Made by a program: the position numbers and the translations under genes. The notes under the pieces were generated by a model that was not told the DNA's origin, searched no databases, and saw only the letters and a list, made by a program, of their open reading frames with translations. From Georgenia sp. M64 (lineage in GTDB: Bacteria; Actinomycetota; Actinomycetes; Actinomycetales; Actinomycetaceae), in the NCBI RefSeq assembly GCF_038049925.1, contig NZ_CP145809.1:3196599-3260598 (forward strand): a stretch of 64,000 nt of DNA. The letters are read 5' to 3'. Shown piece by piece: positions 1 to 64,000 of the stretch. Numbering within the stretch: position 1 is the first letter of the stretch; each line of letters opens with the position of its first letter.

Positions 1-297
1 ACCCGCTGGTCCGCGTCCGCTGTCGATCAGCCCGCAGTAGCCGATGACGTCACGAGAGACCTTCCGCTCGACCGCCAGCAGGCCGATCGACGATGTCGCG
101 TGCGTGCGGATCGACTCCTCGAGGTCGGCGATCGAGGGGCGGCCATCGGCGTCGATCCGGCGGTGCGGCGGCACTCGTGGGTCGCGTTCGCTCCACATCT
201 CACGCTGGACGCCGGCCTCGGCCACCCGCCAGGGTCGGAGCAGCAGGCGATCCGTCTCGAGCACCGCCGCGCGGTCCGGGGTCGCTCCGCCTGCCAT
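1..297 (-). CDS. GNAT family N-acetyltransferase, C-terminus off the left edge
   Basis: Read directly from the minus strand: an open frame of 99 codons from ATG at 297 to base 1 with no stop. The start of the protein reads LETDRLLLRPWR, the classic N-terminal signature of RimJ/RimL-type GNAT acetyltransferases (acetyl-CoA dependent, usually cytoplasmic). Further on, IGLLAVERK and DVIGYCGLI match the beta-strand pair that leads into the acetyl-CoA site; the acetyl-CoA loop itself lies beyond the edge. A GAGAGGG ribosome site lies 9 bases upstream. It is divergent from the hydrolase at 472. The substrate cannot be told; RimJ/RimL relatives act on proteins, antibiotics or small amines. Confidence 0.8.
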   Translation of the reverse strand, partial: MAGGATPDRAAVLETDRLLLRPWRVAEAGVQREMWSERDPRVPPHRRIDADGRPSIADLEESIRTHATSSIGLLAVERKVSRDVIGYCGLIDSGRGPAG

Positions 298-471
298 GAC
301 AACAACCCTCTCACCGGCGAAGGTCGTGGCACTGCGAGGGACCGTCCCGGACCGCCGCCGCGCCGTACCGCAGGGGGACCCCGCTGCGGGATCGCCGCCC
401 GCTCCCCGGCGCGTCGGGGTCTCGAACCCGCGGTGCGGCATGATCGGCAGGTGCCGTCCTCCGTCACCTCG

Positions 472-1116
472 ATGACCGATCCCGCAGGGAACATCTTCGC
501 CTGCGTGCCCGGTGTCATCGCCTCGGCCGAGACCTGGGTGCTGCTGCACGGTACTGACGGAAGAGAGACCGATCTGCTGCCCATCGCAGACCGTCTCGTC
601 CCAGGGGCAGCGAAGATCGCCCCCCGCGGAACCGTCAGGACGCCAGGCGGATACGCACACTTCCGCCGGCACCCGGACCGCAGCCTCGACGACGACGACC
701 TGCGAGCCCGTGCAGAACCCTTGGCGGCGCTGATCAACCACGCGTCGACAACGATGCACCTACCCCGACGATCCGTCGTCCTGGGCAACTCGAACGGTGC
801 GATCATGGCGGCAACACTCATCGAGGCCTACCCCGACCTCTTCGAGGCCGCCGTCCTCCTCCGTCCACTCACACCCTTCCCCGAGCAGCCGGTCCGTGTA
901 CGGACACCGATACCGGTCCTGATCCTGGACGGCGCCCACGATGACCGGCGTCTGCCTGGCGACGGGCAGCTTCTCGCTGACCGGTTGGTGAGCGCCGGCG
1001 CGCTCGTGACCCGCGCCGTTCTGCCCACCGGGCACGCGATCAGCACCGTCGACGAGCAGGCCATCAGTGCCTGGCTCGACGACGTCCCTCTCCGGGCGAG
1101 GCGGTCCCCCCTCTGA
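472..1116 (+). CDS. alpha/beta hydrolase (carboxylesterase/phospholipase type)
   Basis: A protein of 214 residues. An LHG oxyanion-type loop near the start (VLLHGTDG) is followed by the nucleophile elbow GNSNGA, then ILDGAHDD (acid) and TGHAIS (His), which together make a Ser-Asp-His triad in the usual order and spacing. The length fits the small serine carboxylesterases (COG0400, YpfH/EstB type), which cleave short ester bonds in the cytoplasm. ATG 472 is preferred; GTG 451 is in frame and possible. No signal peptide is visible. The natural ester substrate is unknown. Confidence 0.8.
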   Translation: MTDPAGNIFACVPGVIASAETWVLLHGTDGRETDLLPIADRLVPGAAKIAPRGTVRTPGGYAHFRRHPDRSLDDDDLRARAEPLAALINHASTTMHLPRRSVVLGNSNGAIMAATLIEAYPDLFEAAVLLRPLTPFPEQPVRVRTPIPVLILDGAHDDRRLPGDGQLLADRLVSAGALVTRAVLPTGHAISTVDEQAISAWLDDVPLRARRSPL

Positions 1117-1274
1117 CCACAGTGCTCGTCCAAACGGTCCAGAAGCAGTCGCGTGGAACCGTGCAAGCCCGAGTTCGCCGGTCCTCGCAGCCGAACACGC
1201 GCACATCGGCGAGTGCGTTCAAGGCGATACGCGGTCGGCGGTCGGTGCCGTGACCCCTGTGCTTCGATGGGGCG

Positions 1275-1733
1275 ATGACCAGTCAGGACAGGGAGCTGCG
1301 CGTCGCCAGTGCCAGCCGTGACATCTCGGCCAGTGCCGGCCAGATCTTCGAGCTCATCGCCGACCCGTCGCAGCAGCCTCGCTGGGACGGCAACGACAAC
1401 CTGTCCGAGGCGCCTACAGGTCAACGAGTCCGCGCCGTGGGCGATGTCTTCACCATGACGCTCACCGGAGGACAGGTCCGTGAGAACCACGTGGTGGAGT
1501 TCGACGAGGGTCTCCGCATCGCGTGGCGACCCGCGGAGCCGGGTCATGAGCCGCCGGGCCACCTGTGGCGATGGGAGCTCGAGCCGATCGACTCGTCGCG
1601 TACGCGGGTTACCCACACCTACGACTGGACGCAGCTGACCGATGACAGCCGGGTCTCTCGCGCGCGGGCAACCACGGCAGAGAAGCTTCAGAACTCCCTG
1701 AACCGACTCGCGGCCCTGGCCGAGGGCCGGTAA
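1275..1733 (+). CDS. SRPBCC family protein (START/polyketide-cyclase-like fold), intact copy
   Basis: 152 residues, the normal size for a single SRPBCC domain, a helix-grip fold that forms a hydrophobic ligand pocket. The typical start is visible (SRDISASAGQIFELIADPSQQPRW), as is the later E-x-x-x-x-x-R-I-A-W strand. No catalytic residues can be inferred. A near-identical copy at 19885 is split by an insertion element; more than 100 bases upstream of the two genes also match, so the duplication is segmental. The ligand is unknown. Confidence 0.8.
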   Translation: MTSQDRELRVASASRDISASAGQIFELIADPSQQPRWDGNDNLSEAPTGQRVRAVGDVFTMTLTGGQVRENHVVEFDEGLRIAWRPAEPGHEPPGHLWRWELEPIDSSRTRVTHTYDWTQLTDDSRVSRARATTAEKLQNSLNRLAALAEGR

Positions 1734-1802
1734 CCGCGAACGCTCCTGGGCGTAGCGCGCGACAGGTCGCGCCGCGCGGCGGGACCGCGCCGAGTTTCGC
1801 AC

Positions 1803-1925
1803 CATCGGCGTCTGTCCCGAGCTTCTCTCAATGACGGCCCCGCGTGACGACCTCTCCGTTGAGGCTCTTGCCCTGTCGTCGCTACGTGAGGCTTCTTCGT
1901 CACCCCCGTCCGGCCGGAGGCACGC
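1803..1925. repeat. duplicate of the upstream flank of the DHFR-like gene
   Basis: This non-coding stretch aligns with 16683-16800, the region directly before the DHFR-like gene at 16801. Both contain GAGGCTCTTGCC/GACGCTCTTGCC, then GTCGTCGCTACG, and end in CCGGAGGCAC. In the later copy the reading frame follows at once; here the similarity stops at about 1925, three bases before the attachment core at 1929. The native gene seems to have been cut off here when the element entered. Confidence 0.6.
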
Positions 1926-1928
1926 CAC

Positions 1929-1950
1929 GATTCACACGTTGAAGCGGAAC
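1929..1950. other. putative attachment site, left (attL of first element)
   Basis: These 22 bases are identical to 42711-42732, 40.8 kb away, in the same orientation. On the minus strand they read as codons for F-R-F-N-V followed by TGA, the usual last residues of YchF, the gene at the right border of the island. A pair of TTGCGGAC octamers follows at 2077, 127 bases further in. The same core-to-octamer distance is found at the second site (6401 to 6528), which argues for a real integrase recognition region. Confidence 0.6.
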
Positions 1951-2076
1951 GAAATCGCCCGATATTGGCAGGTCGCGATCGTCGTCGGTAGACGTCGAAA
2001 ATGCGCTCTGACCTGCACTGACGCGACTATCGGACCGTTGGGTCTGGTTGGTCGTCATCGGCCTCCGCCGGACTTC

Positions 2077-2095
2077 TTGCGGACTGTTTGCGGAC
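2077..2095. promoter_or_regulatory. paired TTGCGGAC octamers, putative integrase arm-binding site
   Basis: Two perfect TTGCGGAC octamers separated by TGT. Similar pairs with the same 3-base spacing lie at 6321-6339, 6528-6546 and 42652-42670. Directly repeated short sites flanking a core are typical of the arm-type sites bound by tyrosine integrases. That these are arm sites is inferred from the repeat geometry. Confidence 0.45.
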
Positions 2096-2268
2096 CGCTG
2101 GGCTCACGGTGCGGCCCTGGCGACGGCCGCTTCGTAGAGCGTCCGGGCGACCTGCTCGGCCTTCTCTGTGCCGAGGAACGAGGTTGCCCGGCGAGGTGCG
2201 CAAGCACGACGTCGAGGCGTGCCTCCACCAGGGCGACGACCGTCGCCTGTGGACGCGGGTGAGCGGGG

Positions 2269-2853
2269 TCAGCGCCACGGCACCTCCCCGATCACCGCGA
2301 CCGCCGGGCCGCTGCGGACGTTGTCCAGGAAGGCGGAGCGCTCGCCGAACTCCTCGGTGGTGAGGATCGTCGGGTTCACGGGTCGGTGCACCGCGGCCTC
2401 CGCCCGGGTGCACGCCTCGTCGACGGCGTCGATGTCGGGCTCACCGACCACCATGACGTCGATGTCGTGCGGTGCCGGGCCGGCATCCCCCAGCATCCGG
2501 GCCGCGAAGGAGCCGTAGAGGAACGCCGACTCGATCCGGTCGATGTGGGCGAGCTCCTCGGCCAGGACCACCACCGGTCCGGTCGCGACCATGAGGATCT
2601 CGCGAAGGGGGTTCACCAGCGGGCTCGCGTCGTTGGCGCGGAGCAGCCTCGTGCGGCCCACCTGCCGCTCGCTCAGGATGCCCGCCCCCAGCAGCCGCGC
2701 GACCTCGCGGTGCGCGGTCGGGTACGCCAGAGCGGCTTCTTTGGCGAGATCGGTGATGCTCAGCTCGTCGCCGGTGAGCAGCAGCGTCGAGAGCAGGCGC
2801 GCCTGGCCGTCCGACCGGAAGATCGGAGCCAGGAGCGGCGCCTCGGTTCTCAT
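2269..2853 (-). CDS. winged-helix/nucleotidyltransferase (MNT-type) fusion protein
   Basis: About 194 residues from ATG 2853. An N-terminal winged helix-turn-helix (LLLTGDELSITDLAKEAALAYPT..., wing KQVGRTRLL-like) is followed by a minimal nucleotidyltransferase domain with GSFAAR and the metal-binding D-I-D in HDIDVMVVG. MNT domains of this type are found in MntA-HepT toxin-antitoxin pairs and in DNA-binding fusions that may act as regulators. No HEPN partner is next to it, so its role is open. Upstream in-frame codons reach 2934, but the GGAGG there is 14 bases from ATG 2853, so the start is uncertain. A decayed copy lies at 6614-7015. Confidence 0.7.
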   Translation of the reverse strand: MRTEAPLLAPIFRSDGQARLLSTLLLTGDELSITDLAKEAALAYPTAHREVARLLGAGILSERQVGRTRLLRANDASPLVNPLREILMVATGPVVVLAEELAHIDRIESAFLYGSFAARMLGDAGPAPHDIDVMVVGEPDIDAVDEACTRAEAAVHRPVNPTILTTEEFGERSAFLDNVRSGPAVAVIGEVPWR

Positions 2854-3042
2854 ATAACTGAGGTCAACCTCCACGATGTCGACAGCCAACGCCGCGTTCC
2901 GGTCACCGCTAGATCGCGCATCGTTGCGCGCCACCGGCGCCTACGTGGCTTCCGGCCGTGGGCCGCCTGCACTCACCCGCCGATGCTTGCCCGCGTCGCC
3001 GTGACCCTGGACCCGGGAGACCTCGTTCGACCGGCGGCATTC

Positions 3043-3186
3043 ATGGGCAAGCTGATCTACGCCGCCAACACCTCGCTCGACGGCTACCTCGAGGCCGAGG
3101 CCGGCTCCTTCGACTGGTCCGTGCCCGAAGAGGAGGTGCACACGTTCTGGAACGAGCACGAACGGCACATCGGCACCTCGCTCGCA
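3043..3186 (+). pseudogene. truncated N-terminus of a DHFR-like (RibD C-terminal domain) reductase
   Basis: The first 47 or so codons closely match the intact gene at 16801 (MGKLIYAAN, SLDGYLE, GSFDWSVP, HIGTSL) and then identity stops abruptly at about 3186, where the next bases belong to another gene fragment on the opposite strand. The rest of the 190-residue protein is missing. The break looks like a deletion or recombination end point, not a point mutation. Confidence 0.7.
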
Positions 3187-3333
3187 CAACTGATAGAAAG
3201 ACTCATATCGCGTATCGGTCACCGCGCCAAGACTAGACAGCGCCTGCATGTCGAGCCCGTTGCCCACGAGCGCCAGGATGTTGTACTGATTCCGAGTGTT
3301 CTCGAACTTCTCTCGGAAATCCTCATACGCCAT
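3187..3333 (-). pseudogene. N-terminal fragment of an unidentified protein, possibly AbiH-like
   Basis: The minus strand from ATG 3333 reads MAYEDFREKF, then YNILALVGNGLDMQAL and TRYESFYQLC, and then runs into the antisense of the DHFR-like fragment. A short hydrophobic strand ending in V-G-N-G-L-D resembles the start of AbiH-type abortive-infection proteins (IIGNGFD...), but about 49 residues are too few for certainty. The downstream part was lost at the same junction that truncated the reductase at 3186. Lower GC than its neighbours suggests foreign origin. Confidence 0.4.
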
Positions 3334-3452
3334 ACCTGACCTACTCCCTCACGTGACCGAACTACCAGGCGCAACACAATCGATGCACCGAGACGCTGAT
3401 CCGCTGCGAACCCTCGAGGTTCTCATTGCCGGGTCCGATCGTCTCTGAACGC

Positions 3453-5927
3453 CTAGTCGAAGTACCTGGGAAAGCGCCTCCACAAATCGACGATCGACGC
3501 AAGCTCACCTAAAGCATCTAGCTCCTTTGCCCAAAGCTTCACCTGAGCGCAAACCTGGCCGACTGACAAATCTCGTGCTTCGCCTCGGGCAATGGCGACG
3601 CGAATGCACACGGTGAGGTTCTGCGCGTCCCGCTGCTCGCGCAACGCCGCCTCTGCCGACGTCTGCGCAGTCGCAAGGTCGCCCTCGGCGAGCGCAAGTT
3701 TGGCCTTCACGTTGTTGAGCACGCCAGCCGGCGCTGCAGGCGACTCCTCGACACCTGCGAGGGTCGCTTTAGCCTCGGCGATGAGCCCTTCATCGATCTG
3801 GATGCTTGCCAGCGACAGCGGAGCCTCCACGAACTGTGGATCAAGTTCAATGGTCCGCTGAAACTCCTGCATGGCGGTTTGCCGGTCGTTGAGTTGTAGC
3901 GCGATGCGCCCCAACCGGTAGCGGTAACGCGCATTCTTAGGTTCGCGAGCTACCGCACGACTCATGACTTCCTTGGCCTCGGGCAGAAGCCTCTGAGCTT
4001 CTAGTGCCTGCGAGTAGGTTGAGAGCGCGTACGGCGTATCGCCACCCATGTCGATGGCAGTCTTCGCAGCTGCGGCCGCGCCCGGCCAGTCCTGCAAACG
4101 GACCCTGGCTTGAGCAATGTCGGCATACAGCTGCGCCTTGTGCCGTCTAAAGGGCAACGCCTTCTCGTACCAAGAAATCGCATCGGACCACTTGCGGTCG
4201 ATCTGTTCGACTCGTCCTCGGTCTCGCAGAACCCCCGCATCCTCGGGGTAGTGCCGCACGAGCCTGTCGCCCAGCTCCCGCGCCTCGGGCATGCGCTTCA
4301 AGTTCGCCAGAGTCTTCATGCGCACACGGTTGGCGGGGAGGTCTACCTCGTCGTCCCCGGTCAGTGCCTCATCTAGATGCTCTAGGGCGAGTTCGTAGCG
4401 ACGTTCCTGGAAGAGCTCCAGGCCCGTCTCGTAAAGAGTTCCAATCAGGCCTTGCCGTAGCTCACGAGCTTCGTTCAGGCGACCCGAGAGTCCGAGCACC
4501 TTTACAGTGGACAACAACGCAGGGACATAGCCGTCGTCGGTGTCGGCAAGTGAGCGCAGACGAGTCAATAGGAGGTCCGCAAGCGCACTCGTCTGTGCTG
4601 CGTAGTCGGGACGCTTGCGGAATGAGCGCAAGTAGTAGTCGCGCAGCAGTGGATGAAGAGTGAGTGTCCCCGACGACCCCAGTCGGACCAGCGCATAGCT
4701 CGTTGCTTCGTCAACGGCACTCGTGTATTGGTCCGCTGCGAGGCCAAGCGCCTCCGCGAGATCGTGCCCGCTCAGGGGACCGTCCACCAATGAGAGGACT
4801 TCCAGCATTCGCCAGGTGTTGTCCTGAATGCGTGCCGGGTCGATGAGATCCGTCGCGATTTCGTGACGCTTGTCAAGCAATGACGCTATAGTCAGAGGAA
4901 GTTGGGGAGCGACCACCTCAAGAGCCAGGGGGTGACCATCAAGTTCTGCTGCCACCTCCCGAAGCTCGTCATCCGTTGCGTCGGCGCCATGCGACCTTAG
5001 TAACGGAATGGCGTGCTTCGGTTGGAGCCCGGGAAGGTAGAAGCTCTGGATCGCTTCTGCGAGTGACGAGTCGATGCGCGGCCGTCGCCTGGAGGTGAAG
5101 ATGAGCAGCCGATCGGTGTTCTGCTGCGCTTCTGTCACGGCGGAGATGACCTGTTCTGCAAGACGGCCAAGGGTCCCGTTCTCGGCCAGCCAGTGCTCAG
5201 CGTCTTGGAAGACGAACACTCCTCCCGCAGCAGTGAACTCACGCATCATCTGACTCGTGTGGGCAGTGATGTCCGCGAGTGACGCCCCGGCCTCGGCGGG
5301 ATCAAGCCGTAGTTCTCCGGCAACGAGAAGGTTGAGCTCCGGCTCGGCCACGCCTTCGGTCACGCGGATAGTCGCCACCGTGCCGGTTCCCGTCGTGATG
5401 CGGTGCAAAGCCTCGCGCGCAAGCGAGCGCTTGCCACTCCCTGGCACACCGCAGACCCACACGGCGGCGGTCGTTGACGAGTAGAGATGTTCCTCGATCG
5501 TCCCGATTTCCTCGTTGCGGTTGAAGAACCGCCTGCGTGGCACGGGAGCGGGCTCATTGCGACGCAGTGCATCGGCGATCTGCGGAGCTGACTTCGCGTC
5601 GCGTGCCTGCAAAAACGGGCGAAGGCGAAAGGGAACGGAGGTGTCATCTAGGCAGATAATGCGCAGAGCAATCGCCCGGTCCTCCAACCATCGGGTGAAC
5701 GCCAGCGTGATCTCGTACTCCACCCACCTCGACTGGGCCGATGCAGCAGACCACAGGAGTACGAAGTCGGTCGCTTCCTCGATCCCATCGCTGATCTCGT
5801 GCCAGAGGATCTGGCCAAGTTCGATCTCGAAGAGATCGACCCATGCGTCACCGTCCAGCAAGCTCTTGAGCTCGATGGCTAGAGGCTTATCTGGACCTGC
5901 GTGAGAGATGAAGAATCGTTTGGCCAT
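3453..5927 (-). CDS. TIR-STAND-TPR protein (NLR-like, probable antiphage sensor)
   Basis: 824 residues. Residues 1-130 form a TIR domain (FFISHAGPDK, later SRWVEYE with E72 at the place of the catalytic glutamate of NAD-cleaving TIRs). Residues 155-440 form a STAND NTPase with P-loop GVPGSGKR (160-167), a Walker B-like strand ending at D242, GHPLAL at 331-336 and a winged-helix H425 in LTLHPLLRDYY. The rest (480-780) is a run of TPR-like helical repeats, the expected sensor region. Known bacterial TIR-STAND proteins bind a phage product through the repeats, oligomerise and deplete NAD+. It stands alone, without effector partners. The function is inferred from architecture. Confidence 0.8.
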   Translation of the reverse strand: MAKRFFISHAGPDKPLAIELKSLLDGDAWVDLFEIELGQILWHEISDGIEEATDFVLLWSAASAQSRWVEYEITLAFTRWLEDRAIALRIICLDDTSVPFRLRPFLQARDAKSAPQIADALRRNEPAPVPRRRFFNRNEEIGTIEEHLYSSTTAAVWVCGVPGSGKRSLAREALHRITTGTGTVATIRVTEGVAEPELNLLVAGELRLDPAEAGASLADITAHTSQMMREFTAAGGVFVFQDAEHWLAENGTLGRLAEQVISAVTEAQQNTDRLLIFTSRRRPRIDSSLAEAIQSFYLPGLQPKHAIPLLRSHGADATDDELREVAAELDGHPLALEVVAPQLPLTIASLLDKRHEIATDLIDPARIQDNTWRMLEVLSLVDGPLSGHDLAEALGLAADQYTSAVDEATSYALVRLGSSGTLTLHPLLRDYYLRSFRKRPDYAAQTSALADLLLTRLRSLADTDDGYVPALLSTVKVLGLSGRLNEARELRQGLIGTLYETGLELFQERRYELALEHLDEALTGDDEVDLPANRVRMKTLANLKRMPEARELGDRLVRHYPEDAGVLRDRGRVEQIDRKWSDAISWYEKALPFRRHKAQLYADIAQARVRLQDWPGAAAAAKTAIDMGGDTPYALSTYSQALEAQRLLPEAKEVMSRAVAREPKNARYRYRLGRIALQLNDRQTAMQEFQRTIELDPQFVEAPLSLASIQIDEGLIAEAKATLAGVEESPAAPAGVLNNVKAKLALAEGDLATAQTSAEAALREQRDAQNLTVCIRVAIARGEARDLSVGQVCAQVKLWAKELDALGELASIVDLWRRFPRYFD

Positions 5928-6613
5928 GCGCAGCTTTCGTCTTCGGACCGATGTGCGAACCCTATATGTCTCGTGCCCGTGCGGCCAGCTCTTAAGTGCC
6001 TTTGAGTTCGCCCCACGCCGTCAGGGCCAATTGCCGGTCACGCTCGACCAGGAGGCCGACGGGCCGACGCGCACGATGAACCATCGCAGATTGGGCAAGC
6101 TACGTAGCCCCACTGGGAGACACCGTGATTTGGATGGTTCACTCCGGCGGGCCGTCATCATGAACGCCGGAAGGTCAGGGACGACCATCCCGTCGGCGAT
6201 AGCCAAGCAGCGTCATTCCACCGCCACGGAGCCGCGTCACGGGCGGATGATCAACTGGTTGCACGGGGTCTGGAGATTGGCCCTCCGAACGACCAGATCG
6301 AGCCCATCGCGTTAAGTTTCTTGCGAACTCTGTACGAACGGGGAGCGCCTACACTCCCCCTTGAAGTGGACAGCACGCGATGTCAGACGTGGAAGTGGAA
6401 CGATATCGGCCGTTTTCGGGTGGTTATGGTCATCGTCGGTAGACCCCGGCAAACATGCTCTGACCTGCGCAAACGCTACTTTCGGACCGTTGGGTCTGGT
6501 TGGTCGTCATCGGCCTCCGCCGGACTTCTGCGGGCTGTTTGCGGACCGCGGGGCGCATTGCGCGACCCTAGCGACGCGGCCTCGATGAGCGCCCGGGCGA
6601 GCAGCGGCGGGGT
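5928..6613. other. 686-bp gap without a gene, holding the middle attachment site
   Basis: No convincing coding frame on either strand. The first part is the upstream region of the TIR-STAND gene. From 6316 the sequence resembles the region before the right attachment site (arm pair at 6321-6339), then the core at 6380-6401, and from there to about 6600 it resembles 1951-2150, including a shared stretch around 6484-6526 that is identical to 2034-2076 over about 40 bases. Confidence 0.6.
6321..6546. other. putative middle attachment region (attR of element 1 joined to attL of element 2)
   Basis: The core at 6380-6401 matches the outer cores at 16 of the 21 bases I could align. An octamer pair (TTGCGAAC-TCT-GTACGAAC) ends at 6339, 43 bases before the conserved 18-base part of the core; at the right site the same gap is also 43. 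On the other side a second pair (CTGCGGGC-TGT-TTGCGGAC) starts at 6528, 127 bases after the core, as at the left site. Having both kinds of arm is what a junction of two tandem elements should look like. Confidence 0.55.
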
Positions 6614-7015
6614 CAGCGCCATGACAGCTCCCCGATCGCCGCGACCGCCGGGCCGCTGCGCACGTTGTCCAGGAAAGGCAGAGCGCGCCGAACTCCTCGG
6701 GGGTGAGGATCGTCGGGTTCACCTGCCGCTCGCTCAGGATGTCGGCCTCGATCAGGCGCCCGACCTCGCTGTGCGCAGTCGGTAGGCGAAGCCGGCTTCT
6801 TAGCCAGATCGGTGATGCTCAGCTCATCGCCGGTGAGCAACAGCGTGGAGAGCAGGCGGCCTGGCCGGCAGACCGGAGCCGGGAGCCGGGAGCCGGGAGC
6901 CGGGAGCCGGGAGCCGGGAGCCGGGAGCCGGGAGCCGGGAGCCGGGAGCCGGGAGCCGGGAGCCGGGAGCCGGGAGCCGGGAGCCGGGAGCCGGGAGCAG
7001 CGTCGCGGTCCTCAT
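6614..7015 (-). pseudogene. decayed copy of the HTH-nucleotidyltransferase gene
   Basis: Matches the intact gene at 2269-2853 at both ends. About 280 bases are deleted in the middle: the 3' part up to GGGTTCAC joins directly to CACCTGCCGCTCG, with CAC shared at the join. This removes the GSFAAR and DID motifs. There are further small deletions and a run of 7-bp repeats just after the start codon. No protein with the original function can be made. Confidence 0.75.
6881..6999. repeat. tandem repeat of GGGAGCC, 16 perfect copies
   Basis: Sixteen perfect copies of the 7-base unit GGGAGCC (6881-6992), preceded by CGGAGCC and followed by GGGAGCA. It lies just inside the 5' end of the decayed HTH-nucleotidyltransferase copy. 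The intact gene has GGAGCCAGGAGCGGC at the matching place, a natural seed for slippage. Because 7 is not a multiple of 3, each unit lost or gained shifts the frame. Confidence 0.95.
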
Positions 7016-7199
7016 ATAGCTGAGGTCAACCTCCACGATATCGAGAGCCGATGCTGGCCTCCGCGCCACCCCAGGAGATCGAGTCGCCGCCGCTGTCGAT
7101 GTCCAGCTGCGCGCCCGCAACGACAGCCATTCAGCAACCGTGGTCGATGCCCAGGGCCGGGGATCGCTGCAACGCCGGGGCGATGCTGGCGGGTAGCCG

Positions 7200-9710
7200 T
7201 CACATGCCGATCATGTCGAACTGCTCGAAGGAGATGGTGATGCGGAAGTCACGCCTGGGGTACGGAAGCCTCACCAGCACCGACCTGAGCGACGGGGAGT
7301 AGTGCCACCCTGTCGTCGCCTCGTCGAAACGCGCCCGGTCCAGGTGATGCGGAAGGCGGGAGTCGTCCACCGAGACCCAGAACGGTGCCTTCCCCGGGTA
7401 GACCACGTCCACCAGCAGCTCTTCGATCGTGCTCTCGTAGTCCCCCTGGTGGGTGAAGCCGAGGACCGCGCGCTCTCCCGCCGTCATCGTGATCTCGGTA
7501 CGGAGGAAGGCGCCGTGCTCGTACGCACGGCTCACGCCGTCGTCCTCGTGGAGCACGAAATGGCCGTCGCGATCGGGAGCACAGACGAGGTGAAGACCCG
7601 TGACGTTCTCCCGCGCGAGGTTGTGCATCTGGTTCAGTGCCATCGGCACGATTCCGCCGCCACGGAGGAAGACCGGAACGGTGCCCAGATCGACCGGGAC
7701 CTCGATCGTCTGCCCGCCGGTGTACGGCTCACGCGTGCTGAAGTCGTAGAAGTGCTCGCCCTCCGGGAGGTAGACCTGCCGTGTCGAGGAACCGGGCGTC
7801 ACCACGTTCGCCACCAGAAGCGCGTCCCCCAGCATGAAGTCGACGCCCTCCTCGTCGCACCTCGGATCGTCCTGGAAGGCGCTGCACATAGGTTCCGCGA
7901 TCGGGAGGCCGGCCTCGTGCGCCCTCGCCATGAGGGAGTACAGGTACGGGAAGAGGCGGTAGCGGAGCCGGATCGCGTCCCGTACGTGGTGGGTGACCTC
8001 GTCGTACATCCACGGCTCGGTGACGGTGTTGTCGGTGTTGACCGAATGGATGGAGAACCGGGGCTGGAAGACACCGTTCTGGACCCACCTCACCAGGAGC
8101 TCGGGCTCCGGGGCCGGCCCGAAGAAGCCACCGATGTCGGCGCCCTGGTTGGCGACCCCGGACAGGCTCATCCCCAGCATCGTCGCGATGTTGTACGCCA
8201 GCGAGTCCCAGGAGGTGCTGTTGTCACCGGCCCAGGTCTGCGCGTACCGCTGGATCCCGGCGTGCCCGGACCGGCAGACGAGGTACGGACGGGCGTCCGG
8301 GGCAGACTCCGCGATCGCCTCCTGAGTGACGTGGCACATGAGGTTCGGCATCACCGCCTTGAGCCGGCCGATCGTGCCCCCGCCTCCGTCGAACGCGCAG
8401 CGGGCGTCCTTGTCGACCAGCCCGTCGTACTCGCAGTTGTCGTTCCACACCGAGGTGGTTCCCCGCTCGAGCACCGTGCGCGTGAGCCGCTTCTTCCAGC
8501 TGTCCCGCGCCTGCGGGTCGGTGAAGTCGACGAAGTGCCCCTTGCCGCCCCACCACGTGCCGAGGGCCGCGACGTCCGCGTCGCTGGCTCTGACGAAGAT
8601 GCCGTCATCCTTCATGTCGTCGAGGTCGGGGTGGACGGTGAGGACACCCGGTTTGACGTTCGGGGAGACGGTGATGCCGCGCGCGGACATGGCGGAGAAG
8701 AACCCGGACGGGTCGGGAAAGCGATCGTCGTTCCAGGTGAAGACACAGCGCTTCATCCCCGCGGCGGTCTCCTGCTGGGTGTACCCCGACGACAGCTGGA
8801 ACCCGTCGATGGGGATCTCGTTCCTCTCCGCGATCTCGACGAACTCGAGGATCGCCTTGTCGCAGTCGGCCGGGAGCTCGGAGTAGTACATGGAAGAGCC
8901 GAGGTACCCGAGCGCCGATTTCGGCAGCATGGCTGACCTGCCCGTCAACATGGTGTAGCGCTGGACGACGTCCCTGATCGCCGGACCGGCGATCAGGAAG
9001 AGGTCGATGTCGCCGCCGTCGGTGCGGTACCGGCTGTGCGGGGCCCAGTAGTTGCTCCTCTCGCGGCCCATGTCGAAATCGCAGTCGTACGTGTTGTGGT
9101 AGAAGTACCCGACGGCCTTCCGGGTGCCGGCGCCGAACTTGATGTAGAACGGGATGTGCTTGTACAGCGGGTCGGACTCCCTGGGGTCGTACCCCATGGC
9201 GTCCTTGGGACTCATCGTCACGAGCTTCTGGTACTTGTTGAGCGGACCTGTGGTCTCGCCGAAGCCGTAGAAGCGGTCGTCACGCGCGATCTCGCTCGAG
9301 TGGATGCGCCGTCGGTTGGAGTCCTCCAGGTAGCCGATGTCGACGACGTCCGCGTGCAGGAGCGTGCCCTCGACGTCGTAGACGCAGATTCGGAACGGGT
9401 CCTTCTCGACCTCGATCCGGAGCTTGCGCCCCGTCACCACGGCCTTGGCCGGGCCGTCGGCCAGCTCCACCGCCGCCGCGCCGATCCGCGTGCGCTCGTC
9501 GCCCATGAACGCGTCCAGCCGGTCCGGCCAAGCGGTCGTCACCAGGGTGTACGACTCCTCCGTGAAGCCCGGATCGAACCCGGCCCGGACCCGGACGATG
9601 TCGTCGGTCATCAGGAGGATCCTGATCTCGACGCCGTCCGTCCGGACGGAGATCCAGTCGCCTGACCGCTCGACCCGCTCGACTCTTCTGCACAGACGCA
9701 CGGTGCTCAC
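7200..9710 (-). CDS. glycoside hydrolase family 31 (alpha-glucosidase/alpha-xylosidase type)
   Basis: 836 residues, normal for GH31. These enzymes release alpha-linked sugars from non-reducing ends by a retaining mechanism. An N-terminal beta-sandwich (GFGETTG region) is followed by the barrel; the nucleophile is D424 in SVWNDNCE and the acid/base is D496 in QTWAGDN. C-terminal beta domains follow (VFLRGGGIVP). There is no signal peptide, so it acts in the cytoplasm on imported sugar. It is divergent from an ABC sugar importer at 10002, which probably supplies its substrate. Whether it prefers glucosides, xylosides or another alpha-linked sugar cannot be read from the sequence. Confidence 0.9.
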   Translation of the reverse strand: MSTVRLCRRVERVERSGDWISVRTDGVEIRILLMTDDIVRVRAGFDPGFTEESYTLVTTAWPDRLDAFMGDERTRIGAAAVELADGPAKAVVTGRKLRIEVEKDPFRICVYDVEGTLLHADVVDIGYLEDSNRRRIHSSEIARDDRFYGFGETTGPLNKYQKLVTMSPKDAMGYDPRESDPLYKHIPFYIKFGAGTRKAVGYFYHNTYDCDFDMGRERSNYWAPHSRYRTDGGDIDLFLIAGPAIRDVVQRYTMLTGRSAMLPKSALGYLGSSMYYSELPADCDKAILEFVEIAERNEIPIDGFQLSSGYTQQETAAGMKRCVFTWNDDRFPDPSGFFSAMSARGITVSPNVKPGVLTVHPDLDDMKDDGIFVRASDADVAALGTWWGGKGHFVDFTDPQARDSWKKRLTRTVLERGTTSVWNDNCEYDGLVDKDARCAFDGGGGTIGRLKAVMPNLMCHVTQEAIAESAPDARPYLVCRSGHAGIQRYAQTWAGDNSTSWDSLAYNIATMLGMSLSGVANQGADIGGFFGPAPEPELLVRWVQNGVFQPRFSIHSVNTDNTVTEPWMYDEVTHHVRDAIRLRYRLFPYLYSLMARAHEAGLPIAEPMCSAFQDDPRCDEEGVDFMLGDALLVANVVTPGSSTRQVYLPEGEHFYDFSTREPYTGGQTIEVPVDLGTVPVFLRGGGIVPMALNQMHNLARENVTGLHLVCAPDRDGHFVLHEDDGVSRAYEHGAFLRTEITMTAGERAVLGFTHQGDYESTIEELLVDVVYPGKAPFWVSVDDSRLPHHLDRARFDEATTGWHYSPSLRSVLVRLPYPRRDFRITISFEQFDMIGM

Positions 9711-9831
9711 CTCTCAGCGGTTCTCCCGTCCGCTGCCGGACGGCTGCGCCACCGATTCACCCATGCCTGCAGGCCGGTGGCAATGGCTCCCTCGCATTTC
9801 CCTCGCTGTGCCGGAGCTGCCGTTCGTGACG

Positions 9832-9848
9832 TTCGAGGCACCGTCGAA
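9832..9848. promoter_or_regulatory. inverted repeat between the divergent GH31 and ABC genes
   Basis: TTCGA and TCGAA arms with a 7-base spacer, in the 291-bp divergent region (9711-10001). A TATGAA at 9884-9889 could be a -10 for the transporter operon. No regulator gene of LacI or ROK type lies in the neighbourhood, so a repressor would have to be encoded elsewhere. Weak evidence only. Confidence 0.3.
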
Positions 9849-10001
9849 GCCTGCTCTCCCCGATCTGCGTGTGCCCGATTTGTTATGAATTGTTCACCGC
9901 CCACGGAGTGCCATCCCGCCCTAACCGGGGCATGCTCGGTCATGTGCCTCGACGACGAGGCGCACGCGCGCTCCGAGCGCCACGAGTTCAAGGAGGATCC
10001 C

Positions 10002-11330
10002 GTGCGGACGACACGAGTCACCAAACTGCTGGCCCTGGCCGGCGCGACCGCCCTCTTCGCGGCCTGTGCGCCCGGGGAGGTCGAGGGCGAGGGCAGCGAC
10101 GGCGAGGCCGGAACCGAGGCCCCCGAGGTCGAAAGCGTCGACCCGGCGGAGTTCGCCGGCGAGACCCTCAACTACGTCTACTTCACCGACGGTCCGGACG
10201 AGCAGGTCACCCGCGACCTCATCGCCGAGTTCGAGGAGGAGTACGACGTGACGGTCGAGCTCGAGGTCCTCCCCTACGCCGACCTGGTGACCTCGGTGCA
10301 GGCGCGCCTCTCCGGCGGCAACCCGCCCGACGTCGTCCGGCTCACCGGTCTCACCGACTTCCGGCCCGACCTCCTCGACCTGAGGCAGTACCTCGGCGAG
10401 GACTACGCGGATGAGTTCCAGGAGGGCCCCGTCCGGGGCGCCCTCGGCGACAACGGCGAGCTGCTCGCCGTCCCCTCGGACGCCACCCTGAACGGTCCCT
10501 TCGTCAACACCGCGATGTTCGAGGAGGCCGGCGTCGAGCTTCCCGACCCGGCGGACCCGTGGACGTGGGAGGAGATGACCGAGGCCGCCCGCCAGGTCCA
10601 GGAATCCGCCGGCACCCCCTACGCCTTCGCGATGGACAAGTCCGGCCACCGCGTCTCGACCATCCTCAGCCAGTACGGCACCGCGCTGGTCGCCGATGGC
10701 GAGGTCGCACTCGACGTCGAGAAGGCCGAGGAGGCCCTGACACCGATCGTGGGGCTCATGGCCGAGGACGTCATGCCGCGCGACTTCTGGATCGGGACCG
10801 GCACCCGGTACGAGGGCGCCAACGAGATCTTCCTGGCCCAGGAGACGCCGGTGTACCTCTCGGGCAACTGGCAGGTGGCTCAGTTCGCGCAGAACGCCGA
10901 GTTCGAGTGGGCGGCCGCCCCCAACCCCTGCGCCGAGGAGTGCGGCGGGTTCCCCGGCGGCAAGTACATGGCCGCGCTGACCGAGGGGCCCAACCCCGCC
11001 CTCGCTGCCGAGTTCATCCGGTTCATGAACACCACCGAGAACCAGGAGACGTTCGTCTCCGGCAGCATGTTCCTCCCCACGAGGGCCGACCTCGCCGAGT
11101 CCGGTGTCACCTACCCGGACCGCCAGGAGGACATGGACGTCTTCCTCCAGGACCTCGAGCGCACCCCGGAGCTCGGCTACGCCGCCAACGCCGACCCCGC
11201 CTTCGCGGGCGCCGCCACCGCCCTCGTCGAGGAGATCTCCCAGGTGGTCACGGGCGGCAAGGACCTCCCGACGGCGCTCACCGACCTCCAGGCCACCACG
11301 GAGAGTCTGGTCGAGGAGCTCAGCTCTTGA
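10002..11330 (+). CDS. ABC transporter sugar-binding lipoprotein
   Basis: 442 residues from GTG 10002, chosen because AAGGAGG lies at 9990-9996 and a lipoprotein signal follows at once: two basic residues, a hydrophobic stretch and the lipobox LFAAC with Cys22. It belongs to the family 1 extracellular solute-binding proteins of carbohydrate uptake (CUT1) transporters (GETLNYVYFTDG, later GGFPGGKYMAA and a helix with MNTTENQ). The mature protein is very acidic near its N-terminus. First gene of a four-gene operon with two permeases and a large uncharacterised protein; no ATPase gene is present, so a shared MsiK-type ATPase is likely. Confidence 0.9.
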   Translation: MRTTRVTKLLALAGATALFAACAPGEVEGEGSDGEAGTEAPEVESVDPAEFAGETLNYVYFTDGPDEQVTRDLIAEFEEEYDVTVELEVLPYADLVTSVQARLSGGNPPDVVRLTGLTDFRPDLLDLRQYLGEDYADEFQEGPVRGALGDNGELLAVPSDATLNGPFVNTAMFEEAGVELPDPADPWTWEEMTEAARQVQESAGTPYAFAMDKSGHRVSTILSQYGTALVADGEVALDVEKAEEALTPIVGLMAEDVMPRDFWIGTGTRYEGANEIFLAQETPVYLSGNWQVAQFAQNAEFEWAAAPNPCAEECGGFPGGKYMAALTEGPNPALAAEFIRFMNTTENQETFVSGSMFLPTRADLAESGVTYPDRQEDMDVFLQDLERTPELGYAANADPAFAGAATALVEEISQVVTGGKDLPTALTDLQATTESLVEELSS

Positions 11331-12241
11331 CCTCCGCAGCCGTGCAGGCGCGGCCCCGGCGACGGCGGTCGAAACCGCTGGGGCTGCGCATGTCCCCGTA
11401 CCTGTTCCTGCTCCCGAACATGCTGATCTTCGGTGTCTTCGTGATCTGGCCGGCGATCAACGGCATCAACATCTCTCGCTTCACCTCCTCCAACGGGCGC
11501 ACCTTCCGCTACGTCGGGACCGGGAACTACGAGCGGATCCTCCGCGACAGCGAGTTCTGGGGCGTCGTCACCAACACGGTCATCTACGCGATCGCCTTCG
11601 TCACGCTGTCTGCCGTCCTCGGCGTCGCGCTAGCCGTGCTCATCGACCAGCAGGGCAGAGGCCGGGCGTTCTTCCGGGCGGCGTTCTTCATCCCCGTGCT
11701 CATCTCGCCGGTCGTCGTCGGCCTCGTGTGGAGCTGGATGCTCGAGCGACAAGGCGGGCTGGTGAACACCTTCCTCGGCCGGTTCGGGGTCGGGGAGATC
11801 CCCTGGCTCGTGGAGGACACCCTCGCGATGGTCGCCGTGATCGGCGTCGGCGTGTGGATGCAGGTCGGGTTCTACATGCTGATCCTGCTCGCCGGACTTC
11901 AGAGCATCGACCCCTCCCTCTACGAGGCGGCCCGCATGGACGGCGCCTCCCGGTGGGGCCAGTTCGTCCACATCACCCTGCCGCTGCTCCAGTCGAGCAT
12001 CCTCGTCGTCATCATCCTGGCGACCATCCACGGCTTCCAGGCGTTCGACTACATCTTCACCCTCACCGGCGGCGGGCCGGTCGGCGGGACGACGCTCATG
12101 GTCCAGTACATCTACGAGAACGGGTTCGTCTCGCCGATCCGGTACGGGGTCGCGGCGGCCGGCAGCGTGCTGCTGTTCTGCGCCGTCTTCAGCCTGACCC
12201 TCGTCAACTGGCTCATCGGGCGCCGGAGAGAGGCAGCATGA
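11327..12241 (+). CDS. ABC sugar transporter permease (MalF/UgpA type)
   Basis: 304 residues with six predicted membrane helices and the EAA loop EAARMDGASRWGQFVHITLP that docks with the ATPase. TTG 11327 is chosen because it overlaps the stop of the binding protein by four bases (TTGA) and has GAGGAG 7 bases upstream. ATG 11390 would remove the short cytoplasmic N-terminus and lacks such a site. Its stop overlaps the next start (ATGA). It forms the membrane channel together with the next gene product. Confidence 0.9.
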   Translation: MTSAAVQARPRRRRSKPLGLRMSPYLFLLPNMLIFGVFVIWPAINGINISRFTSSNGRTFRYVGTGNYERILRDSEFWGVVTNTVIYAIAFVTLSAVLGVALAVLIDQQGRGRAFFRAAFFIPVLISPVVVGLVWSWMLERQGGLVNTFLGRFGVGEIPWLVEDTLAMVAVIGVGVWMQVGFYMLILLAGLQSIDPSLYEAARMDGASRWGQFVHITLPLLQSSILVVIILATIHGFQAFDYIFTLTGGGPVGGTTLMVQYIYENGFVSPIRYGVAAAGSVLLFCAVFSLTLVNWLIGRRREAA

Positions 12242-13134
12242 CCACGCAGCCCACCACCACCATCGCCCCGCCCACCACCGAGCCCCGCCGCACCTGGACG
12301 TCGACGAGCTCCGGCAAGCGGGTCACCGCCACCGACGCCCTGCGGGTGACCATCCTCATCACCTTGGCGCTGCTCGCCCTCATCCCGATCGTGTGGACGA
12401 TCCTCGGGGCGTTCAAGACGCCCACGGAGCTGGCCGCGCGCCCGCCCGCGCTCCTGCCCGACTCGTTCGCCCTCACGAACTACACCGACGCACTCACCCG
12501 GTTCGACTTCACGACGTACGTGCGCAACAGCGTGCTCGTCACCGTCGGGGCCACCGTGCTGACGCTCGTCATCAACTCCATGGCCGCCTACGCACTGGCG
12601 AAGTACAACTTCCGCGGCAAGAACGCGTTGTTCCTGCTGACGCTGGCGACGATCATGATCCCACTGCAGGTCATCCTCATCCCCGTCTACCAGGTGGTCG
12701 CCTCGTTCGGGATGGTCAACACCCTGTGGGGCCTCATCATCCCCGCGGCGGCCACCCCGACCGGGGTGTTCCTCCTGCGCCAGTACATGCTCACGATCCC
12801 TGACGAGCTCATCGAGGCCGCCCGCGTCGACGGCTCCGGCGAGTTCCGGACGTTCCTGCGGATCGTGCTGCCCCTGTGCCGGCCGGCGCTGGCCGTCGTC
12901 GCCATCTTCTCGGTGATGTGGCGGTGGAACGACTTCCTGTGGCCGCTCGTCGTCGCCCAGAGCGAGAGCGTCTACACGCTCCCCGTGGCGCTGGCGCGGT
13001 TCAACGCCCAGGAGACGGTGCCGTTCAACCTCATCCTGGCCATGAGCGTCGTCTCGATCGTGCCGGTCATCGTGCTGTTTCTGTTCTTCCAGAAGCAGAT
13101 CGCGACGGGCATCGCCAACACCGGCATCAAGTGA
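12238..13134 (+). CDS. ABC sugar transporter permease (MalG/UgpE type)
   Basis: 298 residues, six predicted membrane helices, EAA loop EAARVDGSGEFRTFLRIVLP and the usual C-terminal FFQKQIATGI...GIK of MalG-type permeases. The N-terminal 40 residues are rich in Thr and Pro. ATGA overlap with the upstream permease and GTGA overlap with the next gene show tight translational coupling. It pairs with the product of 11327-12241. Confidence 0.92.
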   Translation: MTTQPTTTIAPPTTEPRRTWTSTSSGKRVTATDALRVTILITLALLALIPIVWTILGAFKTPTELAARPPALLPDSFALTNYTDALTRFDFTTYVRNSVLVTVGATVLTLVINSMAAYALAKYNFRGKNALFLLTLATIMIPLQVILIPVYQVVASFGMVNTLWGLIIPAAATPTGVFLLRQYMLTIPDELIEAARVDGSGEFRTFLRIVLPLCRPALAVVAIFSVMWRWNDFLWPLVVAQSESVYTLPVALARFNAQETVPFNLILAMSVVSIVPVIVLFLFFQKQIATGIANTGIK

Positions 13135-15917
13135 CCAGCGAGCCCGCCGCCCCGACCGGCCGCACGACGCACACCGTCGACGCCGACGGCACCGTCCGCG
13201 ACTGGCTGGTCTCCCCCGCCTGGGCCGCCCCGTGCACGGACCTCGACGACTTCTTGGCTGCCGACGGCGACCCCTGGGGTCCGGACGGGCGCTGGGTGCT
13301 CACGAACGGGCCCGACGTCGCACCACTGAAGGAGCGGCTCGCCGCGGCGCACCCGATCACCACCGACCAGCCGCTGGCCGCACCCCTGGAGGGCGGACCC
13401 GTTGCCTGGACCGCCGACGGCCGCACCTACGAGGCCACCTGGCGGCGGGTGCGCACGGGTGGTGACGGGCTGCTGGACTGGTCGGCGTTCTGCTTCACCC
13501 CGGAGTACCGCTACTCCGTGGCCACCACGGTCCTGGAGGTCGACCAGGCCGAGTGGCGCATGCTCGAGCTCCACACGACCGGGCCGTTCGTGCTCTGGCT
13601 GGACGGCGAGGTCGTCCTCCGCGGTGCCACCGTCTCCTACATGGAGCCGGAGGTGCACACCGTCCGGGTGCGCATCCCGTCCCGGACGACGACGGTCCAC
13701 CTGGCCACCTGGCAGGTCGCCTTCCGCGAGTGCCGGCACGTCGCCCGCCTGCGGGTGCAGGGGCTGCCGGTCCGGGTCGTGATTCCCTCGCCCGGCGCCG
13801 ACGAGACGGCCAACCGGCTCGCCGAGACCCTGCTCTCCCGGGTGGCGTCCCGCTCCTGGGCCCTGGAGTCCGCCACCGCCACCCTGCAGGCCCCGCCCGG
13901 CGTCGCCCTGCGGGTCCGGGTCGGGGAGGGCCAGCCGTGGCAGCACCTGCTCGCCGACGATGACGGGGTGGTCACGTACCGGCTCGGCAGCGCCCCCGAG
14001 GAGACCGACGAGGGCGTCGACGTCGACCTGTCGGCGGGGGCGTCGATGCTCTCGAGCGGCGAGAGCGTCGTGGAGGTGCGGCTCGACGACGACCGATGCC
14101 CGCAGACCGTGCGCCTGCATGTGGCGATGCTGCCGTCGCTGAGCACCGAGACCGCGGCGGGCGGCCCGGAGCAGTGGCGCCGCGAGGCGCTCGAGCACGT
14201 CGCCGGGTTCGCCCGGGAGGCACCGTGGGCGGAACCTCGCGAGCGAGGCGTCGCGGGGCTGCTCGCGCGACACGCCCTGGACCCGGCCACCACGGTTCGT
14301 CCCGAGGACCTCGCCACGGCCCTCGACCGCATCCGGACCAGGGGCGACTGCGCCGACTTCGAGGTCGTCTCGCTCATGCTCGCCTGGCACTGGGTGCCGC
14401 AGGACCGCTGGCCCGCCGGCCTCCGGGACGAGGTGGCCGCCGCCGTCACCGGGATGAAGTACTGGATCACCCAGCCCGGCCTGGACGCGATGTGCTACTT
14501 CACGGAGAATCACCAGCTCGTCTGGCACGTGGCCGAGATCCTTGCCGGTGAGACGTTCTCCCGGGTGGTGTTCGACGTGGACGGGCGCACGGGGGCCGAG
14601 CACGCCGCCGAGGCGCGCGCCCGCGTGGCCGGGTGGATGGCCCGGAAGCTGCGCGGCGGGTTCAGCGAGTTCGACTCGAACGCCTACCTCGCGATCGACA
14701 GCTACGCCCTGTGCGCGCTCCACGAGCTCGCCGAGGACACCGGGCTGGCCGAGGCCGCCCGCACGCTGCTGGACAAGGCCCTCGTCACGCTGGCGTCGAA
14801 CTCTTGGAGAGGCATCCACGGCGCCGCGCACGGCCGCTCGTACGTCCACACACTGCGGAGCTCGCGGTTCGAGGAGACGTCACCGATCCTGCGCCTGGCC
14901 ACCGGGGTCGGCACACTCAACGACGCCGTCCTCCCGGTGACCACCCTCGCCCTGGCACGGTCCTACCGGATCCCCGACGTCGTGCGCCGCCTCGCCGTCG
15001 ACCAGCCCGAGGAGTGGTGGGGCCGACAGGTGTACCGCGGCTCACTCGGTTACGAGAGGGACCTGCTCGAGCGGCCGTACCGTTCGGACCTGCAGGTCTG
15101 GCGCACGCCCGACGTCATGCTCTCCAGCGTGCAGGACTACCGGGCCGGGCTGCCGGGCCTGCAGGAGCACGTCTGGGGGGCGACGCTCGCACGTGAGCTC
15201 CAGGTGTTCGTCACCCACCCGGCCAACGCGGACACCGGTTCGTCCGCGCGGCCGAACGCGTGGGCAGGCCACCGTGTGCTCCCCCGGGTCCACCAGCACC
15301 GCCAGGCGCTCGTCCACGTGCAGCGGTTCACGACCACGGATCCGATCCACACCACGCACCTGTGGCTACCGCTCGTCCAGACCGACGAGCACGTGCACAT
15401 CGGCGACTGGTTCGCCGCGCGCCGCGGGGACGGCTACGTCGCGGTGGCCACCCCGGGCGGGGTGCGGCCGGTCCAGGAGGGCGAGACGGCCTGGCAGGAG
15501 TGGCTCCCCGCCCGCGGCGGAGACGTCTGGGTGGTGGTCGTCGGGCGGAAGGCGGTCGACGGCGACTTCCGCCGGTGGGTGGAGCGGCTCGCCGCGAGCC
15601 GTCTCACGTGGCACCCGCGCGGCACCATCGACCCGGGGGTGCGGTGGGACCGCGACGGCGCGCCGTCGCTCGAGCTGACCTTCGACACCGCGTTCCTCGT
15701 CGACGGCGTGCCGCAGGGCCTGGTCGACGGACGCCCCGAGGCCGAGCCGCACCTGGACAACCCCGCCGTGCGCCTCGGGTTCAGCGACCACCGCACCACT
15801 GTGCGGTGGGGTGGCGCCGAGCTGGAGCTCGACGTCGGCGGTTCGCTGGAGACACTGGAGCGCGTTCTCGGTGGCGCGGATGCGGCACCCACCGCGCCCC
15901 GGTCGTCGCCACGTTGA
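13131..15917 (+). CDS. large uncharacterised protein of a sugar-uptake operon
   Basis: 928 residues from GTG 13131, which overlaps the previous stop (GTGA). No signal peptide. The first 300 residues look like beta-sandwich domains (VLWLDGEVVLRGAT, VHLATWQVAFRE resembles sugar-binding modules of cytoplasmic glycosidases). Residues 350-650 are helix-rich with ENHQLVWHVAEILAGETF, FSEFDSNAYLAIDSYALCAL and NSWRGIHGAAHGRSY, reminiscent of the (alpha/alpha) toroid folds of glycoside hydrolases and polysaccharide lyases. I do not recognise a CAZy family. From the operon it probably processes the imported sugar before or together with the GH31 enzyme. Confidence 0.75.
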   Translation: MTSEPAAPTGRTTHTVDADGTVRDWLVSPAWAAPCTDLDDFLAADGDPWGPDGRWVLTNGPDVAPLKERLAAAHPITTDQPLAAPLEGGPVAWTADGRTYEATWRRVRTGGDGLLDWSAFCFTPEYRYSVATTVLEVDQAEWRMLELHTTGPFVLWLDGEVVLRGATVSYMEPEVHTVRVRIPSRTTTVHLATWQVAFRECRHVARLRVQGLPVRVVIPSPGADETANRLAETLLSRVASRSWALESATATLQAPPGVALRVRVGEGQPWQHLLADDDGVVTYRLGSAPEETDEGVDVDLSAGASMLSSGESVVEVRLDDDRCPQTVRLHVAMLPSLSTETAAGGPEQWRREALEHVAGFAREAPWAEPRERGVAGLLARHALDPATTVRPEDLATALDRIRTRGDCADFEVVSLMLAWHWVPQDRWPAGLRDEVAAAVTGMKYWITQPGLDAMCYFTENHQLVWHVAEILAGETFSRVVFDVDGRTGAEHAAEARARVAGWMARKLRGGFSEFDSNAYLAIDSYALCALHELAEDTGLAEAARTLLDKALVTLASNSWRGIHGAAHGRSYVHTLRSSRFEETSPILRLATGVGTLNDAVLPVTTLALARSYRIPDVVRRLAVDQPEEWWGRQVYRGSLGYERDLLERPYRSDLQVWRTPDVMLSSVQDYRAGLPGLQEHVWGATLARELQVFVTHPANADTGSSARPNAWAGHRVLPRVHQHRQALVHVQRFTTTDPIHTTHLWLPLVQTDEHVHIGDWFAARRGDGYVAVATPGGVRPVQEGETAWQEWLPARGGDVWVVVVGRKAVDGDFRRWVERLAASRLTWHPRGTIDPGVRWDRDGAPSLELTFDTAFLVDGVPQGLVDGRPEAEPHLDNPAVRLGFSDHRTTVRWGGAELELDVGGSLETLERVLGGADAAPTAPRSSPR

Positions 15918-15974
15918 CCTCGATGCCCCGAAACGCCTGGGGTGGCTCCGGTGGCACCGCGGGAGCATTGCGGT

Positions 15975-16205
15975 ATGAAACTCAGCGTCAGCCTGTCGGA
16001 CGAGGATGTGGCAATCCTCGACGAGTACGCCCGTACCGCCGGCCTGCCCTCGAGGTCGGCCGCATTGCACCATGCTGTGCGGATGCTGCGCCTGCCCGAC
16101 CTTGAGCAGGACTACCAAGCCGCGTGGCAGGAGTGGGAAGCCTCAGGCGACCAAGCGGCGTGGACAGGGACCGCGGCCGACGGGATCGCTGATGCTGCGC
16201 AGTGA
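15975..16205 (+). CDS. ribbon-helix-helix antitoxin (MazE-like)
   Basis: 76 residues. The N-terminus [21 protein letters not shown] followed by [13 protein letters not shown] is a standard ribbon-helix-helix DNA-binding domain; the acidic, Trp-rich tail ([17 protein letters not shown]) is the usual toxin-binding part. ATG 15975 is chosen because it starts exactly at the domain. It overlaps the toxin gene by 14 bases, as is common in mazEF operons of actinobacteria. Confidence 0.85.
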
Positions 16206-16662
16206 GATCCGGCTCGTCGATCTGGACCCCTCTCGCCGAAGTGCGGCCAACAAGCGCCGTCCGGCTGTGATCGTGAGCAACGACCGGGCGAACTCGATCG
16301 CGGCGCGCCTCGGCCGCGGAGTGGTCACCGTGGTACCGGTCACCAGCAACACGGACCGGATCTTCCCGTTCCAGACATTCCTGCCCGCAGCCGCGACCGG
16401 CCTCCGGCAGGACGCCAAGGCCCAGGCCGAGCAGGTCCGTTGGATCGCGGTCGAGCGGCTCGGCGCGGTCCTTCGGGAGCCCCAGCCGAGATCATGGCGC
16501 AGACGACGCATTGCGCCTCCACCTCCAGCTGTAGGGACCGCGTTGCAGATTGGGATCCGGCGAAGGCCGTGGCATGCCGCACTGCGAGGGACCGTCCCGG
16601 GTCCGCGGCACGCCGTACCGCCGGGGAACCTTCTCCGAGACGTCCGCCCGCTTGCGGCATGA
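16192..16662 (+). CDS. MazF-family endoribonuclease with a frameshifted C-terminus
   Basis: The first 83 or so codons are typical MazF ([62 protein letters not shown]). The usual C-terminal helix follows in two other frames: [10 protein letters not shown] one frame over, then [10 protein letters not shown] and a stop at 16534 in a third. One base appears lost near 16470 and about four near 16503, so the frame instead runs on to 16662 with an Arg/Pro-rich tail. The RNase core is present but the dimer helix is gone; probably inactive, though this is unproven. Confidence 0.7.
16575..16640. repeat. non-coding repeat shared with 323-385
   Basis: GCACTGCGAGGGACCGTCCC and the following GC-rich bases up to CGCCGTACCGC occur both here and at about 331-375. 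Neither copy is coding. Together with the paired SRPBCC and DHFR-like genes this points to two related segments in the window. Confidence 0.6.
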
Positions 16663-16800
16663 CCGCGCGCCGGAGCTTCCCACCATCGGCGTTGCCCCGG
16701 GTCCTCTTAGCGACGGCGTGCTCGTGACCTCACCGTCGACGCTCTTGCCGGAGTCGTCGCTACGGAGGACTCTGTAGAACCCGTCCAGCCGGAGGCACCC

Positions 16801-17382
16801 ATGGGCAAGCTGATCTACGCAGCCAACATCTCGCTCGACGGCTACCTCGAGGACGAGACCGGCTCCTTCGACTGGTCCGTGCCGGACGAGGAGGTGCACG
16901 CGTTCTGGAACGAGCACGAGCGGCACATCGGCACGTCGCTCTACGGCCGCCGCATGTACGAGACGATGCGTGTCTGGGAGGACGACGACTGGCTGACCGA
17001 CGAACCGGCCGTCGTCCGCGAGTACGCACGCATCTGGCGCGACGCCGACAAGGTCGTCTACTCCTCGACGCTCGCCGAGGTCTCGACGGGGCGGACGAGG
17101 ATCGAGCGGCAGTTCGACCCTGACGCGGTACGACAGCTCAAGGACACCTCCGAGGCGGACCTGAGCATCGGCGGCGCGACCATCGGAGCCGAGGCGTTCC
17201 GCCACGGGCTGGTCGACGAGTGCGTGCTGCTCCTGTGCCCCGTGACCGTGGGCGGCGGCAAGCCGGCACTGCCCCGGGGCGTCCGGCTCGACCTCGAGCT
17301 CCTGGACCACCGCCGGTTCCGCAACGGTGTGATCTACGTGCGCCACGCGGTACGAAGCGCTGCCTCGGGCCGGCGGCACTGA
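16801..17382 (+). CDS. dihydrofolate reductase family protein (RibD C-terminal domain)
   Basis: 193 residues, the full length of this family (COG0262). MGKLIYAANISLDGYLED at the start, LYGRRMYETMRVWED in the middle and DLSIGGATIGAEAFRHGLVDE near the end give the NADPH-binding fold of DHFR/RibD reductases. Substrate unknown; most such proteins are not true DHFRs. CGGAGG lies 5 bases upstream of ATG 16801. A truncated copy is at 3043. Confidence 0.85.
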   Translation: MGKLIYAANISLDGYLEDETGSFDWSVPDEEVHAFWNEHERHIGTSLYGRRMYETMRVWEDDDWLTDEPAVVREYARIWRDADKVVYSSTLAEVSTGRTRIERQFDPDAVRQLKDTSEADLSIGGATIGAEAFRHGLVDECVLLLCPVTVGGGKPALPRGVRLDLELLDHRRFRNGVIYVRHAVRSAASGRRH

Positions 17383-17480
17383 ATTGGCGGAGTGACCGCG
17401 GCGGTGGGCGTCTGATTGCTATGGTCCGAGCTGCCCAGGCGAGGGTTGGCCCTGCGACTGGCTGACCCATGGAGGTGCCG

Positions 17481-18272
17481 GTGTTGAGTGCCCGCACAGA
17501 GGCTCGGCGGCGACTGTCCCTCGCTCGGGTGGTGGCCGCGCTCTTCGCTCTCATCGCGGCCTTCATCCTGATGGGTCTGATCGACCTGTTGACGTTGCCC
17601 GGGTGGGTGAACCAGGACTTCGAGTGGGAGGTGCCGCTCGAAGCGAGCTGGGGGGCCCTCTTCACCTTCTTCCTCGCCGGCGCCTACGTGTGGGTGGCCC
17701 TGTACCCGCAGGCCCCATGGCCGGCCTTCGTACAGCTGGCGATCTCCGGGCTGGCCCTCCTCGTCAGCGCCGTGGCCGGGACCGACTGGCGACCTCTGGC
17801 CCTGGCGACCGGCGTCGCGGTGTCCGGGCTCCTCCTGTGGCGGCTCGTCGGCAGACCGGTTCCTGCCGTCCCCGGCGGCCGACCGTCGGCGCCCTGGGCG
17901 ATGCTGGCCGTCGCGGTGCTCGGGGTCCCGCTGTGGCTGCCCTACGCGTTGACGGCGTTCTCCCAGTCACGAGCCGGCGTGCTCGGCAGCATCACCCAGG
18001 GAATCGAGCACTGGCCGGTCCAGGGTGCGGTCGGCGTCGCCCTGATGGTCGGATCCCTCGCGCTGGCCGTCTGGGACGACGGACGTCCGCTGCTCCGGGT
18101 AGCCGTCAGCCTCTCCGCGGTCTACATCGGCATGGCGGAGCTCGCCTATCCCGACAGGGCCGGCGCCATGGGCAGCCTCCTCTGGGGGATCGGCGTCACG
18201 CTGTGGGGACTCCTCGTCGCCCTGATCGTCGTGCCCCGACGCGCCCACGCGGCACCCGCGCCCGGGCCCTAG
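17481..18272 (+). CDS. multi-pass membrane protein of unknown function
   Basis: About 263 residues with some seven or eight hydrophobic segments (VVAALFALIAAFILMGLIDL, ALFTFFLAGAYVWVALY, LALLVSAVAG and so on). The start is placed at GTG 17481 because GGAGG at 17471-17475 sits right before it; ATG 17469 is in frame but has no ribosome site. No known family recognised and no obvious operon partner. Confidence 0.7.
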   Translation: MLSARTEARRRLSLARVVAALFALIAAFILMGLIDLLTLPGWVNQDFEWEVPLEASWGALFTFFLAGAYVWVALYPQAPWPAFVQLAISGLALLVSAVAGTDWRPLALATGVAVSGLLLWRLVGRPVPAVPGGRPSAPWAMLAVAVLGVPLWLPYALTAFSQSRAGVLGSITQGIEHWPVQGAVGVALMVGSLALAVWDDGRPLLRVAVSLSAVYIGMAELAYPDRAGAMGSLLWGIGVTLWGLLVALIVVPRRAHAAPAPGP

Positions 18273-18361
18273 ACCACGTACGACAATCGCCTGGCCACGA
18301 CCCGACCGCCGGCCACACGCACCGACCAGCGGCATGCGCGCACCGAACGCGGCAGATCCGA

Positions 18362-18643
18362 TCACTGAGGCCGGTACGCGTCGGCGCGGTGCTCGATGCG
18401 TAGGACGACGGCCTCGCGCAGGTCGTCGTTGATCCGGTAGAGCACCCGGTAAGTCCCCCTTCGCGCGGCGTAGATGCCCGCCAGATCGCCGCGCAGCGGT
18501 TTGCCGACCCGGCGAGGGTTGACCACCAGGGCGCCAGTGAGGAACTCGACGACGGCCGCCGCCACGCCTTCGGTCAACCGGGATTGGATCGCACGGATCG
18601 CCGGCGGAGTCAGGACCAGCTCATAGGGTTCCGACCCGCTCAC
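18362..18643 (-). CDS. RelE/ParE family toxin
   Basis: 93 residues. YELVLTPPAIRAIQ, then VGKPLRGDLAGIYAARRGTYRVLYRI and VVLRIEHRADAYR are the standard strands of RelE-type ribosome-dependent mRNA interferases. Overlaps the antitoxin stop by four bases (ATGA). The basic residues in the R-R-G-T-Y-R-V strand and the C-terminal H-R-A-D-A-Y are retained, so it looks intact. Confidence 0.9.
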   Translation of the reverse strand: MSGSEPYELVLTPPAIRAIQSRLTEGVAAAVVEFLTGALVVNPRRVGKPLRGDLAGIYAARRGTYRVLYRINDDLREAVVLRIEHRADAYRPQ

Positions 18644-18906
18644 GGGCGCAACGCACGAACAGCATCAACGCCGCGCACAACGTCACCGGCGGCATACGCG
18701 CGGTCCGCCTCGCGGATGTCCGCGAGGGCTTCCGGGTCGCTGAGCACCGCGAGGGTCTCCTCGAGCTCGGCGAGATCCTCTGGGCTGACGATGACAGCAG
18801 CGGCACGACCGTTACGCGTCACGGTCACCCGCTCGTGCTCGCGCTCGACGCGGTCCACGACGTCACTGAAGTGGTCACGGACCTCACGAAGCGGCTCCAT
18901 ACTCAT
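18640..18906 (-). CDS. Phd/YefM family antitoxin
   Basis: 88 residues. MEPLREVRDHFSDVVDRVE and RVTVTRNGRAAAVIVSPEDLAELEETL are the typical Phd/YefM DNA-binding fold, and the acidic tail neutralises the toxin. Both ATG 18906 and ATG 18900 are possible. A perfect 12-base palindrome sits just before the start, and a promoter that would give a leaderless message can be drawn (see next entry). Confidence 0.9.
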   Translation of the reverse strand: MSMEPLREVRDHFSDVVDRVEREHERVTVTRNGRAAAVIVSPEDLAELEETLAVLSDPEALADIREADRAYAAGDVVRGVDAVRALRP

Positions 18907-18908
18907 GA

Positions 18909-18942
18909 CCACAATTGTGGCGCTCGAGAAGCTGTACGGCAA
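18909..18942 (-). promoter_or_regulatory. promoter and operator of the Phd-RelE operon
   Basis: CCACAATTGTGG at 18909-18920 is a perfect palindrome. On the minus strand TTGCCG (18942-18937), 17 bases, then CACAAT (18919-18914) makes a good sigma-70-type promoter, with transcription starting close to the ATG at 18906. The palindrome overlaps the -10, which fits autorepression by the antitoxin. Confidence 0.6.
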
Positions 18943-19173
18943 CCCGCTTGGCTGCAACAGGGTCCGCCCACCGGAGACCAAAGCTCGGTGACGGGGCCGC
19001 TTGCCACGGGACCGCGCCCATCCATGATTTCGAAGGGCGGCATGAGCGGATGCCAGCGCCTCTGACCTCTAACTCGCTCCGCCCGCGAAGCCCTCTTCAT
19101 CGGCCACCCAGGCGGACCCCTCGATACGGCGGCAAGGGTGCTCTCGAAAGACCGCGCGGAGTACGTTGCCAGC

Positions 19174-19761
19174 ATGCCTGACCTCACGATCAAGGCGCTC
19201 AGCCCGGCGACGTTCGAGGACTTCGCCGCTCTCCTCGAGCGGAACGGGGGGATGTACGCCAGCTGCTGGTGCACGAAGTTCCATCCTGGCTGCGCCGAGA
19301 AGGGCCAGAGCGCCGAGGCGAACCGGGCACTGAAGCAACGGCTGGTGGCCGAGGGGCTCGCGCACGCGGCGCTGGTCTACGACGGTGAGCGGGCCGTCGC
19401 CTGGGCGCAGTACGGATCACCCGAGGAGTTGCCCAGCATCCAACACCGCAAGGAGTACATCGCCACTGCCGAGCGCTTGCCCGACTACCGCGTCACCTGC
19501 ATCCAGGTCGAGCGCGGCCGGCGCGGGCAGGGCCTGGCGGCACTCGCCCTGCGCGGAGCCGTCGAGCTGATCGCGCAGGCCGGCGGCGGCCTGGTCGAGG
19601 GCTACCCGCACGACACCGGCGGGGTCCGGAAGAAGAACTCGTCATTCCTCTACAACGGCACTCGCACCATGTACGAGCGCGAGGGCTTCACCTACGACCG
19701 GCCCAAGGGCCAGGTCAACTGCGTGATGGTGCGCGAGGTGGCACCCAGCACGCGCGACTAG
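19174..19761 (+). CDS. GNAT family N-acetyltransferase
   Basis: 195 residues from ATG 19174 (MPDLTIKALSP). The acetyl-CoA loop is visible as QVERGRRGQGLAALAL (the R/Q-x-x-G-x-G/A pattern), followed by MYEREGFTYDR near the end. SCWCTKFH near residue 30 is found in a subgroup of uncharacterised actinobacterial acetyltransferases. Single gene; substrate unknown. Confidence 0.85.
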   Translation: MPDLTIKALSPATFEDFAALLERNGGMYASCWCTKFHPGCAEKGQSAEANRALKQRLVAEGLAHAALVYDGERAVAWAQYGSPEELPSIQHRKEYIATAERLPDYRVTCIQVERGRRGQGLAALALRGAVELIAQAGGGLVEGYPHDTGGVRKKNSSFLYNGTRTMYEREGFTYDRPKGQVNCVMVREVAPSTRD

Positions 19762-21108
19762 ACCAGTCCAGCGCTTGACGCGGAGACGACGGCTCCCGCC
19801 ACCGCGCGCATCCGCCCAGGCAAGTGCGTTCAAGGCGACCCGCGGTCGGCGCCAGTGCTGTGACGCCTGTGCTTCGATGGGGCGATGGCCAGTCAGGACC
19901 AGGAGTTGCGCTTCGCCAGCGCCAGCCGCGACATTTCGGCCGGTGCCGGCCAGATCTTCGAGCTCATCGCTGACCCGTCTCTGCAGCCTCGCTGGGATGG
20001 CAATGACAATCTGTCTGAGGCGCCTACCGGTCAGCGAGTCCGCGCTGTCGGCGATGTCTTCACCATGACCCTCACCGGAGGGCAGGTCCGGGAGAACCAC
20101 GTGGTCGAGTTCGACGAGGGCGTCCGCATCGCCTGGCGACCTGCCGAGCCGGGTCAGGAACCGCCGGGCCACCTGTGGCGATGCGAACTCGAGCCGATCG
20201 ACTCGTCGAGTACGCGGGTTACCCATACCTACGACTGGACGCAGTTGACCGATGACAGCCGGATCTCACGTGTTGAGCGTCAGGACATCGGTAACACTTG
20301 ATGTGTCAGGACATCGGTGACAGTGGCGCGGCCGTGATGCTGCCTGGATGGGCAGAGATGATGGCCGCGAGATCGATCCGGAGCTGGCGGCGGCGGTGCT
20401 CGCCTATGTGGCTGGCGAGCCGGTCAACGTCAGCGTGATGTGCCGGCGGCTCGGCGTCTCACGCAAGACGTTCTACAAGTACGCCGCCCGGTACGCCGAG
20501 CGGGGCCTGGCCGGGTTCACCCAGGACTCGCGTCGCCCGCGGACGAGCCCGAGCAGGACCACGCCGGCGGATGCCGACGCGATCGTCGCGGCCCGCGCGG
20601 AGCTCAAGGCGTCGGGGTTCGACTACGGGGCCTGGGCGATCCGGACCCACCTGACCGAGCACCGAGGACCGACCCGCGAGGGGGCAGGGTCGCCGGTGCC
20701 GTCGGAGGCCACGATCAACCGGGTCCTGGCCGTGCGCGGACTGCGCGAACTGGTCCCGGCCCGGCGCCCGCGCAGCTCGTGGACGCGCTTCGAGCGCGAG
20801 AAGGTCAACAGCCTGTGGCAGATGGACGGCTTCGACGTCACCCTCGGCGACGGCCAGCAGGTGGTCGTCATCCACGTCAGTGACGACTGCTCCCGCAAGG
20901 ACCTCGCCCTGCACGTCGCCCCCTCCGAGAGCGGCGCGGCGGCCTGGGAGGCGTTCGTCAAGGCCAGCGCCGAGCACGGACTGCCGATGGAGCTCCTGAC
21001 CGACAACGCCCGGGCGTTCAACGGCTCCCGGATGGGCTTCGTCTCCCAGATGGAGAAGAACACCCTGGACTGAGGGATTGAATCCGGACCGCTGATTGCT
21101 GCTTCTTT

Positions 21109-21993
21109 TCAGGCGGCTCTGTGCGTTTCGTACCAGGCGTGCTCGACCTCGTTCGGTGTGCGATACCCGAGGGTCGAGTGGAGCCGCTTTTGATTGTACC
21201 GCAGCTCAATGTACCGGGTGATATCTCGGACGGCGTGACCCCGGGTGGGATAGGCGGTACGGTGAACTCGCTCGACCTTCAGGGTCGCGTTGAAAGATTC
21301 GGCCCAGGCGTTATCGTAGCAAATGCCGGTGCGCCCGACCGAACGGGTCACGCCGACCGCGGCGGTGAACTCAGCGAACGCCGCCGACGTGTATTGCGTG
21401 CCCCGGTCGGAATGAAAGATGGTCACGCCGGGGCGGATATGACCATTCCTGTTCGCCATACCCAAGGCGTCGGTGACGAGCTCGGTGCGCATGTGCTCGG
21501 CCAGCGCGTAGCCGACGACCTTCTTGGAGAAGCAGTCGAGCACGGTGGCCAGGTACACCCAGCCCTGCCAGGAGGGGATGTACGTGATATCGCCGACGAG
21601 CTTTGCCCCGGGCTCGGTGGCGGTGAAGTCCCGCTCGAGCAAGTCGGGCAGGTCACCGGCGTCCGAGGCGATCGTGGTCACCGGTCCCTTAGCGCGCGGC
21701 TGACAAGCCACCAGGCCGCGTTCGGCCATGATCGCCCGGACAGTCTGCTCGTCGCAGTACCGGCCCGTGCGGGCCAGCGCGGCGGCGATGCGGCGGTAGC
21801 CGTAGGTGCCGTCGGAATCGGCGAAGAGGTGCTCGATGACCTCGCCGAGCTCGGCCCGCCACCGCGCGGTGGCCGACGGTGCCCGGTCCCTCCACTCGTA
21901 GTAGCCGGCCCGGGACACCTGCGCCCAGGAGCACATGTTCCGCACGGAGTAGTTGCCTTCCTCGCTGGAGATGAACGCGAACTTCGCGCTCAC
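21109..21993 (-). CDS. IS3-type transposase, OrfB (DDE integrase core)
   Basis: 294 residues. N-terminal HTH_21 region (SRAGYYEWRDR, YGYRRIAAAL), then the rve core with DDE residues in GDITYIPS, FHSDRGTQYTS and YDNAWAESFNATLK, and the usual C-terminal YNQKRLHSTLGYRTPNE. Starts at GTG 21993, overlapping the orfA stop by four bases; AAGGAG lies 5 bases before it. OrfB therefore seems to be made by translational coupling rather than only by the frameshift common in this family. Confidence 0.95.
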   Translation of the reverse strand: MSAKFAFISSEEGNYSVRNMCSWAQVSRAGYYEWRDRAPSATARWRAELGEVIEHLFADSDGTYGYRRIAAALARTGRYCDEQTVRAIMAERGLVACQPRAKGPVTTIASDAGDLPDLLERDFTATEPGAKLVGDITYIPSWQGWVYLATVLDCFSKKVVGYALAEHMRTELVTDALGMANRNGHIRPGVTIFHSDRGTQYTSAAFAEFTAAVGVTRSVGRTGICYDNAWAESFNATLKVERVHRTAYPTRGHAVRDITRYIELRYNQKRLHSTLGYRTPNEVEHAWYETHRAA

Positions 21994-22274
21994 CGGTACT
22001 CCTTCGCGAAGAAGGCCGCCGCTTTTCCCAGGAACTCACGCTCGGCTTTCAGGTCACGGACCTCTTTACGCAACCGAGCCAGTTCATTCCGTTCCGACTC
22101 GGTCACCTCCGGCTCCTCCCCGGCGTGCTCGCGCCGATACGCATTGACCCAGTTCCGTAACGTCTCCGCGCCAACGCCGAACTCGCGCGCCACGTCGGCG
22201 ACCGTCCGCGAGGAACTAATGACCGCGCGCACCGCCTCGGTCTTGAACTCCGGAGTGAACTTTCGTGGAGCCAT
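21990..22274 (-). CDS. IS3-type transposase, OrfA (HTH protein)
   Basis: 94 residues from ATG 22274 (MAPRKFTPEFKTEAVRAV). HTH in TVADVAREFGVGAETLRNWV, then a leucine-zipper coiled coil (ERNELARLRKEVRDLKAEREFL). This is the standard DNA-binding partner of IS3-type elements. Upstream in-frame codons reach into the terminal repeat and are probably not translated. Confidence 0.93.
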   Translation of the reverse strand: MAPRKFTPEFKTEAVRAVISSSRTVADVAREFGVGAETLRNWVNAYRREHAGEEPEVTESERNELARLRKEVRDLKAEREFLGKAAAFFAKEYR

Positions 22275-22944
22275 CGAATCCCTTCCAATTCTCCCAAGGA
22301 TTCTACCTTGGGGGTCCTGGTCCAGATTCAATCCCTCACCTCACCCGCGCGCTCGGGGTCCGCCAGATCGCCTCCCGGCAGAACCATCCCCAGACCGCGG
22401 GCAAGAACGAACGCGCCCACCAACGCTTCCGCAAGTGGTTGCGCGCCCGACCTCTCCCCTCGAGCCCGTCCCACCTCCAAGCGCTGGTGGAGGACTACCG
22501 GCACGGCTACAACCACCGGCAAAACCGGGTCCTGGGCGGGCTCACCCCCGCCCAGCGCTACATCCTCGGCCCGGTCGCCGGACCGGCCGCGGAGGCTGCC
22601 ACGACGCGCATCCTGGGACGCCAGGTCTCGATCAACGGCCTCACCACCATCGACGGCCACAGGTTCTTCGTGGGCAAGCGCTACGCCCTCAAACCCACCG
22701 TCGTGGTCCAGGTCGGCGCCGAGTTCACCTTCTACGTCGGCAACATCCTCGCCGCCGAGTTCACCCTCAACCCCAACCGCAGCTACCAGCTCAAGAGGCC
22801 CAAACTGTCACCGATGTCCTGACACATAACTGTTACCGATGTCCTGACACATAACACAGCCGGATCTCACGCGCTCGGGCAACCACGGCAGAGAAACTTC
22901 AGAACTCCCTGGACCGACTCGCGGCCGTGGCCGAGGGTCGGTGA

Positions 22945-23300
22945 CCGCGCACGCTTCTGGGCGCAATAGAGCGCACGCCATCTGCGGCATGTCCGGACGT
23001 CGATGGAGACCCGATCGGGGCCAGCGGGTAGAGGACTTCGGACGGTGGGGCTGTAGGTCAAGAACCTCCCCAAGGCTGAGACTGCGACTACGAAGACGCG
23101 CCCCGGACAGGCGACGTAGAAGATGGAAGGCCTGAGCGGATGTCGTCGAGGCTTGCGCTCTGAGCGGGTAAACAAGCGTCACACGCCGGCACGACGAAGA
23201 ACGAGTCTCCCCGGCTTGGACGGTGAGCTTGCCGAATAACGTTGCGGCGGGTCCGTGCCCCGTCAAACGAGCAAGGTGACTGGCTTAGGTTCGGCCGTAC
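22945..23300. other. 356-bp gap, no gene seen
   Basis: After the end of the SRPBCC pseudogene neither strand holds a frame with believable protein content. The first 40 bases still resemble the sequence after the intact SRPBCC copy (GACCGCG-ACGCT-CTGGGCG). Confidence 0.5.
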
Positions 23301-23306
23301 GATAAT
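23276..23306 (+). promoter_or_regulatory. possible promoter of the nuclease-like gene
   Basis: GTGACT at 23276-23281 and GATAAT at 23301-23306, 19 bases apart. The ATG at 23315 lies 8 bases after the -10, so the message would have almost no leader. Confidence 0.35.
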
Positions 23307-23314
23307 CTCGACCT

Positions 23315-24829
23315 ATGCCGGTGCCGACCGACCCAACCTATAGCGAAGTTGCTCGTCATATTCAGAAATACGACCACGAGAAGCTCTTGCGTGAGATCGC
23401 GCGAATGGCCGCACGTGAAGCGAACCGAAAAATGGCCGGCGCGTCTGTCGAAATTCCCGAAACGGCGTTCGCGTTCGCGGCGGTTGCCCGCACGGCGATT
23501 GCCGAAGCACGGGCCACCGCGATATCGGCCGGCTTACGGTCGCGGAGGCGAAAGAAGGGGCGCGGTACGCGCACGCCTGGGCCGGACCAAGTTCGCCGAC
23601 TGTGCGATGAGATGATCCGAGTGTGGTCGCCGGAACACATGGCTGCAGCATCGACGAGTCTCGGGATGGTGTTGGCGCCGTTCGCCTTCGAGCAGTTCGG
23701 GCAACAGTGGTCTGCGATGGAAAACTTGGCTCGCGCGCACAGCTTATTCGCCGATGCCCACGCTAGGCACCCCGACCTGCCCGACAGCGCTGCATGGGCG
23801 GATGTGCTCGGAGTCAACTTGGACGGTTTCATGCGCACTGGCTTCGGGCTGTACGTCGCGATGCTGCAGAACGAAGGCCAGGTGTCCCGAGATGTCCTCG
23901 CGCGGAGTGACGTTCGGCCCATCTGGGAACCGCTCAGTCCTGCCGAAGTGTTCACCGTCGTTGATAACCACTTCGCACAAGAATTCGTGAAACACCACGC
24001 GATCAGTGCTGATGCGCAGAAGCCCGGCTGGGAGAAGTGGTCGTTCAACTCGCTCACCGCCAGACCCCTCATCACTTTCGGCAACGACCTTGTGGCGCCT
24101 ATTCCGCATTTTCTCGTAGACCGGATCAGCTCCACCGGCCTTTGGTACATCGGTCAGGAGGCCTGGGGCACTACCTTCACCGATGCGGTTGGAGGGGCGT
24201 TCGAGGATTACGTCGGCCAGAATCTCGACCTCATCTCCGCTGCCATCGTGCTGCCTGAGATCAAGTACTCCACTCCGACCGGCGACGCGCTGAGCTGTGA
24301 CTGGTTCGTCGTCACCGACGAAGCCGTCATCCTGGTCGAAGTGAAATGCGCTCGGCCGCTTTTCGGTAGCCGTACCGGAGAAATTGCTGCGTTTGATGAC
24401 GCGGACAAGAAGATCGGAAAAGCCGTACAACAGCTCGAGAGCACCGCCGGCCTCATCAAGGGCCGCCACCCTGCCTTCGCTGGCATTCCGCGTGACCGTC
24501 CCCTTCTCGGTCTAGTCGTCACTCTCGAGCCGCACTATCTGCGCGAGACGGCCCGTGACGACATCCTGGAGAGCGCCGTGCTACCCATCTCGATCGCATG
24601 GGCACATGAACTGGAGAACGCGACCGCCCAACTCCGGACCGCTCCCGACGCCGGCAGGCAACTTCTCGAAGCGCTAACACCGAACACCGGCCCCCTTAAG
24701 GTATCCGGGTCGCTCTCCAACATCTCGCGCTCGAAGGATGCAGTTAAGAACCCCATCGTCGACGCGAGCTGGGACGCATGGGCGACCTGGCCAGCAATCG
24801 ACCGACTTGGAAGCAGGCCGACAAGTTGA
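23315..24829 (+). CDS. PD-(D/E)XK nuclease-like protein, uncharacterised
   Basis: 504 residues. The middle region reads GAFEDYVGQNLDL (helix with E), then LSCDWFVVTDEAVILVEVKCARP: an Asp followed 14 residues later by E-V-K, the pattern of PD-(D/E)XK nucleases, here like the NERD/Mrr-type core. The long N-terminal half is helical with a basic patch (RSRRRKKGRGTR) and no recognised domain. GC is lower than in the flanking metabolic genes. It stands in a run of island genes. A DNA- or RNA-cutting defence role is plausible but unproven. Confidence 0.6.
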   Translation: MPVPTDPTYSEVARHIQKYDHEKLLREIARMAAREANRKMAGASVEIPETAFAFAAVARTAIAEARATAISAGLRSRRRKKGRGTRTPGPDQVRRLCDEMIRVWSPEHMAAASTSLGMVLAPFAFEQFGQQWSAMENLARAHSLFADAHARHPDLPDSAAWADVLGVNLDGFMRTGFGLYVAMLQNEGQVSRDVLARSDVRPIWEPLSPAEVFTVVDNHFAQEFVKHHAISADAQKPGWEKWSFNSLTARPLITFGNDLVAPIPHFLVDRISSTGLWYIGQEAWGTTFTDAVGGAFEDYVGQNLDLISAAIVLPEIKYSTPTGDALSCDWFVVTDEAVILVEVKCARPLFGSRTGEIAAFDDADKKIGKAVQQLESTAGLIKGRHPAFAGIPRDRPLLGLVVTLEPHYLRETARDDILESAVLPISIAWAHELENATAQLRTAPDAGRQLLEALTPNTGPLKVSGSLSNISRSKDAVKNPIVDASWDAWATWPAIDRLGSRPTS

Positions 24830-25040
24830 GCCACACGATGTCGGTGGCCCGCAACGTCGGGCCGTGCCGCTGGACGCGTGCAACCGTGCCGTGGCGTCGT
24901 GACGCAGTCGGAATGCACTCAATGGGATTTGCGGAGATCGCGGTAAATACCAAGCGACTAGCGTCGCTCCGATCGGGTGATCGCCTCATGAATGCCGTAC
25001 GCGCCGTGTTCCGGTAGTTGCGAAGGGCTTCTCGCTGGTC

Positions 25041-25361
25041 GTGACCGGAGCCGAGGGAACCCAGTTCTTTGGCTTGAGAGTACGCCGGGACTTCTCGGAT
25101 CGAGATTCCCGCGCCGACGTCGACTTGTTTGTACGTGCGAGGGTCGAGTTGGTCGCCGGGAAGCGACTTGTGACGCGCAGCACCCAGCAGGGTGCCTTCC
25201 CCATGGAGACAACCTGCACGTGGGAGCCCGTCGGCTTAAGTGGTGCTTCGGTCCGCCTGCGCGAACCGCGGCGAGCTGCACGGATTGGCTTCGGTGGCCG
25301 CACTCCCGTTGCTTGCAGCAGCGATCAGGACGAGCGAGCGAACAAGATCTCGCCCACTTAG
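25041..25361 (+). CDS. hypothetical protein, doubtful
   Basis: 106 codons from GTG 25041. The sequence looks protein-like (VRRDFSDRDSRADVDLFVRARVELVAGKRLVTR) and third positions are fairly GC-rich, but no family is recognised and there is no ribosome site. It could be the remnant of a longer gene; the frame is open back to 24981 without a good start. Confidence 0.3.
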   Translation: MTGAEGTQFFGLRVRRDFSDRDSRADVDLFVRARVELVAGKRLVTRSTQQGAFPMETTCTWEPVGLSGASVRLREPRRAARIGFGGRTPVACSSDQDERANKISPT

Positions 25362-25488
25362 CCGAGTCCTGACGACCTGCTGACCTCGCGTTGCCCGGCA
25401 TCAGGAAGCTGATCTTGGGTTTGCCCGCCGCGCACGCCCTTCCAGGCTGAACCGTTCATCGTCGCCGAGGCGACGGCCATAGCACGGC

Positions 25489-26589
25489 ATGATGGTGTGC
25501 GTGCTCGCCGTCGTGCTCGACACCAACGCCGTCTACAGCGATCCGTGGCTGGCCAGCGCGCCGGGGAAGAAGCTCCTGGAGCTGGCCGCGCACGGTTCAT
25601 GCGTAGTCGTGTACCCCCAGGTCGTGATCGACGAGCTGCGAAGACAACGTCGGGAGGCTGCCGAGAAGGCTCATCGGCAGGCCGCCAACGGGGTGTCCGA
25701 CATGGAGAAGGCAGGTGTCGAGGTGACCCAAACGGCTGCTCATCTGAAAGCAAGCTTCGAGAAGATTGACCTCGACCTGAATACGGCGTTCGAGGCCGTG
25801 CTCCAGCTAGACAACGTCGTCACCGCGCCTGTGCCCGATGTAGCCGCCACAGAGATTCTCAAACGAGATCTCGCACGCCGACGTCCCTTCATGGAGGTCG
25901 AAGTGGGACAGAAGTCGGCATCGGTCGGCTTCCGCGACACCCTGATCTGGGAGACGGTGCTTGCAGTTCTAGAACAGGACGCAAACTACGAGAAGGTGCT
26001 GCTCGCGACAGCGGACAAGGGGTTCTTGTCCGACGACTTGAAGTCGCTGCATGAGGATCTGATCGACGACCTCGACGGGCGTCACATCGATCGCAAGCGC
26101 GCGGGGAGCGTAAAGAACGTCTTCAACGCGAACGCCGAGGTGGGAGAAGCCGCCGCTCGTGCCGCCCTTGTGACTGCGGCAACTGATGCACTCTACGAAC
26201 TTGCGGGCGAAGACATCTCGCTGCAGCTGGTGAACAGCGGCGACTATGACTACCCAGATTTCGTGCAGTTCGAGATTCCCGACATGGAGAGCGCCTCCAT
26301 TAGCTACATCGACCAGACCACAGCGTTCGAGTTTGCCGAAGACCGGTCCACCCGTACCGTTACTGCCACGGCGGATGCGCTCATCTCCATTGAGGGTGTC
26401 GTCTTCAAGGGGGACTGGCTTAGCGACGAAGGTGAGACCATGAGTCTCTTGGGCGTACTCAACGACCACTACTTCGAGGCGAGCAGCGACGTCTCGGTGC
26501 GGGTCGTCGTAGAACTCGACACGAGCGGAGACAGTCCCGAAGTTCTCAGCATCGTGCTCCAGCCCGGACCGGCGAGCGGCTCTCGCTGA
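25489..26589 (+). CDS. PIN domain protein (DUF4935-like)
   Basis: 366 residues. The N-terminus VVLDTNAVYSD, then VVIDELRRQ, later VGFRDTLIWETVL and LLATADKGFLSDDL supply the four acidic residues of a PIN ribonuclease site in order. The C-terminal 150 residues (from about 210) are beta-rich and unknown. Free-standing PIN proteins of this long type are common in defence islands. ATGs at 25489 and 25492 are equally possible. No small antitoxin gene is next to it. Confidence 0.75.
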   Translation: MMVCVLAVVLDTNAVYSDPWLASAPGKKLLELAAHGSCVVVYPQVVIDELRRQRREAAEKAHRQAANGVSDMEKAGVEVTQTAAHLKASFEKIDLDLNTAFEAVLQLDNVVTAPVPDVAATEILKRDLARRRPFMEVEVGQKSASVGFRDTLIWETVLAVLEQDANYEKVLLATADKGFLSDDLKSLHEDLIDDLDGRHIDRKRAGSVKNVFNANAEVGEAAARAALVTAATDALYELAGEDISLQLVNSGDYDYPDFVQFEIPDMESASISYIDQTTAFEFAEDRSTRTVTATADALISIEGVVFKGDWLSDEGETMSLLGVLNDHYFEASSDVSVRVVVELDTSGDSPEVLSIVLQPGPASGSR

Positions 26590-26777
26590 GCGGATAGACG
26601 CCGTTTTGTTGAGCCGAGACCCCACATCGGCACAACGGCGAACGCTCGGAACTGGGCACGATCGACCGCGCGCACTGTGGCAGATCCCGCATCCTGCCCT
26701 CGGCTGAGATCGGACGGCGCGGGGTACATCCAACTCGAGCGATCGATCGTGTCAGTGCCGAGTGGCACGCTCAGCGC

Positions 26778-27002
26778 ATGCGTTCAGTCGAGGTTCTCGA
26801 GTTGGCCAGCGAGATGCTGCCGAGACGCTGGGTGCGCAGGGCGGGCGTCATCGTCTTGCTTGGCCTCTTGGCTAGCGGCACGTTCAACGATGCCGCTGGC
26901 TGGTACGTGAGGGAGAAGGCTGCGGCACTGCAGGAGAGCCTCGTCGAGCCAATACTCGAACGATTCATCGAGCAGTTGGCAACCCCTTCACAGACGCCGT
27001 AG
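26778..27002 (+). CDS. small single-pass membrane protein, hypothetical
   Basis: 74 residues. An amphipathic start (LASEMLPRRWVRRAG), one hydrophobic stretch (VIVLLGLLASGTF) and a helical acidic tail (ALQESLVEPILERFIEQL). 188 bases after the PIN gene in the same direction. No ribosome site is seen. If real, it might be a membrane partner of the PIN or nuclease-like protein; this is only a guess from position. Confidence 0.4.
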   Translation: MRSVEVLELASEMLPRRWVRRAGVIVLLGLLASGTFNDAAGWYVREKAAALQESLVEPILERFIEQLATPSQTP

Positions 27003-27109
27003 TCCTCGGTGTTTGGTGCGTGTCCGCTGAAGACGCGGCACGCGGCAGATGAGTGCATCAGTGCAATACCACAGCGACACGTCCGTGAGCCGCTCGGGCA
27101 AACGCCAGT

Positions 27110-28216
27110 TCAGAGATGTCCTGAGCCGGAAAGAAGGCGGTAGGTGTCCGGCCCGTCGAGGACGAGGTAGCGGCGGACGTTTCGGAAGTTGCTCGCCACG
27201 TCTTGGAGATAGGAGATGACCTCCGGACGGATGTAGTGGCAGTGCTGCAGGACGAGGACCTCGGCGGGGCTGGTGCCCAGGCGCGTCAACTGGTCGCCGT
27301 TCTTCCCTAGGTGGCCGATCTTCATCGGCGAGAACCGCGCAGGCCCCTTCAGCAAGAAGGCTGCGGAATGCTGGCGCCCGTTCACAAGCAGGCGGCTCGT
27401 ATACAGGTCGTTAATTTCGCCACCCCAGTCGGTCGGGACGACCGGCTCGCCGATCAGGGCGGCCAGGGCCTCCTTGACCTGCCGCTCGGGGACTGTCTTC
27501 AGCCGAGCGAGACGATCTTCGGAGACGTCCAGATCCCAGTCGACCTGCGCCCACTGGTCGACGTGGCGCGGGTGTATCCGTTGCCAGTCGGGCGCCCACT
27601 GGCTCGGGGGTGGCGCCAGCAGGAGCGTGGCGATAGCGAGCGGCCGGATTTCGACGTTATGCCGGCCGATCGTGGCGACCTGGCCCAATATCCATTGCTC
27701 GCGGGTACCAGCGAGCTCGACGTTGGCAGTGCTGCAGGTCAGCTTGGCTGGGTCGAAGTTGCCGTGAATAACGACGGCCTCGGCGTTGTCGTTGTGCAGT
27801 TGCGCCTCGAACGTCGATCTGACTTCCTGGCCAGCGTGCGCGCGGGCCCGTTCACGCGCGACGTCGCTCCAACGCCAGGACATCTGAACGGTGACAAGCT
27901 CGCCGGGGCGGCAGGCGCCTCCCAGGATCGCCCGGCGCACAGGGGGAACGTCGTGCTCTGTGAGCCAGTCCTCCAGGTCGCGGGCGTACGTTTCTATGTC
28001 ACCGCGTACCCGTTGCAGAGCGCCTGCCCGCAGCCGGGCGCGGCGGGTCCCGTAGAGCAAGGCGTCGAGCATGCGGGGGTGCATAAACCAGGCGTTGATT
28101 GCGGGATCAGGACGCACGGGCGAATCATCACACCTCTCAACTGGAGCGCCGGCCGGCTCGAGGTCGGTGAGTGCAACGGCCGTGTCTGGAACGCCGCCGC
28201 CGCTGCTCAGCGGCAT
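27110..28216 (-). CDS. uncharacterised island protein, possibly restriction-endonuclease-like
   Basis: Up to 368 residues; the true start may be inside (ATG 28084) because no ribosome site precedes 28216. No family recognised. The C-terminal third (INDLYTSRLL, AAFLLKGPARFSP, VLVLQHCHYIRPEV, RRYLVLDGPDTYRLL) alternates strands and helices around a D...K and a Q-H helix, which resembles a PD-(D/E)XK fold with an altered second motif. The preceding part has VSEDRLARLKTVPERQVKEALAALIGEP, a helical linker. Encoded 54 bases after the DUF4238 gene and probably cotranscribed. Confidence 0.55.
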   Translation of the reverse strand: MPLSSGGGVPDTAVALTDLEPAGAPVERCDDSPVRPDPAINAWFMHPRMLDALLYGTRRARLRAGALQRVRGDIETYARDLEDWLTEHDVPPVRRAILGGACRPGELVTVQMSWRWSDVARERARAHAGQEVRSTFEAQLHNDNAEAVVIHGNFDPAKLTCSTANVELAGTREQWILGQVATIGRHNVEIRPLAIATLLLAPPPSQWAPDWQRIHPRHVDQWAQVDWDLDVSEDRLARLKTVPERQVKEALAALIGEPVVPTDWGGEINDLYTSRLLVNGRQHSAAFLLKGPARFSPMKIGHLGKNGDQLTRLGTSPAEVLVLQHCHYIRPEVISYLQDVASNFRNVRRYLVLDGPDTYRLLSGSGHL

Positions 28217-28270
28217 GACCGGTTGTTCGATCCGCGCAGCCAGCCTCGGCCTGCGGCGACGGGGCGAAGC

Positions 28271-29323
28271 TCACCCGCGAGGCGTTCGCCTGGGGGTGAC
28301 GACTCCGGGCTCTCCGGAGACGGGAAGGCGCCGGTGAATCGACAACTCGCGTCGTGTTCTGCCGTCCTCTTCGACCGAGACCAGCTCGTCGCTCCAGGCA
28401 GTCCTCGCACCCACCACAATGTCCTCCAGTGGTCGGTCGTCGGGATGGTGGACAATCCAGCGATGAGACTGGGTCGCGACCTGGGCGTTCACGAAGCGGA
28501 CGAGGGCGTCGCGTCCTGCCGGGGTGTTCGGGGCAGAGAGGCCGAGCGACTCAGGGTCAGCGGTGTTATCGCGCAGTTGGAGGATCCGCCTGCGACTCAC
28601 GGGCATCCACACTACCCGCGCGGACCCGTAGCCGACCGGGCCGTCACCCGGTGCCCACCAGCACACCGGCTCGTCACTAGTGAGGACCGACGCCCGGTCG
28701 GCTTCGATGATGCTCCAGTTCATGTCATCCGCGAGCCTCTCGCCGAGTTGGCCCAGCGCCAGCTTGATGCTCTCCTGAATGAGGTACTCCTTGGGTGGGA
28801 TCAGGCGGGGACGCTTCGGTCCAACAAGTGTTTCCCGGAAGCCGCTGATGCTCGCGGGCGTCACTGGGTCGCCGCGCTCTTCAAGCCAGCTTCCGATCTG
28901 CTCGTCGGTAATGTGCTCGCCCAGGTAGGTGCGAAGGGCCTGCGTCCCAATCGCTTCAATGTCCTCTCGGAATCTGTTTCCTCGAACGCTCTGCAGGGCG
29001 ATGAAGTTGATCAGGTGGTACCAGTCATCCTGATTGATGTCGTTGAGCCCAGTCTTCACGAGCTTGTACACAGCGGGCGCCGCTGCCCGCTCGAACTGGC
29101 TGAGGTGCTGCTCGACGAGTTCGGGGTCGGGACGCTGGCTCTCGTCTTCCACCACGAAGGTGTCGGGGTTCAGCCGGTAGAACCCGACTTCGGCGCAGGC
29201 CTTCCTCACCGCCGTCGCAAAGGCACGAGTGAGAACGTCGCGGTCGACGAGCAGGACCTGGCCGTCCCGGGTGGCGAAGTTGCGCAGGTAGAACTGCGGC
29301 ACGGTGTGATGACGGGGCGTCAC
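28271..29323 (-). CDS. DUF4238 domain-containing protein
   Basis: 350 residues. The N-terminus TPRHHTVPQFYLRNFAT is the signature of DUF4238, followed by a helical bundle (DINQDDWYHLINFIALQSVRGNRFRED) and the SDEPVCWW strand typical of the family. Biochemical function unknown; the family is scattered among mobile elements and defence islands. Probably the first gene of a two-gene operon with the uncharacterised gene at 27110-28216. Confidence 0.8.
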   Translation of the reverse strand: MTPRHHTVPQFYLRNFATRDGQVLLVDRDVLTRAFATAVRKACAEVGFYRLNPDTFVVEDESQRPDPELVEQHLSQFERAAAPAVYKLVKTGLNDINQDDWYHLINFIALQSVRGNRFREDIEAIGTQALRTYLGEHITDEQIGSWLEERGDPVTPASISGFRETLVGPKRPRLIPPKEYLIQESIKLALGQLGERLADDMNWSIIEADRASVLTSDEPVCWWAPGDGPVGYGSARVVWMPVSRRRILQLRDNTADPESLGLSAPNTPAGRDALVRFVNAQVATQSHRWIVHHPDDRPLEDIVVGARTAWSDELVSVEEDGRTRRELSIHRRLPVSGEPGVVTPRRTPRG

Positions 29324-29610
29324 CGCACAATTTTCCCAGATCGGTCCTGAGTCGTCCTCCCGTTACGCCCCGGGTTAGGTCCACAACGGGAATCCTGCCC
29401 TGGTTCCCGACAGCGACGGCATCGGATGAAGTCGACCTGCGGCATGGGGGGGTCTTGCCGTCGCGCCGGAAGCGGCATGTCTGCGCGGCACCCGGACCCT
29501 CACCGCGCGGTCGGTCGACGGCTGCTTCGTCGATGCCGATGTCAGCGATAAGCCGCTCAACCGATTCCGGCGGGCCCATCCCAAACGCTGCGGTATTGGA
29601 GGCTTGGCCG

Positions 29611-31152
29611 CTAGCGGCGGGTGTCGCGCGTGAGGACCTCTCGCAGCCGCCGGGGATGGTCGAGCAGCTCGAGCAGGTAAAGCCATGCGAGCAGACCGAC
29701 GTCGTGGGGGATGTGCCCATCGTGCACGGCGAGCAAGTCGGCATTCTTTGCGCGCTGGGCGGCGTTGCCACGCACGGTTGAGAAACCGTGCGTGGCGTCG
29801 CGAAGCATCCCCAAGTACAGCGCGGCCGCGTGGGATGGCCGGCGCGGCTTGCCAGCGATTGTGATAGCCCCGTCAGGATCGCGCATAAAGAACCCATCCT
29901 GAATGCCGGCCAGCGCGGTGACGGAGCGGTGCGCAGCCGGCAGGAGAATTTCCTGGGCTGCGGTAGGGACGTTCTGGGTGAGACCGGTGAGGGTCTTGGT
30001 CGCGTGATCATGGTCGAACAGCACCTCAAGGTTCTTGCCGGTGAGGGTCGCAAGGGTGTCCAGGGTGGTCAGGGCCGCGGCGCGGCGCGCGTGGGTGTCA
30101 TGGTGGGACAGCAGCGCGGACGTGGTGCGCCGGAAAACTTGCTCGACGCCCAGGAGCGCTTGCAGGGCCGCGGTCGGTTGGAAGCGGCCATCGGCGCTGG
30201 TGAAGGTGACTGGGTCGCTGAGGACGCCGAAGAGCTCGTCCAGCCGGGCCGTCCACCACGCGATCGCGGCGCCGGGCGCGGACGGTTCGGTGAAAGCCTC
30301 GTAGGGGCGCACTTGGTCGCGGTCACGCACCTCGGCGCCGGTAGTTGGGATGGTCTGTAGCAGGTCTCCTGGGATGCCGCCGTTACCGGTCCCGCCGAGC
30401 GGGCGCCCGTAGGTGACCATCACCAGGCCGTGGGTCCGCACTGCGGAGAACGCCCACACCGCTGGGCTCAGCGCGCCAAGCAGCGGGGCAAAGTACCCGT
30501 CCATCAGTCGCACGGCGTCCTGCAGGCGAGAGGAGGAGGCGAAGATCGCACGCCCGCTCGACTGCAACTCCTGGGCTCGCGCCACGTCGTCGCGGGCAAG
30601 CGCCGGGTCGCGCTCCAGGCGCAGCAGCAGCGCAGGCAGGCTCACGCGCAGCAAGAGCGCCCCGTGGCGGTGTACCGAGTGCACCTCAGCCCGGGAGAAC
30701 GGATGCTCGAAGTCGTTATCGGAGAACGTCACCGCGTGCAACGCATTGAGCACCGCGGAGCACTCCGAGCCCAAGGTCGCCGCGGGCGCTACCAGGAGCC
30801 GGGCCTGCATGAGGTGGATCTGGTCGGGCATCGAGGTGGGCTCGCGGGTCAGCTGGTGCCCATAGCGCTCTACGGCGGAGCGGTGGATGGCGGACTCGAT
30901 CTCGTCGGTGAGGGATTCCAACTTGTTCATCCCGGGGCCGGGACCGCGGGCCGTCAGGACGACGTCGTGCTCAATGAGTTCAGGCCGTGACCGGTTGAGG
31001 TGCTGTTCGATGGTCCGCACGCTGAACGAGGCGCCGGAGCGGCGGCTGTCCAGGCGCGCGCCCTCGAGCAGGCCGGCGGGCTGCCCTCCCCAAACCCATG
31101 CGGGAAGGTCCAGCAGGGCGCGGGTCGGTCGGGATGCGGTGTCGGCGGACAT
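29611..31152 (-). CDS. uncharacterised 513-residue protein
   Basis: No family recognised. The sequence is mostly helical and rich in Ala and Leu, with LLRVSLPALLLRLERDPALARDDV in the middle and a C-terminal block HAAALYLGMLRDATHGFS ... LAVHDGHIPHDVGLLAWLYLLELLDH that looks like a conserved core. No membrane segment or nucleotide-binding loop. It may be transcribed with the DUF4238 pair downstream (287-bp gap, no gene seen in it). Confidence 0.6.
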   Translation of the reverse strand: MSADTASRPTRALLDLPAWVWGGQPAGLLEGARLDSRRSGASFSVRTIEQHLNRSRPELIEHDVVLTARGPGPGMNKLESLTDEIESAIHRSAVERYGHQLTREPTSMPDQIHLMQARLLVAPAATLGSECSAVLNALHAVTFSDNDFEHPFSRAEVHSVHRHGALLLRVSLPALLLRLERDPALARDDVARAQELQSSGRAIFASSSRLQDAVRLMDGYFAPLLGALSPAVWAFSAVRTHGLVMVTYGRPLGGTGNGGIPGDLLQTIPTTGAEVRDRDQVRPYEAFTEPSAPGAAIAWWTARLDELFGVLSDPVTFTSADGRFQPTAALQALLGVEQVFRRTTSALLSHHDTHARRAAALTTLDTLATLTGKNLEVLFDHDHATKTLTGLTQNVPTAAQEILLPAAHRSVTALAGIQDGFFMRDPDGAITIAGKPRRPSHAAALYLGMLRDATHGFSTVRGNAAQRAKNADLLAVHDGHIPHDVGLLAWLYLLELLDHPRRLREVLTRDTRR

Positions 31153-31875
31153 CAGGACCTTCCGGTGAAGTGGATGGGGCCACTGTGGCAGGCGCCCCGG
31201 TGACGAGTGGGCTCACGCGTGGGACCTACGGGACGGCGACCGCGCAGCTCACCGGGGCCGGTGAACGGCCCGCTGCCCGACGGGATCGACGATACCGACA
31301 AGAGGGTGGGTCAGGACGCAGGGCGGCGCAGGCCAAGGTCGCGCGTCGGAAGTCGTTCTGGGTCGGTTCGCGACGTCCTAGCCGAACCGATGCCGCCGCC
31401 GGGACCTGACGGTGAGCGGCAGAGTCGGACGTCGTTGCCGGCTTGAGTTGGTGCGCTATGACAGCAGGTCAAGGTACCTCCGCTGGGTGGGCGTCGCATG
31501 GATTGCCAACTCCTGAGCTAATCGGCCTGGCCATCGTTCGGGGCGGGGGGACCGAACGCGAGGTGAGAGATTCGATGCCTTGGCGGGGGCTAGTGGGCCC
31601 GGGTTCGGATTGCCGTCGAGATGAGGTGCTCGAACCCGCTCTACTCGGATGCCGAGCCACACATCGCGCTCGAAGTGACTTTTCGGGATGCGGCTGGACG
31701 GTGCTGGAGGCGTCGCGGCTATGCGCTCCGTCGAGAGGGCACGGGACAAAGAGCGCGCAATACGCAATGTCATCGCAAGAGTCCCTATTAAGGTCATGGT
31801 GACTAACCAGGAAAGCAGGCCACGTGCGGGCTGACGAGGTGCCTAGCCGCACGTCCATGGAGGAGGGAAACAAGG
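31153..31875. other. 723-bp gap, no gene seen
   Basis: Frames on both strands are short and of composition unlike the neighbours. The last 100 bases hold the leader of the TcmP gene, with CTATTAAG near 31787 as a possible -10 and GGAGGG at 31862-31867 as ribosome site. Confidence 0.5.
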
Positions 31876-32976
31876 GTGGCGTCTGACAGCAGCCCGACGA
31901 AGTGGGTTATTCCGGAGCACACCCGTGCGAAGCACACAATCCTGCGGCTCTACTTACGGGGCTGGTACGCCGTTATCGGGCAGACCGCTGGCAGGGTCGT
32001 CTTCCTTGACGGCTTCGCCGGTCGAGGCATCTATCACGACGGCAGCCCTGGATCGCCGATCATCGCCTTGACGGAGCTGCTCGAGCACAGAGTCTTCCCG
32101 AGGTTGGCCGATCGGCAGTTCGTCTTCGTCTTCGTCGAGAAGAACCCTTGCAACGTGGCGTCGCTGCGGGAGGAGATCGAAAAGTTCAAGGGCGAACATC
32201 AACCGTGGCCACCCAACGTCAAGACCGAGGTAATTGAGGCGGAGTTCGCAGAGGTTGCGGAGGATATCGTGCGGCAGCTTCGCGGGGGTGGACACCAGAT
32301 GGCGCCCCTATTTGCGTTCGTCGATCCGTTCGGATTTGGCGGGCTTGCGATCCACACCCTTGCAGCCCTCACCTCGTGGCCGCGAGCCGAACTGTGCGTC
32401 AACTTTGCCGCGAACAACGTGAACCGGTTCTTGGAGCAAGAGTCGGTACAGCCCCACATCGAGGCGCTCTTCGGCTGCACCGTCGAGGATATCCTCGCCG
32501 GCTGGAGCGGGGCCGGGTCCCGGCTGTCCCACGTGCGAGACGCCTACGCTCGCCAGCTTCAAATCTGCGCGGACTTCCCCTACGTTCAGTCGTTTGAGAT
32601 GAGGAACGAGAGCGGCAACGTCAGCTACTACCTTTATCACGCAACGCGCCACGAGAAGGGCGTTGAACTGATGAAGGACGCCATGTGGAAGGTGAACCCC
32701 GCAGGCGAGTTCAGATTTTCCGACCGCCTAGCCGGGCAGGAGGTGCTCTTCCAGATCGAGGCCAACCTCAAGCCGCTGAGGGACCACCTCGTTGAGCACT
32801 TCCAATCGAGAGGCCCAACAGCAATCGCGCTCATCAAGACGCACGTGACGCTATACACCCCATACCGAACCCCGCACCTAACCGCGGTGCTGCGCGAGAT
32901 GGAGAAGGCGGGTCAAATCACAGTACAGCGGCCCGGAAGGCACGGCTTCCCGGAGGGCACGACTATCGCCTTCTAG
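31876..32976 (+). CDS. tcmP: three-Cys-motif partner protein (TcmP)
   Basis: 366 residues from GTG 31876, with GGAGGG 8 bases upstream. KHTILRLYLRGWYAVI, then VVFLDGFAGRGIY, LFAFVDPFGFGG and later LRDHLVEHF and a winged-helix-like C-terminus (LTAVLREMEKAGQITVQ) match the TcmP family. DGFAGRG resembles motif I of methyltransferases, so a Rossmann-type fold is likely. Its usual partner, a Gp37/Gp68-type protein, is encoded on the other strand; the two stops overlap by a few bases. Role unproven; the pair is spread among mobile islands. Confidence 0.85.
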   Translation: MASDSSPTKWVIPEHTRAKHTILRLYLRGWYAVIGQTAGRVVFLDGFAGRGIYHDGSPGSPIIALTELLEHRVFPRLADRQFVFVFVEKNPCNVASLREEIEKFKGEHQPWPPNVKTEVIEAEFAEVAEDIVRQLRGGGHQMAPLFAFVDPFGFGGLAIHTLAALTSWPRAELCVNFAANNVNRFLEQESVQPHIEALFGCTVEDILAGWSGAGSRLSHVRDAYARQLQICADFPYVQSFEMRNESGNVSYYLYHATRHEKGVELMKDAMWKVNPAGEFRFSDRLAGQEVLFQIEANLKPLRDHLVEHFQSRGPTAIALIKTHVTLYTPYRTPHLTAVLREMEKAGQITVQRPGRHGFPEGTTIAF

Positions 32977-33713
32977 CCGACCAAGCGGGCCGGCATCTCC
33001 TCCCACAGTCGCCCGTCGAGCTCGCGACCGAGGGCTTTGGGCGTTCGGCCGCCCCACTGCTTGAAGAAGAACGGCACCTCAGCGGCGGTGCAGGCATCGC
33101 GGATTCCCCGAGCCCACGTGAGCTCCATAGGGCGGTGATTGTGGCCCGACTCGCCGCCTGCGATGACCCATTGGATGCCAGCCAAGTTGATGCGGTCGAG
33201 CGGCCCGAGTAAGGGCTCGCACGAGAGGAACCGGATCGCGGCCGGGATCTGACGGAGGTGGTCGACGCGGTGGAAGACGTCCTCCGACTCAACTGACACA
33301 CCAAGCCAAAGGTTACCGGGCCAGATCAGCTTGTCAGCGAGGCGAAGCGCGCGAAGCGGTCGCTTCGTCAGCACCTGATACGTGTGCTGAGGCGTCGCCC
33401 CGATCACGTCGAAGACGTCCCGGACGAATGCCGCAGGGACGCGGGCATGGAAGAGATCGCTCATCGAGTTGACGAACACAACCTTGTTGCCGCGCCACCG
33501 GGAGGGCTGCTGCAACGCGGCCGCGTGCGTTGCCACACCGAAACCCGGACCTGACGTCCGCGGATCGCCATCGTTCTGGTACTTCTCGGCTCCCATCGCC
33601 TTGAGCCGCTTCGCGAGTGTCAACGCATAGCAGTTGTCGCACCCAGCCGAGACGCGGTCACATCCCGTAACGGGGTTCCATGTGACCTCAGTCCACTCGA
33701 TCCTGCTGCTCAT
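32973..33713 (-). CDS. Gp37/Gp68 family (DUF5131) protein with three-Cys motif
   Basis: 246 residues from ATG 33713, chosen because the family starts here (SSRIEWTEVTWNPVTGC) and GGAAGG lies 8 bases before. The cysteines lie in TGCDRVSAGCDNCYA (C-x6-C-x2-C), and the rest (VFVNSMSDLFHARVP, YQVLTKRP, WLGVSVE, RFLSCEPLLG, VIAGGESG) has the strand pattern of radical SAM-like barrels found in phage Gp37/Gp68 proteins. It is the partner of TcmP, with which it converges. Confidence 0.88.
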   Translation of the reverse strand: MSSRIEWTEVTWNPVTGCDRVSAGCDNCYALTLAKRLKAMGAEKYQNDGDPRTSGPGFGVATHAAALQQPSRWRGNKVVFVNSMSDLFHARVPAAFVRDVFDVIGATPQHTYQVLTKRPLRALRLADKLIWPGNLWLGVSVESEDVFHRVDHLRQIPAAIRFLSCEPLLGPLDRINLAGIQWVIAGGESGHNHRPMELTWARGIRDACTAAEVPFFFKQWGGRTPKALGRELDGRLWEEMPARLVG

Positions 33714-34172
33714 CGCCACACCTTCCGACGTTACCGCCTCGATCAAGACATCATAGTCGAACGGGCGTTCGATAGATGCTGCAATGAGGGTCAAGGTTCC
33801 GCGTCCGTTTGTCCGGCCAGTGGGTCACACGCTTACTCATCGGCATGAGCGTGCGCCGCGCCACCCAACGCCATCCCGGTTAGGACCACCACCAGCGGGA
33901 CGCTCGCCGTGACATCTTCACCGACAGAGCTGTTCACCTCCCGCGTCTGCCAACCTCGCCCGACTCCCCTGCGTGATCTCCAGTTCTCACTGGAAACCGT
34001 TGACTCCCCACGGCCCCAAGAATCTGCTCCCGCGGATTAGCTTCCGGCCGTCCACACACCCTCCCAACCAAGCGGCACGCATGCTACGAAGGACGTAGGT
34101 GGGCCGCCCGGGATCGGGCGGCCCACGACGCATTTCTAGCGGTCCGTTGGTTGTCGACGGACGTGCGCGGAG
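33714..34172. other. 459-bp gap upstream of the relaxase; candidate oriT
   Basis: No gene on either strand. The last 90 bases hold three inverted repeats in a row: CTACG/CGTAG at 34084-34098, GTGGGCCGCCCG/CGGGCGGCCCAC with a 4-base loop at 34099-34126, and GTCCGT/ACGGAC at 34142-34162. MobF relaxases nick an oriT near their own gene beside such repeats. The large hairpin could instead be a terminator, but no gene ends just before it. Confidence 0.45.
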
Positions 34173-36761
34173 GTGGTGGTCCGGGTGCACGGCGGGGTCA
34201 AGTTCTACCGCGGCGCGGCGAAGGCCGCCCGGGCCTACGTCGAGCGCGATCGGTCCCGGGCTGATGACTACTACCTCGGCGAGGGAACCGGCGTGGCTGA
34301 GCGACTCACCGCGACGCCGGACAGCGTCGACCACGCGGGTCCGATGGACGGCGAGACGTACGAGCAGTGGGTCGCCGGGATCGACATCGACAGCGGCCGC
34401 CCGAAGGGCTGGGTGCGAAACGACGCGAACGCGCTGCGGTTCGTCGAGGTGACCGTCAACGGCCCCAAGACCTGGTCGCTGGCGGCCGCGCTGCATCCGG
34501 ACGTTTCGGCTGCGCTGGACGAAGCCCAGGACAGAGCCGCCGCCGAGATCGTCGGCTGGGTCGCCCAGCACGCGACGACTCGAGTCGGCCCGCGTGGTCG
34601 CCAGGTGCAGGTCCCGGTCGAGCGGATCGAGGCCGCCGTCATCCGGCACTACACCTCCCGTGCCGGCGACCCGCACCGCCACCTTCACCTCCAAATCAAC
34701 GCCCGCGTCTACGCGGCCGGCGCCTGGCGCGGAATTCACTCCGTCGGAATCCGCGACAGCATCGAGGCGATCAACGGCATCGGCCACGCCGCCGTCGCGA
34801 CCGACCCACAGTTCAGGGCGGTGCTGGCGGCGCACGGGCTGGCGCTCGATACCGAGACGAACGAGATTCGCCAGCTGGTCCCGTACGTCGGGGCATTCAG
34901 CGCCCGCACCGCGCAGATCCGGCGGAACGTGGACCGCTTCGAAGCCGCGTGGCGCAGCGCGCACCGTGGCGAGGAGCCCGGCCCCAAGCTCCGCGAGGCG
35001 TGGGACCGCCGGGCGTGGGCGGAAGCCCGCCCCGACAAGGTCGTCCCGAAGGACGGCCGGGAGCTCGTGGACCGCTGGAACGGCGAGCTGCGCGAGCTCG
35101 GCTACCGCGACCCGACCGGACCCTTCCTGCTCACAGGAACGCGCCCCGGCTGGATCGACCGCGACGCCGCAGCCGACCTCGTCGTCGCCATCCTCGGGGC
35201 GAAGCGGTCCGTATGGAACACCGGCGACATCCGCGGGACCACCGAGGTCCTCCTCGCACGCACTGCTCTTCTCGCCGACCGTGCCGCGCGGGCCGAGCTC
35301 GCCGAGGACATCACCGCCCGAGCCACCAGCCGGTGCGTCCCGTTGCTCGACCGGGCCGATGTGCCCGAGCACATTCGGTCGCTCAGCTCACCGCACGTGC
35401 TCGAGGTCGAGGCCGACGTCGTCGCCCGTATCGCGCGCCGGGCGGTGCAGCCAGCCCGCACGCTCCGCCTGGACGGCCGCCGCCCGGTCGGGATCGACCC
35501 GGCCCAAGCCGCAGTGGCCGGTGCTCTGGCGGGCGACGGACCGCTTGTAGTGGTCGAGGGCGCCGCTGGCGCCGGGAAGACCACCACGCTTCGGTTCACT
35601 CGGGAGCTGCTGTCCATGCGGGGGCATCGGCTCATCGTCGTGACCCCGACGTTGAAGGCCGCCGAGGTCGCCGCCGCCGAGACCGGCGCCGACGGCCACT
35701 CCGCCGCCTGGCTGATCCACCAACACGGATGGCGCTGGGACGCCGACGGCCATTGGGCCCGCCAGACGAACCGGACCCCCTATCCCGGCGCCCGGCTCCG
35801 GCCCGGCGACCTGCTGCTCGTGGACGAGGCCGGGATGGTCGACCAGGACACCGCCCGGGCACTGCTCACCATCGCCGACGAGGCCGGCGCACGGGTGGCG
35901 TTCGTCGGCGACCGACACCAGCTCCCCGCCGTCGGGCGCGGTGGCGTCCTCGACCACGCGGTGACCTGGGCGCACCCGACCGCCGTCGTCAGCTTGGAGA
36001 CGGTGCACCGGTTCACCGACCCCAACTACGCCGCATTGAGCCTGCGGATGCGCAACGGCGACGACGCCGGCGAAGTGTTCGATGCCCTCCACCGCCGCGG
36101 TCACGTCGTGATCCACGCGTCCGACGTCGAACGGACCGCTGTCCTCGCCGACGCCGGCGCCAGAGGGGATCTCGTCATCGCCGACACCCGCGACCAGGTC
36201 ACGGACCTCAACGCGGCCATCCGTCACCAGCGCCGCCACGAGACGCGCGCGGGGATCACCACTGCCCGCGGCGACCGGATCGCGGTCGGGGACCGAGTCG
36301 CGACCCGACGCAACGATCCCGACCTGCAGGTCGCCAACCGCCAGACCTGGACGGTCACCAGAATCGGCAAGGACGGCAGCCTCGTCCTCCACGGCCGGGG
36401 ACGGGACCGACAGATCCCACCCGACTACGCGACACGGTTCATCGAGCTCGCGTACGCCACCACCGTCCACGGCGCCCAGGGCAGCACTGTCGCGAACGCC
36501 CACGTCGCCATCGGGGAACACACCGGCGCCGCGTCGGCGTACGTCGCCATGACCCGTGGCGGGAAGTCGAACGTCGCCCACCTCGTCGCCGACAACGTCG
36601 ACGACGCTCGCAGCCAGTGGGTCGAGATCTTCGGTCGCGACCGCGCCGACCTCGGACCCGCGGTGGCGCGCCGCCGGGCACGCGACGCCATCGACCGCTA
36701 CGGCCCGCAGCGCCGGCGTCGGCCGGTCGCGGCGGCACGCGACCGCAGCCTCAGGCTCTGA
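34173..36761 (+). CDS. MobF-family relaxase/helicase (TrwC/TraA type)
   Basis: 862 residues. The N-terminal TrwC relaxase domain has a Tyr near the start (KFYRG, plus Y22 in RAYVE) and the metal triad H168-H170-H172 in HRHLHLQIN. From about 430 a RecD/TraI-type helicase follows, with a P-loop GAAGAGKTTT near 462-470, DEAGMVDQD (motif II) and TVHGAQGSTVANAHV plus YVAMTRG near the end. It should nick the element at oriT and unwind it for transfer. Start GTG 34173 or 34176; GGAGG overlaps them. At 862 residues it is compact for the family. No type IV coupling protein or secretion gene is in the window. Confidence 0.9.
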   Translation: MVVRVHGGVKFYRGAAKAARAYVERDRSRADDYYLGEGTGVAERLTATPDSVDHAGPMDGETYEQWVAGIDIDSGRPKGWVRNDANALRFVEVTVNGPKTWSLAAALHPDVSAALDEAQDRAAAEIVGWVAQHATTRVGPRGRQVQVPVERIEAAVIRHYTSRAGDPHRHLHLQINARVYAAGAWRGIHSVGIRDSIEAINGIGHAAVATDPQFRAVLAAHGLALDTETNEIRQLVPYVGAFSARTAQIRRNVDRFEAAWRSAHRGEEPGPKLREAWDRRAWAEARPDKVVPKDGRELVDRWNGELRELGYRDPTGPFLLTGTRPGWIDRDAAADLVVAILGAKRSVWNTGDIRGTTEVLLARTALLADRAARAELAEDITARATSRCVPLLDRADVPEHIRSLSSPHVLEVEADVVARIARRAVQPARTLRLDGRRPVGIDPAQAAVAGALAGDGPLVVVEGAAGAGKTTTLRFTRELLSMRGHRLIVVTPTLKAAEVAAAETGADGHSAAWLIHQHGWRWDADGHWARQTNRTPYPGARLRPGDLLLVDEAGMVDQDTARALLTIADEAGARVAFVGDRHQLPAVGRGGVLDHAVTWAHPTAVVSLETVHRFTDPNYAALSLRMRNGDDAGEVFDALHRRGHVVIHASDVERTAVLADAGARGDLVIADTRDQVTDLNAAIRHQRRHETRAGITTARGDRIAVGDRVATRRNDPDLQVANRQTWTVTRIGKDGSLVLHGRGRDRQIPPDYATRFIELAYATTVHGAQGSTVANAHVAIGEHTGAASAYVAMTRGGKSNVAHLVADNVDDARSQWVEIFGRDRADLGPAVARRRARDAIDRYGPQRRRRPVAAARDRSLRL

Positions 36762-37380
36762 CCGGACGGCGCCGGCGTGCCTTGGCCCGTCGCGGCCAGG
36801 CGATGCCGATCTCCGCCGCCATCCGCGCGTTGATCCCGGCGGGGTCGCGCGGCGGATCCTCCCGCGAGGCACCACCCTTCGCCGCGTCGATCAAGGGCTG
36901 CCACGCCGCACGCACTGAGTCCGGAAGGTGCATGCTCGGCCAGGCCTCGACCAAGAGCGCGCCGTCGACCGTCTCGAGAAGCATGTCGTCGAGACCCCGG
37001 CACAGCATCAGTTCGTAGAACTCGATCCGGTCCGCGGGATCCGCTAGGTTCCAGATCTCCTTGCCGTCCGCGTATCCCATGAACGGGAAGACCTGGACGC
37101 GGGAGAAGCACAACGGCACCGGGACCTGCCACAGCCGGTTCGGCACCGGGAACGACCCTAGCTCTGAGTCCTTCACATAGACGAAGTTGACCCGACGCTT
37201 CACCGCGAGGTCTGCGTCGGCCGCACCGAGCAACCGCTCGACGACCTCCAGCGTCGGTGACTTGCGACGCGACTCGTATTCGGACACCGACGACTGCTGG
37301 GTCCTGGCCAGTTCCGCCAGCCGGCGCTGCGACAACCCCGCATCTTTGCGGGCGGACTCGATCACCGTCCTCGGTTCCAC
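36751..37380 (-). CDS. XRE family regulator with C-terminal extension
   Basis: 209 residues. The first 65 residues are an XRE helix-turn-helix (ARKDAGLSQRRLAELARTQQSSVSEYESRRKSPTLEVVERLL). The remainder is not recognised; similar C-termini occur in XRE proteins of actinobacterial mobile elements. Its 3' end overlaps the relaxase end by 11 bases, and its start faces the excisionase/integrase genes, with inverted repeats between them. Likely the switch of the element. Confidence 0.85.
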   Translation of the reverse strand: MEPRTVIESARKDAGLSQRRLAELARTQQSSVSEYESRRKSPTLEVVERLLGAADADLAVKRRVNFVYVKDSELGSFPVPNRLWQVPVPLCFSRVQVFPFMGYADGKEIWNLADPADRIEFYELMLCRGLDDMLLETVDGALLVEAWPSMHLPDSVRAAWQPLIDAAKGGASREDPPRDPAGINARMAAEIGIAWPRRAKARRRRPVRA

Positions 37381-37386
37381 ACCTCA

Positions 37387-37435
37387 ATGATCGCTGATCA
37401 TCGATTGGCGCGCCATGCACACCTCATGGATGAGG
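37387..37435. promoter_or_regulatory. inverted repeats between the XRE and Xis-like genes
   Basis: ATGATC-GCT-GATCAT at 37387-37401 starts 6 bases upstream of the XRE start codon and is a natural operator for it. CCTCAT-GG-ATGAGG at 37422-37435 is a second perfect inverted repeat nearer the Xis-like gene. Either or both may bind the XRE protein or the excisionase. Confidence 0.5.
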
Positions 37436-37492
37436 TCGGAGACGCCGACCCCGCGACCCAGCCGGGCCGTGACTCACCGAGGAGCAATGACC

Positions 37493-37729
37493 ATGACCGC
37501 ATCACCGAACCCCCTCGAGAACCGTCCCATCAAGAACCCGGGCGACGAGATGCTCACCCTCCAGGAGGCCTGTGCCTTCCTCCGCATCCCCGAGGGCACT
37601 CTGCGCTACTGGCGCCACCTCGGCGCCGGACCGCATAGCTTCAAGATCGGCCGCCACGTCCGCTACTGGCGCGCCGACCTCATCCGTTGGCTCACCGAGC
37701 AGGCCAGCCGTCCACAGAACCACCGCTGA
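37493..37729 (+). CDS. excisionase-like helix-turn-helix protein
   Basis: 78 residues from ATG 37493 (GAGGAG ends 8 bases before). DEMLTLQEACAFLRIPEGTLRYWRHLGAGPHSFKIGRHVRYWRADLIRWLTEQ is the standard MerR-like DNA-binding fold of Xis/AlpA-type proteins (helix_turn_helix_17). It sits 58 bases before the integrase gene in the same direction, the usual arrangement for recombination directionality factors. Confidence 0.85.
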   Translation: MTASPNPLENRPIKNPGDEMLTLQEACAFLRIPEGTLRYWRHLGAGPHSFKIGRHVRYWRADLIRWLTEQASRPQNHR

Positions 37730-37787
37730 CGCCGCTTGTCCTCCGATCTCGGAGCAACCATGGAGGCATCCCGGAAGGAGCATCGTC

Positions 37788-38903
37788 ATGGCGGGGAGCA
37801 TCGCCAAACGGACCAACGGCAAGTGGCGGGCGCGGTACCGCGACGAAACCGGCAAGGAGCACTCGCGGCACTTCGACCGCAAGGTTGACGCCCAGTTGTG
37901 GCTGGATCAGGTCACCTCGGCGGTGGTCACCGGTACGTACGCCGATCCCCGGGCCGGACGGATCACATTCGCCGCCTTCTTTGGGGAGTGGTCGGCCCGC
38001 CAGGTCTGGGCACCCGGCACCGTGCTCGCGATGTCGCTGGCGGCCAGAACGCCGTTCGCGGGGAAGCCGATGAAGGAGGTCCGCCGCTCCGACGTCGAGG
38101 CCTGGATCAAGCAGATGAACGCTGCCGGCCTCGCCCCAGGGACGATCAAGACGCGGTACGTCAACGTCAGGTCGGTGTTCCGCGCCGCCGTCAAGGACAG
38201 GGTGATCGGATCCGACCCGACCGACGGCGTGCGCCTCCCCCGGCGCCGTCGGGCGGACGTCGCCATGTCGATCCCCACCCCGGAGGAGGTGGGACAGCTG
38301 ATGGCCGCGGCCGACGACGGGTTTCAGCCATTCATCGCCCTCTGCGCGTTCGCCGGTCTGCGGCTGGGCGAGGCCGCCGGGGTCCAGCTTGGCGACGTGG
38401 ACTTCCTGCGCAAGACGCTCAAGGTCTCCCGCCAAGTCCAGCGCCTCAATGGCGGGGAAATCGACGTCCGAGCCCCGAAGTATGGCTCCGAACGCGTCGT
38501 CTACCTAGCCGACAGTCTCGTCAACGTGCTCGCCAAGCACGTCGCCAACTACGGCACCACAGGCAAGAGTCGCTGGCTTTTCGCCGGCGAGGAGGAGGGC
38601 CCGCCGCACCAGAACACCGTGGGCTACTGGTGGCGAAGGACGCTGCGTGACGCCGGTCTGTCCGGGATCAAGCTCCACGACCTGCGGCACTTCTACGCCT
38701 CCGGCCTGATCGCGGCCGGGTGCGACGTCGTGACCGTTCAGCGCTCGCTCGGCCACTCGAAGGCGACGACGACTCTCAACACCTACGCCCATCTCTGGCC
38801 GACGGCCGAGGATCGTACGAGGAAGGCAGCGGAGTCAATCATGTCCGCGTCGCTCGGCGAGCCAGATGCGCCCAAAGCCGAGTTGGCGAACATGGGCGAG
38901 TGA
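37788..38903 (+). CDS. tyrosine recombinase/integrase
   Basis: 371 residues from ATG 37788 (GGAAGGAG 7 bases before). An N-terminal arm-binding domain (AKRTNGKWRARYRDETGKEHSRHF), a SAM-like core-binding domain (residues 60-150) and the catalytic domain with R192 in AGLRLGE, H297-x-x-R300 in LHDLRHF, H323 in LGHSKATT and the nucleophile Y333 in NTYAHL. All required residues are present. It is the only integrase in the window and the best candidate for acting on the core sites at 1929, 6380 and 42711, although it lies 3.8 kb from the nearest one. Confidence 0.93.
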   Translation: MAGSIAKRTNGKWRARYRDETGKEHSRHFDRKVDAQLWLDQVTSAVVTGTYADPRAGRITFAAFFGEWSARQVWAPGTVLAMSLAARTPFAGKPMKEVRRSDVEAWIKQMNAAGLAPGTIKTRYVNVRSVFRAAVKDRVIGSDPTDGVRLPRRRRADVAMSIPTPEEVGQLMAAADDGFQPFIALCAFAGLRLGEAAGVQLGDVDFLRKTLKVSRQVQRLNGGEIDVRAPKYGSERVVYLADSLVNVLAKHVANYGTTGKSRWLFAGEEEGPPHQNTVGYWWRRTLRDAGLSGIKLHDLRHFYASGLIAAGCDVVTVQRSLGHSKATTTLNTYAHLWPTAEDRTRKAAESIMSASLGEPDAPKAELANMGE

Positions 38904-39003
38904 CGCCGCGCCCCGCTACCCAGCCGATTTGAGCGCATCCCGGGATGGCCCAGGTAGTCGGTCCTGCGAGGAGTCTGTCGGACCTACCCCCGATACTGGG
39001 AGC

Positions 39004-42000
39004 GTGTGGATTCGCAACGTCGACGTTTCGTCCGAACTAGTTGCCGCCGCGCGGGCCGGCCGCCTCGTGCTTTTTGTCGGAGCGGGTGCTTCTCGGGACG
39101 AACCGGCTGGCCTGCCCGACTTCGGCTCCCTCATCGCGGAAATCGGACGCGTGGTTGACAGCCCGCCCAGCGACGATGACAAACGACACCCAGACGTGTA
39201 CCTCGGACGCTTGGCCGACAAGGGGATTGACGTTCATCGACTGGTGGCGAACTCCATCAACAAGGCCGGTGCCCGGCCGAACGCGCTCCATCAATCGATA
39301 GTGAGACTGGCCAGCGTGCATCCGGCACCACGCATCGTCACGACCAACTACGACGTCCACCTCACCACGGCGGCACTTGATGAAGGACTGGCACTTCCCG
39401 TCTACGAAGCGCCGGCCCTTCCCGTCGGTGACGACTTCCAAGGAATCGTCCACCTCCACGGCTCGCTTGACCAGGAGCCACGTCGACTCGTAGTGACGGA
39501 CAAGGATTTCGGCCGGGCATATCTACTCGAGGCCTGGGCCGCGCGCTTCTTGGAGCGAATGTTCTCTGCTTTCACCGTCCTCTTCATCGGATACAGCCAC
39601 GGCGACGTCGTCATGCAGTACCTGGCACGGTCGCTTGGACCGTCGGGCAAGAGGTTCGTGTGCACGAGTGACGGGGACGACCCGACCTGGCGACAGTACG
39701 GACTGACGCCCGTCCCCTACATCGCGGTAGACGGCGACCACGCCGCCTTACCGACGTTCGTGGCACGCTGGGCTGAACTATCGTCGATGGGCCAGACGCA
39801 GCATCGTGCATTAACTGCCACCTTGGTCGCCGCGGGCCCCCCAACGATCCCCGAGGAGGTCTCCTACCTCGATGAAGTGCTCGAGCACCCGGAACGGATC
39901 AGATACTTCGTTGAGAAGGCACGAGGTCGGGACTGGTTAGCGTGGGTCGCGGAGCGGCCGGCCTTTCAATCGCTGTTTGACCGCGACAGGGCAGGGACAG
40001 ATCCGGCGCGGACACTCATGTCGTGGGTCGCTGACCACTGCATGCTGGACGAGTCAACTTCGCCCCTCGCCCTAGAGGCAATGCGGGACAAGCCGTGGCC
40101 CCCGGAAACGCGGCAAACCGTCGTACACCGTCTCCTCGCTTATGACGGTGAGATGGCCTCCTGGCTGTCGCCATGGCTGCTCCTCGCCGTACAGAACGCG
40201 CCAGGTTCCCGAGAAGACCTGCTCGACATGCTCATTGCGAGCGCCGACTGGCGTGTCAACGTAGGCCTCGCCATCACGTTGCTAGAGGATCGCACGCGAC
40301 CCGTTCTCAAGCCAGCGATCAGTTTCGTGGAGTCCGAGATTGCCCGCTTCGAGGTCGACCTACCTGGTGACGAGTACTGGCTATCCGAAGCATGGTCTAA
40401 GGTATTCACCCCAGTACTCGACAAGCATCTTGCGGCGATTACGGCGTCGGTGGATGAGCAGATTGCCCGGATATACCGCGCGTTTCATAGCCTCGGCTCC
40501 GATTTCGACCCGCTCAGCTTCCGTCGGTCGGCCATCGAGCCACACGAGCAGGATTCCTTTCAGCAGCCGATCGATGTGCTGATCAATGCTGCGCGAGACT
40601 GCATCGAGTACGCCCTCGACCATGACATCCACCTTGCCGACCGCTATATCGAGTCGTGGACCACCCGCGGCGAGGCAATTTTCCGCCGGTTGGCCGTTCA
40701 CGGTTGGCGGATAAGGGCCGATCGGACAGTTGACGAGAAGCTCCGCTGGCTGGAAGCACAGAACTGGCTGTGGGAACTTCCCCTACAGCATGAGGTATAC
40801 CTCCTTCTGCACGAAGCGCTTCCCACGGCGAGCGACGAGATCGTGCAGGCATTCCTAGATGCCGCCAAGGTCGGCCCCCCCTCAGATGGTGACGATGATG
40901 TCTCGCCGTACCGCTCCTACAACCTTCTCGCCTGGCTTGCCCGCTCTGCGCCGGGCCGACCCCTGGTCTCCCAGGCATTCGAAGACTCGCAGTCCGCGCA
41001 TCCCGAATACGCACCCCGGAAGCATCCGGACCTGAACAGCTACATAACCTCAGGCGTTGTCGAGGATGCATCGCCGTACTCAGCCGACGAACTGCACGCA
41101 CGAATTGCCGAAGACCCAGGAGCTGCGATCGCGGGGCTACGTGACTTCCAGTTCGATTCGTTCGCATTCACAGGACCAACCTGGACAGGTGTGTTGCGGT
41201 CGCTACAGGCTTGCGTGTCCGCCTACCCCGACGACGGGCTGACGCTGGTGACCGTGCTGCAGCCTGACGACGGTGATATTCGGAACTCGATCATCCACGG
41301 GTGGAATACCGCCGACCTCGACGAGCAGGCGGTGGGCAACGTCCTCTCCGCAATCGACACCTGGGACCGTGATGAGATCCGACACGCTGCCGCCAAGATG
41401 CTCGCCAACGGTGGCAGCCAGACGAATCCCACCCCGTGGCACCGCTACGCGCGAGCACGGGACACCGCAAGGAACCTTTGGCTGACCGAGGCGGAACCCG
41501 GCGCCATCGACGCTCGCGGAGACCTCCTCATGGAAGCGATCAACCATCCCGCCGGAGACCTCGCCCAGTTCTGGTCCAAGGTTGCGCAGTGGGAGTGGAC
41601 TCTGGCTGGCGACACGTGGGACGGCTTGCCGGACGAGCTAACCAGCGAACTCGATCGGATGGTCTCCGCTGACGACCGAAACGGTCTCCTCGCAAGCACC
41701 TTCCTCGCATCGCAACTGCACTTCTACTTCGCCGCCGACCAAGAGTGGGCCAAGTCCCGCCTGATACCACTCTTCGACTGGGGCGGCGACCAGGAGCGGG
41801 CTCGCGGAGCTTGGCAGGCGTTTCTCACCTGGGGCCGCCCTAACGACGGGCTACTCGCCGCAGGACTCCTGGACGCCTATGTGGAGACCTGTAGTCACGT
41901 TGATGCGCTCGAACCACGAATCGCGCAGGAGCTCAGCACCCAACTGGCGTCGATCTCCCTGCGTGCCGGAGAGAACCCGCTGGGGTGGCTTCCACGCTTC

Positions 42001-42489
42001 GTGCTCGCCGCACCCGAGGGACTCCGCGTGTCGTGGGCGGAACAAGTCGGCCGGTTCCTCGAAGAACTCGCTCCCGACGAGGCAGGTACGCAGTGGGAGC
42101 GGTGGATCAGCGGCTACTGGTCGGGTCGGCTCCAGTCAACGCCATTGCCGCTCACCAGCGCCGAAGCATCGGCGATGGCACGCTGGCTAATCGGCCTACC
42201 CACCGTGCGGGAACAGGCGGTGACGCTTCTGGTCCAGACGCCGGCCGGACTCCCCGAACGTGGGCGGCTCCTACATCGCATCCGCGACCTCGACCTCGCC
42301 GCCGATGCGGAAAGGTGGGCGACTTCGATCACGCATCTACTTCGAGGCACCACGGGGCCAGCCTGGAGCCTCGGCCACAACCTCAAGGCCATCGTGGAGC
42401 AACTTCGAGCGGCGGATCCAACGCCGGACCTCTCCGAGTTGATCGACGAGGCGTTGAGGCTCGGTGTAACAGATGCGGCGGAGTGGTAG
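39004..42489 (+). CDS. SIR2-DUF4020 protein (DSR1-type antiphage sirtuin)
   Basis: 1161 residues from GTG 39004 (GGGAG just before). The N-terminal 290 residues are a SIR2 domain: FVGAGASRD at 25-32, TTNYD with N115, HLHGS with catalytic-type H152 and FIGYSHGD. The long remaining helical part carries the DUF4020 region. SIR2-DUF4020 proteins are known as defence-associated sirtuins (DSR1) that deplete NAD+ on infection. Here the gene is alone, between the integrase and the right attachment site, a typical cargo position. GC is lower than in the housekeeping genes. Function is inferred from architecture. Confidence 0.82.
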   Translation: MWIRNVDVSSELVAAARAGRLVLFVGAGASRDEPAGLPDFGSLIAEIGRVVDSPPSDDDKRHPDVYLGRLADKGIDVHRLVANSINKAGARPNALHQSIVRLASVHPAPRIVTTNYDVHLTTAALDEGLALPVYEAPALPVGDDFQGIVHLHGSLDQEPRRLVVTDKDFGRAYLLEAWAARFLERMFSAFTVLFIGYSHGDVVMQYLARSLGPSGKRFVCTSDGDDPTWRQYGLTPVPYIAVDGDHAALPTFVARWAELSSMGQTQHRALTATLVAAGPPTIPEEVSYLDEVLEHPERIRYFVEKARGRDWLAWVAERPAFQSLFDRDRAGTDPARTLMSWVADHCMLDESTSPLALEAMRDKPWPPETRQTVVHRLLAYDGEMASWLSPWLLLAVQNAPGSREDLLDMLIASADWRVNVGLAITLLEDRTRPVLKPAISFVESEIARFEVDLPGDEYWLSEAWSKVFTPVLDKHLAAITASVDEQIARIYRAFHSLGSDFDPLSFRRSAIEPHEQDSFQQPIDVLINAARDCIEYALDHDIHLADRYIESWTTRGEAIFRRLAVHGWRIRADRTVDEKLRWLEAQNWLWELPLQHEVYLLLHEALPTASDEIVQAFLDAAKVGPPSDGDDDVSPYRSYNLLAWLARSAPGRPLVSQAFEDSQSAHPEYAPRKHPDLNSYITSGVVEDASPYSADELHARIAEDPGAAIAGLRDFQFDSFAFTGPTWTGVLRSLQACVSAYPDDGLTLVTVLQPDDGDIRNSIIHGWNTADLDEQAVGNVLSAIDTWDRDEIRHAAAKMLANGGSQTNPTPWHRYARARDTARNLWLTEAEPGAIDARGDLLMEAINHPAGDLAQFWSKVAQWEWTLAGDTWDGLPDELTSELDRMVSADDRNGLLASTFLASQLHFYFAADQEWAKSRLIPLFDWGGDQERARGAWQAFLTWGRPNDGLLAAGLLDAYVETCSHVDALEPRIAQELSTQLASISLRAGENPLGWLPRFVLAAPEGLRVSWAEQVGRFLEELAPDEAGTQWERWISGYWSGRLQSTPLPLTSAEASAMARWLIGLPTVREQAVTLLVQTPAGLPERGRLLHRIRDLDLAADAERWATSITHLLRGTTGPAWSLGHNLKAIVEQLRAADPTPDLSELIDEALRLGVTDAAEW

Positions 42490-42651
42490 CCAGGATCTGG
42501 GGCACGACACTCGCTAGTAGGCCGCGGCGAATCCCGGGTGCGATCGGCCACGTGTCCACTCCCCGCCGCCAAAGCTCACGTTCAAGTCGTGCGATCCACG
42601 ATCGGTCGGAGTTCTGAAAACCACACGATCGGGGGCGTCCCGCTAAAGCTC

Positions 42652-42732
42652 TTGCGGACTGTGTGCGGACTGGGAGCGTCCCGCACCGCTCTGACCTGCG
42701 CAAACGCGCCGATTCACACGTTGAAGCGGAAC
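42652..42732. other. putative attachment site, right (attR of second element)
   Basis: The core 42711-42732 is identical to 1929-1950. An octamer pair TTGCGGAC-TGT-GTGCGGAC ends at 42670, 43 bases before the conserved 18-base part of the core, the same distance as at the middle site. The core continues into GTTGAAG-CGGAA-CTTCAAC (42720-42738), a perfect hairpin that is broken at the left site, as expected if this end keeps the original chromosomal half. Confidence 0.6.
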
Positions 42733-42774
42733 TTCAACGCGCTCCGGCACGGGACGACCTATGACGGTCAGCCC

Positions 42775-43296
42775 TCACGACGCTGTCTGCGCGATCACCT
42801 CGTCGACGATCTCCTCAACAGAGAGCGCTGCCGTGTCAAGCTCGATGTGCTCATCGAGCCATGGGGCGCACTCGTCGCGACGGACGAGCACTTCCTCCCA
42901 CGTCGGCTCTGGCACATGGTTGAAGCCGCGTTGTCGGTCACGAACTCTTCGCTCGTGCTCGGACGGATCCGATACCACGAGGTGCACGAACAGCAGGTCG
43001 GCATCGGCGGCGTTCGTAGCAGCGCGCCACGTCTGCCGGGCCAGCTCACTGTCGTTGACCGCGTCGACAACGACGCGATGTCCCAGCCGCAGATTGAGTT
43101 CAGCCACGGCCCGCGCCGCCTCGTACGAGGCGACGCCGACCTGCCGGCCCACCGGCAGACCGCAGGCGAGGATCGATTCCTCAATCGCGTCGATGGACAG
43201 GTGGACCGCGCCGATGCGACCAGCGACCGCAACCGCCGCACTGGTCTTCCCGACACCGGGCAGGCCAGAGATCACGATCAGACGACCCACCGTCAT
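42775..43296 (-). CDS. P-loop kinase-like protein (AAA_33 type)
   Basis: 173 residues. Starts with RLIVISGLPGVGKTSAAVAVA (Walker A GLPGVGKT), then VHLSIDAIEESI, HRVVVDAVNDS (Walker B-like) and DRQRGFNHVPEPTWEEVL. This is the pattern of small ATP-dependent kinases such as zeta-toxin relatives, gluconate kinase and tRNA ligase kinases. The ATG follows the truncated higA stop by three bases, so it is probably translated from the same message as higB. Substrate unknown. Confidence 0.75.
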   Translation of the reverse strand: MTVGRLIVISGLPGVGKTSAAVAVAGRIGAVHLSIDAIEESILACGLPVGRQVGVASYEAARAVAELNLRLGHRVVVDAVNDSELARQTWRAATNAADADLLFVHLVVSDPSEHERRVRDRQRGFNHVPEPTWEEVLVRRDECAPWLDEHIELDTAALSVEEIVDEVIAQTAS

Positions 43297-43299
43297 TCC

Positions 43300-43416
43300 T
43301 CAGGCGACGTGAATCGGCGTGATCGCCGCGATCTGCTCGGCCGCACGGTCCGCGGCCAGGTCCAGGTCGTAGTGTGTCTGCAGGTTGAGCCAGAATTGCG
43401 CCGATGTGCCGAAGCT
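43300..43416 (-). pseudogene. higA: C-terminal remnant of a HigA antitoxin
   Basis: Directly after the HigB stop, in the same frame, come codons for FGTSAQFWLNLQTHYDLDLA and a charged tail ending in TGA at 43302-43300. This is the well-known end of HigA antitoxins. The N-terminal HTH half and the start codon are missing; a clean deletion has placed the remnant right behind the toxin stop codon. Confidence 0.8.
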
Positions 43417-43722
43417 TCACCGTGGATGGGCGAGAGTTTGTACGTGGTAGTCAACGATCTCCACCTCCTCCGGTCCAGCTTCCGTCAATACGAAGCAGAT
43501 CCGCCACTGGTCGTTGATCCGGATGCTGTGCTGCCCTCCTCGATCGCCTTTCAGCGCTTCGAGCCGGTTTCCGGGCGGGACGCGCAAGTCGTCGAGCGAT
43601 TCCGCCGATCCCACCAGGCGAAGCTTGCGCAGCGCAGCCCGTTGGATCCGTGGGTCGATCGACAGCACCCGCTCGCGCCGCCGCAGTCGTTCGGTCTCCT
43701 TGCTACCGAACGACCTGGTCAC
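43417..43722 (-). CDS. higB: HigB family toxin (RelE superfamily)
   Basis: 101 residues from GTG 43722. SFGSKETERLRRRERVLSIDPRIQRAALRKLRLV, then GNRLEALKGDRGGQHSIRINDQWRICFVLTE and VEIVDYH are the full HigB fold, a ribosome-dependent mRNA interferase. All usual segments are present. Its antitoxin partner is only a fragment (43300-43416), so the toxin must be silent, weak, or controlled from elsewhere. TATAGC 6 bases before the GTG could be the -10 of a leaderless promoter. Confidence 0.88.
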   Translation of the reverse strand: MTRSFGSKETERLRRRERVLSIDPRIQRAALRKLRLVGSAESLDDLRVPPGNRLEALKGDRGGQHSIRINDQWRICFVLTEAGPEEVEIVDYHVQTLAHPR

Positions 43723-43734
43723 GCACCAGCTATA

Positions 43735-43749
43735 TGACGCGGCGCGTCA
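43735..43749. promoter_or_regulatory. palindrome upstream of higB
   Basis: TGACGC-GGC-GCGTCA, a perfect inverted repeat between the higB start (43722) and the ychF stop (43756). Placed just upstream of the likely -10 (TATAGC on the minus strand), it would suit as operator for HigA, whose DNA-binding half is now lost. Confidence 0.55.
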
Positions 43750-43755
43750 ATAACG

Positions 43756-44841
43756 CTAGACGTTAAACCGGAAGTCCACCACGTCGCCGTCGGCCATGAC
43801 GTAGTCCTTGCCCTCGATGCGCACGCGCCCGTGCGCCTTCGCCTCAGCCATCGACCGGTACTTGACCAGGTCCTCGAAGGAGACGATCTCGGCCTTGATG
43901 AAGCCCCGCTCGAAGTCGGTGTGGATGACCCCGGCGGCCTGAGGGGCGGTCCAGCCCTTGTGGATCGTCCAGGCGCGGGCCTCCTTGGGGCCAGCCGTGA
44001 GGTAGGTCTGCAGCCCCAGGGTGTGGAAGCCGACGCGGGCGAGCTGGTCCAGGCCCGGCTCATCCTGGCCCGTCTCGGCGAGCATCTCGGCGGCCTCGTC
44101 GGGCTCGAGCTCGACGAGCTCGGACTCGAACTTCGCGTCGAGGAAGATCGCGTCGGCCGGCGCCACCAGTTCACGGAGCTCGGCCTGCATGGCCTCGTCG
44201 GCCAGGCCGGCGTCGTCGGTGTTGAAGACGTAGATGAACGGCTTGGACGTCATGAGCTGGAACGTGGCGAGGATCTGCGGGTCCAGCCCGGCGGCGGCCG
44301 CACCGGCGGAGAGGAGCGTGCCCCGCTCCAGCAGCGCCATCGCACCCCTGGCGGTCTCGAGGACCTGGGCGTCGACCTTCTTGCCGCGCACCTCCTTCTC
44401 GAGCCGCGGGATCGCCTTCTCCAGGGTCTGCATGTCGGCGAGGATCAGCTCGGTGGCGACGGTCTCGATGTCGTCCTTGGGGTCCACCCGACCCTCGACG
44501 TGGACGACGTCGGAGTCCTGGAACGCGCGGGTGACCTGGCAGATGGCGTCGGCCTCGCGGATGTTGGCGAGGAACTGGTTGCCCAGCCCCTCCCCCTCGG
44601 AGGCGCCCTTGACGATGCCGGCGATGTCGACGAAGGAGACCGTCGCGGGCACGATCCGATCGGAGCCGAAGATCTCGGCGAGCTCGGCCAGCCGCGGGTC
44701 CGGCAGTGGGACCACCCCGACGTTCGGCTCGATCGTCGCGAACGGGTAGTTCGCCGCGAGCACGGTTGCCCGGGTCAGGGCGTTGAACAGGGTCGACTTG
44801 CCGACGTTGGGCAGGCCGGCGATTCCGATGGTGAGTGCCAC
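43756..44841 (-). CDS. ychF: redox-regulated ATPase/GTPase YchF
   Basis: 361 residues, the family length. G1 loop GLPNVGKST, then SFVDIAGIVKGASEGEGLGNQFL (G3), the coiled-coil insert (QTLEKAIPRLEKEVRGKK) and the C-terminal TGS domain (LQTYLTAGPKEARAWTIHKGWTAPQAAGVIHTDFERGFIKAEIV) ending VVDFRFNV. YchF is a ribosome-associated ATPase of the Obg family. The last codons use TTT and TAG (CGG TTT AAC GTC TAG), unusual in this gene, which may mean the 3' end was exchanged by an earlier insertion. First clearly conserved housekeeping gene to the right of the island. Confidence 0.97.
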   Translation of the reverse strand: MALTIGIAGLPNVGKSTLFNALTRATVLAANYPFATIEPNVGVVPLPDPRLAELAEIFGSDRIVPATVSFVDIAGIVKGASEGEGLGNQFLANIREADAICQVTRAFQDSDVVHVEGRVDPKDDIETVATELILADMQTLEKAIPRLEKEVRGKKVDAQVLETARGAMALLERGTLLSAGAAAAGLDPQILATFQLMTSKPFIYVFNTDDAGLADEAMQAELRELVAPADAIFLDAKFESELVELEPDEAAEMLAETGQDEPGLDQLARVGFHTLGLQTYLTAGPKEARAWTIHKGWTAPQAAGVIHTDFERGFIKAEIVSFEDLVKYRSMAEAKAHGRVRIEGKDYVMADGDVVDFRFNV

Positions 44842-44877
44842 GTGGGCCGAGTCTACGTTGCCGTCGGCGGCCCGCCG

Positions 44878-46563
44878 TCAGGGCGAGCCCACCTCCACCG
44901 CCGCCTCCCGACGGGTGTCGGCGGCCCCGGTGACCCGGCCGGAGCCGTGGTCGACCTCGAGCGCCTGCACCGAGCCGAAGACGGCGTCCTCGACCGGGAC
45001 GGTGCGCAGGGTCCAGCCACGTGCCGAGAGCTCCTCGGCGTCCGGCGGCAGCTCCTCGGCGGTCAGGGTCGCCCCCTCGAGGTGGAAGCGGGGCGCGACG
45101 ACGGCGTCAGGCAGGGGCTGGTCGTGGAGGATCCAGCGGGCCAGGACGTTGGCGAGGATGTTGGGGATCTGGCGACCGCCGGGCGAGCCCAGGCCGAGGA
45201 CCGGGCGGCCCTCGCCGTCGACGACGACCGTGGGCGCCGACCAGCTCACGGACCGCCGGCCCGGCTCGGCCCGGTTGGCGTCGCTGGAGATCGAGTCGAA
45301 GCGCGAGAGCTGGTTGTTGAGGAAGAAGCCGCCGACGGTCCGGGCGTCGTTGCCGCCCCAGAAGCTGGTGATGGTGTTGGTCATCGAGACCATGAGGCCG
45401 TCGGTGTCCACCACCGTGAGGTGCGTGGTGTTGCCCGGCACGAGGTCCGCCGCACGCACGTCGCCGTCGTCCCGGCCCGCGGAGGCGGAGGACCCGGCGG
45501 CGAGCTCGGCGTTTAGGGCCGGGTCGGTGAGCTCCTCGACGGGCACGTCCACGAACGCGGGGTCGCCCAGCACGCTCTGGACCGAGGCGTCGGCCACCTG
45601 CCAGCCCGTCGAGAGGTCCTCGATGTACTCCGCCGAGCCCGGTTCCGCCGAGCCTGCTCCGGCGGCCTCGGCCACCTGGAGCATCTGGATCAGCGCCACC
45701 CCGGGCAGGGCCGGGGGCGCGGCGAGCACCTCGAGGTCCCCCACGGGGCCGCGGACCGGGGCTGACCGGACCACCTCGTAGGCGGCGAGCGAGGCCTTGT
45801 CGATCCCCGCCGCGGCGAGGTCGTCCGCGAGCGCGCCGGAGTAGAAGGCCGCCTCGCCCTCCTCGGCGATGGCCCGCATCGTCGCGGCCAGCTCCTCCTG
45901 GACGAGCTCCTGCCCGGCGGCCAGCGGGACACCTCCAGGGGCGTAGTGGGGCAGGTCCGCGACCGCCGAAGGCCCGTAGTCGCTGCGCATCCGCAGCGCG
46001 AGGAAGTCCGAGACCGGGTGCCCCTCGGCGAGCTCGACGGCGGGCGCGAGCAGGTCGGCCCACGGCAGCCGGCCGTGCGCCTCGTGGAGCTCAGCCATGC
46101 CGGCGACGAAACCGGGGACACCGGTCCCGCGCGCGTCGACGACGCCGTCCTGGCCGACCACCTCCCGGTAGTCGTAGGCCTCGGGCTCGCCGCCGGTGGG
46201 CGCGACGATCGCCGCTCCGCCCCCGCCGATGCCCGAGGCGAAGGGCTCCACGACAGCGATCGCGAAGGCTGCGGCGACCGCCGCGTCGGCGGCGGACCCG
46301 CCCGCGCGCAAGATCGCCGTCCCGGCCTCGACGGCGGCCGGGTGACCGGCGCTCACGCCGAACTCGGCGAGCGCGGACGACGGCGCCTCGGTCGCGGGCG
46401 GCTCGGTGGTGGGCGGCTCGGTTGACGGCGCCGCGGTGGGCCCTGCCGTCGTCGTCGGTGCGGTGCTGGGGGCGGACGGCGCCTCGGACGTGCAACCGGC
46501 CGTGACCAGGGCCAGCGCCGCCGTCAGTGCCAGGACCGTGCGGGAGTGCGCGCGTGACGTCAT
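44878..46563 (-). CDS. ggt: gamma-glutamyltransferase, lipoprotein
   Basis: 561 residues from ATG 46563; the lipobox LVTAGC follows a hydrophobic signal, then a Thr/Pro-rich linker (about 40 residues) before the enzyme. GGT is an N-terminal nucleophile enzyme that cleaves itself before Thr379 (in PGNTTHLTVVD) and then splits glutathione-like gamma-glutamyl bonds. Also visible: GGSAADAAVAAAFA near the start, GIGGGG and GLGSPGGRQIPN near the end. Actinobacteria of this type use mycothiol, so the natural substrate may be another gamma-glutamyl compound. Confidence 0.9.
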   Translation of the reverse strand: MTSRAHSRTVLALTAALALVTAGCTSEAPSAPSTAPTTTAGPTAAPSTEPPTTEPPATEAPSSALAEFGVSAGHPAAVEAGTAILRAGGSAADAAVAAAFAIAVVEPFASGIGGGGAAIVAPTGGEPEAYDYREVVGQDGVVDARGTGVPGFVAGMAELHEAHGRLPWADLLAPAVELAEGHPVSDFLALRMRSDYGPSAVADLPHYAPGGVPLAAGQELVQEELAATMRAIAEEGEAAFYSGALADDLAAAGIDKASLAAYEVVRSAPVRGPVGDLEVLAAPPALPGVALIQMLQVAEAAGAGSAEPGSAEYIEDLSTGWQVADASVQSVLGDPAFVDVPVEELTDPALNAELAAGSSASAGRDDGDVRAADLVPGNTTHLTVVDTDGLMVSMTNTITSFWGGNDARTVGGFFLNNQLSRFDSISSDANRAEPGRRSVSWSAPTVVVDGEGRPVLGLGSPGGRQIPNILANVLARWILHDQPLPDAVVAPRFHLEGATLTAEELPPDAEELSARGWTLRTVPVEDAVFGSVQALEVDHGSGRVTGAADTRREAAVEVGSP

Positions 46564-46784
46564 GACTCTCGTCCTCGGGCTGGGGTGAGCCGTGGGCTCG
46601 GGACCGGGCCACGCTACCCCGGCGTCCTGGCTGGGCAACCGCGCGGCGTCGGGCTCAGGGGCTTCCAGGGCACGTGGCTTCGAGGGCACCGGGGCACCCG
46701 GTCCCCGCGGGCCGAAAGATCACGGTTCGGTTACGGTGATTGCGGGACGGTGCCGACCGGGGCGCCCGGGGAGGGGAGACGCGG

Positions 46785-47897
46785 GTGACCGAGCTGCGCG
46801 CCGCACCCCGGGAGCTGGGCGCCCCGACCCGCACCCGTCTGGAGGGTGTCGACGTCGCCAGAGCCCTCGCCGTCCTGGGGATGCTCGCCGTCAACGTCGG
46901 CCCCCGGGACGCCGAGGGCCTCGCCGCGGCGTTCTTCCGCATCCCGCACGGCCGGGCCTCACTGCTCTTCGTCCTCCTCGCCGGCGTCGGGATCTCCCTG
47001 CTCACGCGGCGGGCCCGCCTTCCAGGCGGCTCGCTGCCCTGGCCGACGCTGCTCTGGCGCGCCGCGCTGCTGCTTCTCGGCGGGCTGGCCCTGCAGCTCC
47101 TCGACCACGACGTCACCGTGATCCTGCCCACGTATGCCGTGCTGTTCCTCCTCGCCGTGCCGCTCGTCCGTGCCCCGGACCGGGCCCTCCTCGTCGCGGC
47201 CGGCGCCGCGGTGGTGGCGGGACCCCTGGCGTGGCTCACCGTCCAGACGGCGACGGGTGCGACGTTCGACCTCGCCCCGGCAGAGCTCGCCGACGCCCCG
47301 GGTGAGGTGGTGCGCACGATCCTGCTCACCGGGCCCTACCCGGTGATCACCTGGCTGGCTCCCTTCCTCCTCGGGATGTGGGTGGGCCGGCAGGACCTCG
47401 CCGCCCGCGACGTCCAGCGCCGTCTCCTTGTCGGTGGCTCGGTCGTCGCCCTCGCGGCGGTCACCACGTCGCGGCTTCTCGTCAGGGAGCTGGGCGAGCC
47501 GGGAGAGCGGCTGGGCCCGGACCGCCTCGTCTCGGCCGTCGCGCACTCCCAGATGCCGCTCTGGCTCGTCGGCGGCGCCGGAGCGGCGCTGGCGGTGCTC
47601 GGCGCGGCGCTGCTCCTGGTCCCCCGACTCTCGACGCGGCCCGGTGCCAGGACCGTCGTGTCGGCGCTCGGCGCCACCGGTCGGCTCTCGCTCACGATCT
47701 ACGTCGCCCACCTCGTGGTGCTGGCGCTGCTCGTGCGTCCGGGCCCCGAGACGGCCGCGGAGGGTGTCGTCATAACCCTCCTGATGGCCGCGGCCGCCGT
47801 GGTCCTCGCCGCAGCCTGGACCGCTCGGTTCGGCCAGGGCCCGCTCGAGCGACTCCTGCGCCTGCCCCGCACCTCGGCACCGCACGGACCGCGCTGA
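46785..47897 (+). CDS. acyltransferase-like membrane protein (DUF418/DUF1624 type)
   Basis: 370 residues from GTG 46785. RLEGVDVARALAVLGMLAVNVGP is the first helix typical of DUF418 and heparan-acetyltransferase-like proteins; about ten hydrophobic segments follow, including TGRLSLTIYVAHLVVLALL near the end, the other hallmark. These proteins are thought to move acyl groups across the membrane; the substrate here is unknown. Single gene with a 221-bp gap to the divergent ggt. Confidence 0.75.
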   Translation: MTELRAAPRELGAPTRTRLEGVDVARALAVLGMLAVNVGPRDAEGLAAAFFRIPHGRASLLFVLLAGVGISLLTRRARLPGGSLPWPTLLWRAALLLLGGLALQLLDHDVTVILPTYAVLFLLAVPLVRAPDRALLVAAGAAVVAGPLAWLTVQTATGATFDLAPAELADAPGEVVRTILLTGPYPVITWLAPFLLGMWVGRQDLAARDVQRRLLVGGSVVALAAVTTSRLLVRELGEPGERLGPDRLVSAVAHSQMPLWLVGGAGAALAVLGAALLLVPRLSTRPGARTVVSALGATGRLSLTIYVAHLVVLALLVRPGPETAAEGVVITLLMAAAAVVLAAAWTARFGQGPLERLLRLPRTSAPHGPR

Positions 47898-48021
47898 CCT
47901 CCTGGGTACAGGACGCCGGTCACCCTGGCGTGCGGTCCGCCGCACTGACCCTCTCGGCCCGTGCTGACCTCCCGGGCCCGCGTCCCACCCGATGTCGGTG
48001 GGGGCTGGGAGGGTGACCGGC

Positions 48022-49224
48022 ATGGAGACGACGACGTGGATCGTGGCGCTGGTCGCCCTCGCGGCCGGCCTGGTGGCGGGCTTCGCCCTGGCAGCGGTCC
48101 GTGCGGCTGCTCGGGTGGGTGAGGCACGCGCGGAGCGCTCCGGTGAGCTGGCCGACCTGCGGGTGGAGGCAGCGACCGCGCGGGCTCGGGCGGACCGGCT
48201 CGCCGAGGAGGTCGAGGGGCTGCAGGAGCGGGCCCGCCAGGACCAGGACGTCCTGCGCGCGCTGGCGCCGGTCCAGTCGGCGCTGCACCAGGTCGGGGAG
48301 CACGTCGCCCTGCTCGAGCGGGAGCGCACCGAGCAGTTCACCGTGCTCACCGAGCAGCTCCACCACGCGCGCCGGGCCGACGCCGAGCTCCAGCGCACGA
48401 CGGCGCAGCTGGAGTCGGCGCTGCGGTCGACGTCGGCACGCGGACAGTGGGGCGAGGTCGAGCTCCGCCGCGTGCTGGAGGCCTCGGGGATGATGCGTCA
48501 CGTCGACTTCGTCGAGCAGCGGGCGCTGGCGCCGAGCGGGGCTGCCCGCGGGGCGGGGCGGCCCGACGTCGTCGTCCACCTGCCCGGGGAGCGCTACGTC
48601 GCCGTCGACGCGAAGGTCCCCATGGACGCCTACCTCGAGGCGAGCGCCATCGGACCACGGGCCTCGGGCGCGGACGCCGAGCGCCGCGAACGCCTCCTCG
48701 CCGCGCACGCCAAGGCGCTGCGGGCGCACGTCGAGGCGCTCGCGAAGCGGCGCTACCACGAGCAGCTCCCCGGCTCGCCCGAGCTGGTCGTGCTGTTCGT
48801 GCCCTCGGAGGGCCTGCTGGCGGGCGCCCTGGAGGCCGATCCCACGCTGTTGGAGCACGCCCTGCGGCTCGGGGTGGCGCCGTGCTCGCCCTCGTCCCTC
48901 CTCGCCCTGCTGCGGACGACGGCGTCGATCTGGTCCGCGGAGCAGGTGGCCGACGAGGCCAAGGAGCTGCTCGAGCTCGGCCGCACCCTCTACGAGCGTC
49001 TCGGTGTCGTGGCCGGGCACGTCGGCGCGCTGGGTCGGTCGCTGCGGGCGAGCGTCCAGCACTACAACAAGGTCGTCGCCTCGGTGGAGCAGCGGCTCCT
49101 CGTCACGGCCCGCGACTTCGAGTCCCTCGCCGGGGACTCCCTCGCGGTGACACCGGTCTCGTCCGACGACGGTCAGGTGCGCGAGTTCACCGCACCGGAG
49201 CTCGTCACGGAGCGCAGCGCATAA
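48022..49224 (+). CDS. rmuC: DNA recombination protein RmuC homologue
   Basis: 400 residues from ATG 48022 (GGGAGGG at 48007-48013). One N-terminal membrane helix (WIVALVALAAGLVAGFALA), a coiled coil (residues 35-130), then the RmuC nuclease-like domain: SARGQWGEVELRRVLEASGM, PDVVVHLPGERYVAVDAKVP (D and D-x-K of a PD-(D/E)XK-type core) and LVVLFVPSEGLLAGAL. RmuC limits inversions at short repeats. It converges with ispH. Confidence 0.93.
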   Translation: METTTWIVALVALAAGLVAGFALAAVRAAARVGEARAERSGELADLRVEAATARARADRLAEEVEGLQERARQDQDVLRALAPVQSALHQVGEHVALLERERTEQFTVLTEQLHHARRADAELQRTTAQLESALRSTSARGQWGEVELRRVLEASGMMRHVDFVEQRALAPSGAARGAGRPDVVVHLPGERYVAVDAKVPMDAYLEASAIGPRASGADAERRERLLAAHAKALRAHVEALAKRRYHEQLPGSPELVVLFVPSEGLLAGALEADPTLLEHALRLGVAPCSPSSLLALLRTTASIWSAEQVADEAKELLELGRTLYERLGVVAGHVGALGRSLRASVQHYNKVVASVEQRLLVTARDFESLAGDSLAVTPVSSDDGQVREFTAPELVTERSA

Positions 49225-49310
49225 GGCCCGGCAGCTCGTGGGGCTCAGCGTGACCGGTGATCGGTGGCCGGTGGCCCGGCGCCGCCTGGCCGGTGGCCGG
49301 GCGCAGCGGC

Positions 49311-49328
49311 GGCGCGGAGCTCCGCGCC
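49311..49328. terminator. perfect palindrome between convergent rmuC and ispH
   Basis: GGCGCGGAGCTCCGCGCC, 18 bases, fully self-complementary, in the 141-bp gap between the two gene ends. There is no T run on either side, so it is at best a weak or factor-assisted bidirectional terminator. Confidence 0.4.
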
Positions 49329-49365
49329 CGGCCCCTGGGCGGGACCCTCGGTCCGGTCTTCCGGC

Positions 49366-50469
49366 TCAGCCCTCCGCGCCGGCCACGGCCCGCTCGCGCC
49401 GTGCGCGGTGAGGACGGTCCGGCTGCTCGCCGGCGCTCTTGAGGTCCGCGCGAAGGTTCTTGGGCAGGGAGAACATGATGTCCTCGGTGGCGGTACGCAC
49501 CTCCTCGACCCCGGTGAACCCGAGCTCCTTGAGCCGGTCGACGACCGTGCGCACGAGGATCTCCGGCACGGACGCCCCCGAGGTCAGCCCGACGGTGGTC
49601 GCGCCGGTGAGCCAGGCGGGGTCGATCTCGTCGGCCTTGTCCACCCGGTAGGCGGCGCCGGCGCCGGCCTCGAGCGCGACCTCGACCAGACGCACCGAGT
49701 TCGAGGAGTTCGCCGAGCCCACGACGATGACGACGTCGGCGTCCGGCGCCAGCCGCTTGACGGCGACCTGCCGGTTCTGGGTGGCGTAGCAGATGTCGTC
49801 GCTGGGCGGGTCCTGCAGGTGGGGGAACCGCTCGCGCAGGAGCGAGACCGTCTCCATGGTCTCGTCGACGCTGAGCGTGGTCTGGGAGAGCCAGATGACC
49901 TTCTCGGGGTCCCGGACCTGGACCTGCCCCACCTCGTGGGGACCGTTGACGACCTGGATGTGCTCGGGCGCCTCACCCTGGGTGCCCTCGACCTCCTCGT
50001 GCCCGTCGTGGCCGATGAGGAGGATGTCGTAGTCGGACGACGCGAAGCGCACCGCCTCCTTGTGGACCTTCGTCACCAGGGGGCACGTCGCGTCGATCGT
50101 GGCCAGGTGCCGCGCGGCCGCCTGGGCGTGGACGGCCGGGGAGACGCCGTGCGCGGAGAAGACGACCCTGGCGCCCTCGGGCACCTCGTCGGTCTCCGCG
50201 ACGAAGACCGCCCCCCGCTCGGTGAGGGTCTCGACGACGAACTTGTTGTGGACGATCTCCTTGCGCACGTACACCGGCGCACCGTAGAGCTCGAGGGCCT
50301 TCTCGACGGCGTCGACCGCGCGGTCGACGCCGGCGCAGTAACCGCGCGGCGCAGCCAGGAGGATCCGCTTGCCCTCCGGCGACGGCTCGGACGACACCGG
50401 GGCGGGGAACGCCGAGGCGCCGGCGAGCGAGGAGGTCGCCAGGGCGGGGGTCGTCTGCGCAGAAGTCAC
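49366..50469 (-). CDS. ispH: 4-hydroxy-3-methylbut-2-enyl diphosphate reductase
   Basis: 367 residues from GTG 50469; ATG 50505 is also possible. IspH is the last enzyme of the MEP pathway and makes IPP and DMAPP using a [4Fe-4S] cluster. The three cluster cysteines are in [17 protein letters not shown] and [10 protein letters not shown]. Also seen: [17 protein letters not shown] and TSGASVPE. A 35-residue Ala/Pro/Ser-rich N-terminus precedes the domain. Divergent from xseA. Confidence 0.96.
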
Positions 50470-50669
50470 CCACTCAGGGTACGTGGGGCCCACCGGGCGG
50501 GCCATCCTGCTGCCCCACCTGTGGCCGTGACCTGCGTCGCGGGCGACCGGGACGAGCACCGGCCGCACCCGCGGCTGCCCGGTGGATGCACCGCCGCGCG
50601 AGGGCTGCCGGTGGAGGTGGCGTGGCGCACCCAGGGCTGCCCGTGGGCGGCGGGTGAGAGGGTGGGACC

Positions 50670-51971
50670 GTGAGCAGCCAGAGCCCGCCCGCCCCGCGCC
50701 GCCTCGCCGCCCGGGCGCTGGAGACGACCCCGGAGAACCCCTGGCCGGTGCGGCTGCTGTCGTCGAAGATCACCGAGTACGTCGCACGGATGTCCCCGCT
50801 GTGGGTCGAGGGGCAGGTCGTCCAGCTCAACCGCCGCCCGGGAGCGTCCCTGGCGTTCCTCACGCTGCGCGACTCCGCCGCGGACATGTCGCTGCCCGTC
50901 GCGGTGGACGCCCGGGTGGTGGCCGCGCTGCCCGCGCCGCTGGAGGAGGGCTCCCACGTCGTCGTCCACGCCCGGCCGACCTTCTGGCCCAAGCGCGGCA
51001 CGCTGCAGCTGCAGGCCGACGACATCCGGCCCGTCGGTGTCGGTGAGCTCCTCGCCCGCATCGAGCAGCTCAAGCGCGTCCTGGCCGCGGAGGGCCTCTT
51101 CGACGCCGGGCGCAAGCGCCCGCTGCCCTTCCTCCCCGGCCGCGTGGGGCTGGTGTGCGGCCGCGAGTCCAAGGCCGAGCACGACGTCGTCGTCAACGCC
51201 CACGCGAGGTGGCCGGCGCTGCGTTTCGAGATCCGGGAGGTCGCCGTCCAGGGCGCCCGGGCCGTGACCGAGGTCTGCGCGGCCCTCGCCGAGCTCGACG
51301 CCGACCCGGCCGTGGAGGTCATCGTCCTCGCCCGGGGCGGCGGCTCCGTGGAGGATCTCCTGCCCTTCTCCAACGAGACGCTGGTCCGGGCGGTGGCCGC
51401 GTGCCGCACGCCGGTCGTCTCGGCGATCGGGCACGAGACCGACACTCCCCTCGTGGACCTCGTCGCCGACCACCGTGCCTCGACCCCGACGGACGCGGCC
51501 AAACGGATCGTGCCCGACGTCGCGGAGCAGCGACGCGGCGTCCTGCAGTCGCGTCAGCGCATCCGCGCCGCGGTCGCCGGGCGGGTCGCGGCCGAGCAGC
51601 GCGGCCTGGACGCGGTGCGCTCGCGGCCCGTCCTCGCCGAGCCGACGACGCTCGTGACACGCCGCGCCGAGGAGGTCGCTCGCCTCACCGCCGCCGCCCG
51701 CCGCGCGTTCACCTGGCGCACCGAGCGGGCAGCCGGCGAGCTCGGCGCCCTCCACGGCCGGCTGGTGGCCCTCTCCCCCGCCGCGACGCTCGCCCGGGGG
51801 TACGCCGTGCTCCTCACGCCCGACCGGGTCGTGCGCTCCGCCGACGAGGTGGCGGTCGGCGACCGGCTCGAGGCCCTCCTCGCCGGCGGCCGCCTCGACG
51901 TGGAGGTCCTGGCCACGCACGAGGGGTCGCCCGGTCGCGCGCGCGACGGCGCGGTCACTCCTCGGGGGTGA
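50670..51971 (+). CDS. xseA: exodeoxyribonuclease VII large subunit
   Basis: 433 residues from GTG 50670. N-terminal OB fold ([25 protein letters not shown]), then the catalytic region ([79 protein letters not shown]), followed by the coiled coil that binds XseB. It degrades single-stranded DNA together with the xseB product 205 bases downstream. Confidence 0.97.
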
Positions 51972-52176
51972 ACTGCCGGGGCGCGCGACGGGTGAGAGCC
52001 GGGGCCGGCGATGGGTAGGAGCCGAGGCCGGCGACGGGTAAGAACTGATCCGGCGACGGGCCCGAGAGCTGCCGTCCCGTGCCATCACGAGGCGGGCGGC
52101 CCCTTGCCGCCGGTCCGCGCGTCCACGGCCGGGGACGACGCTGCGGATGTCCCCGGGCTGCGGCAGACTGTGCCGC

Positions 52177-52488
52177 GTGAGCCCCAGCGACGACCGGCCC
52201 GAGGTGTCCGCACTCAGTTACGAGCAGGCGAAGGAGGAGCTGGTCGAGGTGGTCCGCCGCCTCGAGACCGGCTCGGCCTCCCTCGAGGAGTCCCTCGCCC
52301 TGTGGGAGCGCGGCGAGGCCCTCGCCGCGCACTGTCAGGAGTGGCTCGACGGCGCCCGCCGACGCCTGGACTCGGCCCACTCGGCCGTGGCGCCGGAGGA
52401 GACGGCCGCCGGCACCGAGACCCCGGCGGACCGTGAGGCCGCCCTGGACGACGCCGCCGCCGGCGTCCCCGAGGAGGACGAGCGATGA
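52177..52488 (+). CDS. xseB: exodeoxyribonuclease VII small subunit
   Basis: 103 residues from GTG 52177. [52 protein letters not shown] is the complete XseB helical hairpin; a 35-residue acidic tail follows. Its stop overlaps the next start (ATGA), which links it to the PfkB-type kinase gene. Confidence 0.96.
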
Positions 52489-53636
52489 CCACCCCCACCG
52501 GCTCCACGCCCACGCCCGACGGTCCGGCCCCGGTCGGCCCCACACCGCCGCCGGACGGCCCCGTACCCGGCCCCGGGGAGCCCGTGCAGCGCTCCCCCCG
52601 CGCGCCCGCCGAGCACGACCCCTTCCGCCCCGCGCACGACCCCGAGCTCGACGCCGGCCCGAAGGCGCCCACGACCGAGGCCTACGGCGCCGGCCAGCAC
52701 GGCCTGCCCGGCGACCACGACGGCGGCGGTGCCCTCGTCATCGGCGAGGCCCTCGTCGACATCGTCGAGCGCCCCGGCGAGGAGCCGGTCGAGCACCCGG
52801 GCGGGTCGCCCGCCAACGTCGCGGTCGGTCTGGCCCGGCTGGGCCGCGACGTCGAGCTGGTCACCTGGTTCGCCCCCGACGACCGCGGCGCGACGCTGCG
52901 CTCGCACCTGGAGCTGGAGAACGTCCGGCTCTCCGCCGGGTCGAGCCGCGCGGCGCGCACCTCCACCGCCCGGGCCCGGCTCGACGAGTCCGGCTCGGCC
53001 ACCTACGAGTTCGACCTCGACTGGTCGCCGGAGGCGCCCGCGGAGCTCGGCCGGCCCGTGCTCGCCCACACCGGCTCCATCGCCGCGGTGATCGAGCCGG
53101 GCGCCCGCACCGTGGCCGCCACCCTCGACGCCCTGCGCGGCACGGCGACGATCTCCTACGACCCCAACGCCCGCCCCGACCTCATGGGGGACGCGGCCAC
53201 CGCCCGGCAGACCGTCGAGCGCCTCGTCGCCGGGGCCGACGTCGTCAAGGTCTCCGACGAGGACCTCGCCTGGCTCGCCCCCGACGAGGCGCCCGAGGAC
53301 GTCGCCCGGCGCTGGCTGACCACGGGTCCGGCGCTCGTCGTCGTCACCCGCGGCGGGGAGGGCGCCTGGGCGGTGGCGGCCTCGGGCGAGGTCACCGTGC
53401 CCGCCGAGCGGGTCGACGTCGTCGACACCGTCGGCGCCGGCGACTCCTACATGGCCGGCATCCTCGACGGGCTGTGGGGGGCCGGCCTCCTCGGCGCGCA
53501 CCGCCGCGAGGCCCTGCGGGCGATCGACCCCGACACCGTCACCCGGGTGCTGCGGGAGGCGGCGACGATCGCCGCGATCACCGTCTCCCGGGCCGGGGCG
53601 AACCCGCCCACCAGGGCGGAGCTCACCGCACGCTGA
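52485..53636 (+). CDS. PfkB family carbohydrate kinase with N-terminal extension
   Basis: 383 residues. The kinase starts near residue 82 ([38 protein letters not shown]) and has the ATP-site motif [14 protein letters not shown] near the end with the catalytic Asp in GAGD. It resembles fructokinases. The first 80 residues are rich in Pro, Gly and Ala and look disordered. ATGA overlap with xseB indicates coupled translation. Confidence 0.9.
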
Positions 53637-53685
53637 GCCCGGTCCCAGCGCCCACGCCCCACCACGCCGCCACAGGACGGACCTC

Positions 53686-54339
53686 ATGAGCACCGCAGAG
53701 CCCCCTCTCTCCCCCGCCCAGGCCTGGGCGCGGCTGCGCGCCGGCAACGCGCGCTTCGCTGCCGACGCCATGGAGCACCCCTCGCGGGGCGCGGCCCGCC
53801 GTGCCGAGCTGGCCGGTGGCCAGCACCCCTTCGCGGTGGTCCTGGGCTGCTCGGACTCCCGCGTGCCGGCCGAGCTCGTCTTCGACCAGGGCCTGGGTGA
53901 CCTCTTCGTCGTCCGGACCGCCGGGCACGTCCTGGACCCGGCCGTCATCGGCTCGGTGGAGTACGGCGTGGCGGTCCTCGGCGCCCCCCTCGTCGTGGTC
54001 CTGGGACACGAGGGCTGCGGCGCGGTGCGCGCCGCCACCGACGCCCTGGTGAGCGGTGCGTCGGCACCGGGTTTCGTCGGCGAGGTCGTCGACCGCCTCG
54101 TGCCCTCGCTCGTCACCGACCCCGGCGCGCCGCTCGCCGGCCCGTCCGGCGGCGGAGAGCTGCCCGGGCAGGAGGAGCTGCGCCGCCGGCACGTGCGCGC
54201 CACGGTCCGGCGCCTGCACGAGCGGTCCGCGCTCGTCGCCGCCGCCGTGGCCGAGGGCCGCTGCGCCGTGGTCGGGGCCGACTACGCCCTCACCGAGGGC
54301 ACGACCGTGCTCGTCGAGTCGGTGGGCGCGCTCAGCTGA
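53686..54339 (+). CDS. beta-class carbonic anhydrase
   Basis: 217 residues. Zinc ligands are C55 (in CSDSR), H108 and C111 (in GHEGCG), with the Asp-Arg pair D57-R59 of the active site. It interconverts CO2 and bicarbonate in the cytoplasm. It follows the kinase gene by 49 bases and converges with phoH. Confidence 0.95.
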   Translation: MSTAEPPLSPAQAWARLRAGNARFAADAMEHPSRGAARRAELAGGQHPFAVVLGCSDSRVPAELVFDQGLGDLFVVRTAGHVLDPAVIGSVEYGVAVLGAPLVVVLGHEGCGAVRAATDALVSGASAPGFVGEVVDRLVPSLVTDPGAPLAGPSGGGELPGQEELRRRHVRATVRRLHERSALVAAAVAEGRCAVVGADYALTEGTTVLVESVGALS

Positions 54340-54427
54340 CAAGGGCTGCCGCCCCGTAACCCTTCTGTCCCAGACGCCCGCGGACCGGGCCCCGGCGGCA
54401 CGCCCGGACCCGGCCCGCGGCCGCCGC

Positions 54428-55864
54428 TCAGATCTCGACGCCCTCCAGCAGCTCGGTGACCAGCGCCGAGACCGCCGAGCGCTCGGACCGGGTGAGCGTC
54501 ACGTGCGCGAAGAGCTCCTTGCCCTTGAGCGCCTCGACCACCGCGGCGATGCCGTCGTGCCTCCCCACCCGCAGGTTGTCGCGCTGGGCGACGTCGTGGG
54601 TGAGGACCACCTTGGAGTTCTGGCCGATGCGCGAGAGCACGGTGAGCAGGACGTTGCGCTCGAGCGACTGTGCCTCGTCGACGATGACGAAGGCGTCGTG
54701 CAGCGACCGGCCCCGGATGTGGGTGAGCGGCAGCACCTCGAGCATCCCGCGGGCGATGACCTCGTCGAGGACCTCCTGGGCGACGAGCGCGCCGAGGGTG
54801 TCGTAGACCGCCTCGGCCCAGGGGTTCATCTTCTCGTGCTGGTCCCCGGGCAGGTACCCCAGCTCCTGCCCGCCGACGGCGTACAGCGGCCGGAAGACGA
54901 GGACCTTGCGGTGCTCCCGGCGCTCCATGACGGCCTCCAGGCCCGCGCACAGCGCGAGGGCCGACTTGCCCGTCCCCGCCCGGCCGCCGAGGGAGACGAT
55001 GCCGACGTCGGGGTTGAGGAGGTGGTCGATCGCGATCCGCTGCTCGGCCGACCGGCCCCGCACGCCGAAGACCTCCCGGTCCCCGCGCACGAGGTGCAGC
55101 CGCCCGCCCGCCGCGGTGGTCGCCAGCGCCGAGCCGCGCGGGGAGTGCAGGACCACGCCCGTGTGGACCGGGGCGTCGGCGAGCCCGTCGGGGGTGGCGA
55201 GGTCGTCGATGACGACGGACTCGGCCCCCCACAGGTCCGCCATCTCCGACTCGGTCAGCTCCGCCGTCGTCATCCCCGTGTAGCCGGAGTCCACCACCTG
55301 CTGGGCGCGGTACTCCTCGGCGTTGAGGCCGACGGCGGAGGCCTTGACCCGCATCGGCAGGTCCTTGGAGACGACGGTGACGTCGTTGCCCTCCGCGGCG
55401 AGGTTGGCGGCCACGGAGAGGATGCGGGTGTCGTTGTCCCCCAGCCGCAGCCCGGAGGGCAGGACCTGGTCGTTGGTGTGGTTGAGCTCGACCCGCACGG
55501 TGCCGCCGTCGTCACCGACGGCGACGGGGTGGTCGAGCCGGCCGTTCTTGATGCGCAGGTCGTCGAGCAGGCGCAGCGCAGAGCGGGCGAAGTAGCCCAG
55601 CTCGGCGTGGTGACGCTTGCCCTCGAGCTCGGTGATGACCACCACCGGCACGACGACGTCGTGCTCGGCGAAGCGCAGGATGGCCCGCGGGTCGGAGAGC
55701 AGCACGGAGGTGTCCAGCACGTAGGTGCGCAGCGCGGTGCCGGTCGGCTCGGCCACGCCCAGCTCGGCCGCGACGTCGGGACCGGACTCGGCCGGGGCGT
55801 CAGGAGCGGTGCCGGTCCGGGCGGTGACCTGCTGCGGGGCGCTGGAAGTGCGGTTGAGGCTCAC
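54428..55864 (-). CDS. PIN-PhoH family ATPase/RNA helicase
   Basis: 478 residues from GTG 55864 (GGAGGG ahead). Residues 45-185 form a PIN domain ([45 protein letters not shown]). From about 270 the PhoH ATPase follows ([13 protein letters not shown] as P-loop, [13 protein letters not shown] as Walker [13 protein letters not shown]). Such PhoH2-type proteins act as RNA unwinding and cleaving enzymes. A short leader frame lies upstream. Confidence 0.95.
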
Positions 55865-56192
55865 GAGGGCTCCCTCCGGCGCCGTGGCGCCGTGTCAGCT
55901 GCTCGGGTGATGGGCGCGGTGCGCGCCCGACCCGGCGGTGGTGGGGGCGGTGGGCCGGCCCGTGAGGGACCGGCGGCCCCTCCCGTCCGCAGCTGGCTGC
56001 TGCATGGGCTGACCTCCCGGAGAACGGCAGGTGTGCCGTCCTTCAGGGCGAAACTACGACCGGCGCGGGCGCTGCCCGCCGCGACACACCGCAGGGCGTG
56101 GCGTTGTTCACACGCCCGACACACGGCGTTCGGCCGCGTGGCCCACCGCGGCGCGAGGGCCGAGACCGTGCGCCGCGGCCGCAGCGCGGCCT
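55865..56192. other. 328-bp leader region of phoH
   Basis: Between phoH and uppS, both on the minus strand. Apart from the small frame described next, only GC-rich inverted repeats are seen, for example GGCGCCGTGGCGCC at 55879-55892 just before phoH. Confidence 0.5.
55895..56005 (-). CDS. possible leader peptide upstream of phoH
   Basis: 36 codons from ATG 56005 with a strong GGGAGG 8 bases upstream, ending 30 bases before the phoH start. The peptide is rich in Gly, Arg, Thr and Ala (starts MQQPAADGRGRRSL). No similarity known. A real ribosome site before so short a frame suggests a regulatory uORF, but the frame may also be chance. Confidence 0.35.
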   Translation of the reverse strand: MQQPAADGRGRRSLTGRPTAPTTAGSGAHRAHHPSS

Positions 56193-56954
56193 TCAGCGGC
56201 CGAGGCGCCGCTCCCGCTGGGCGTAGTCGCGCAGCGCCCGCAGGAAGTCCACCCGGCGGAAGTCGGGCCAGTAGACCTCGCAGAAGTAGTACTCGCTGTG
56301 CACGGACTGCCACAGCAGGAACCCGCCGAGGCGCTGCTCGCCGGAGGTGCGGATGACGAGGTCGGGGTCGGGCTGGCCCTTGGTGTACAGGTGCTCGGTG
56401 ATGTCGTCGACGCCGATCTCCGCGGCGATCTCCTCGATGCTCTGCCCGGCCGCGGCGCGCTCGAGCAGCAGCGAGCGCACCGCGTCGGTGATCTCGTGGC
56501 GGCCGCCGTAGCCGATCGCGACGTTGACCGCCATGCCGTCCAGGCCGTCGGTGCTCGCCTGGGCGGCGCTGAGCCGGGCCGCGAACGCCGGCGGGAGCAG
56601 GTCGAGGGAGCCCACGACCCGCAGGCACCACCGACCGGTGCGCGCGAGCTTCTCCACGGTGCCGGTGATGATCTCGAGCAGGTCCGCGACCTCGGCCGGG
56701 TCGCGCTCGAGGTTGTCGGTGGAGAGCATCCACAGGGTCACGACCTCGACGCCGGTCTCCTCCGACCAGTGGAGGAGCTCGGAGATCTTGTCCGCCCCGC
56801 GCCGGTGCCCGTGGACCACCGGGCTGCCCAGCGCCTTGGCCCAGCGCCGGTTGCCGTCGAGGATGACGGCGACGTGCCGTGGGATGCGCTGCCGGTCGAG
56901 GTCGGCGACGAGACGCCGTTCGTACAGGGTGTACAGCAGCTCCGGCGTGCGCAT
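56193..56954 (-). CDS. uppS: isoprenyl transferase (UPP synthase family)
   Basis: 253 residues from ATG 56954. The family motifs are complete: HVAVILDGNRRWAK with the catalytic Asp, HRRGADKISELLHW, TLWMLSTDNLERDP, AIGYGGRHEI and DLVIRTSGEQRLGGFLLWQSVHSEYYF. It makes a cis-prenyl diphosphate carrier for cell-wall synthesis. Whether the product is C15 or a long chain cannot be told from the sequence. Confidence 0.95.
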   Translation of the reverse strand: MRTPELLYTLYERRLVADLDRQRIPRHVAVILDGNRRWAKALGSPVVHGHRRGADKISELLHWSEETGVEVVTLWMLSTDNLERDPAEVADLLEIITGTVEKLARTGRWCLRVVGSLDLLPPAFAARLSAAQASTDGLDGMAVNVAIGYGGRHEITDAVRSLLLERAAAGQSIEEIAAEIGVDDITEHLYTKGQPDPDLVIRTSGEQRLGGFLLWQSVHSEYYFCEVYWPDFRRVDFLRALRDYAQRERRLGR

Positions 56955-57069
56955 CGACCGACAGTCACTCTCCTCGCCCCTGCGGCTTCGCCGCCCTGCC
57001 GCGGGGAGGTCCCCCGGTGGCTGCTGGGAGGTTACCGCCGTCACGTGTCCCGACGGACCGCGAGGCCCA

Positions 57070-57089
57070 AACCTACGCTACCGTAGGTT
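57070..57089. promoter_or_regulatory. inverted repeat before the hemolysin III-type gene
   Basis: AACCTACG-CTAC-CGTAGGTT, a perfect 8-base inverted repeat with a 4-base spacer, 32 bases before the ATG at 57122. The size and symmetry suit a TetR-type operator, but no regulator gene is next to it. Confidence 0.45.
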
Positions 57090-57121
57090 GTCTCGTCCGA
57101 CCCCTGCCCCGGAGGCGTCCC

Positions 57122-57793
57122 ATGTCCGAAGTCACGGACCGCACGTCCGGCGTCGCCGACGCGATCAAGCCGAGGCTGCGCGGCTGGCTGCACGCCGTGA
57201 CCGCTCCCCTCGCGCTGGTCACGGGTGTCGTCCTGGTCCTGCTGACCCCCGCGGGGGCCGGCCGGGTCGCGGTCGGCGTCTTCGCCCTCGCCGGGGTCGT
57301 GCTGTTCGGCACGTCGGCGGTCTACCACCGCGGCACGTGGTCGCCCCGCGCCGCGGCCACGCTGCGCCGGATGGACCACTCGAACATCTTCCTGCTCATC
57401 GCGGGCACCTACACCCCGCTCGCCGTCCTGCTGCTGGAGCGCTCCACCGCCACGATGCTGCTCACGGTGGTGTGGGGTGGGGCCGTCCTGGGCATTCTCG
57501 CCCGGGTCGTCTGGCTCTCGGCCCCGCGGTGGGTCTACGTGCCGATCTACATGGCGCTCGGGTGGGTGGCGGTGTGGTTCATGCCCGCCTTCTGGGCCGG
57601 TGGCGGGCCGGCCGTCGTCGCGTTCGTCGCCGTCGGCGGGCTGGCGTACACCGTCGGAGCGCTGGTCTACGCCCTCAAGCGGCCCAACCCCTCACCCCGG
57701 TGGTTCGGCTTCCACGAGATCTTCCACGTCGGCACGGTCCTGGGCTGGGGCTGCCACGTCGTCGCCGTCGCCCTGGCGGTCGGGCAGGCCTGA
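57122..57793 (+). CDS. hemolysin III family membrane protein (TrhA/YqfA)
   Basis: 223 residues, seven membrane helices. GTSAVYHRGTWSP, RRMDHSNIFLLIAGTYTPLAVL and FGFHEIFHVGTVLGWGCHVVAV hold the conserved Ser, His and Asp residues of the PAQR/hemolysin III fold that bind a metal. In bacteria such proteins affect membrane-lipid balance. GGAGG is 7 bases before ATG 57122. Confidence 0.92.
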   Translation: MSEVTDRTSGVADAIKPRLRGWLHAVTAPLALVTGVVLVLLTPAGAGRVAVGVFALAGVVLFGTSAVYHRGTWSPRAAATLRRMDHSNIFLLIAGTYTPLAVLLLERSTATMLLTVVWGGAVLGILARVVWLSAPRWVYVPIYMALGWVAVWFMPAFWAGGGPAVVAFVAVGGLAYTVGALVYALKRPNPSPRWFGFHEIFHVGTVLGWGCHVVAVALAVGQA

Positions 57794-57937
57794 CCCACCG
57801 GGCGTCGGGCAGGCCTGACCGACCGGCCGCCACACCGGCGATCCGCCGGTTCCGGGTTCGTGCAGCGCCTTCCTCGGCGCGCGGACCTGCGGCGACGGTC
57901 CTACGCTCGGTGCCACCCGGACCGAGGAGGAACCGTC

Positions 57938-58936
57938 ATGGCCGACGACGCCGAGACCCTGTGGACCGCCGACCCGCGGCGACTGCTGCGCCCGGGCCCG
58001 GAGTTCAACCTCGCGTCGGTCGACCGCGCCGGGACGCCCGGATGGTCTGGCGACAAGGACGACGCCAAGGAGCTCATGCTCCGGCGCGGCGAGCTCCTCT
58101 CCGAGCTCCAGGAGCGTCTCTTCGCCCACGGCCGCACCGGTGGGGACCGGTCCGTCCTGCTCGTGATCCAGGGCCTGGACACCGCCGGCAAGGGCGGCAT
58201 CGTCCGGCACGTCCTCGGCATGGTCGACCCCCAGGGCGTCGCACTGCGCTCCTTCGGCGTCCCGACCGAGGAGGAGCGCGAGCACCACTACCTGTGGCGC
58301 ATCCGCAACGCGCTCCCGCGCCCGGGCCAGATCGGCGTCTTCGACCGGTCCCACTACGAGGACGTGCTCGTCGTCCGGGTGGAGGGTCTCGTCGAGCGTG
58401 AGGTCTGGGAGCCCCGGTTCGAGGAGATCAACCGCTTCGAGCAGGAGGTGGTGGAGTCCGGCACGACGGTGGTCAAGGTCGCCCTCATGGTCTCGGCGGA
58501 GGAGCAGGGGATGCGGCTCATGGAGCGGCTCGACCGCCCGGACAAGCACTGGAAGTACAACCCCTCCGACGTCGACACCCGGCAGCGCTGGTACGACTAC
58601 CAGGCCGCCTACGCCGACGTCCTCGCCCGGACGAGCACCGACGTCGCGCCCTGGTACGTCGTGCCCGCGGACAAGAAGTGGTACTCGCGCCTGGTGGTCA
58701 CCGAGCTGCTCACCCAGGCACTCATCGACCTCGACCTCACGTGGCCGAAGGCCGACTTCGACGTCGACACCGAACGGGCCCGGCTGGCCGCCACCATGCA
58801 GCCGCAGGTCCTGGCCGCCGCGGAGCAGGCCGGCGAGCAGGCTCGCGCCAAGCACGAGGACGGCGAGGAGTCCTACCGCGAGGCGCTCGCGGAGGCGGGC
58901 TCGCTGGACGACCTCCCCGGCGACGACCGGGACTGA
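57938..58936 (+). CDS. ppk2: polyphosphate kinase 2 family protein
   Basis: 332 residues from ATG 57938 (GAGGAGG 7 bases before). Walker A IQGLDTAGKGG (78-87) and the Walker B-like FDRSHYEDVL (D136, R137) are typical of PPK2, which uses polyphosphate to phosphorylate nucleotides. The lid (HWKYNPSDVDTRQRWYDY) is also present. A charged tail of about 35 residues follows. Class I or III (nucleoside mono- or diphosphate use) is not decided. Confidence 0.93.
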   Translation: MADDAETLWTADPRRLLRPGPEFNLASVDRAGTPGWSGDKDDAKELMLRRGELLSELQERLFAHGRTGGDRSVLLVIQGLDTAGKGGIVRHVLGMVDPQGVALRSFGVPTEEEREHHYLWRIRNALPRPGQIGVFDRSHYEDVLVVRVEGLVEREVWEPRFEEINRFEQEVVESGTTVVKVALMVSAEEQGMRLMERLDRPDKHWKYNPSDVDTRQRWYDYQAAYADVLARTSTDVAPWYVVPADKKWYSRLVVTELLTQALIDLDLTWPKADFDVDTERARLAATMQPQVLAAAEQAGEQARAKHEDGEESYREALAEAGSLDDLPGDDRD

Positions 58937-58944
58937 CGGCCGGT

Positions 58945-59274
58945 CTAGCGACCCGCCGCCGCGTCGTCCTCGGCAGCGCTCGCCGAGCGGTCGTCGGCGA
59001 CCCTCGCCGAGCGGTCGTCGGCGACCGTCGCCGCGCGGTCCGCGGCGGGGCCCCGGGCTGTGTCGTCCGCGGCGGCGGCGGCCGCCTCGGCCTCGTCACG
59101 GAGCCGCGCGTTGCGGTCGACGCGGCGCATGTGGCGGGTCATGGACCAGAAGAGCGGGATCGCCGCCGCCGCGAGGAGGAAGAAACCCCAGAAGAACCCC
59201 TCGAGGCCGGGGCTGACGACCCACGCCTCCATCTCCACCGGCGTCGGGGAGGGAGTGGCGGTCAGGACGATCAC
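58945..59274 (-). CDS. small membrane protein downstream of mca
   Basis: 109 residues from GTG 59274, which overlaps the mca stop (GTGA). One membrane helix ([18 protein letters not shown]) is followed by a basic stretch ([16 protein letters not shown]) and a repetitive Ala/Asp/Arg tail with two DDRSA repeats ([16 protein letters not shown]). Similar small proteins follow mca in other actinobacteria. Function unknown. Confidence 0.75.
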
Positions 59275-60182
59275 GACTCCACCGTCCCACGCCGGACCGG
59301 GACCTCGACACCGTCCGGGTGCACACCGGCGAACAGGTCGTCCTCGAGGGGCTCGGACACCTCGACGCGGGACCGGGCGAGCTCGAACTCCTCGAACGGC
59401 CAGATCTCGGCCTCGATGTCGCGCGGCACCTGGAAGAAGAACCCGTCGGGGTCGATCTGGGTGGCGTGCGCGCGCAGCGCCGCGTCCCGGGCGGGGAAGT
59501 GCTCGGCGCAGCGGACCCGCGCCGTCGCCGGCCGCCGGGGACGGTCGCGGCGGCGCTCGAACCACTCCTCGAAGGGCGAGCTGAGCCCGCGCTCCTGCAT
59601 CGCGGTGTGCACGGCCTCGATCCGCGCGAGCGAGAACGAGATGTCGTAGTACAGCTTCTGCACCGCCCAGGCCGGACCGGCCTCGGGGTAGGCGTCGGGG
59701 TCGGCCGCCGCCTCGTACGCGGCCACCGCCACCTTGTGGGCCATGATGTGGTCCGGGTGGGGGTAGCCGCCGTTCTCGTCGTAGCAGGTCATGACGTGCG
59801 GCTGGAACTCGCGGATCTGCCGCACCAGGGCGCCCACCGGCACCTCCAGCGGCTCCAGCGCGAAGCAGCCCTCGGGCAGCGGCGGCAGCGGGTCGCCCTC
59901 GGGCAGGCCCGAGTCGACGAACCCGAGCCAGACGTGCTCGATGCCCAGGGCCCTGGCCGCCTCGGCCATCTCGCGCCGGCGGTAGCCCGGCAGGTCGCGC
60001 AGGATCTCGGCGTCACCCTCGAGGCGGGGGTTGAGGATGTCCCCGCGCTCGCCGCCGGTGCAGGTCACGACACGGACGCGGTGCCCCTCGGAGGTGTACT
60101 TCGCCATGGTGGCCGCGCCCTTGCTCGACTCGTCGTCGGGATGGGCGTGGACGGCCATGAGCCGGAGGGACTGGTCGGGCAC
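59271..60182 (-). CDS. mca: mycothiol S-conjugate amidase
   Basis: 303 residues from GTG 60182. Zinc ligands are in AHPDDESS (H14, D17) and HPDH (H142-H145); [11 protein letters not shown] and [10 protein letters not shown] also match. Mca cleaves mycothiol conjugates of toxins so that they can be exported as mercapturates. The related deacetylase MshB is shorter and lacks the C-terminal [26 protein letters not shown] region, so Mca is the better call. It marks the host as a mycothiol-making actinobacterium. Confidence 0.94.
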
Positions 60183-60306
60183 GGCGAGGTTCCTCTGCTG
60201 GGGTGGGCGGTGGCCGGACGGCGGCCTGGTCTGCGGGACAATGGTCTCGCATCACCGCCGGGTTTGGCGACGCAGGTCCCGGCAGCCGCACCGAAGGAAG
60301 GCCACC

Positions 60307-60759
60307 ATGTCCGCCAGCCCCCAGCACGACGCCGGCCCACCGGTCCGCGGGCCCGTGGACGACGACGTCGTGGCCGCGCGGTACGGCCGGGGCCCGTCGG
60401 CGGCGACGCGCCGACGTCGCCTCGTGGCCGCCGTCGTGGCTGCGGCCCTGCTGCTGGCCGCCGCGGTCGCGCTCCAGGCGGCGTCGCTGCGCGAGCCGTC
60501 GGTCGAGGTGGAGAACCTCGGCTTCACGGTCGAGGACGCCTCCAGCACCACCGTCCGGTTCTCCCTCCTCACCGCGCCGGGCACCACCGCCACGTGCACG
60601 CTCGTCGCCCTCAACGAGTCCTTCACCCAGGTCGGGTTCCGGCAGGTCACGGTCGGTCCGGTCACCGCCGAGCGGACGTCCCACGAGGCGGTCGTGACCA
60701 CCACCGAGCTGGCCACCACCGGCAGCGTCGAGAGCTGCCGCGTCGTGGACCGGGGCTGA
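60307..60759 (+). CDS. DUF4307 domain-containing protein
   Basis: 150 residues from ATG 60307 (GAAGGAAGG before). An N-terminal arginine-rich stretch (ARYGRGPSAATRRRR), one membrane helix (LVAAVVAAALLLAAAVAL) and an extracytoplasmic beta domain with two cysteines (TATCTLVALN and ESCRVV). The DUF4307 family is found next to mca and greA in actinobacteria. Function unknown. Confidence 0.88.
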   Translation: MSASPQHDAGPPVRGPVDDDVVAARYGRGPSAATRRRRLVAAVVAAALLLAAAVALQAASLREPSVEVENLGFTVEDASSTTVRFSLLTAPGTTATCTLVALNESFTQVGFRQVTVGPVTAERTSHEAVVTTTELATTGSVESCRVVDRG

Positions 60760-60783
60760 CTCCTTCGTTGCCCTTGGTATACT
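60755..60783 (+). promoter_or_regulatory. promoter of greA
   Basis: TATACT at 60778-60783 with TGG directly before it makes an extended -10; GCTGAC at 60755-60760 is a possible -35, 17 bases away. It leaves a leader of about 115 bases before the greA start. Confidence 0.6.
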
Positions 60784-60904
60784 CGTCGCTTTACACGCCG
60801 CCCCGGACGCGGCACGCGAGTGCGGATGCACGGGGCGATGGTTCCCTTTGCCTCGGCCGCGCGGGTGCGCGGACCGGGGCACGAACTTATGTGGAGGAGG
60901 AGCC

Positions 60905-61390
60905 GTGACGCAGACGAGCACCACCTGGCTCACCCAGGAGGCGTACAACCGGCTCAAGGCAGAGCTCGAGCACCTCACGGGCGCCGGCCGGGCCGAGATC
61001 GCCGAGAAGATCGACGCGGCCCGTCAGGAGGGTGACCTCAAGGAGAACGGCGGCTACCACGCCGCCCGCGAGGAGCAGGCCAAGCAGGAGGCACGCATCA
61101 ACCAGCTCACCGAGCTCCTGCGCAACGCGCACGTGGGCGAGGCACCGCCGGACGACGGCATCATCGAGTCCGGCATGGTCGTCACCGCCAAGGTGGCCGG
61201 CAAGGAGCGCACCTTCCTCCTGGGCTCGCGCGAGGGCGCGCCGGACCTGGACATCGAGGTCTACTCCGAGTCATCCCCCCTCGGCAGCGCGCTGGTGGGG
61301 AAGAAGGAGGGCGACACCGCCTCCTACGACGCGCCGAACGGCTCGACCATCACCGTCGAGGTCACCTCGGTCAAGCCCTTCCAGGGCTGA
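60905..61390 (+). CDS. greA: transcription elongation factor GreA
   Basis: 161 residues from GTG 60905 with GGAGGAGGAG before it. The N-terminal coiled coil carries the acidic tip (IDAARQEGDLKENGGYHAAREEQ, with D and E that reach the RNA polymerase active site) and the C-terminal FKBP-like domain is complete. GreA lets stalled polymerase cleave its transcript and resume. Confidence 0.97.
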   Translation: MTQTSTTWLTQEAYNRLKAELEHLTGAGRAEIAEKIDAARQEGDLKENGGYHAAREEQAKQEARINQLTELLRNAHVGEAPPDDGIIESGMVVTAKVAGKERTFLLGSREGAPDLDIEVYSESSPLGSALVGKKEGDTASYDAPNGSTITVEVTSVKPFQG

Positions 61391-61402
61391 CAGGCACCGC
61401 CC

Positions 61403-61438
61403 GGACGGGCCGTCTCCCCGCGGGGAGACGGCCCGTCC
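61403..61438 (+). terminator. strong hairpin after greA
   Basis: GGACGGGCCGTCTCCCCG followed directly by its exact complement, a 36-base perfect palindrome 13 bases after the greA stop. It has no T tract but such GC hairpins are common terminators in actinobacteria. Confidence 0.8.
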
Positions 61439-61549
61439 GTCGTCCGTGGCGTGACGACGGACGTCGCACGCCGGTGGCTCAGCACCCTGTCGGACCGCGC
61501 GACGGCGCCGCGGCCGTCCGAGGCCACTGACCGTCCGAGGCCGCGACCG

Positions 61550-62752
61550 TCAGTGGCGCAGGATCGTGTACCCGTGACCCCGGAGCTCCTCGAGCACCGA
61601 CTCGCAGTGCTCCGGCCCCTTGGTCTCCAGCTCGACGGTGATCTCCACCTCGTCGACGGCGAGGCCGGCCGCGGTGCGCGCGTGCTCGATGTTCACGACG
61701 TTCCCACCGCTCTCGGCCAGGCGCTGGAGCAGCCGCGCGAGGTTGCCGGGGGTGTCCTTGAGCAGCACGCGCATCTGCAGGTACCGCCCGGCGGCGGACA
61801 TGCCGTGCCGGATGATCCGCAGCAGCACCAGCGGGTCGACGTTACCCCCGGAGAGGACGACGACGACGGGACCGGCGAAGGCGTCCGGCTCGGCCAGCAG
61901 CGCGGCCACGCCCGCCGCGCCCGAGGGCTCGACCACGAGCTTCGCGCGCTCCACCACGTGCAGGACGGCGCGGGAGAGCTCCTCCTCGGAGACCGTCCGG
62001 ACCGAGGCCACATGCTCGGCGATGAGCCGGAACGGCACCTCGCCGGGCATCCCGACCGCGATGCCGTCGGCCATCGTGTGCAGCTCGCGGCGCAGCACGG
62101 GGTGCCCCTGGGCCAGCGACGCGGGGTAGGCCGCGGCCGCCGCCGCCTGAACGCCGACCACGGCCACGGTCGGGTCCACGGCGTGGACGGCGGCCGCGAC
62201 GCCCGCGAGCAGCCCCCCTCCCCCGGTCGGGACGAGGATCGTGCGCACCCCGGGCACCTGCTCGAGGATCTCCAGCCCGATCGTGCCCTGACCGGCGACG
62301 ATGTCGGGGTGGTCGTAGGGGTGGATGAGCACCCGGCCGGAGTCGTCCGCCGTCGCGGCGGCGAGGCACTCGGTGAGGTCGGCGCCGGTGAGCACCACCT
62401 CGGCGCCGTACTGACGGGTCGCGGCGACCTTGGGCAGGGCGGCGTCGACCGGCATGAAGATCCGCGCGGAGATCCCCAGCTCCCGCGCGGCCAGCGCCAC
62501 GCCCTGGGCGTGGTTGCCTGCGGACGCCGCCACGACGCCGCGGGCCTTCTCCTCGGCGGTCAGCCGGGACATGCGCACGTAGGCGCCGCGGACCTTGAAC
62601 GAGCCGGTGCGCTGGAGGTTCTCGGCCTTGAGCCAGACCGGCGTCCCGACGAGGCGGGCCAGGGTGGTCGACTCCTCCACCGGGGTCACCCGGGCGACGG
62701 CGGCGACGGTCCGCGCCGCCTCGCGGAAGGTCTCCAGGTCGAAGGCGCTCAT
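61550..62752 (-). CDS. ilvA: threonine ammonia-lyase (biosynthetic type, short form)
   Basis: 400 residues from ATG 62752, which overlaps the upstream stop (ATGA). The PLP lysine is K53 in RTGSFKVRGA; the phosphate loop is PTGGGGLLAG; one ACT domain lies at the end (MRVLLKDTPGNLARLLQRLAESGGNVV). It turns threonine into 2-oxobutanoate. A single ACT domain and this length fit the TdcB/short IlvA class common in actinobacteria; feedback by isoleucine is possible but not certain. Confidence 0.93.
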   Translation of the reverse strand: MSAFDLETFREAARTVAAVARVTPVEESTTLARLVGTPVWLKAENLQRTGSFKVRGAYVRMSRLTAEEKARGVVAASAGNHAQGVALAARELGISARIFMPVDAALPKVAATRQYGAEVVLTGADLTECLAAATADDSGRVLIHPYDHPDIVAGQGTIGLEILEQVPGVRTILVPTGGGGLLAGVAAAVHAVDPTVAVVGVQAAAAAAYPASLAQGHPVLRRELHTMADGIAVGMPGEVPFRLIAEHVASVRTVSEEELSRAVLHVVERAKLVVEPSGAAGVAALLAEPDAFAGPVVVVLSGGNVDPLVLLRIIRHGMSAAGRYLQMRVLLKDTPGNLARLLQRLAESGGNVVNIEHARTAAGLAVDEVEITVELETKGPEHCESVLEELRGHGYTILRH

Positions 62753-64000
62753 CGTCCCGGCCCGTCCAGGCCGGCGTCGGTGCCGGGCCGGTCCCGTCGG
62801 TCGCGGGGGTGGTCGTCGTGGGGTCGGTCGTGGGCGGCGCGGTCGTCGTGGGTGCGGTCGTGGGCCGTGGGGCGCCCGCCGCCCCCGGCCGTGGCGGTGG
62901 CAGGGGTGACCGTCGCCGGGCGGCCCTCGTCGTCGACGACCGAGCCGTCCTCGGCGACCTGGAGGTCGACCTCGGGGTACGAGGCCTCGATGGCCTCGGT
63001 GACCGCGCCGGGCGGGCCACCGGGCCGGTTGAGGTCGTCGGCGATCTCGGGGTACTTGTCGTGGCCGTTGAGGTAGAGCAGCACGGTGTTGAGCACGGCC
63101 GCGACCGGCACCGCGAGGAGGGCGCCGAGGATGCCGGCGACGCCGGTGCCGGCGGTGACCGCCAGGAGGATGGCGATGGGGTGCAGCGAGAGCGCGTTGC
63201 CCTGGAGCCACGGCTGGAGGAGGTTGCCCTCGATCTGCTGGACGAGCAGGACGATGGCGAACATGATGAGGCCGGTCACCGGGCCCTGGTCCACGAGGGC
63301 GACGAGGACGGCGACGGCCCCGGTGAGGAAGGCGCCGACGATGGGGATGAACGCACCGAGGAAGACCAGCACACCGATCGGCAGGGCGAGCGGGACGCCG
63401 AGGATGAGCGCCCCGGCGGCGATGCCGACGGCGTCGACGAAGGCCACGAGGATCTGGGTGCGGGCGTAGCCGCCCACGGTTATCCAGGCCCGGATCCCGG
63501 ACTCGTTGATCCGCTCCCGCGCCGGCCGCGGCGCGAGCCGGACGAACCACTGCCAGATGCGCCGGCCCTCCTTGAGGAAGAAGAACAGGCAGAAGATGGC
63601 GATGACCGCACCGGTGAGGACCGACGTGAGCGAGCCGGTGGCGTTGACCACCCCGTTGATGAGGACGTCGGAGTTGTCGCGCACCTGACCGGTGACCTGC
63701 TCGAGGACCTGGTCGATCTGGGCCTCGTCGATGCCCAGCGGCCCGTCGGAGAGCCAGGCGAGGAGCTGGTCGAAGCCCGCCACGGCCTGCTCAGTCAGTG
63801 CCCCGAACCCGTCGACGATGGACCGGCCGGCGAGGACGAGCAGGGCGATGACCGCGGCGAGCGTCCCGACGATCGCCGTGAGCGAGGCGAGCGCACGCGG
63901 GAACCGCAGCACCCGGCGCAGCCAGGCCGCCAGGGGGTCGAGCAGCACCGCGATGATGATGGCGAGGAGGAACGCCACGACGATCGTCTGGAAGGTGATG
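62749..64000 (-). CDS. AI-2E family transporter, N-terminus off the right edge
   Basis: The frame is open to the right edge, so the start is missing. At least six membrane segments; the family core GIAAGALILGVPLALPIGVLVFLGAFIPIVGAFLTG and EGNLLQPWLQGNALSLHPIAILLAV is complete. Members export small molecules or ions; true autoinducer-2 transport is proven for few. The C-terminal 80 residues are an unusual His/Asp/Arg-rich tail (AHDRTHDDRAAHDRPHDDH). Coupled to ilvA by a four-base overlap. Confidence 0.9.
   Translation of the reverse strand, partial: ITFQTIVVAFLLAIIIAVLLDPLAAWLRRVLRFPRALASLTAIVGTLAAVIALLVLAGRSIVDGFGALTEQAVAGFDQLLAWLSDGPLGIDEAQIDQVLEQVTGQVRDNSDVLINGVVNATGSLTSVLTGAVIAIFCLFFFLKEGRRIWQWFVRLAPRPARERINESGIRAWITVGGYARTQILVAFVDAVGIAAGALILGVPLALPIGVLVFLGAFIPIVGAFLTGAVAVLVALVDQGPVTGLIMFAIVLLVQQIEGNLLQPWLQGNALSLHPIAILLAVTAGTGVAGILGALLAVPVAAVLNTVLLYLNGHDKYPEIADDLNRPGGPPGAVTEAIEASYPEVDLQVAEDGSVVDDEGRPATVTPATATAGGGGRPTAHDRTHDDRAAHDRPHDDHPRDRRDRPGTDAGLDGPGR

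Follow-up and report, generated by a model that had tools for sequence, protein, structure and literature searches.

The questions raised by this locus are how many integrative elements are stacked at one site of the Georgenia sp. M64 chromosome and whether they move separately or together. Judged from sequence, the window (the whole stretch of 64,000 nucleotides analysed here) very probably holds an array that grew by accretion where ychF ends, at its 3′ terminus, and in which an IME-like element (U2, 6380-42732) adjoins a CIME-like one (U1, 1929-6401).

Identical 22-bp cores are present exactly where the first-pass annotation had reported them, at 1929-1950 (left core of U1 and of the composite, a copy of the ychF 3′ end) and at 42711-42732 (the right-hand core shared by U2 and the composite). 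The diverged core that it had placed at 6380-6401, internal to U1 and U2, shares 16 of 22 bases with the 22-mer, and all three cores lie in one orientation (forward strand). With up to three mismatches allowed, the 22-mer occurs in the 64-kb window only at 1929 and 42711 and never in 100 shuffles. Arm-type pairs, also on the forward strand, accompany the cores. The left pair of U1 (2077-2095) matches the pattern exactly, the A in the core motif ACGTTG being 142 bases away, and that of U2 (6528-6546) is slightly decayed; both start 127 bases after the core ends, as had been stated. The right pairs of U1 (6321-6339, decayed, with three mismatches) and U2 (42652-42670) both lie 65 bases ahead of the core. 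The gap between arm end and core start is equal at both right ends, as had been noticed, but measures 40 rather than 43 bases. Four arm pairs match in the window at up to three mismatches where 0.24 are expected, and no shuffle of 100 reached four, in keeping with the earlier view that this geometry would hardly arise by chance.

A degenerate 18-base arm pattern, composed after the four sites were known, was also run over the genome (4,183,773 bases). All three of its exact matches and one of three matches with one mismatch are window sites, so that at zero or one mismatch the pattern recovers the four window sites and two other places; none of four matches with two mismatches is a window site, and the reversed pattern gave three matches in total at up to two mismatches. 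An 18-base core with up to three mismatches has eight genomic matches (three for the reversed control): the two exact ones are the outer window cores, and the other six, including the internal window core, carry three mismatches. A weight matrix for right ends, built from 21 distinct sites in other sequences (so that its scores for the family members there are those of training sites), ranked 42718 first (133.7 bits) and 6387 second (21.7 bits) on both strands of a 102-kb region; scored by their arms alone, the two right ends rank first and second of 203,824 positions. At left ends, joint core and arm mismatches number 0 at 1936, 3 at 6387 and 11 at the next-best place. By these measures, decay is seen at the inner ends, and the outer ends appear intact.

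Taken from the opposite strand, the core corresponds to the last codons of ychF (FRFNV-stop). As ychF itself (TIGR00092, 424 bits) lies at 43756-44841 on the reverse strand, with its 3′ end at 43756 being the target site, the array extends to this gene rather than stopping at 42732. An empty site is present in one of eight same-genus relatives (G001), where the end of the left-gene match and the start of the ychF match are 33 bp apart. The shared chromosome ends on the left near window coordinate -515 and on the right at 43756, about 1 kb further right than had been assumed, so the limits 1929 and 42732 do not hold, and the empty site that had been predicted exists but not with the proposed junction of 1928 to 42733. 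Given the empty site and the absence of a genome-wide scatter of octamer pairs, neither contrary outcome named beforehand, collinear relatives lacking the cores or octamer pairs throughout the genome, was encountered. The genome's own ychF end differs at three positions from the 15-base core, and the expected place beside it holds no arm site. Among 23 right ends from other sequences, 22 (20 of 21 distinct) run on beyond the core as ychF sequence for the 16 bases displayed. Among the other right ends examined, ychF is clearly absent after the core only in L099; L093 retains a short C-terminal piece (28 residues), and L096 has ychF downstream with a 3′ end that is not the core. A tRNA or tmRNA target was rejected, as none is present in the window and Rfam gave no match.

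Between the right core of U2 at 42711 and ychF lie 1023 bp (U3, 42733-43755) that are absent from the empty site and encode kinase-like and HigB-like toxin genes. U3 bears no family arm sites: membership was rejected because a left arm is lacking near +142 (11 mismatches), as is a right arm ahead of ychF. On the other side, the segment from -515 to 1928 (about 2.4 kb), which separates the left chromosome from the first core, is not accounted for by the units described here; another right end, to the left of 1929, was dismissed on its weak score, with arms ranking 1445 of 203,824. As additional units or remnants flank the pair on either side, the earlier count of two elements is too low.

U2 encodes a MobF (TrwC) relaxase-helicase (34185-36761, forward) that exceeds both the NCBIfam MobF cut-off (NF041492, 120.6 bits against 100) and that of Pfam TrwC (181 bits), an excisionase-like small HTH protein (37487-37729, forward; matches below cut-off) and a tyrosine integrase (37788-38903, forward; PF00589, 78 bits) in which the R, HxxR, H and Y motifs were recognised by eye. 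Then follows a SIR2-DUF4020 Dsr1-like defence protein (38866-42489, forward; below the Dsr1 equivalog cut-off). Upstream are a GapS1-like protein (23315-24829, forward; a weak match below cut-off), a PIN-domain protein (25489-26589, forward) and a TcmP (forward)/DUF5131 (reverse) pair (31876-33794) corresponding to the PADLOC candidate PDC-M30. The left-end module, which includes a RibD_C protein (16801-17382, forward), is interrupted by a cargo block at 7200-15917, comprising a GH31 glycosidase (reverse), a sugar ABC transporter (forward) and a 928-aa protein without family match (forward); a ribbon-helix-helix protein (PF01402) follows at 15975-16205 (forward). IS3- and IS481-type transposase genes flanked by inverted repeats (20270-22857) split a second copy of the gene at 1275-1733. 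Codon use of the GH31/ABC genes is chromosome-like, but the block is absent beside ychF in nine of nine relatives, and U2 was not taken as ordinary chromosome. Within the genus, a long match exists for the GH31 gene alone (75%, on a different contig in G001); the remaining matches are short.

Like an IME, U2 possesses its own predicted integrase and relaxase (iMOB type) and no recognised mating-pore gene, and it has direct repeats and an empty site, although its left core is diverged. The U2 proteins scanned with Pfam and NCBIfam, which cover the small ORFs in part, gave no match to VirB4, VirD4 or FtsK, with several ORFs of 340-513 aa matching no family at all. They include no recognised T4SS gene, as an ICE would have, and no Pfam match to the TraB/FtsK or replication initiator of an AICE. 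Eight ORFs from the elements of G002 and G007, both of which carry a relaxase, likewise gave no such match for mating-pair-formation genes. U2 thus appears IME-like, with a cargo rich in defence genes.

U1 carries an HTH-nucleotidyltransferase-like protein of the left-end module (2269-2934, reverse; weak Pfam and NCBIfam matches below cut-off), of which 88-89% identical copies occur in G006 and G008, and as cargo a defence-like TIR-TPR protein (3453-5927, reverse; AAA match below cut-off). No integrase or relaxase was found among its proteins scanned with Pfam. Retention of attL and attR together with the absence of integrase and transfer genes is that of a CIME, the right end being decayed; U1 resembles a CIME-like older relative of U2, whose end function is uncertain owing to that decay. 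The first-pass annotation had proposed two elements of the same integrase specificity that entered one site in succession. Stacked ends of one specificity and the stacking itself stand, whereas the order of entry is not directly readable. The right element is the only one in which an integrase was found, which makes "decayed, CIME-like element" the better description of U1.

The same family recurs elsewhere. Its ends occupy the same place at ychF in G002, G005, G006 and G007, and related ends at ychF are present in other Actinobacteria. The integrase is 87-88% identical in G002, G005 and G007 (the G005 match is partial, lacking the first 153 query residues), and the relaxase 84-85% in G002 and G007. 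In L087 and L089, integrase identities of 88% and 90%, against 70% and 71% for YchF, speak for mobility. An open arm search in 20 close loci (L084-L102, L116) gave an arm-to-core distance of 65 in 14 of 14 right-end pairs found, and the constant spacing is claimed from this search because the matrix scan tested arms solely at -65; arm-like sequences in same-genus G004 and G008 are weaker and start 63 and 60 bases ahead of the core. The left-arm search elsewhere was confined to 138-147 bases from the core, and its nine foreign rows represent five independent left ends, as three derive from a spacing-fixed pattern and two belong to a single contig. Across the order, eight of 396 genomes carry the right-end signature and six the left-end signature, own included, with no match for either reversed control. 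Excisionase-like matches are present in all 20 close loci and relaxase matches in 15; among the five others, L092 ends at a contig edge. The integrase tree covers 80 of 150 confirmed loci; six rows of its ychF clade are labelled "other" (ychF or core not seen in the stretch available; in L099 not adjoining), and L093 and L096 are labelled ychF despite the short piece and non-core end described above. G245 has a second, partial family integrase between the intact integrase and ychF. Units in G287 and G006 have intact ends but no integrase, and neither a close integrase nor a close relaxase was found for them, so occupancy of the ychF site does not prove placement by a U2-type integrase. In a plasmid collection, 900 records contained integrase relatives, all below 60% identity.

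A U2-type tyrosine integrase, which presumably acts on these core and arm sites, would join the attP core to the last codons of ychF. The element would supply its own copy of these codons, thereby leaving ychF intact, and a core copy would stay at the far end; stacking of U1 and U2 would then yield three cores in one orientation. Transfer may proceed through the mating apparatus of a helper. Given intact-looking outer ends and decay at the inner ones, the outer pair (1929/42711) may represent the sites in present use, and U1 together with U2 could be excised as a single 40.8-kb circle.

For the pair, movement as one and two independent arrivals are about equally probable. In the latter history, to which we give slightly less than an even chance, a complete U1 integrated and decayed here and U2 later entered its ychF-proximal end, without joint movement. 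Both ends of U1 at the right spacing agree with this history, as does the three-step model in the available text of an IME review (PMC5704250), yet the internal core, the youngest in that model, is the most diverged, and the outermost left core is perfect. Alternatively, after fusion of U1 with U2 and decay of the site between them, the 40.8-kb pair came in as one unit and may likewise depart as one, by way of its outer ends. The intact outer ends, the decay of the internal ends on both sides and the record of jointly transferred CIME-ICE tandems in the accessible part of PMC5704250 are consistent with such a fusion, which we regard as plausible though somewhat under even; the identity of the outer cores over 22 bases also fits, but would be expected anyway since both derive from conserved coding sequence, and no second copy of the composite came up in searches directed at other features.

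It is very improbable that U1 is no element but arose when the left end of U2 was duplicated locally and the TIR-TPR gene then inserted. About 1 kb of its left end is homologous to that of U2, but U1 has its own right end, correctly spaced and second-ranked in the region, which argues against duplication, and the left ends differ, that of U2 being 93% and that of U1 85% identical to G006. Returning to the accretion array, we tentatively suggest, with rather less than even confidence, an undescribed actinobacterial MobF-type IME family with fixed arm pairs and spacing and a swapped core, whose clades target the last codons of ychF or menB, and in which the window pair would be a fused composite with a fossil internal site and working outer ends.

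The conserved last codons of ychF would provide a defined target at which defence genes, on a carrier that moves horizontally, enter several actinobacterial families. Related integrase clades with the same arms and different cores offer a natural system for target change in tyrosine integrases, and the combination of intact outer and decayed inner ends makes it testable whether accretion freezes into a new composite. Accretion is known; within limited searches, the ychF site, the MobF relaxase in an IME and the related menB-targeting clade appear new. No actinobacterial element at the 3′ end of ychF or menB was found in the text available from PMC8637289, PMC10383233, PMC5704250, PMC8190616, PMC3218068, PMC9513070 and PMC11389934, a search covering neither supplements nor most subscription journals.

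Pneumococcal (satellite) prophages also have an attB close to ychF according to the available text of PMC8637289 and PMC10383233, but they are phage elements of another phylum and use an intergenic site upstream of the gene. AICEs of Streptomyces and relatives share with the array an actinobacterial host, a tyrosine integrase and one-site accretion, whereas the array has no recognised TraB/FtsK or AICE replication protein. In the portions seen of the AICE literature, accretion at one site and target change upon integrase change are described (PMC9513070), tyrosine-integrase AICEs lie mostly in tRNA genes (PMC3218068), and 14 elements lie in protein-coding genes (PMC9513070); the main text of the last, as available, does not contain the word ychF and leaves details of these 14 sites to its supplement. 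IMEs of the iMOB type resemble U2 in their integrase, excisionase-like protein and relaxase, in the direct repeats that bound them where a conserved gene ends (3′), and in the lack of a recognised T4SS; U2 differs in its MobF relaxase and ychF 3′-end target. As of 2017, the accessible part of PMC5704250 knew no canonical IME with MobF or MobH and a single canonical IME in Actinobacteria, which gives the presence of such a relaxase (MobF) in a mobilizable element of the integrated kind its interest. In CIME-ICE/IME arrays, as described in the same part of that review, an integrase-less att-ended unit likewise adjoins an integrase-bearing one with co-oriented cores, whereas the present array is actinobacterial and targeted to ychF, with a decayed internal site between outer ends that look intact.

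The array in this window comprises a CIME-like unit, U1 (1929-6401), an IME-like unit, U2 (6380-42732), and a short right-hand segment, U3 (42733-43755). The three 22-bp cores (1929-1950, 6380-6401 and 42711-42732, the second diverged) and the four arm-type octamer pairs (2077-2095, 6321-6339, 6528-6546 and 42652-42670) reported in the first-pass annotation were confirmed at their positions. Its gap of 127 bases holds at both left ends, whereas the right gap, given there as 43 bases, measures 40 at both right ends. Four arm pairs with at most three mismatches were observed, against 0.24 expected from shuffles. Searched with a degenerate 18-base arm pattern, the 4.18-Mb genome gives three exact matches, all within the array locus, so the octamer pairs are not spread genome-wide; such a spread would, by the annotation, have spoken against its reading. 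Three further matches carry one mismatch (one being the fourth array site), and four, all outside the array, carry two; the reversed pattern, used as a control, gave three matches in total.

On its minus strand the core corresponds to the terminal codons of a gene, encoding FRFNV-stop. The gene ychF (TIGR00092) lies just right of the array on the minus strand at 43756-44841, and its 3′ end therefore faces the array. In the window genome its last codons (43756-43777) differ from the 15-base core at three positions and still encode the FRFNV end. An empty site, as anticipated earlier, was identified in one of eight same-genus relatives (G001), where the left-flank gene and ychF are 33 bp apart. 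The proposed limits of 1929-42732 are too narrow, because the shared chromosomal sequence runs up to about -515 left of the array and starts again only at ychF, giving a variable segment of approximately 44 kb.

The surroundings of ychF were compared in nine relatives: G010 and eight from the window's own genus. Family left and right ends are joined straight to ychF in G002, G005, G006 and G007; a close integrase is present in G002 and G007 and partially in G005, and integrase matches in G006 reach only ~25% identity. In G004 and G008 the ychF core is preceded by arm-like sequence at distances of 63 and 60 bases, respectively, and the examined stretch contains no close integrase. From a scan of GTDB genomes, 80 of 150 integrase loci were kept for analysis, including 20 close loci (L084-L102 and L116; integrase identity at least 76%) from Georgenia, Nocardioides, Pimelobacter, Janibacter, Aeromicrobium, Terrabacter, Nostocoides and others. 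Thirteen of these 20 have ychF downstream in the opposite orientation. When arms were sought anywhere with up to four mismatches, the right-end pair was found in 14 close loci, at exactly 65 bases in every case, and was absent from the examined stretch of the other six. Of these six, L084 probably has its right end joined to ychF just beyond that stretch, and L096 has a ychF with a different 3′ end. Left-end spacing, inspected over 138-147 bases, is 142 or 143 in five independent ends of other sequences. Of 396 genomes from the order, the right-end pattern matches 8 and the left-end pattern 6, counting the window genome, and the reversed patterns match none; in seven of the eight genomes matched by the right-end pattern the sequence runs on into ychF, the window being the exception. 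At 16399 of L099 (Aeromicrobium sp. Leaf350) an intact right end is followed by DNA other than ychF, and this locus is possibly another array. Short separate copies of the YchF C-terminus (20-28 residues) occur in L063 (G008; 12435-12494), L067 (G010; 8039-8098) and L093 (17948-18052), and both G008 and G010 have a complete ychF elsewhere in the same stretch.

U2 encodes an integrase, an excisionase-like protein and a relaxase-helicase of the MobF type; the stretch that holds all three, 33.98-38.9 kb, shares 86-87% DNA identity with G002 and G007. Relaxase matches were found in 15 of the 20 close loci (best pieces: 439 residues for L102, 496 for L099, 716 for L093 and, where a contig ends, 37 for L086) and excisionase-like matches in all 20, that of L097 covering only 30 residues. 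No VirB4, VirD4 or FtsK family was detected among the U2 proteins scanned, some of whose ORFs match no family at all, or in eight ORFs from the G002 and G007 elements. The cargo includes a Dsr1-like SIR2 protein, a TcmP/DUF5131 pair, a PIN protein, a protein weakly matching GapS1, an IS nest and a GH31/ABC block, which separates pieces of the left-end module that lie at most 2.8 kb apart in G006. A GC-rich 7-mer tandem array (6864-7012) sits between the left-end-gene remnant and the GH31 gene. Besides the left-end module, U1 encodes a TIR-TPR protein; no integration or transfer genes were recognised in it. A polyketide-cyclase-like gene to the left of the array, at 1275-1733, has a second copy in U2 (19819-22963), split by the IS3/IS481 nest.

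In a tree of 81 integrases, that of the window falls inside a clade of 21 (support 100/99), whose sister under midpoint rooting has six members (98/95 for the two clades together) and a different core. Target results for the latter cover five members, L103-L107: the core coincides with the end of a gene whose C-terminus is common to these loci, and this gene is menB in the two loci tested (L103 and L106; TIGR01929 above cut-off). L103-L106 keep the arm place and spacing unchanged. The second arm half of L107 has diverged, and the match there is displaced by one base. In AICEs a changed integrase is reported to accompany a changed target (PMC9513070); the feature that looks new here is constant arms with swapped cores. 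Integrase identities of 88% in L087 (Nocardioides terrae) and 90% in L089 (Janibacter melonis), compared with YchF identities to the window of 70% and 71%, are read as horizontal movement. Distant Streptomyces integrases (~38% identity) also lie beside ychF, downstream on the opposite strand, in 12 loci (L128, L129, L133, L138, L140, L144, L148, L149, L151, L154, L155 and L160), ~170 bp away in 11 of them.

The earlier proposal of two tandem elements stands as to tandem elements but not as to their number, since more units or remnants flank both sides. The segment from -515 to 1928 is missing at the empty site, shares pieces of its 314-1923 part with U2 at 16.6-23 kb (75-91% identity) and shows no clear ends; it probably derives from a further, now fragmentary element. 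U3 carries a kinase-like and a HigB-like gene and no arms of the U2 family; part of it recurs in G015 (G015:C1:1147393-1148089), together with ~370 bp from the 3′ portion of ychF, ~4 kb from the real ychF, which suggests a second kind of element using the ychF end. G245 probably carries an array as well, because a partial second family integrase (L179 4889-5451; a 90% identical piece) lies between the intact integrase and ychF. G287 and G006 have units with intact ends, their cores 9.9 kb and 38 kb apart, that contain no close integrase or relaxase; CIME-like states may occur often at the ychF site.

A right-end matrix was built from 21 distinct foreign sites, which themselves score 105.8-139.4 bits. 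Across a 102-kb region, the right end at 42718 scored 133.7 bits, inside this range, that at 6387 only 21.7 bits, and no other place on either strand exceeded -50. Left-end mismatches number zero at 1936 and three at 6387. By these measures both outer ends seem to be intact and both inner ones decayed. This pattern fits decay of U1 before the arrival of U2, a reading that matches the three-step model in PMC5704250; it also fits a composite of U1 and U2 that has since moved through its outer ends, which the same paper regards as possible for such tandems. The two readings are about equally likely.

CIME-IME accretion at a gene 3′ end (PMC5704250) and stacking of several AICEs at one tRNA site (PMC9513070) have already been described. 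Pneumococcal prophages also lie beside ychF, in intergenic sites. The 2017 review (PMC5704250) assigns a MobF relaxase to none of the canonical IMEs then known, and no such case was seen in passages of PMC11389934, one of two papers from a limited search of the literature from 2018 on. Within this limited literature coverage, the array is a variation on a known accretion theme.
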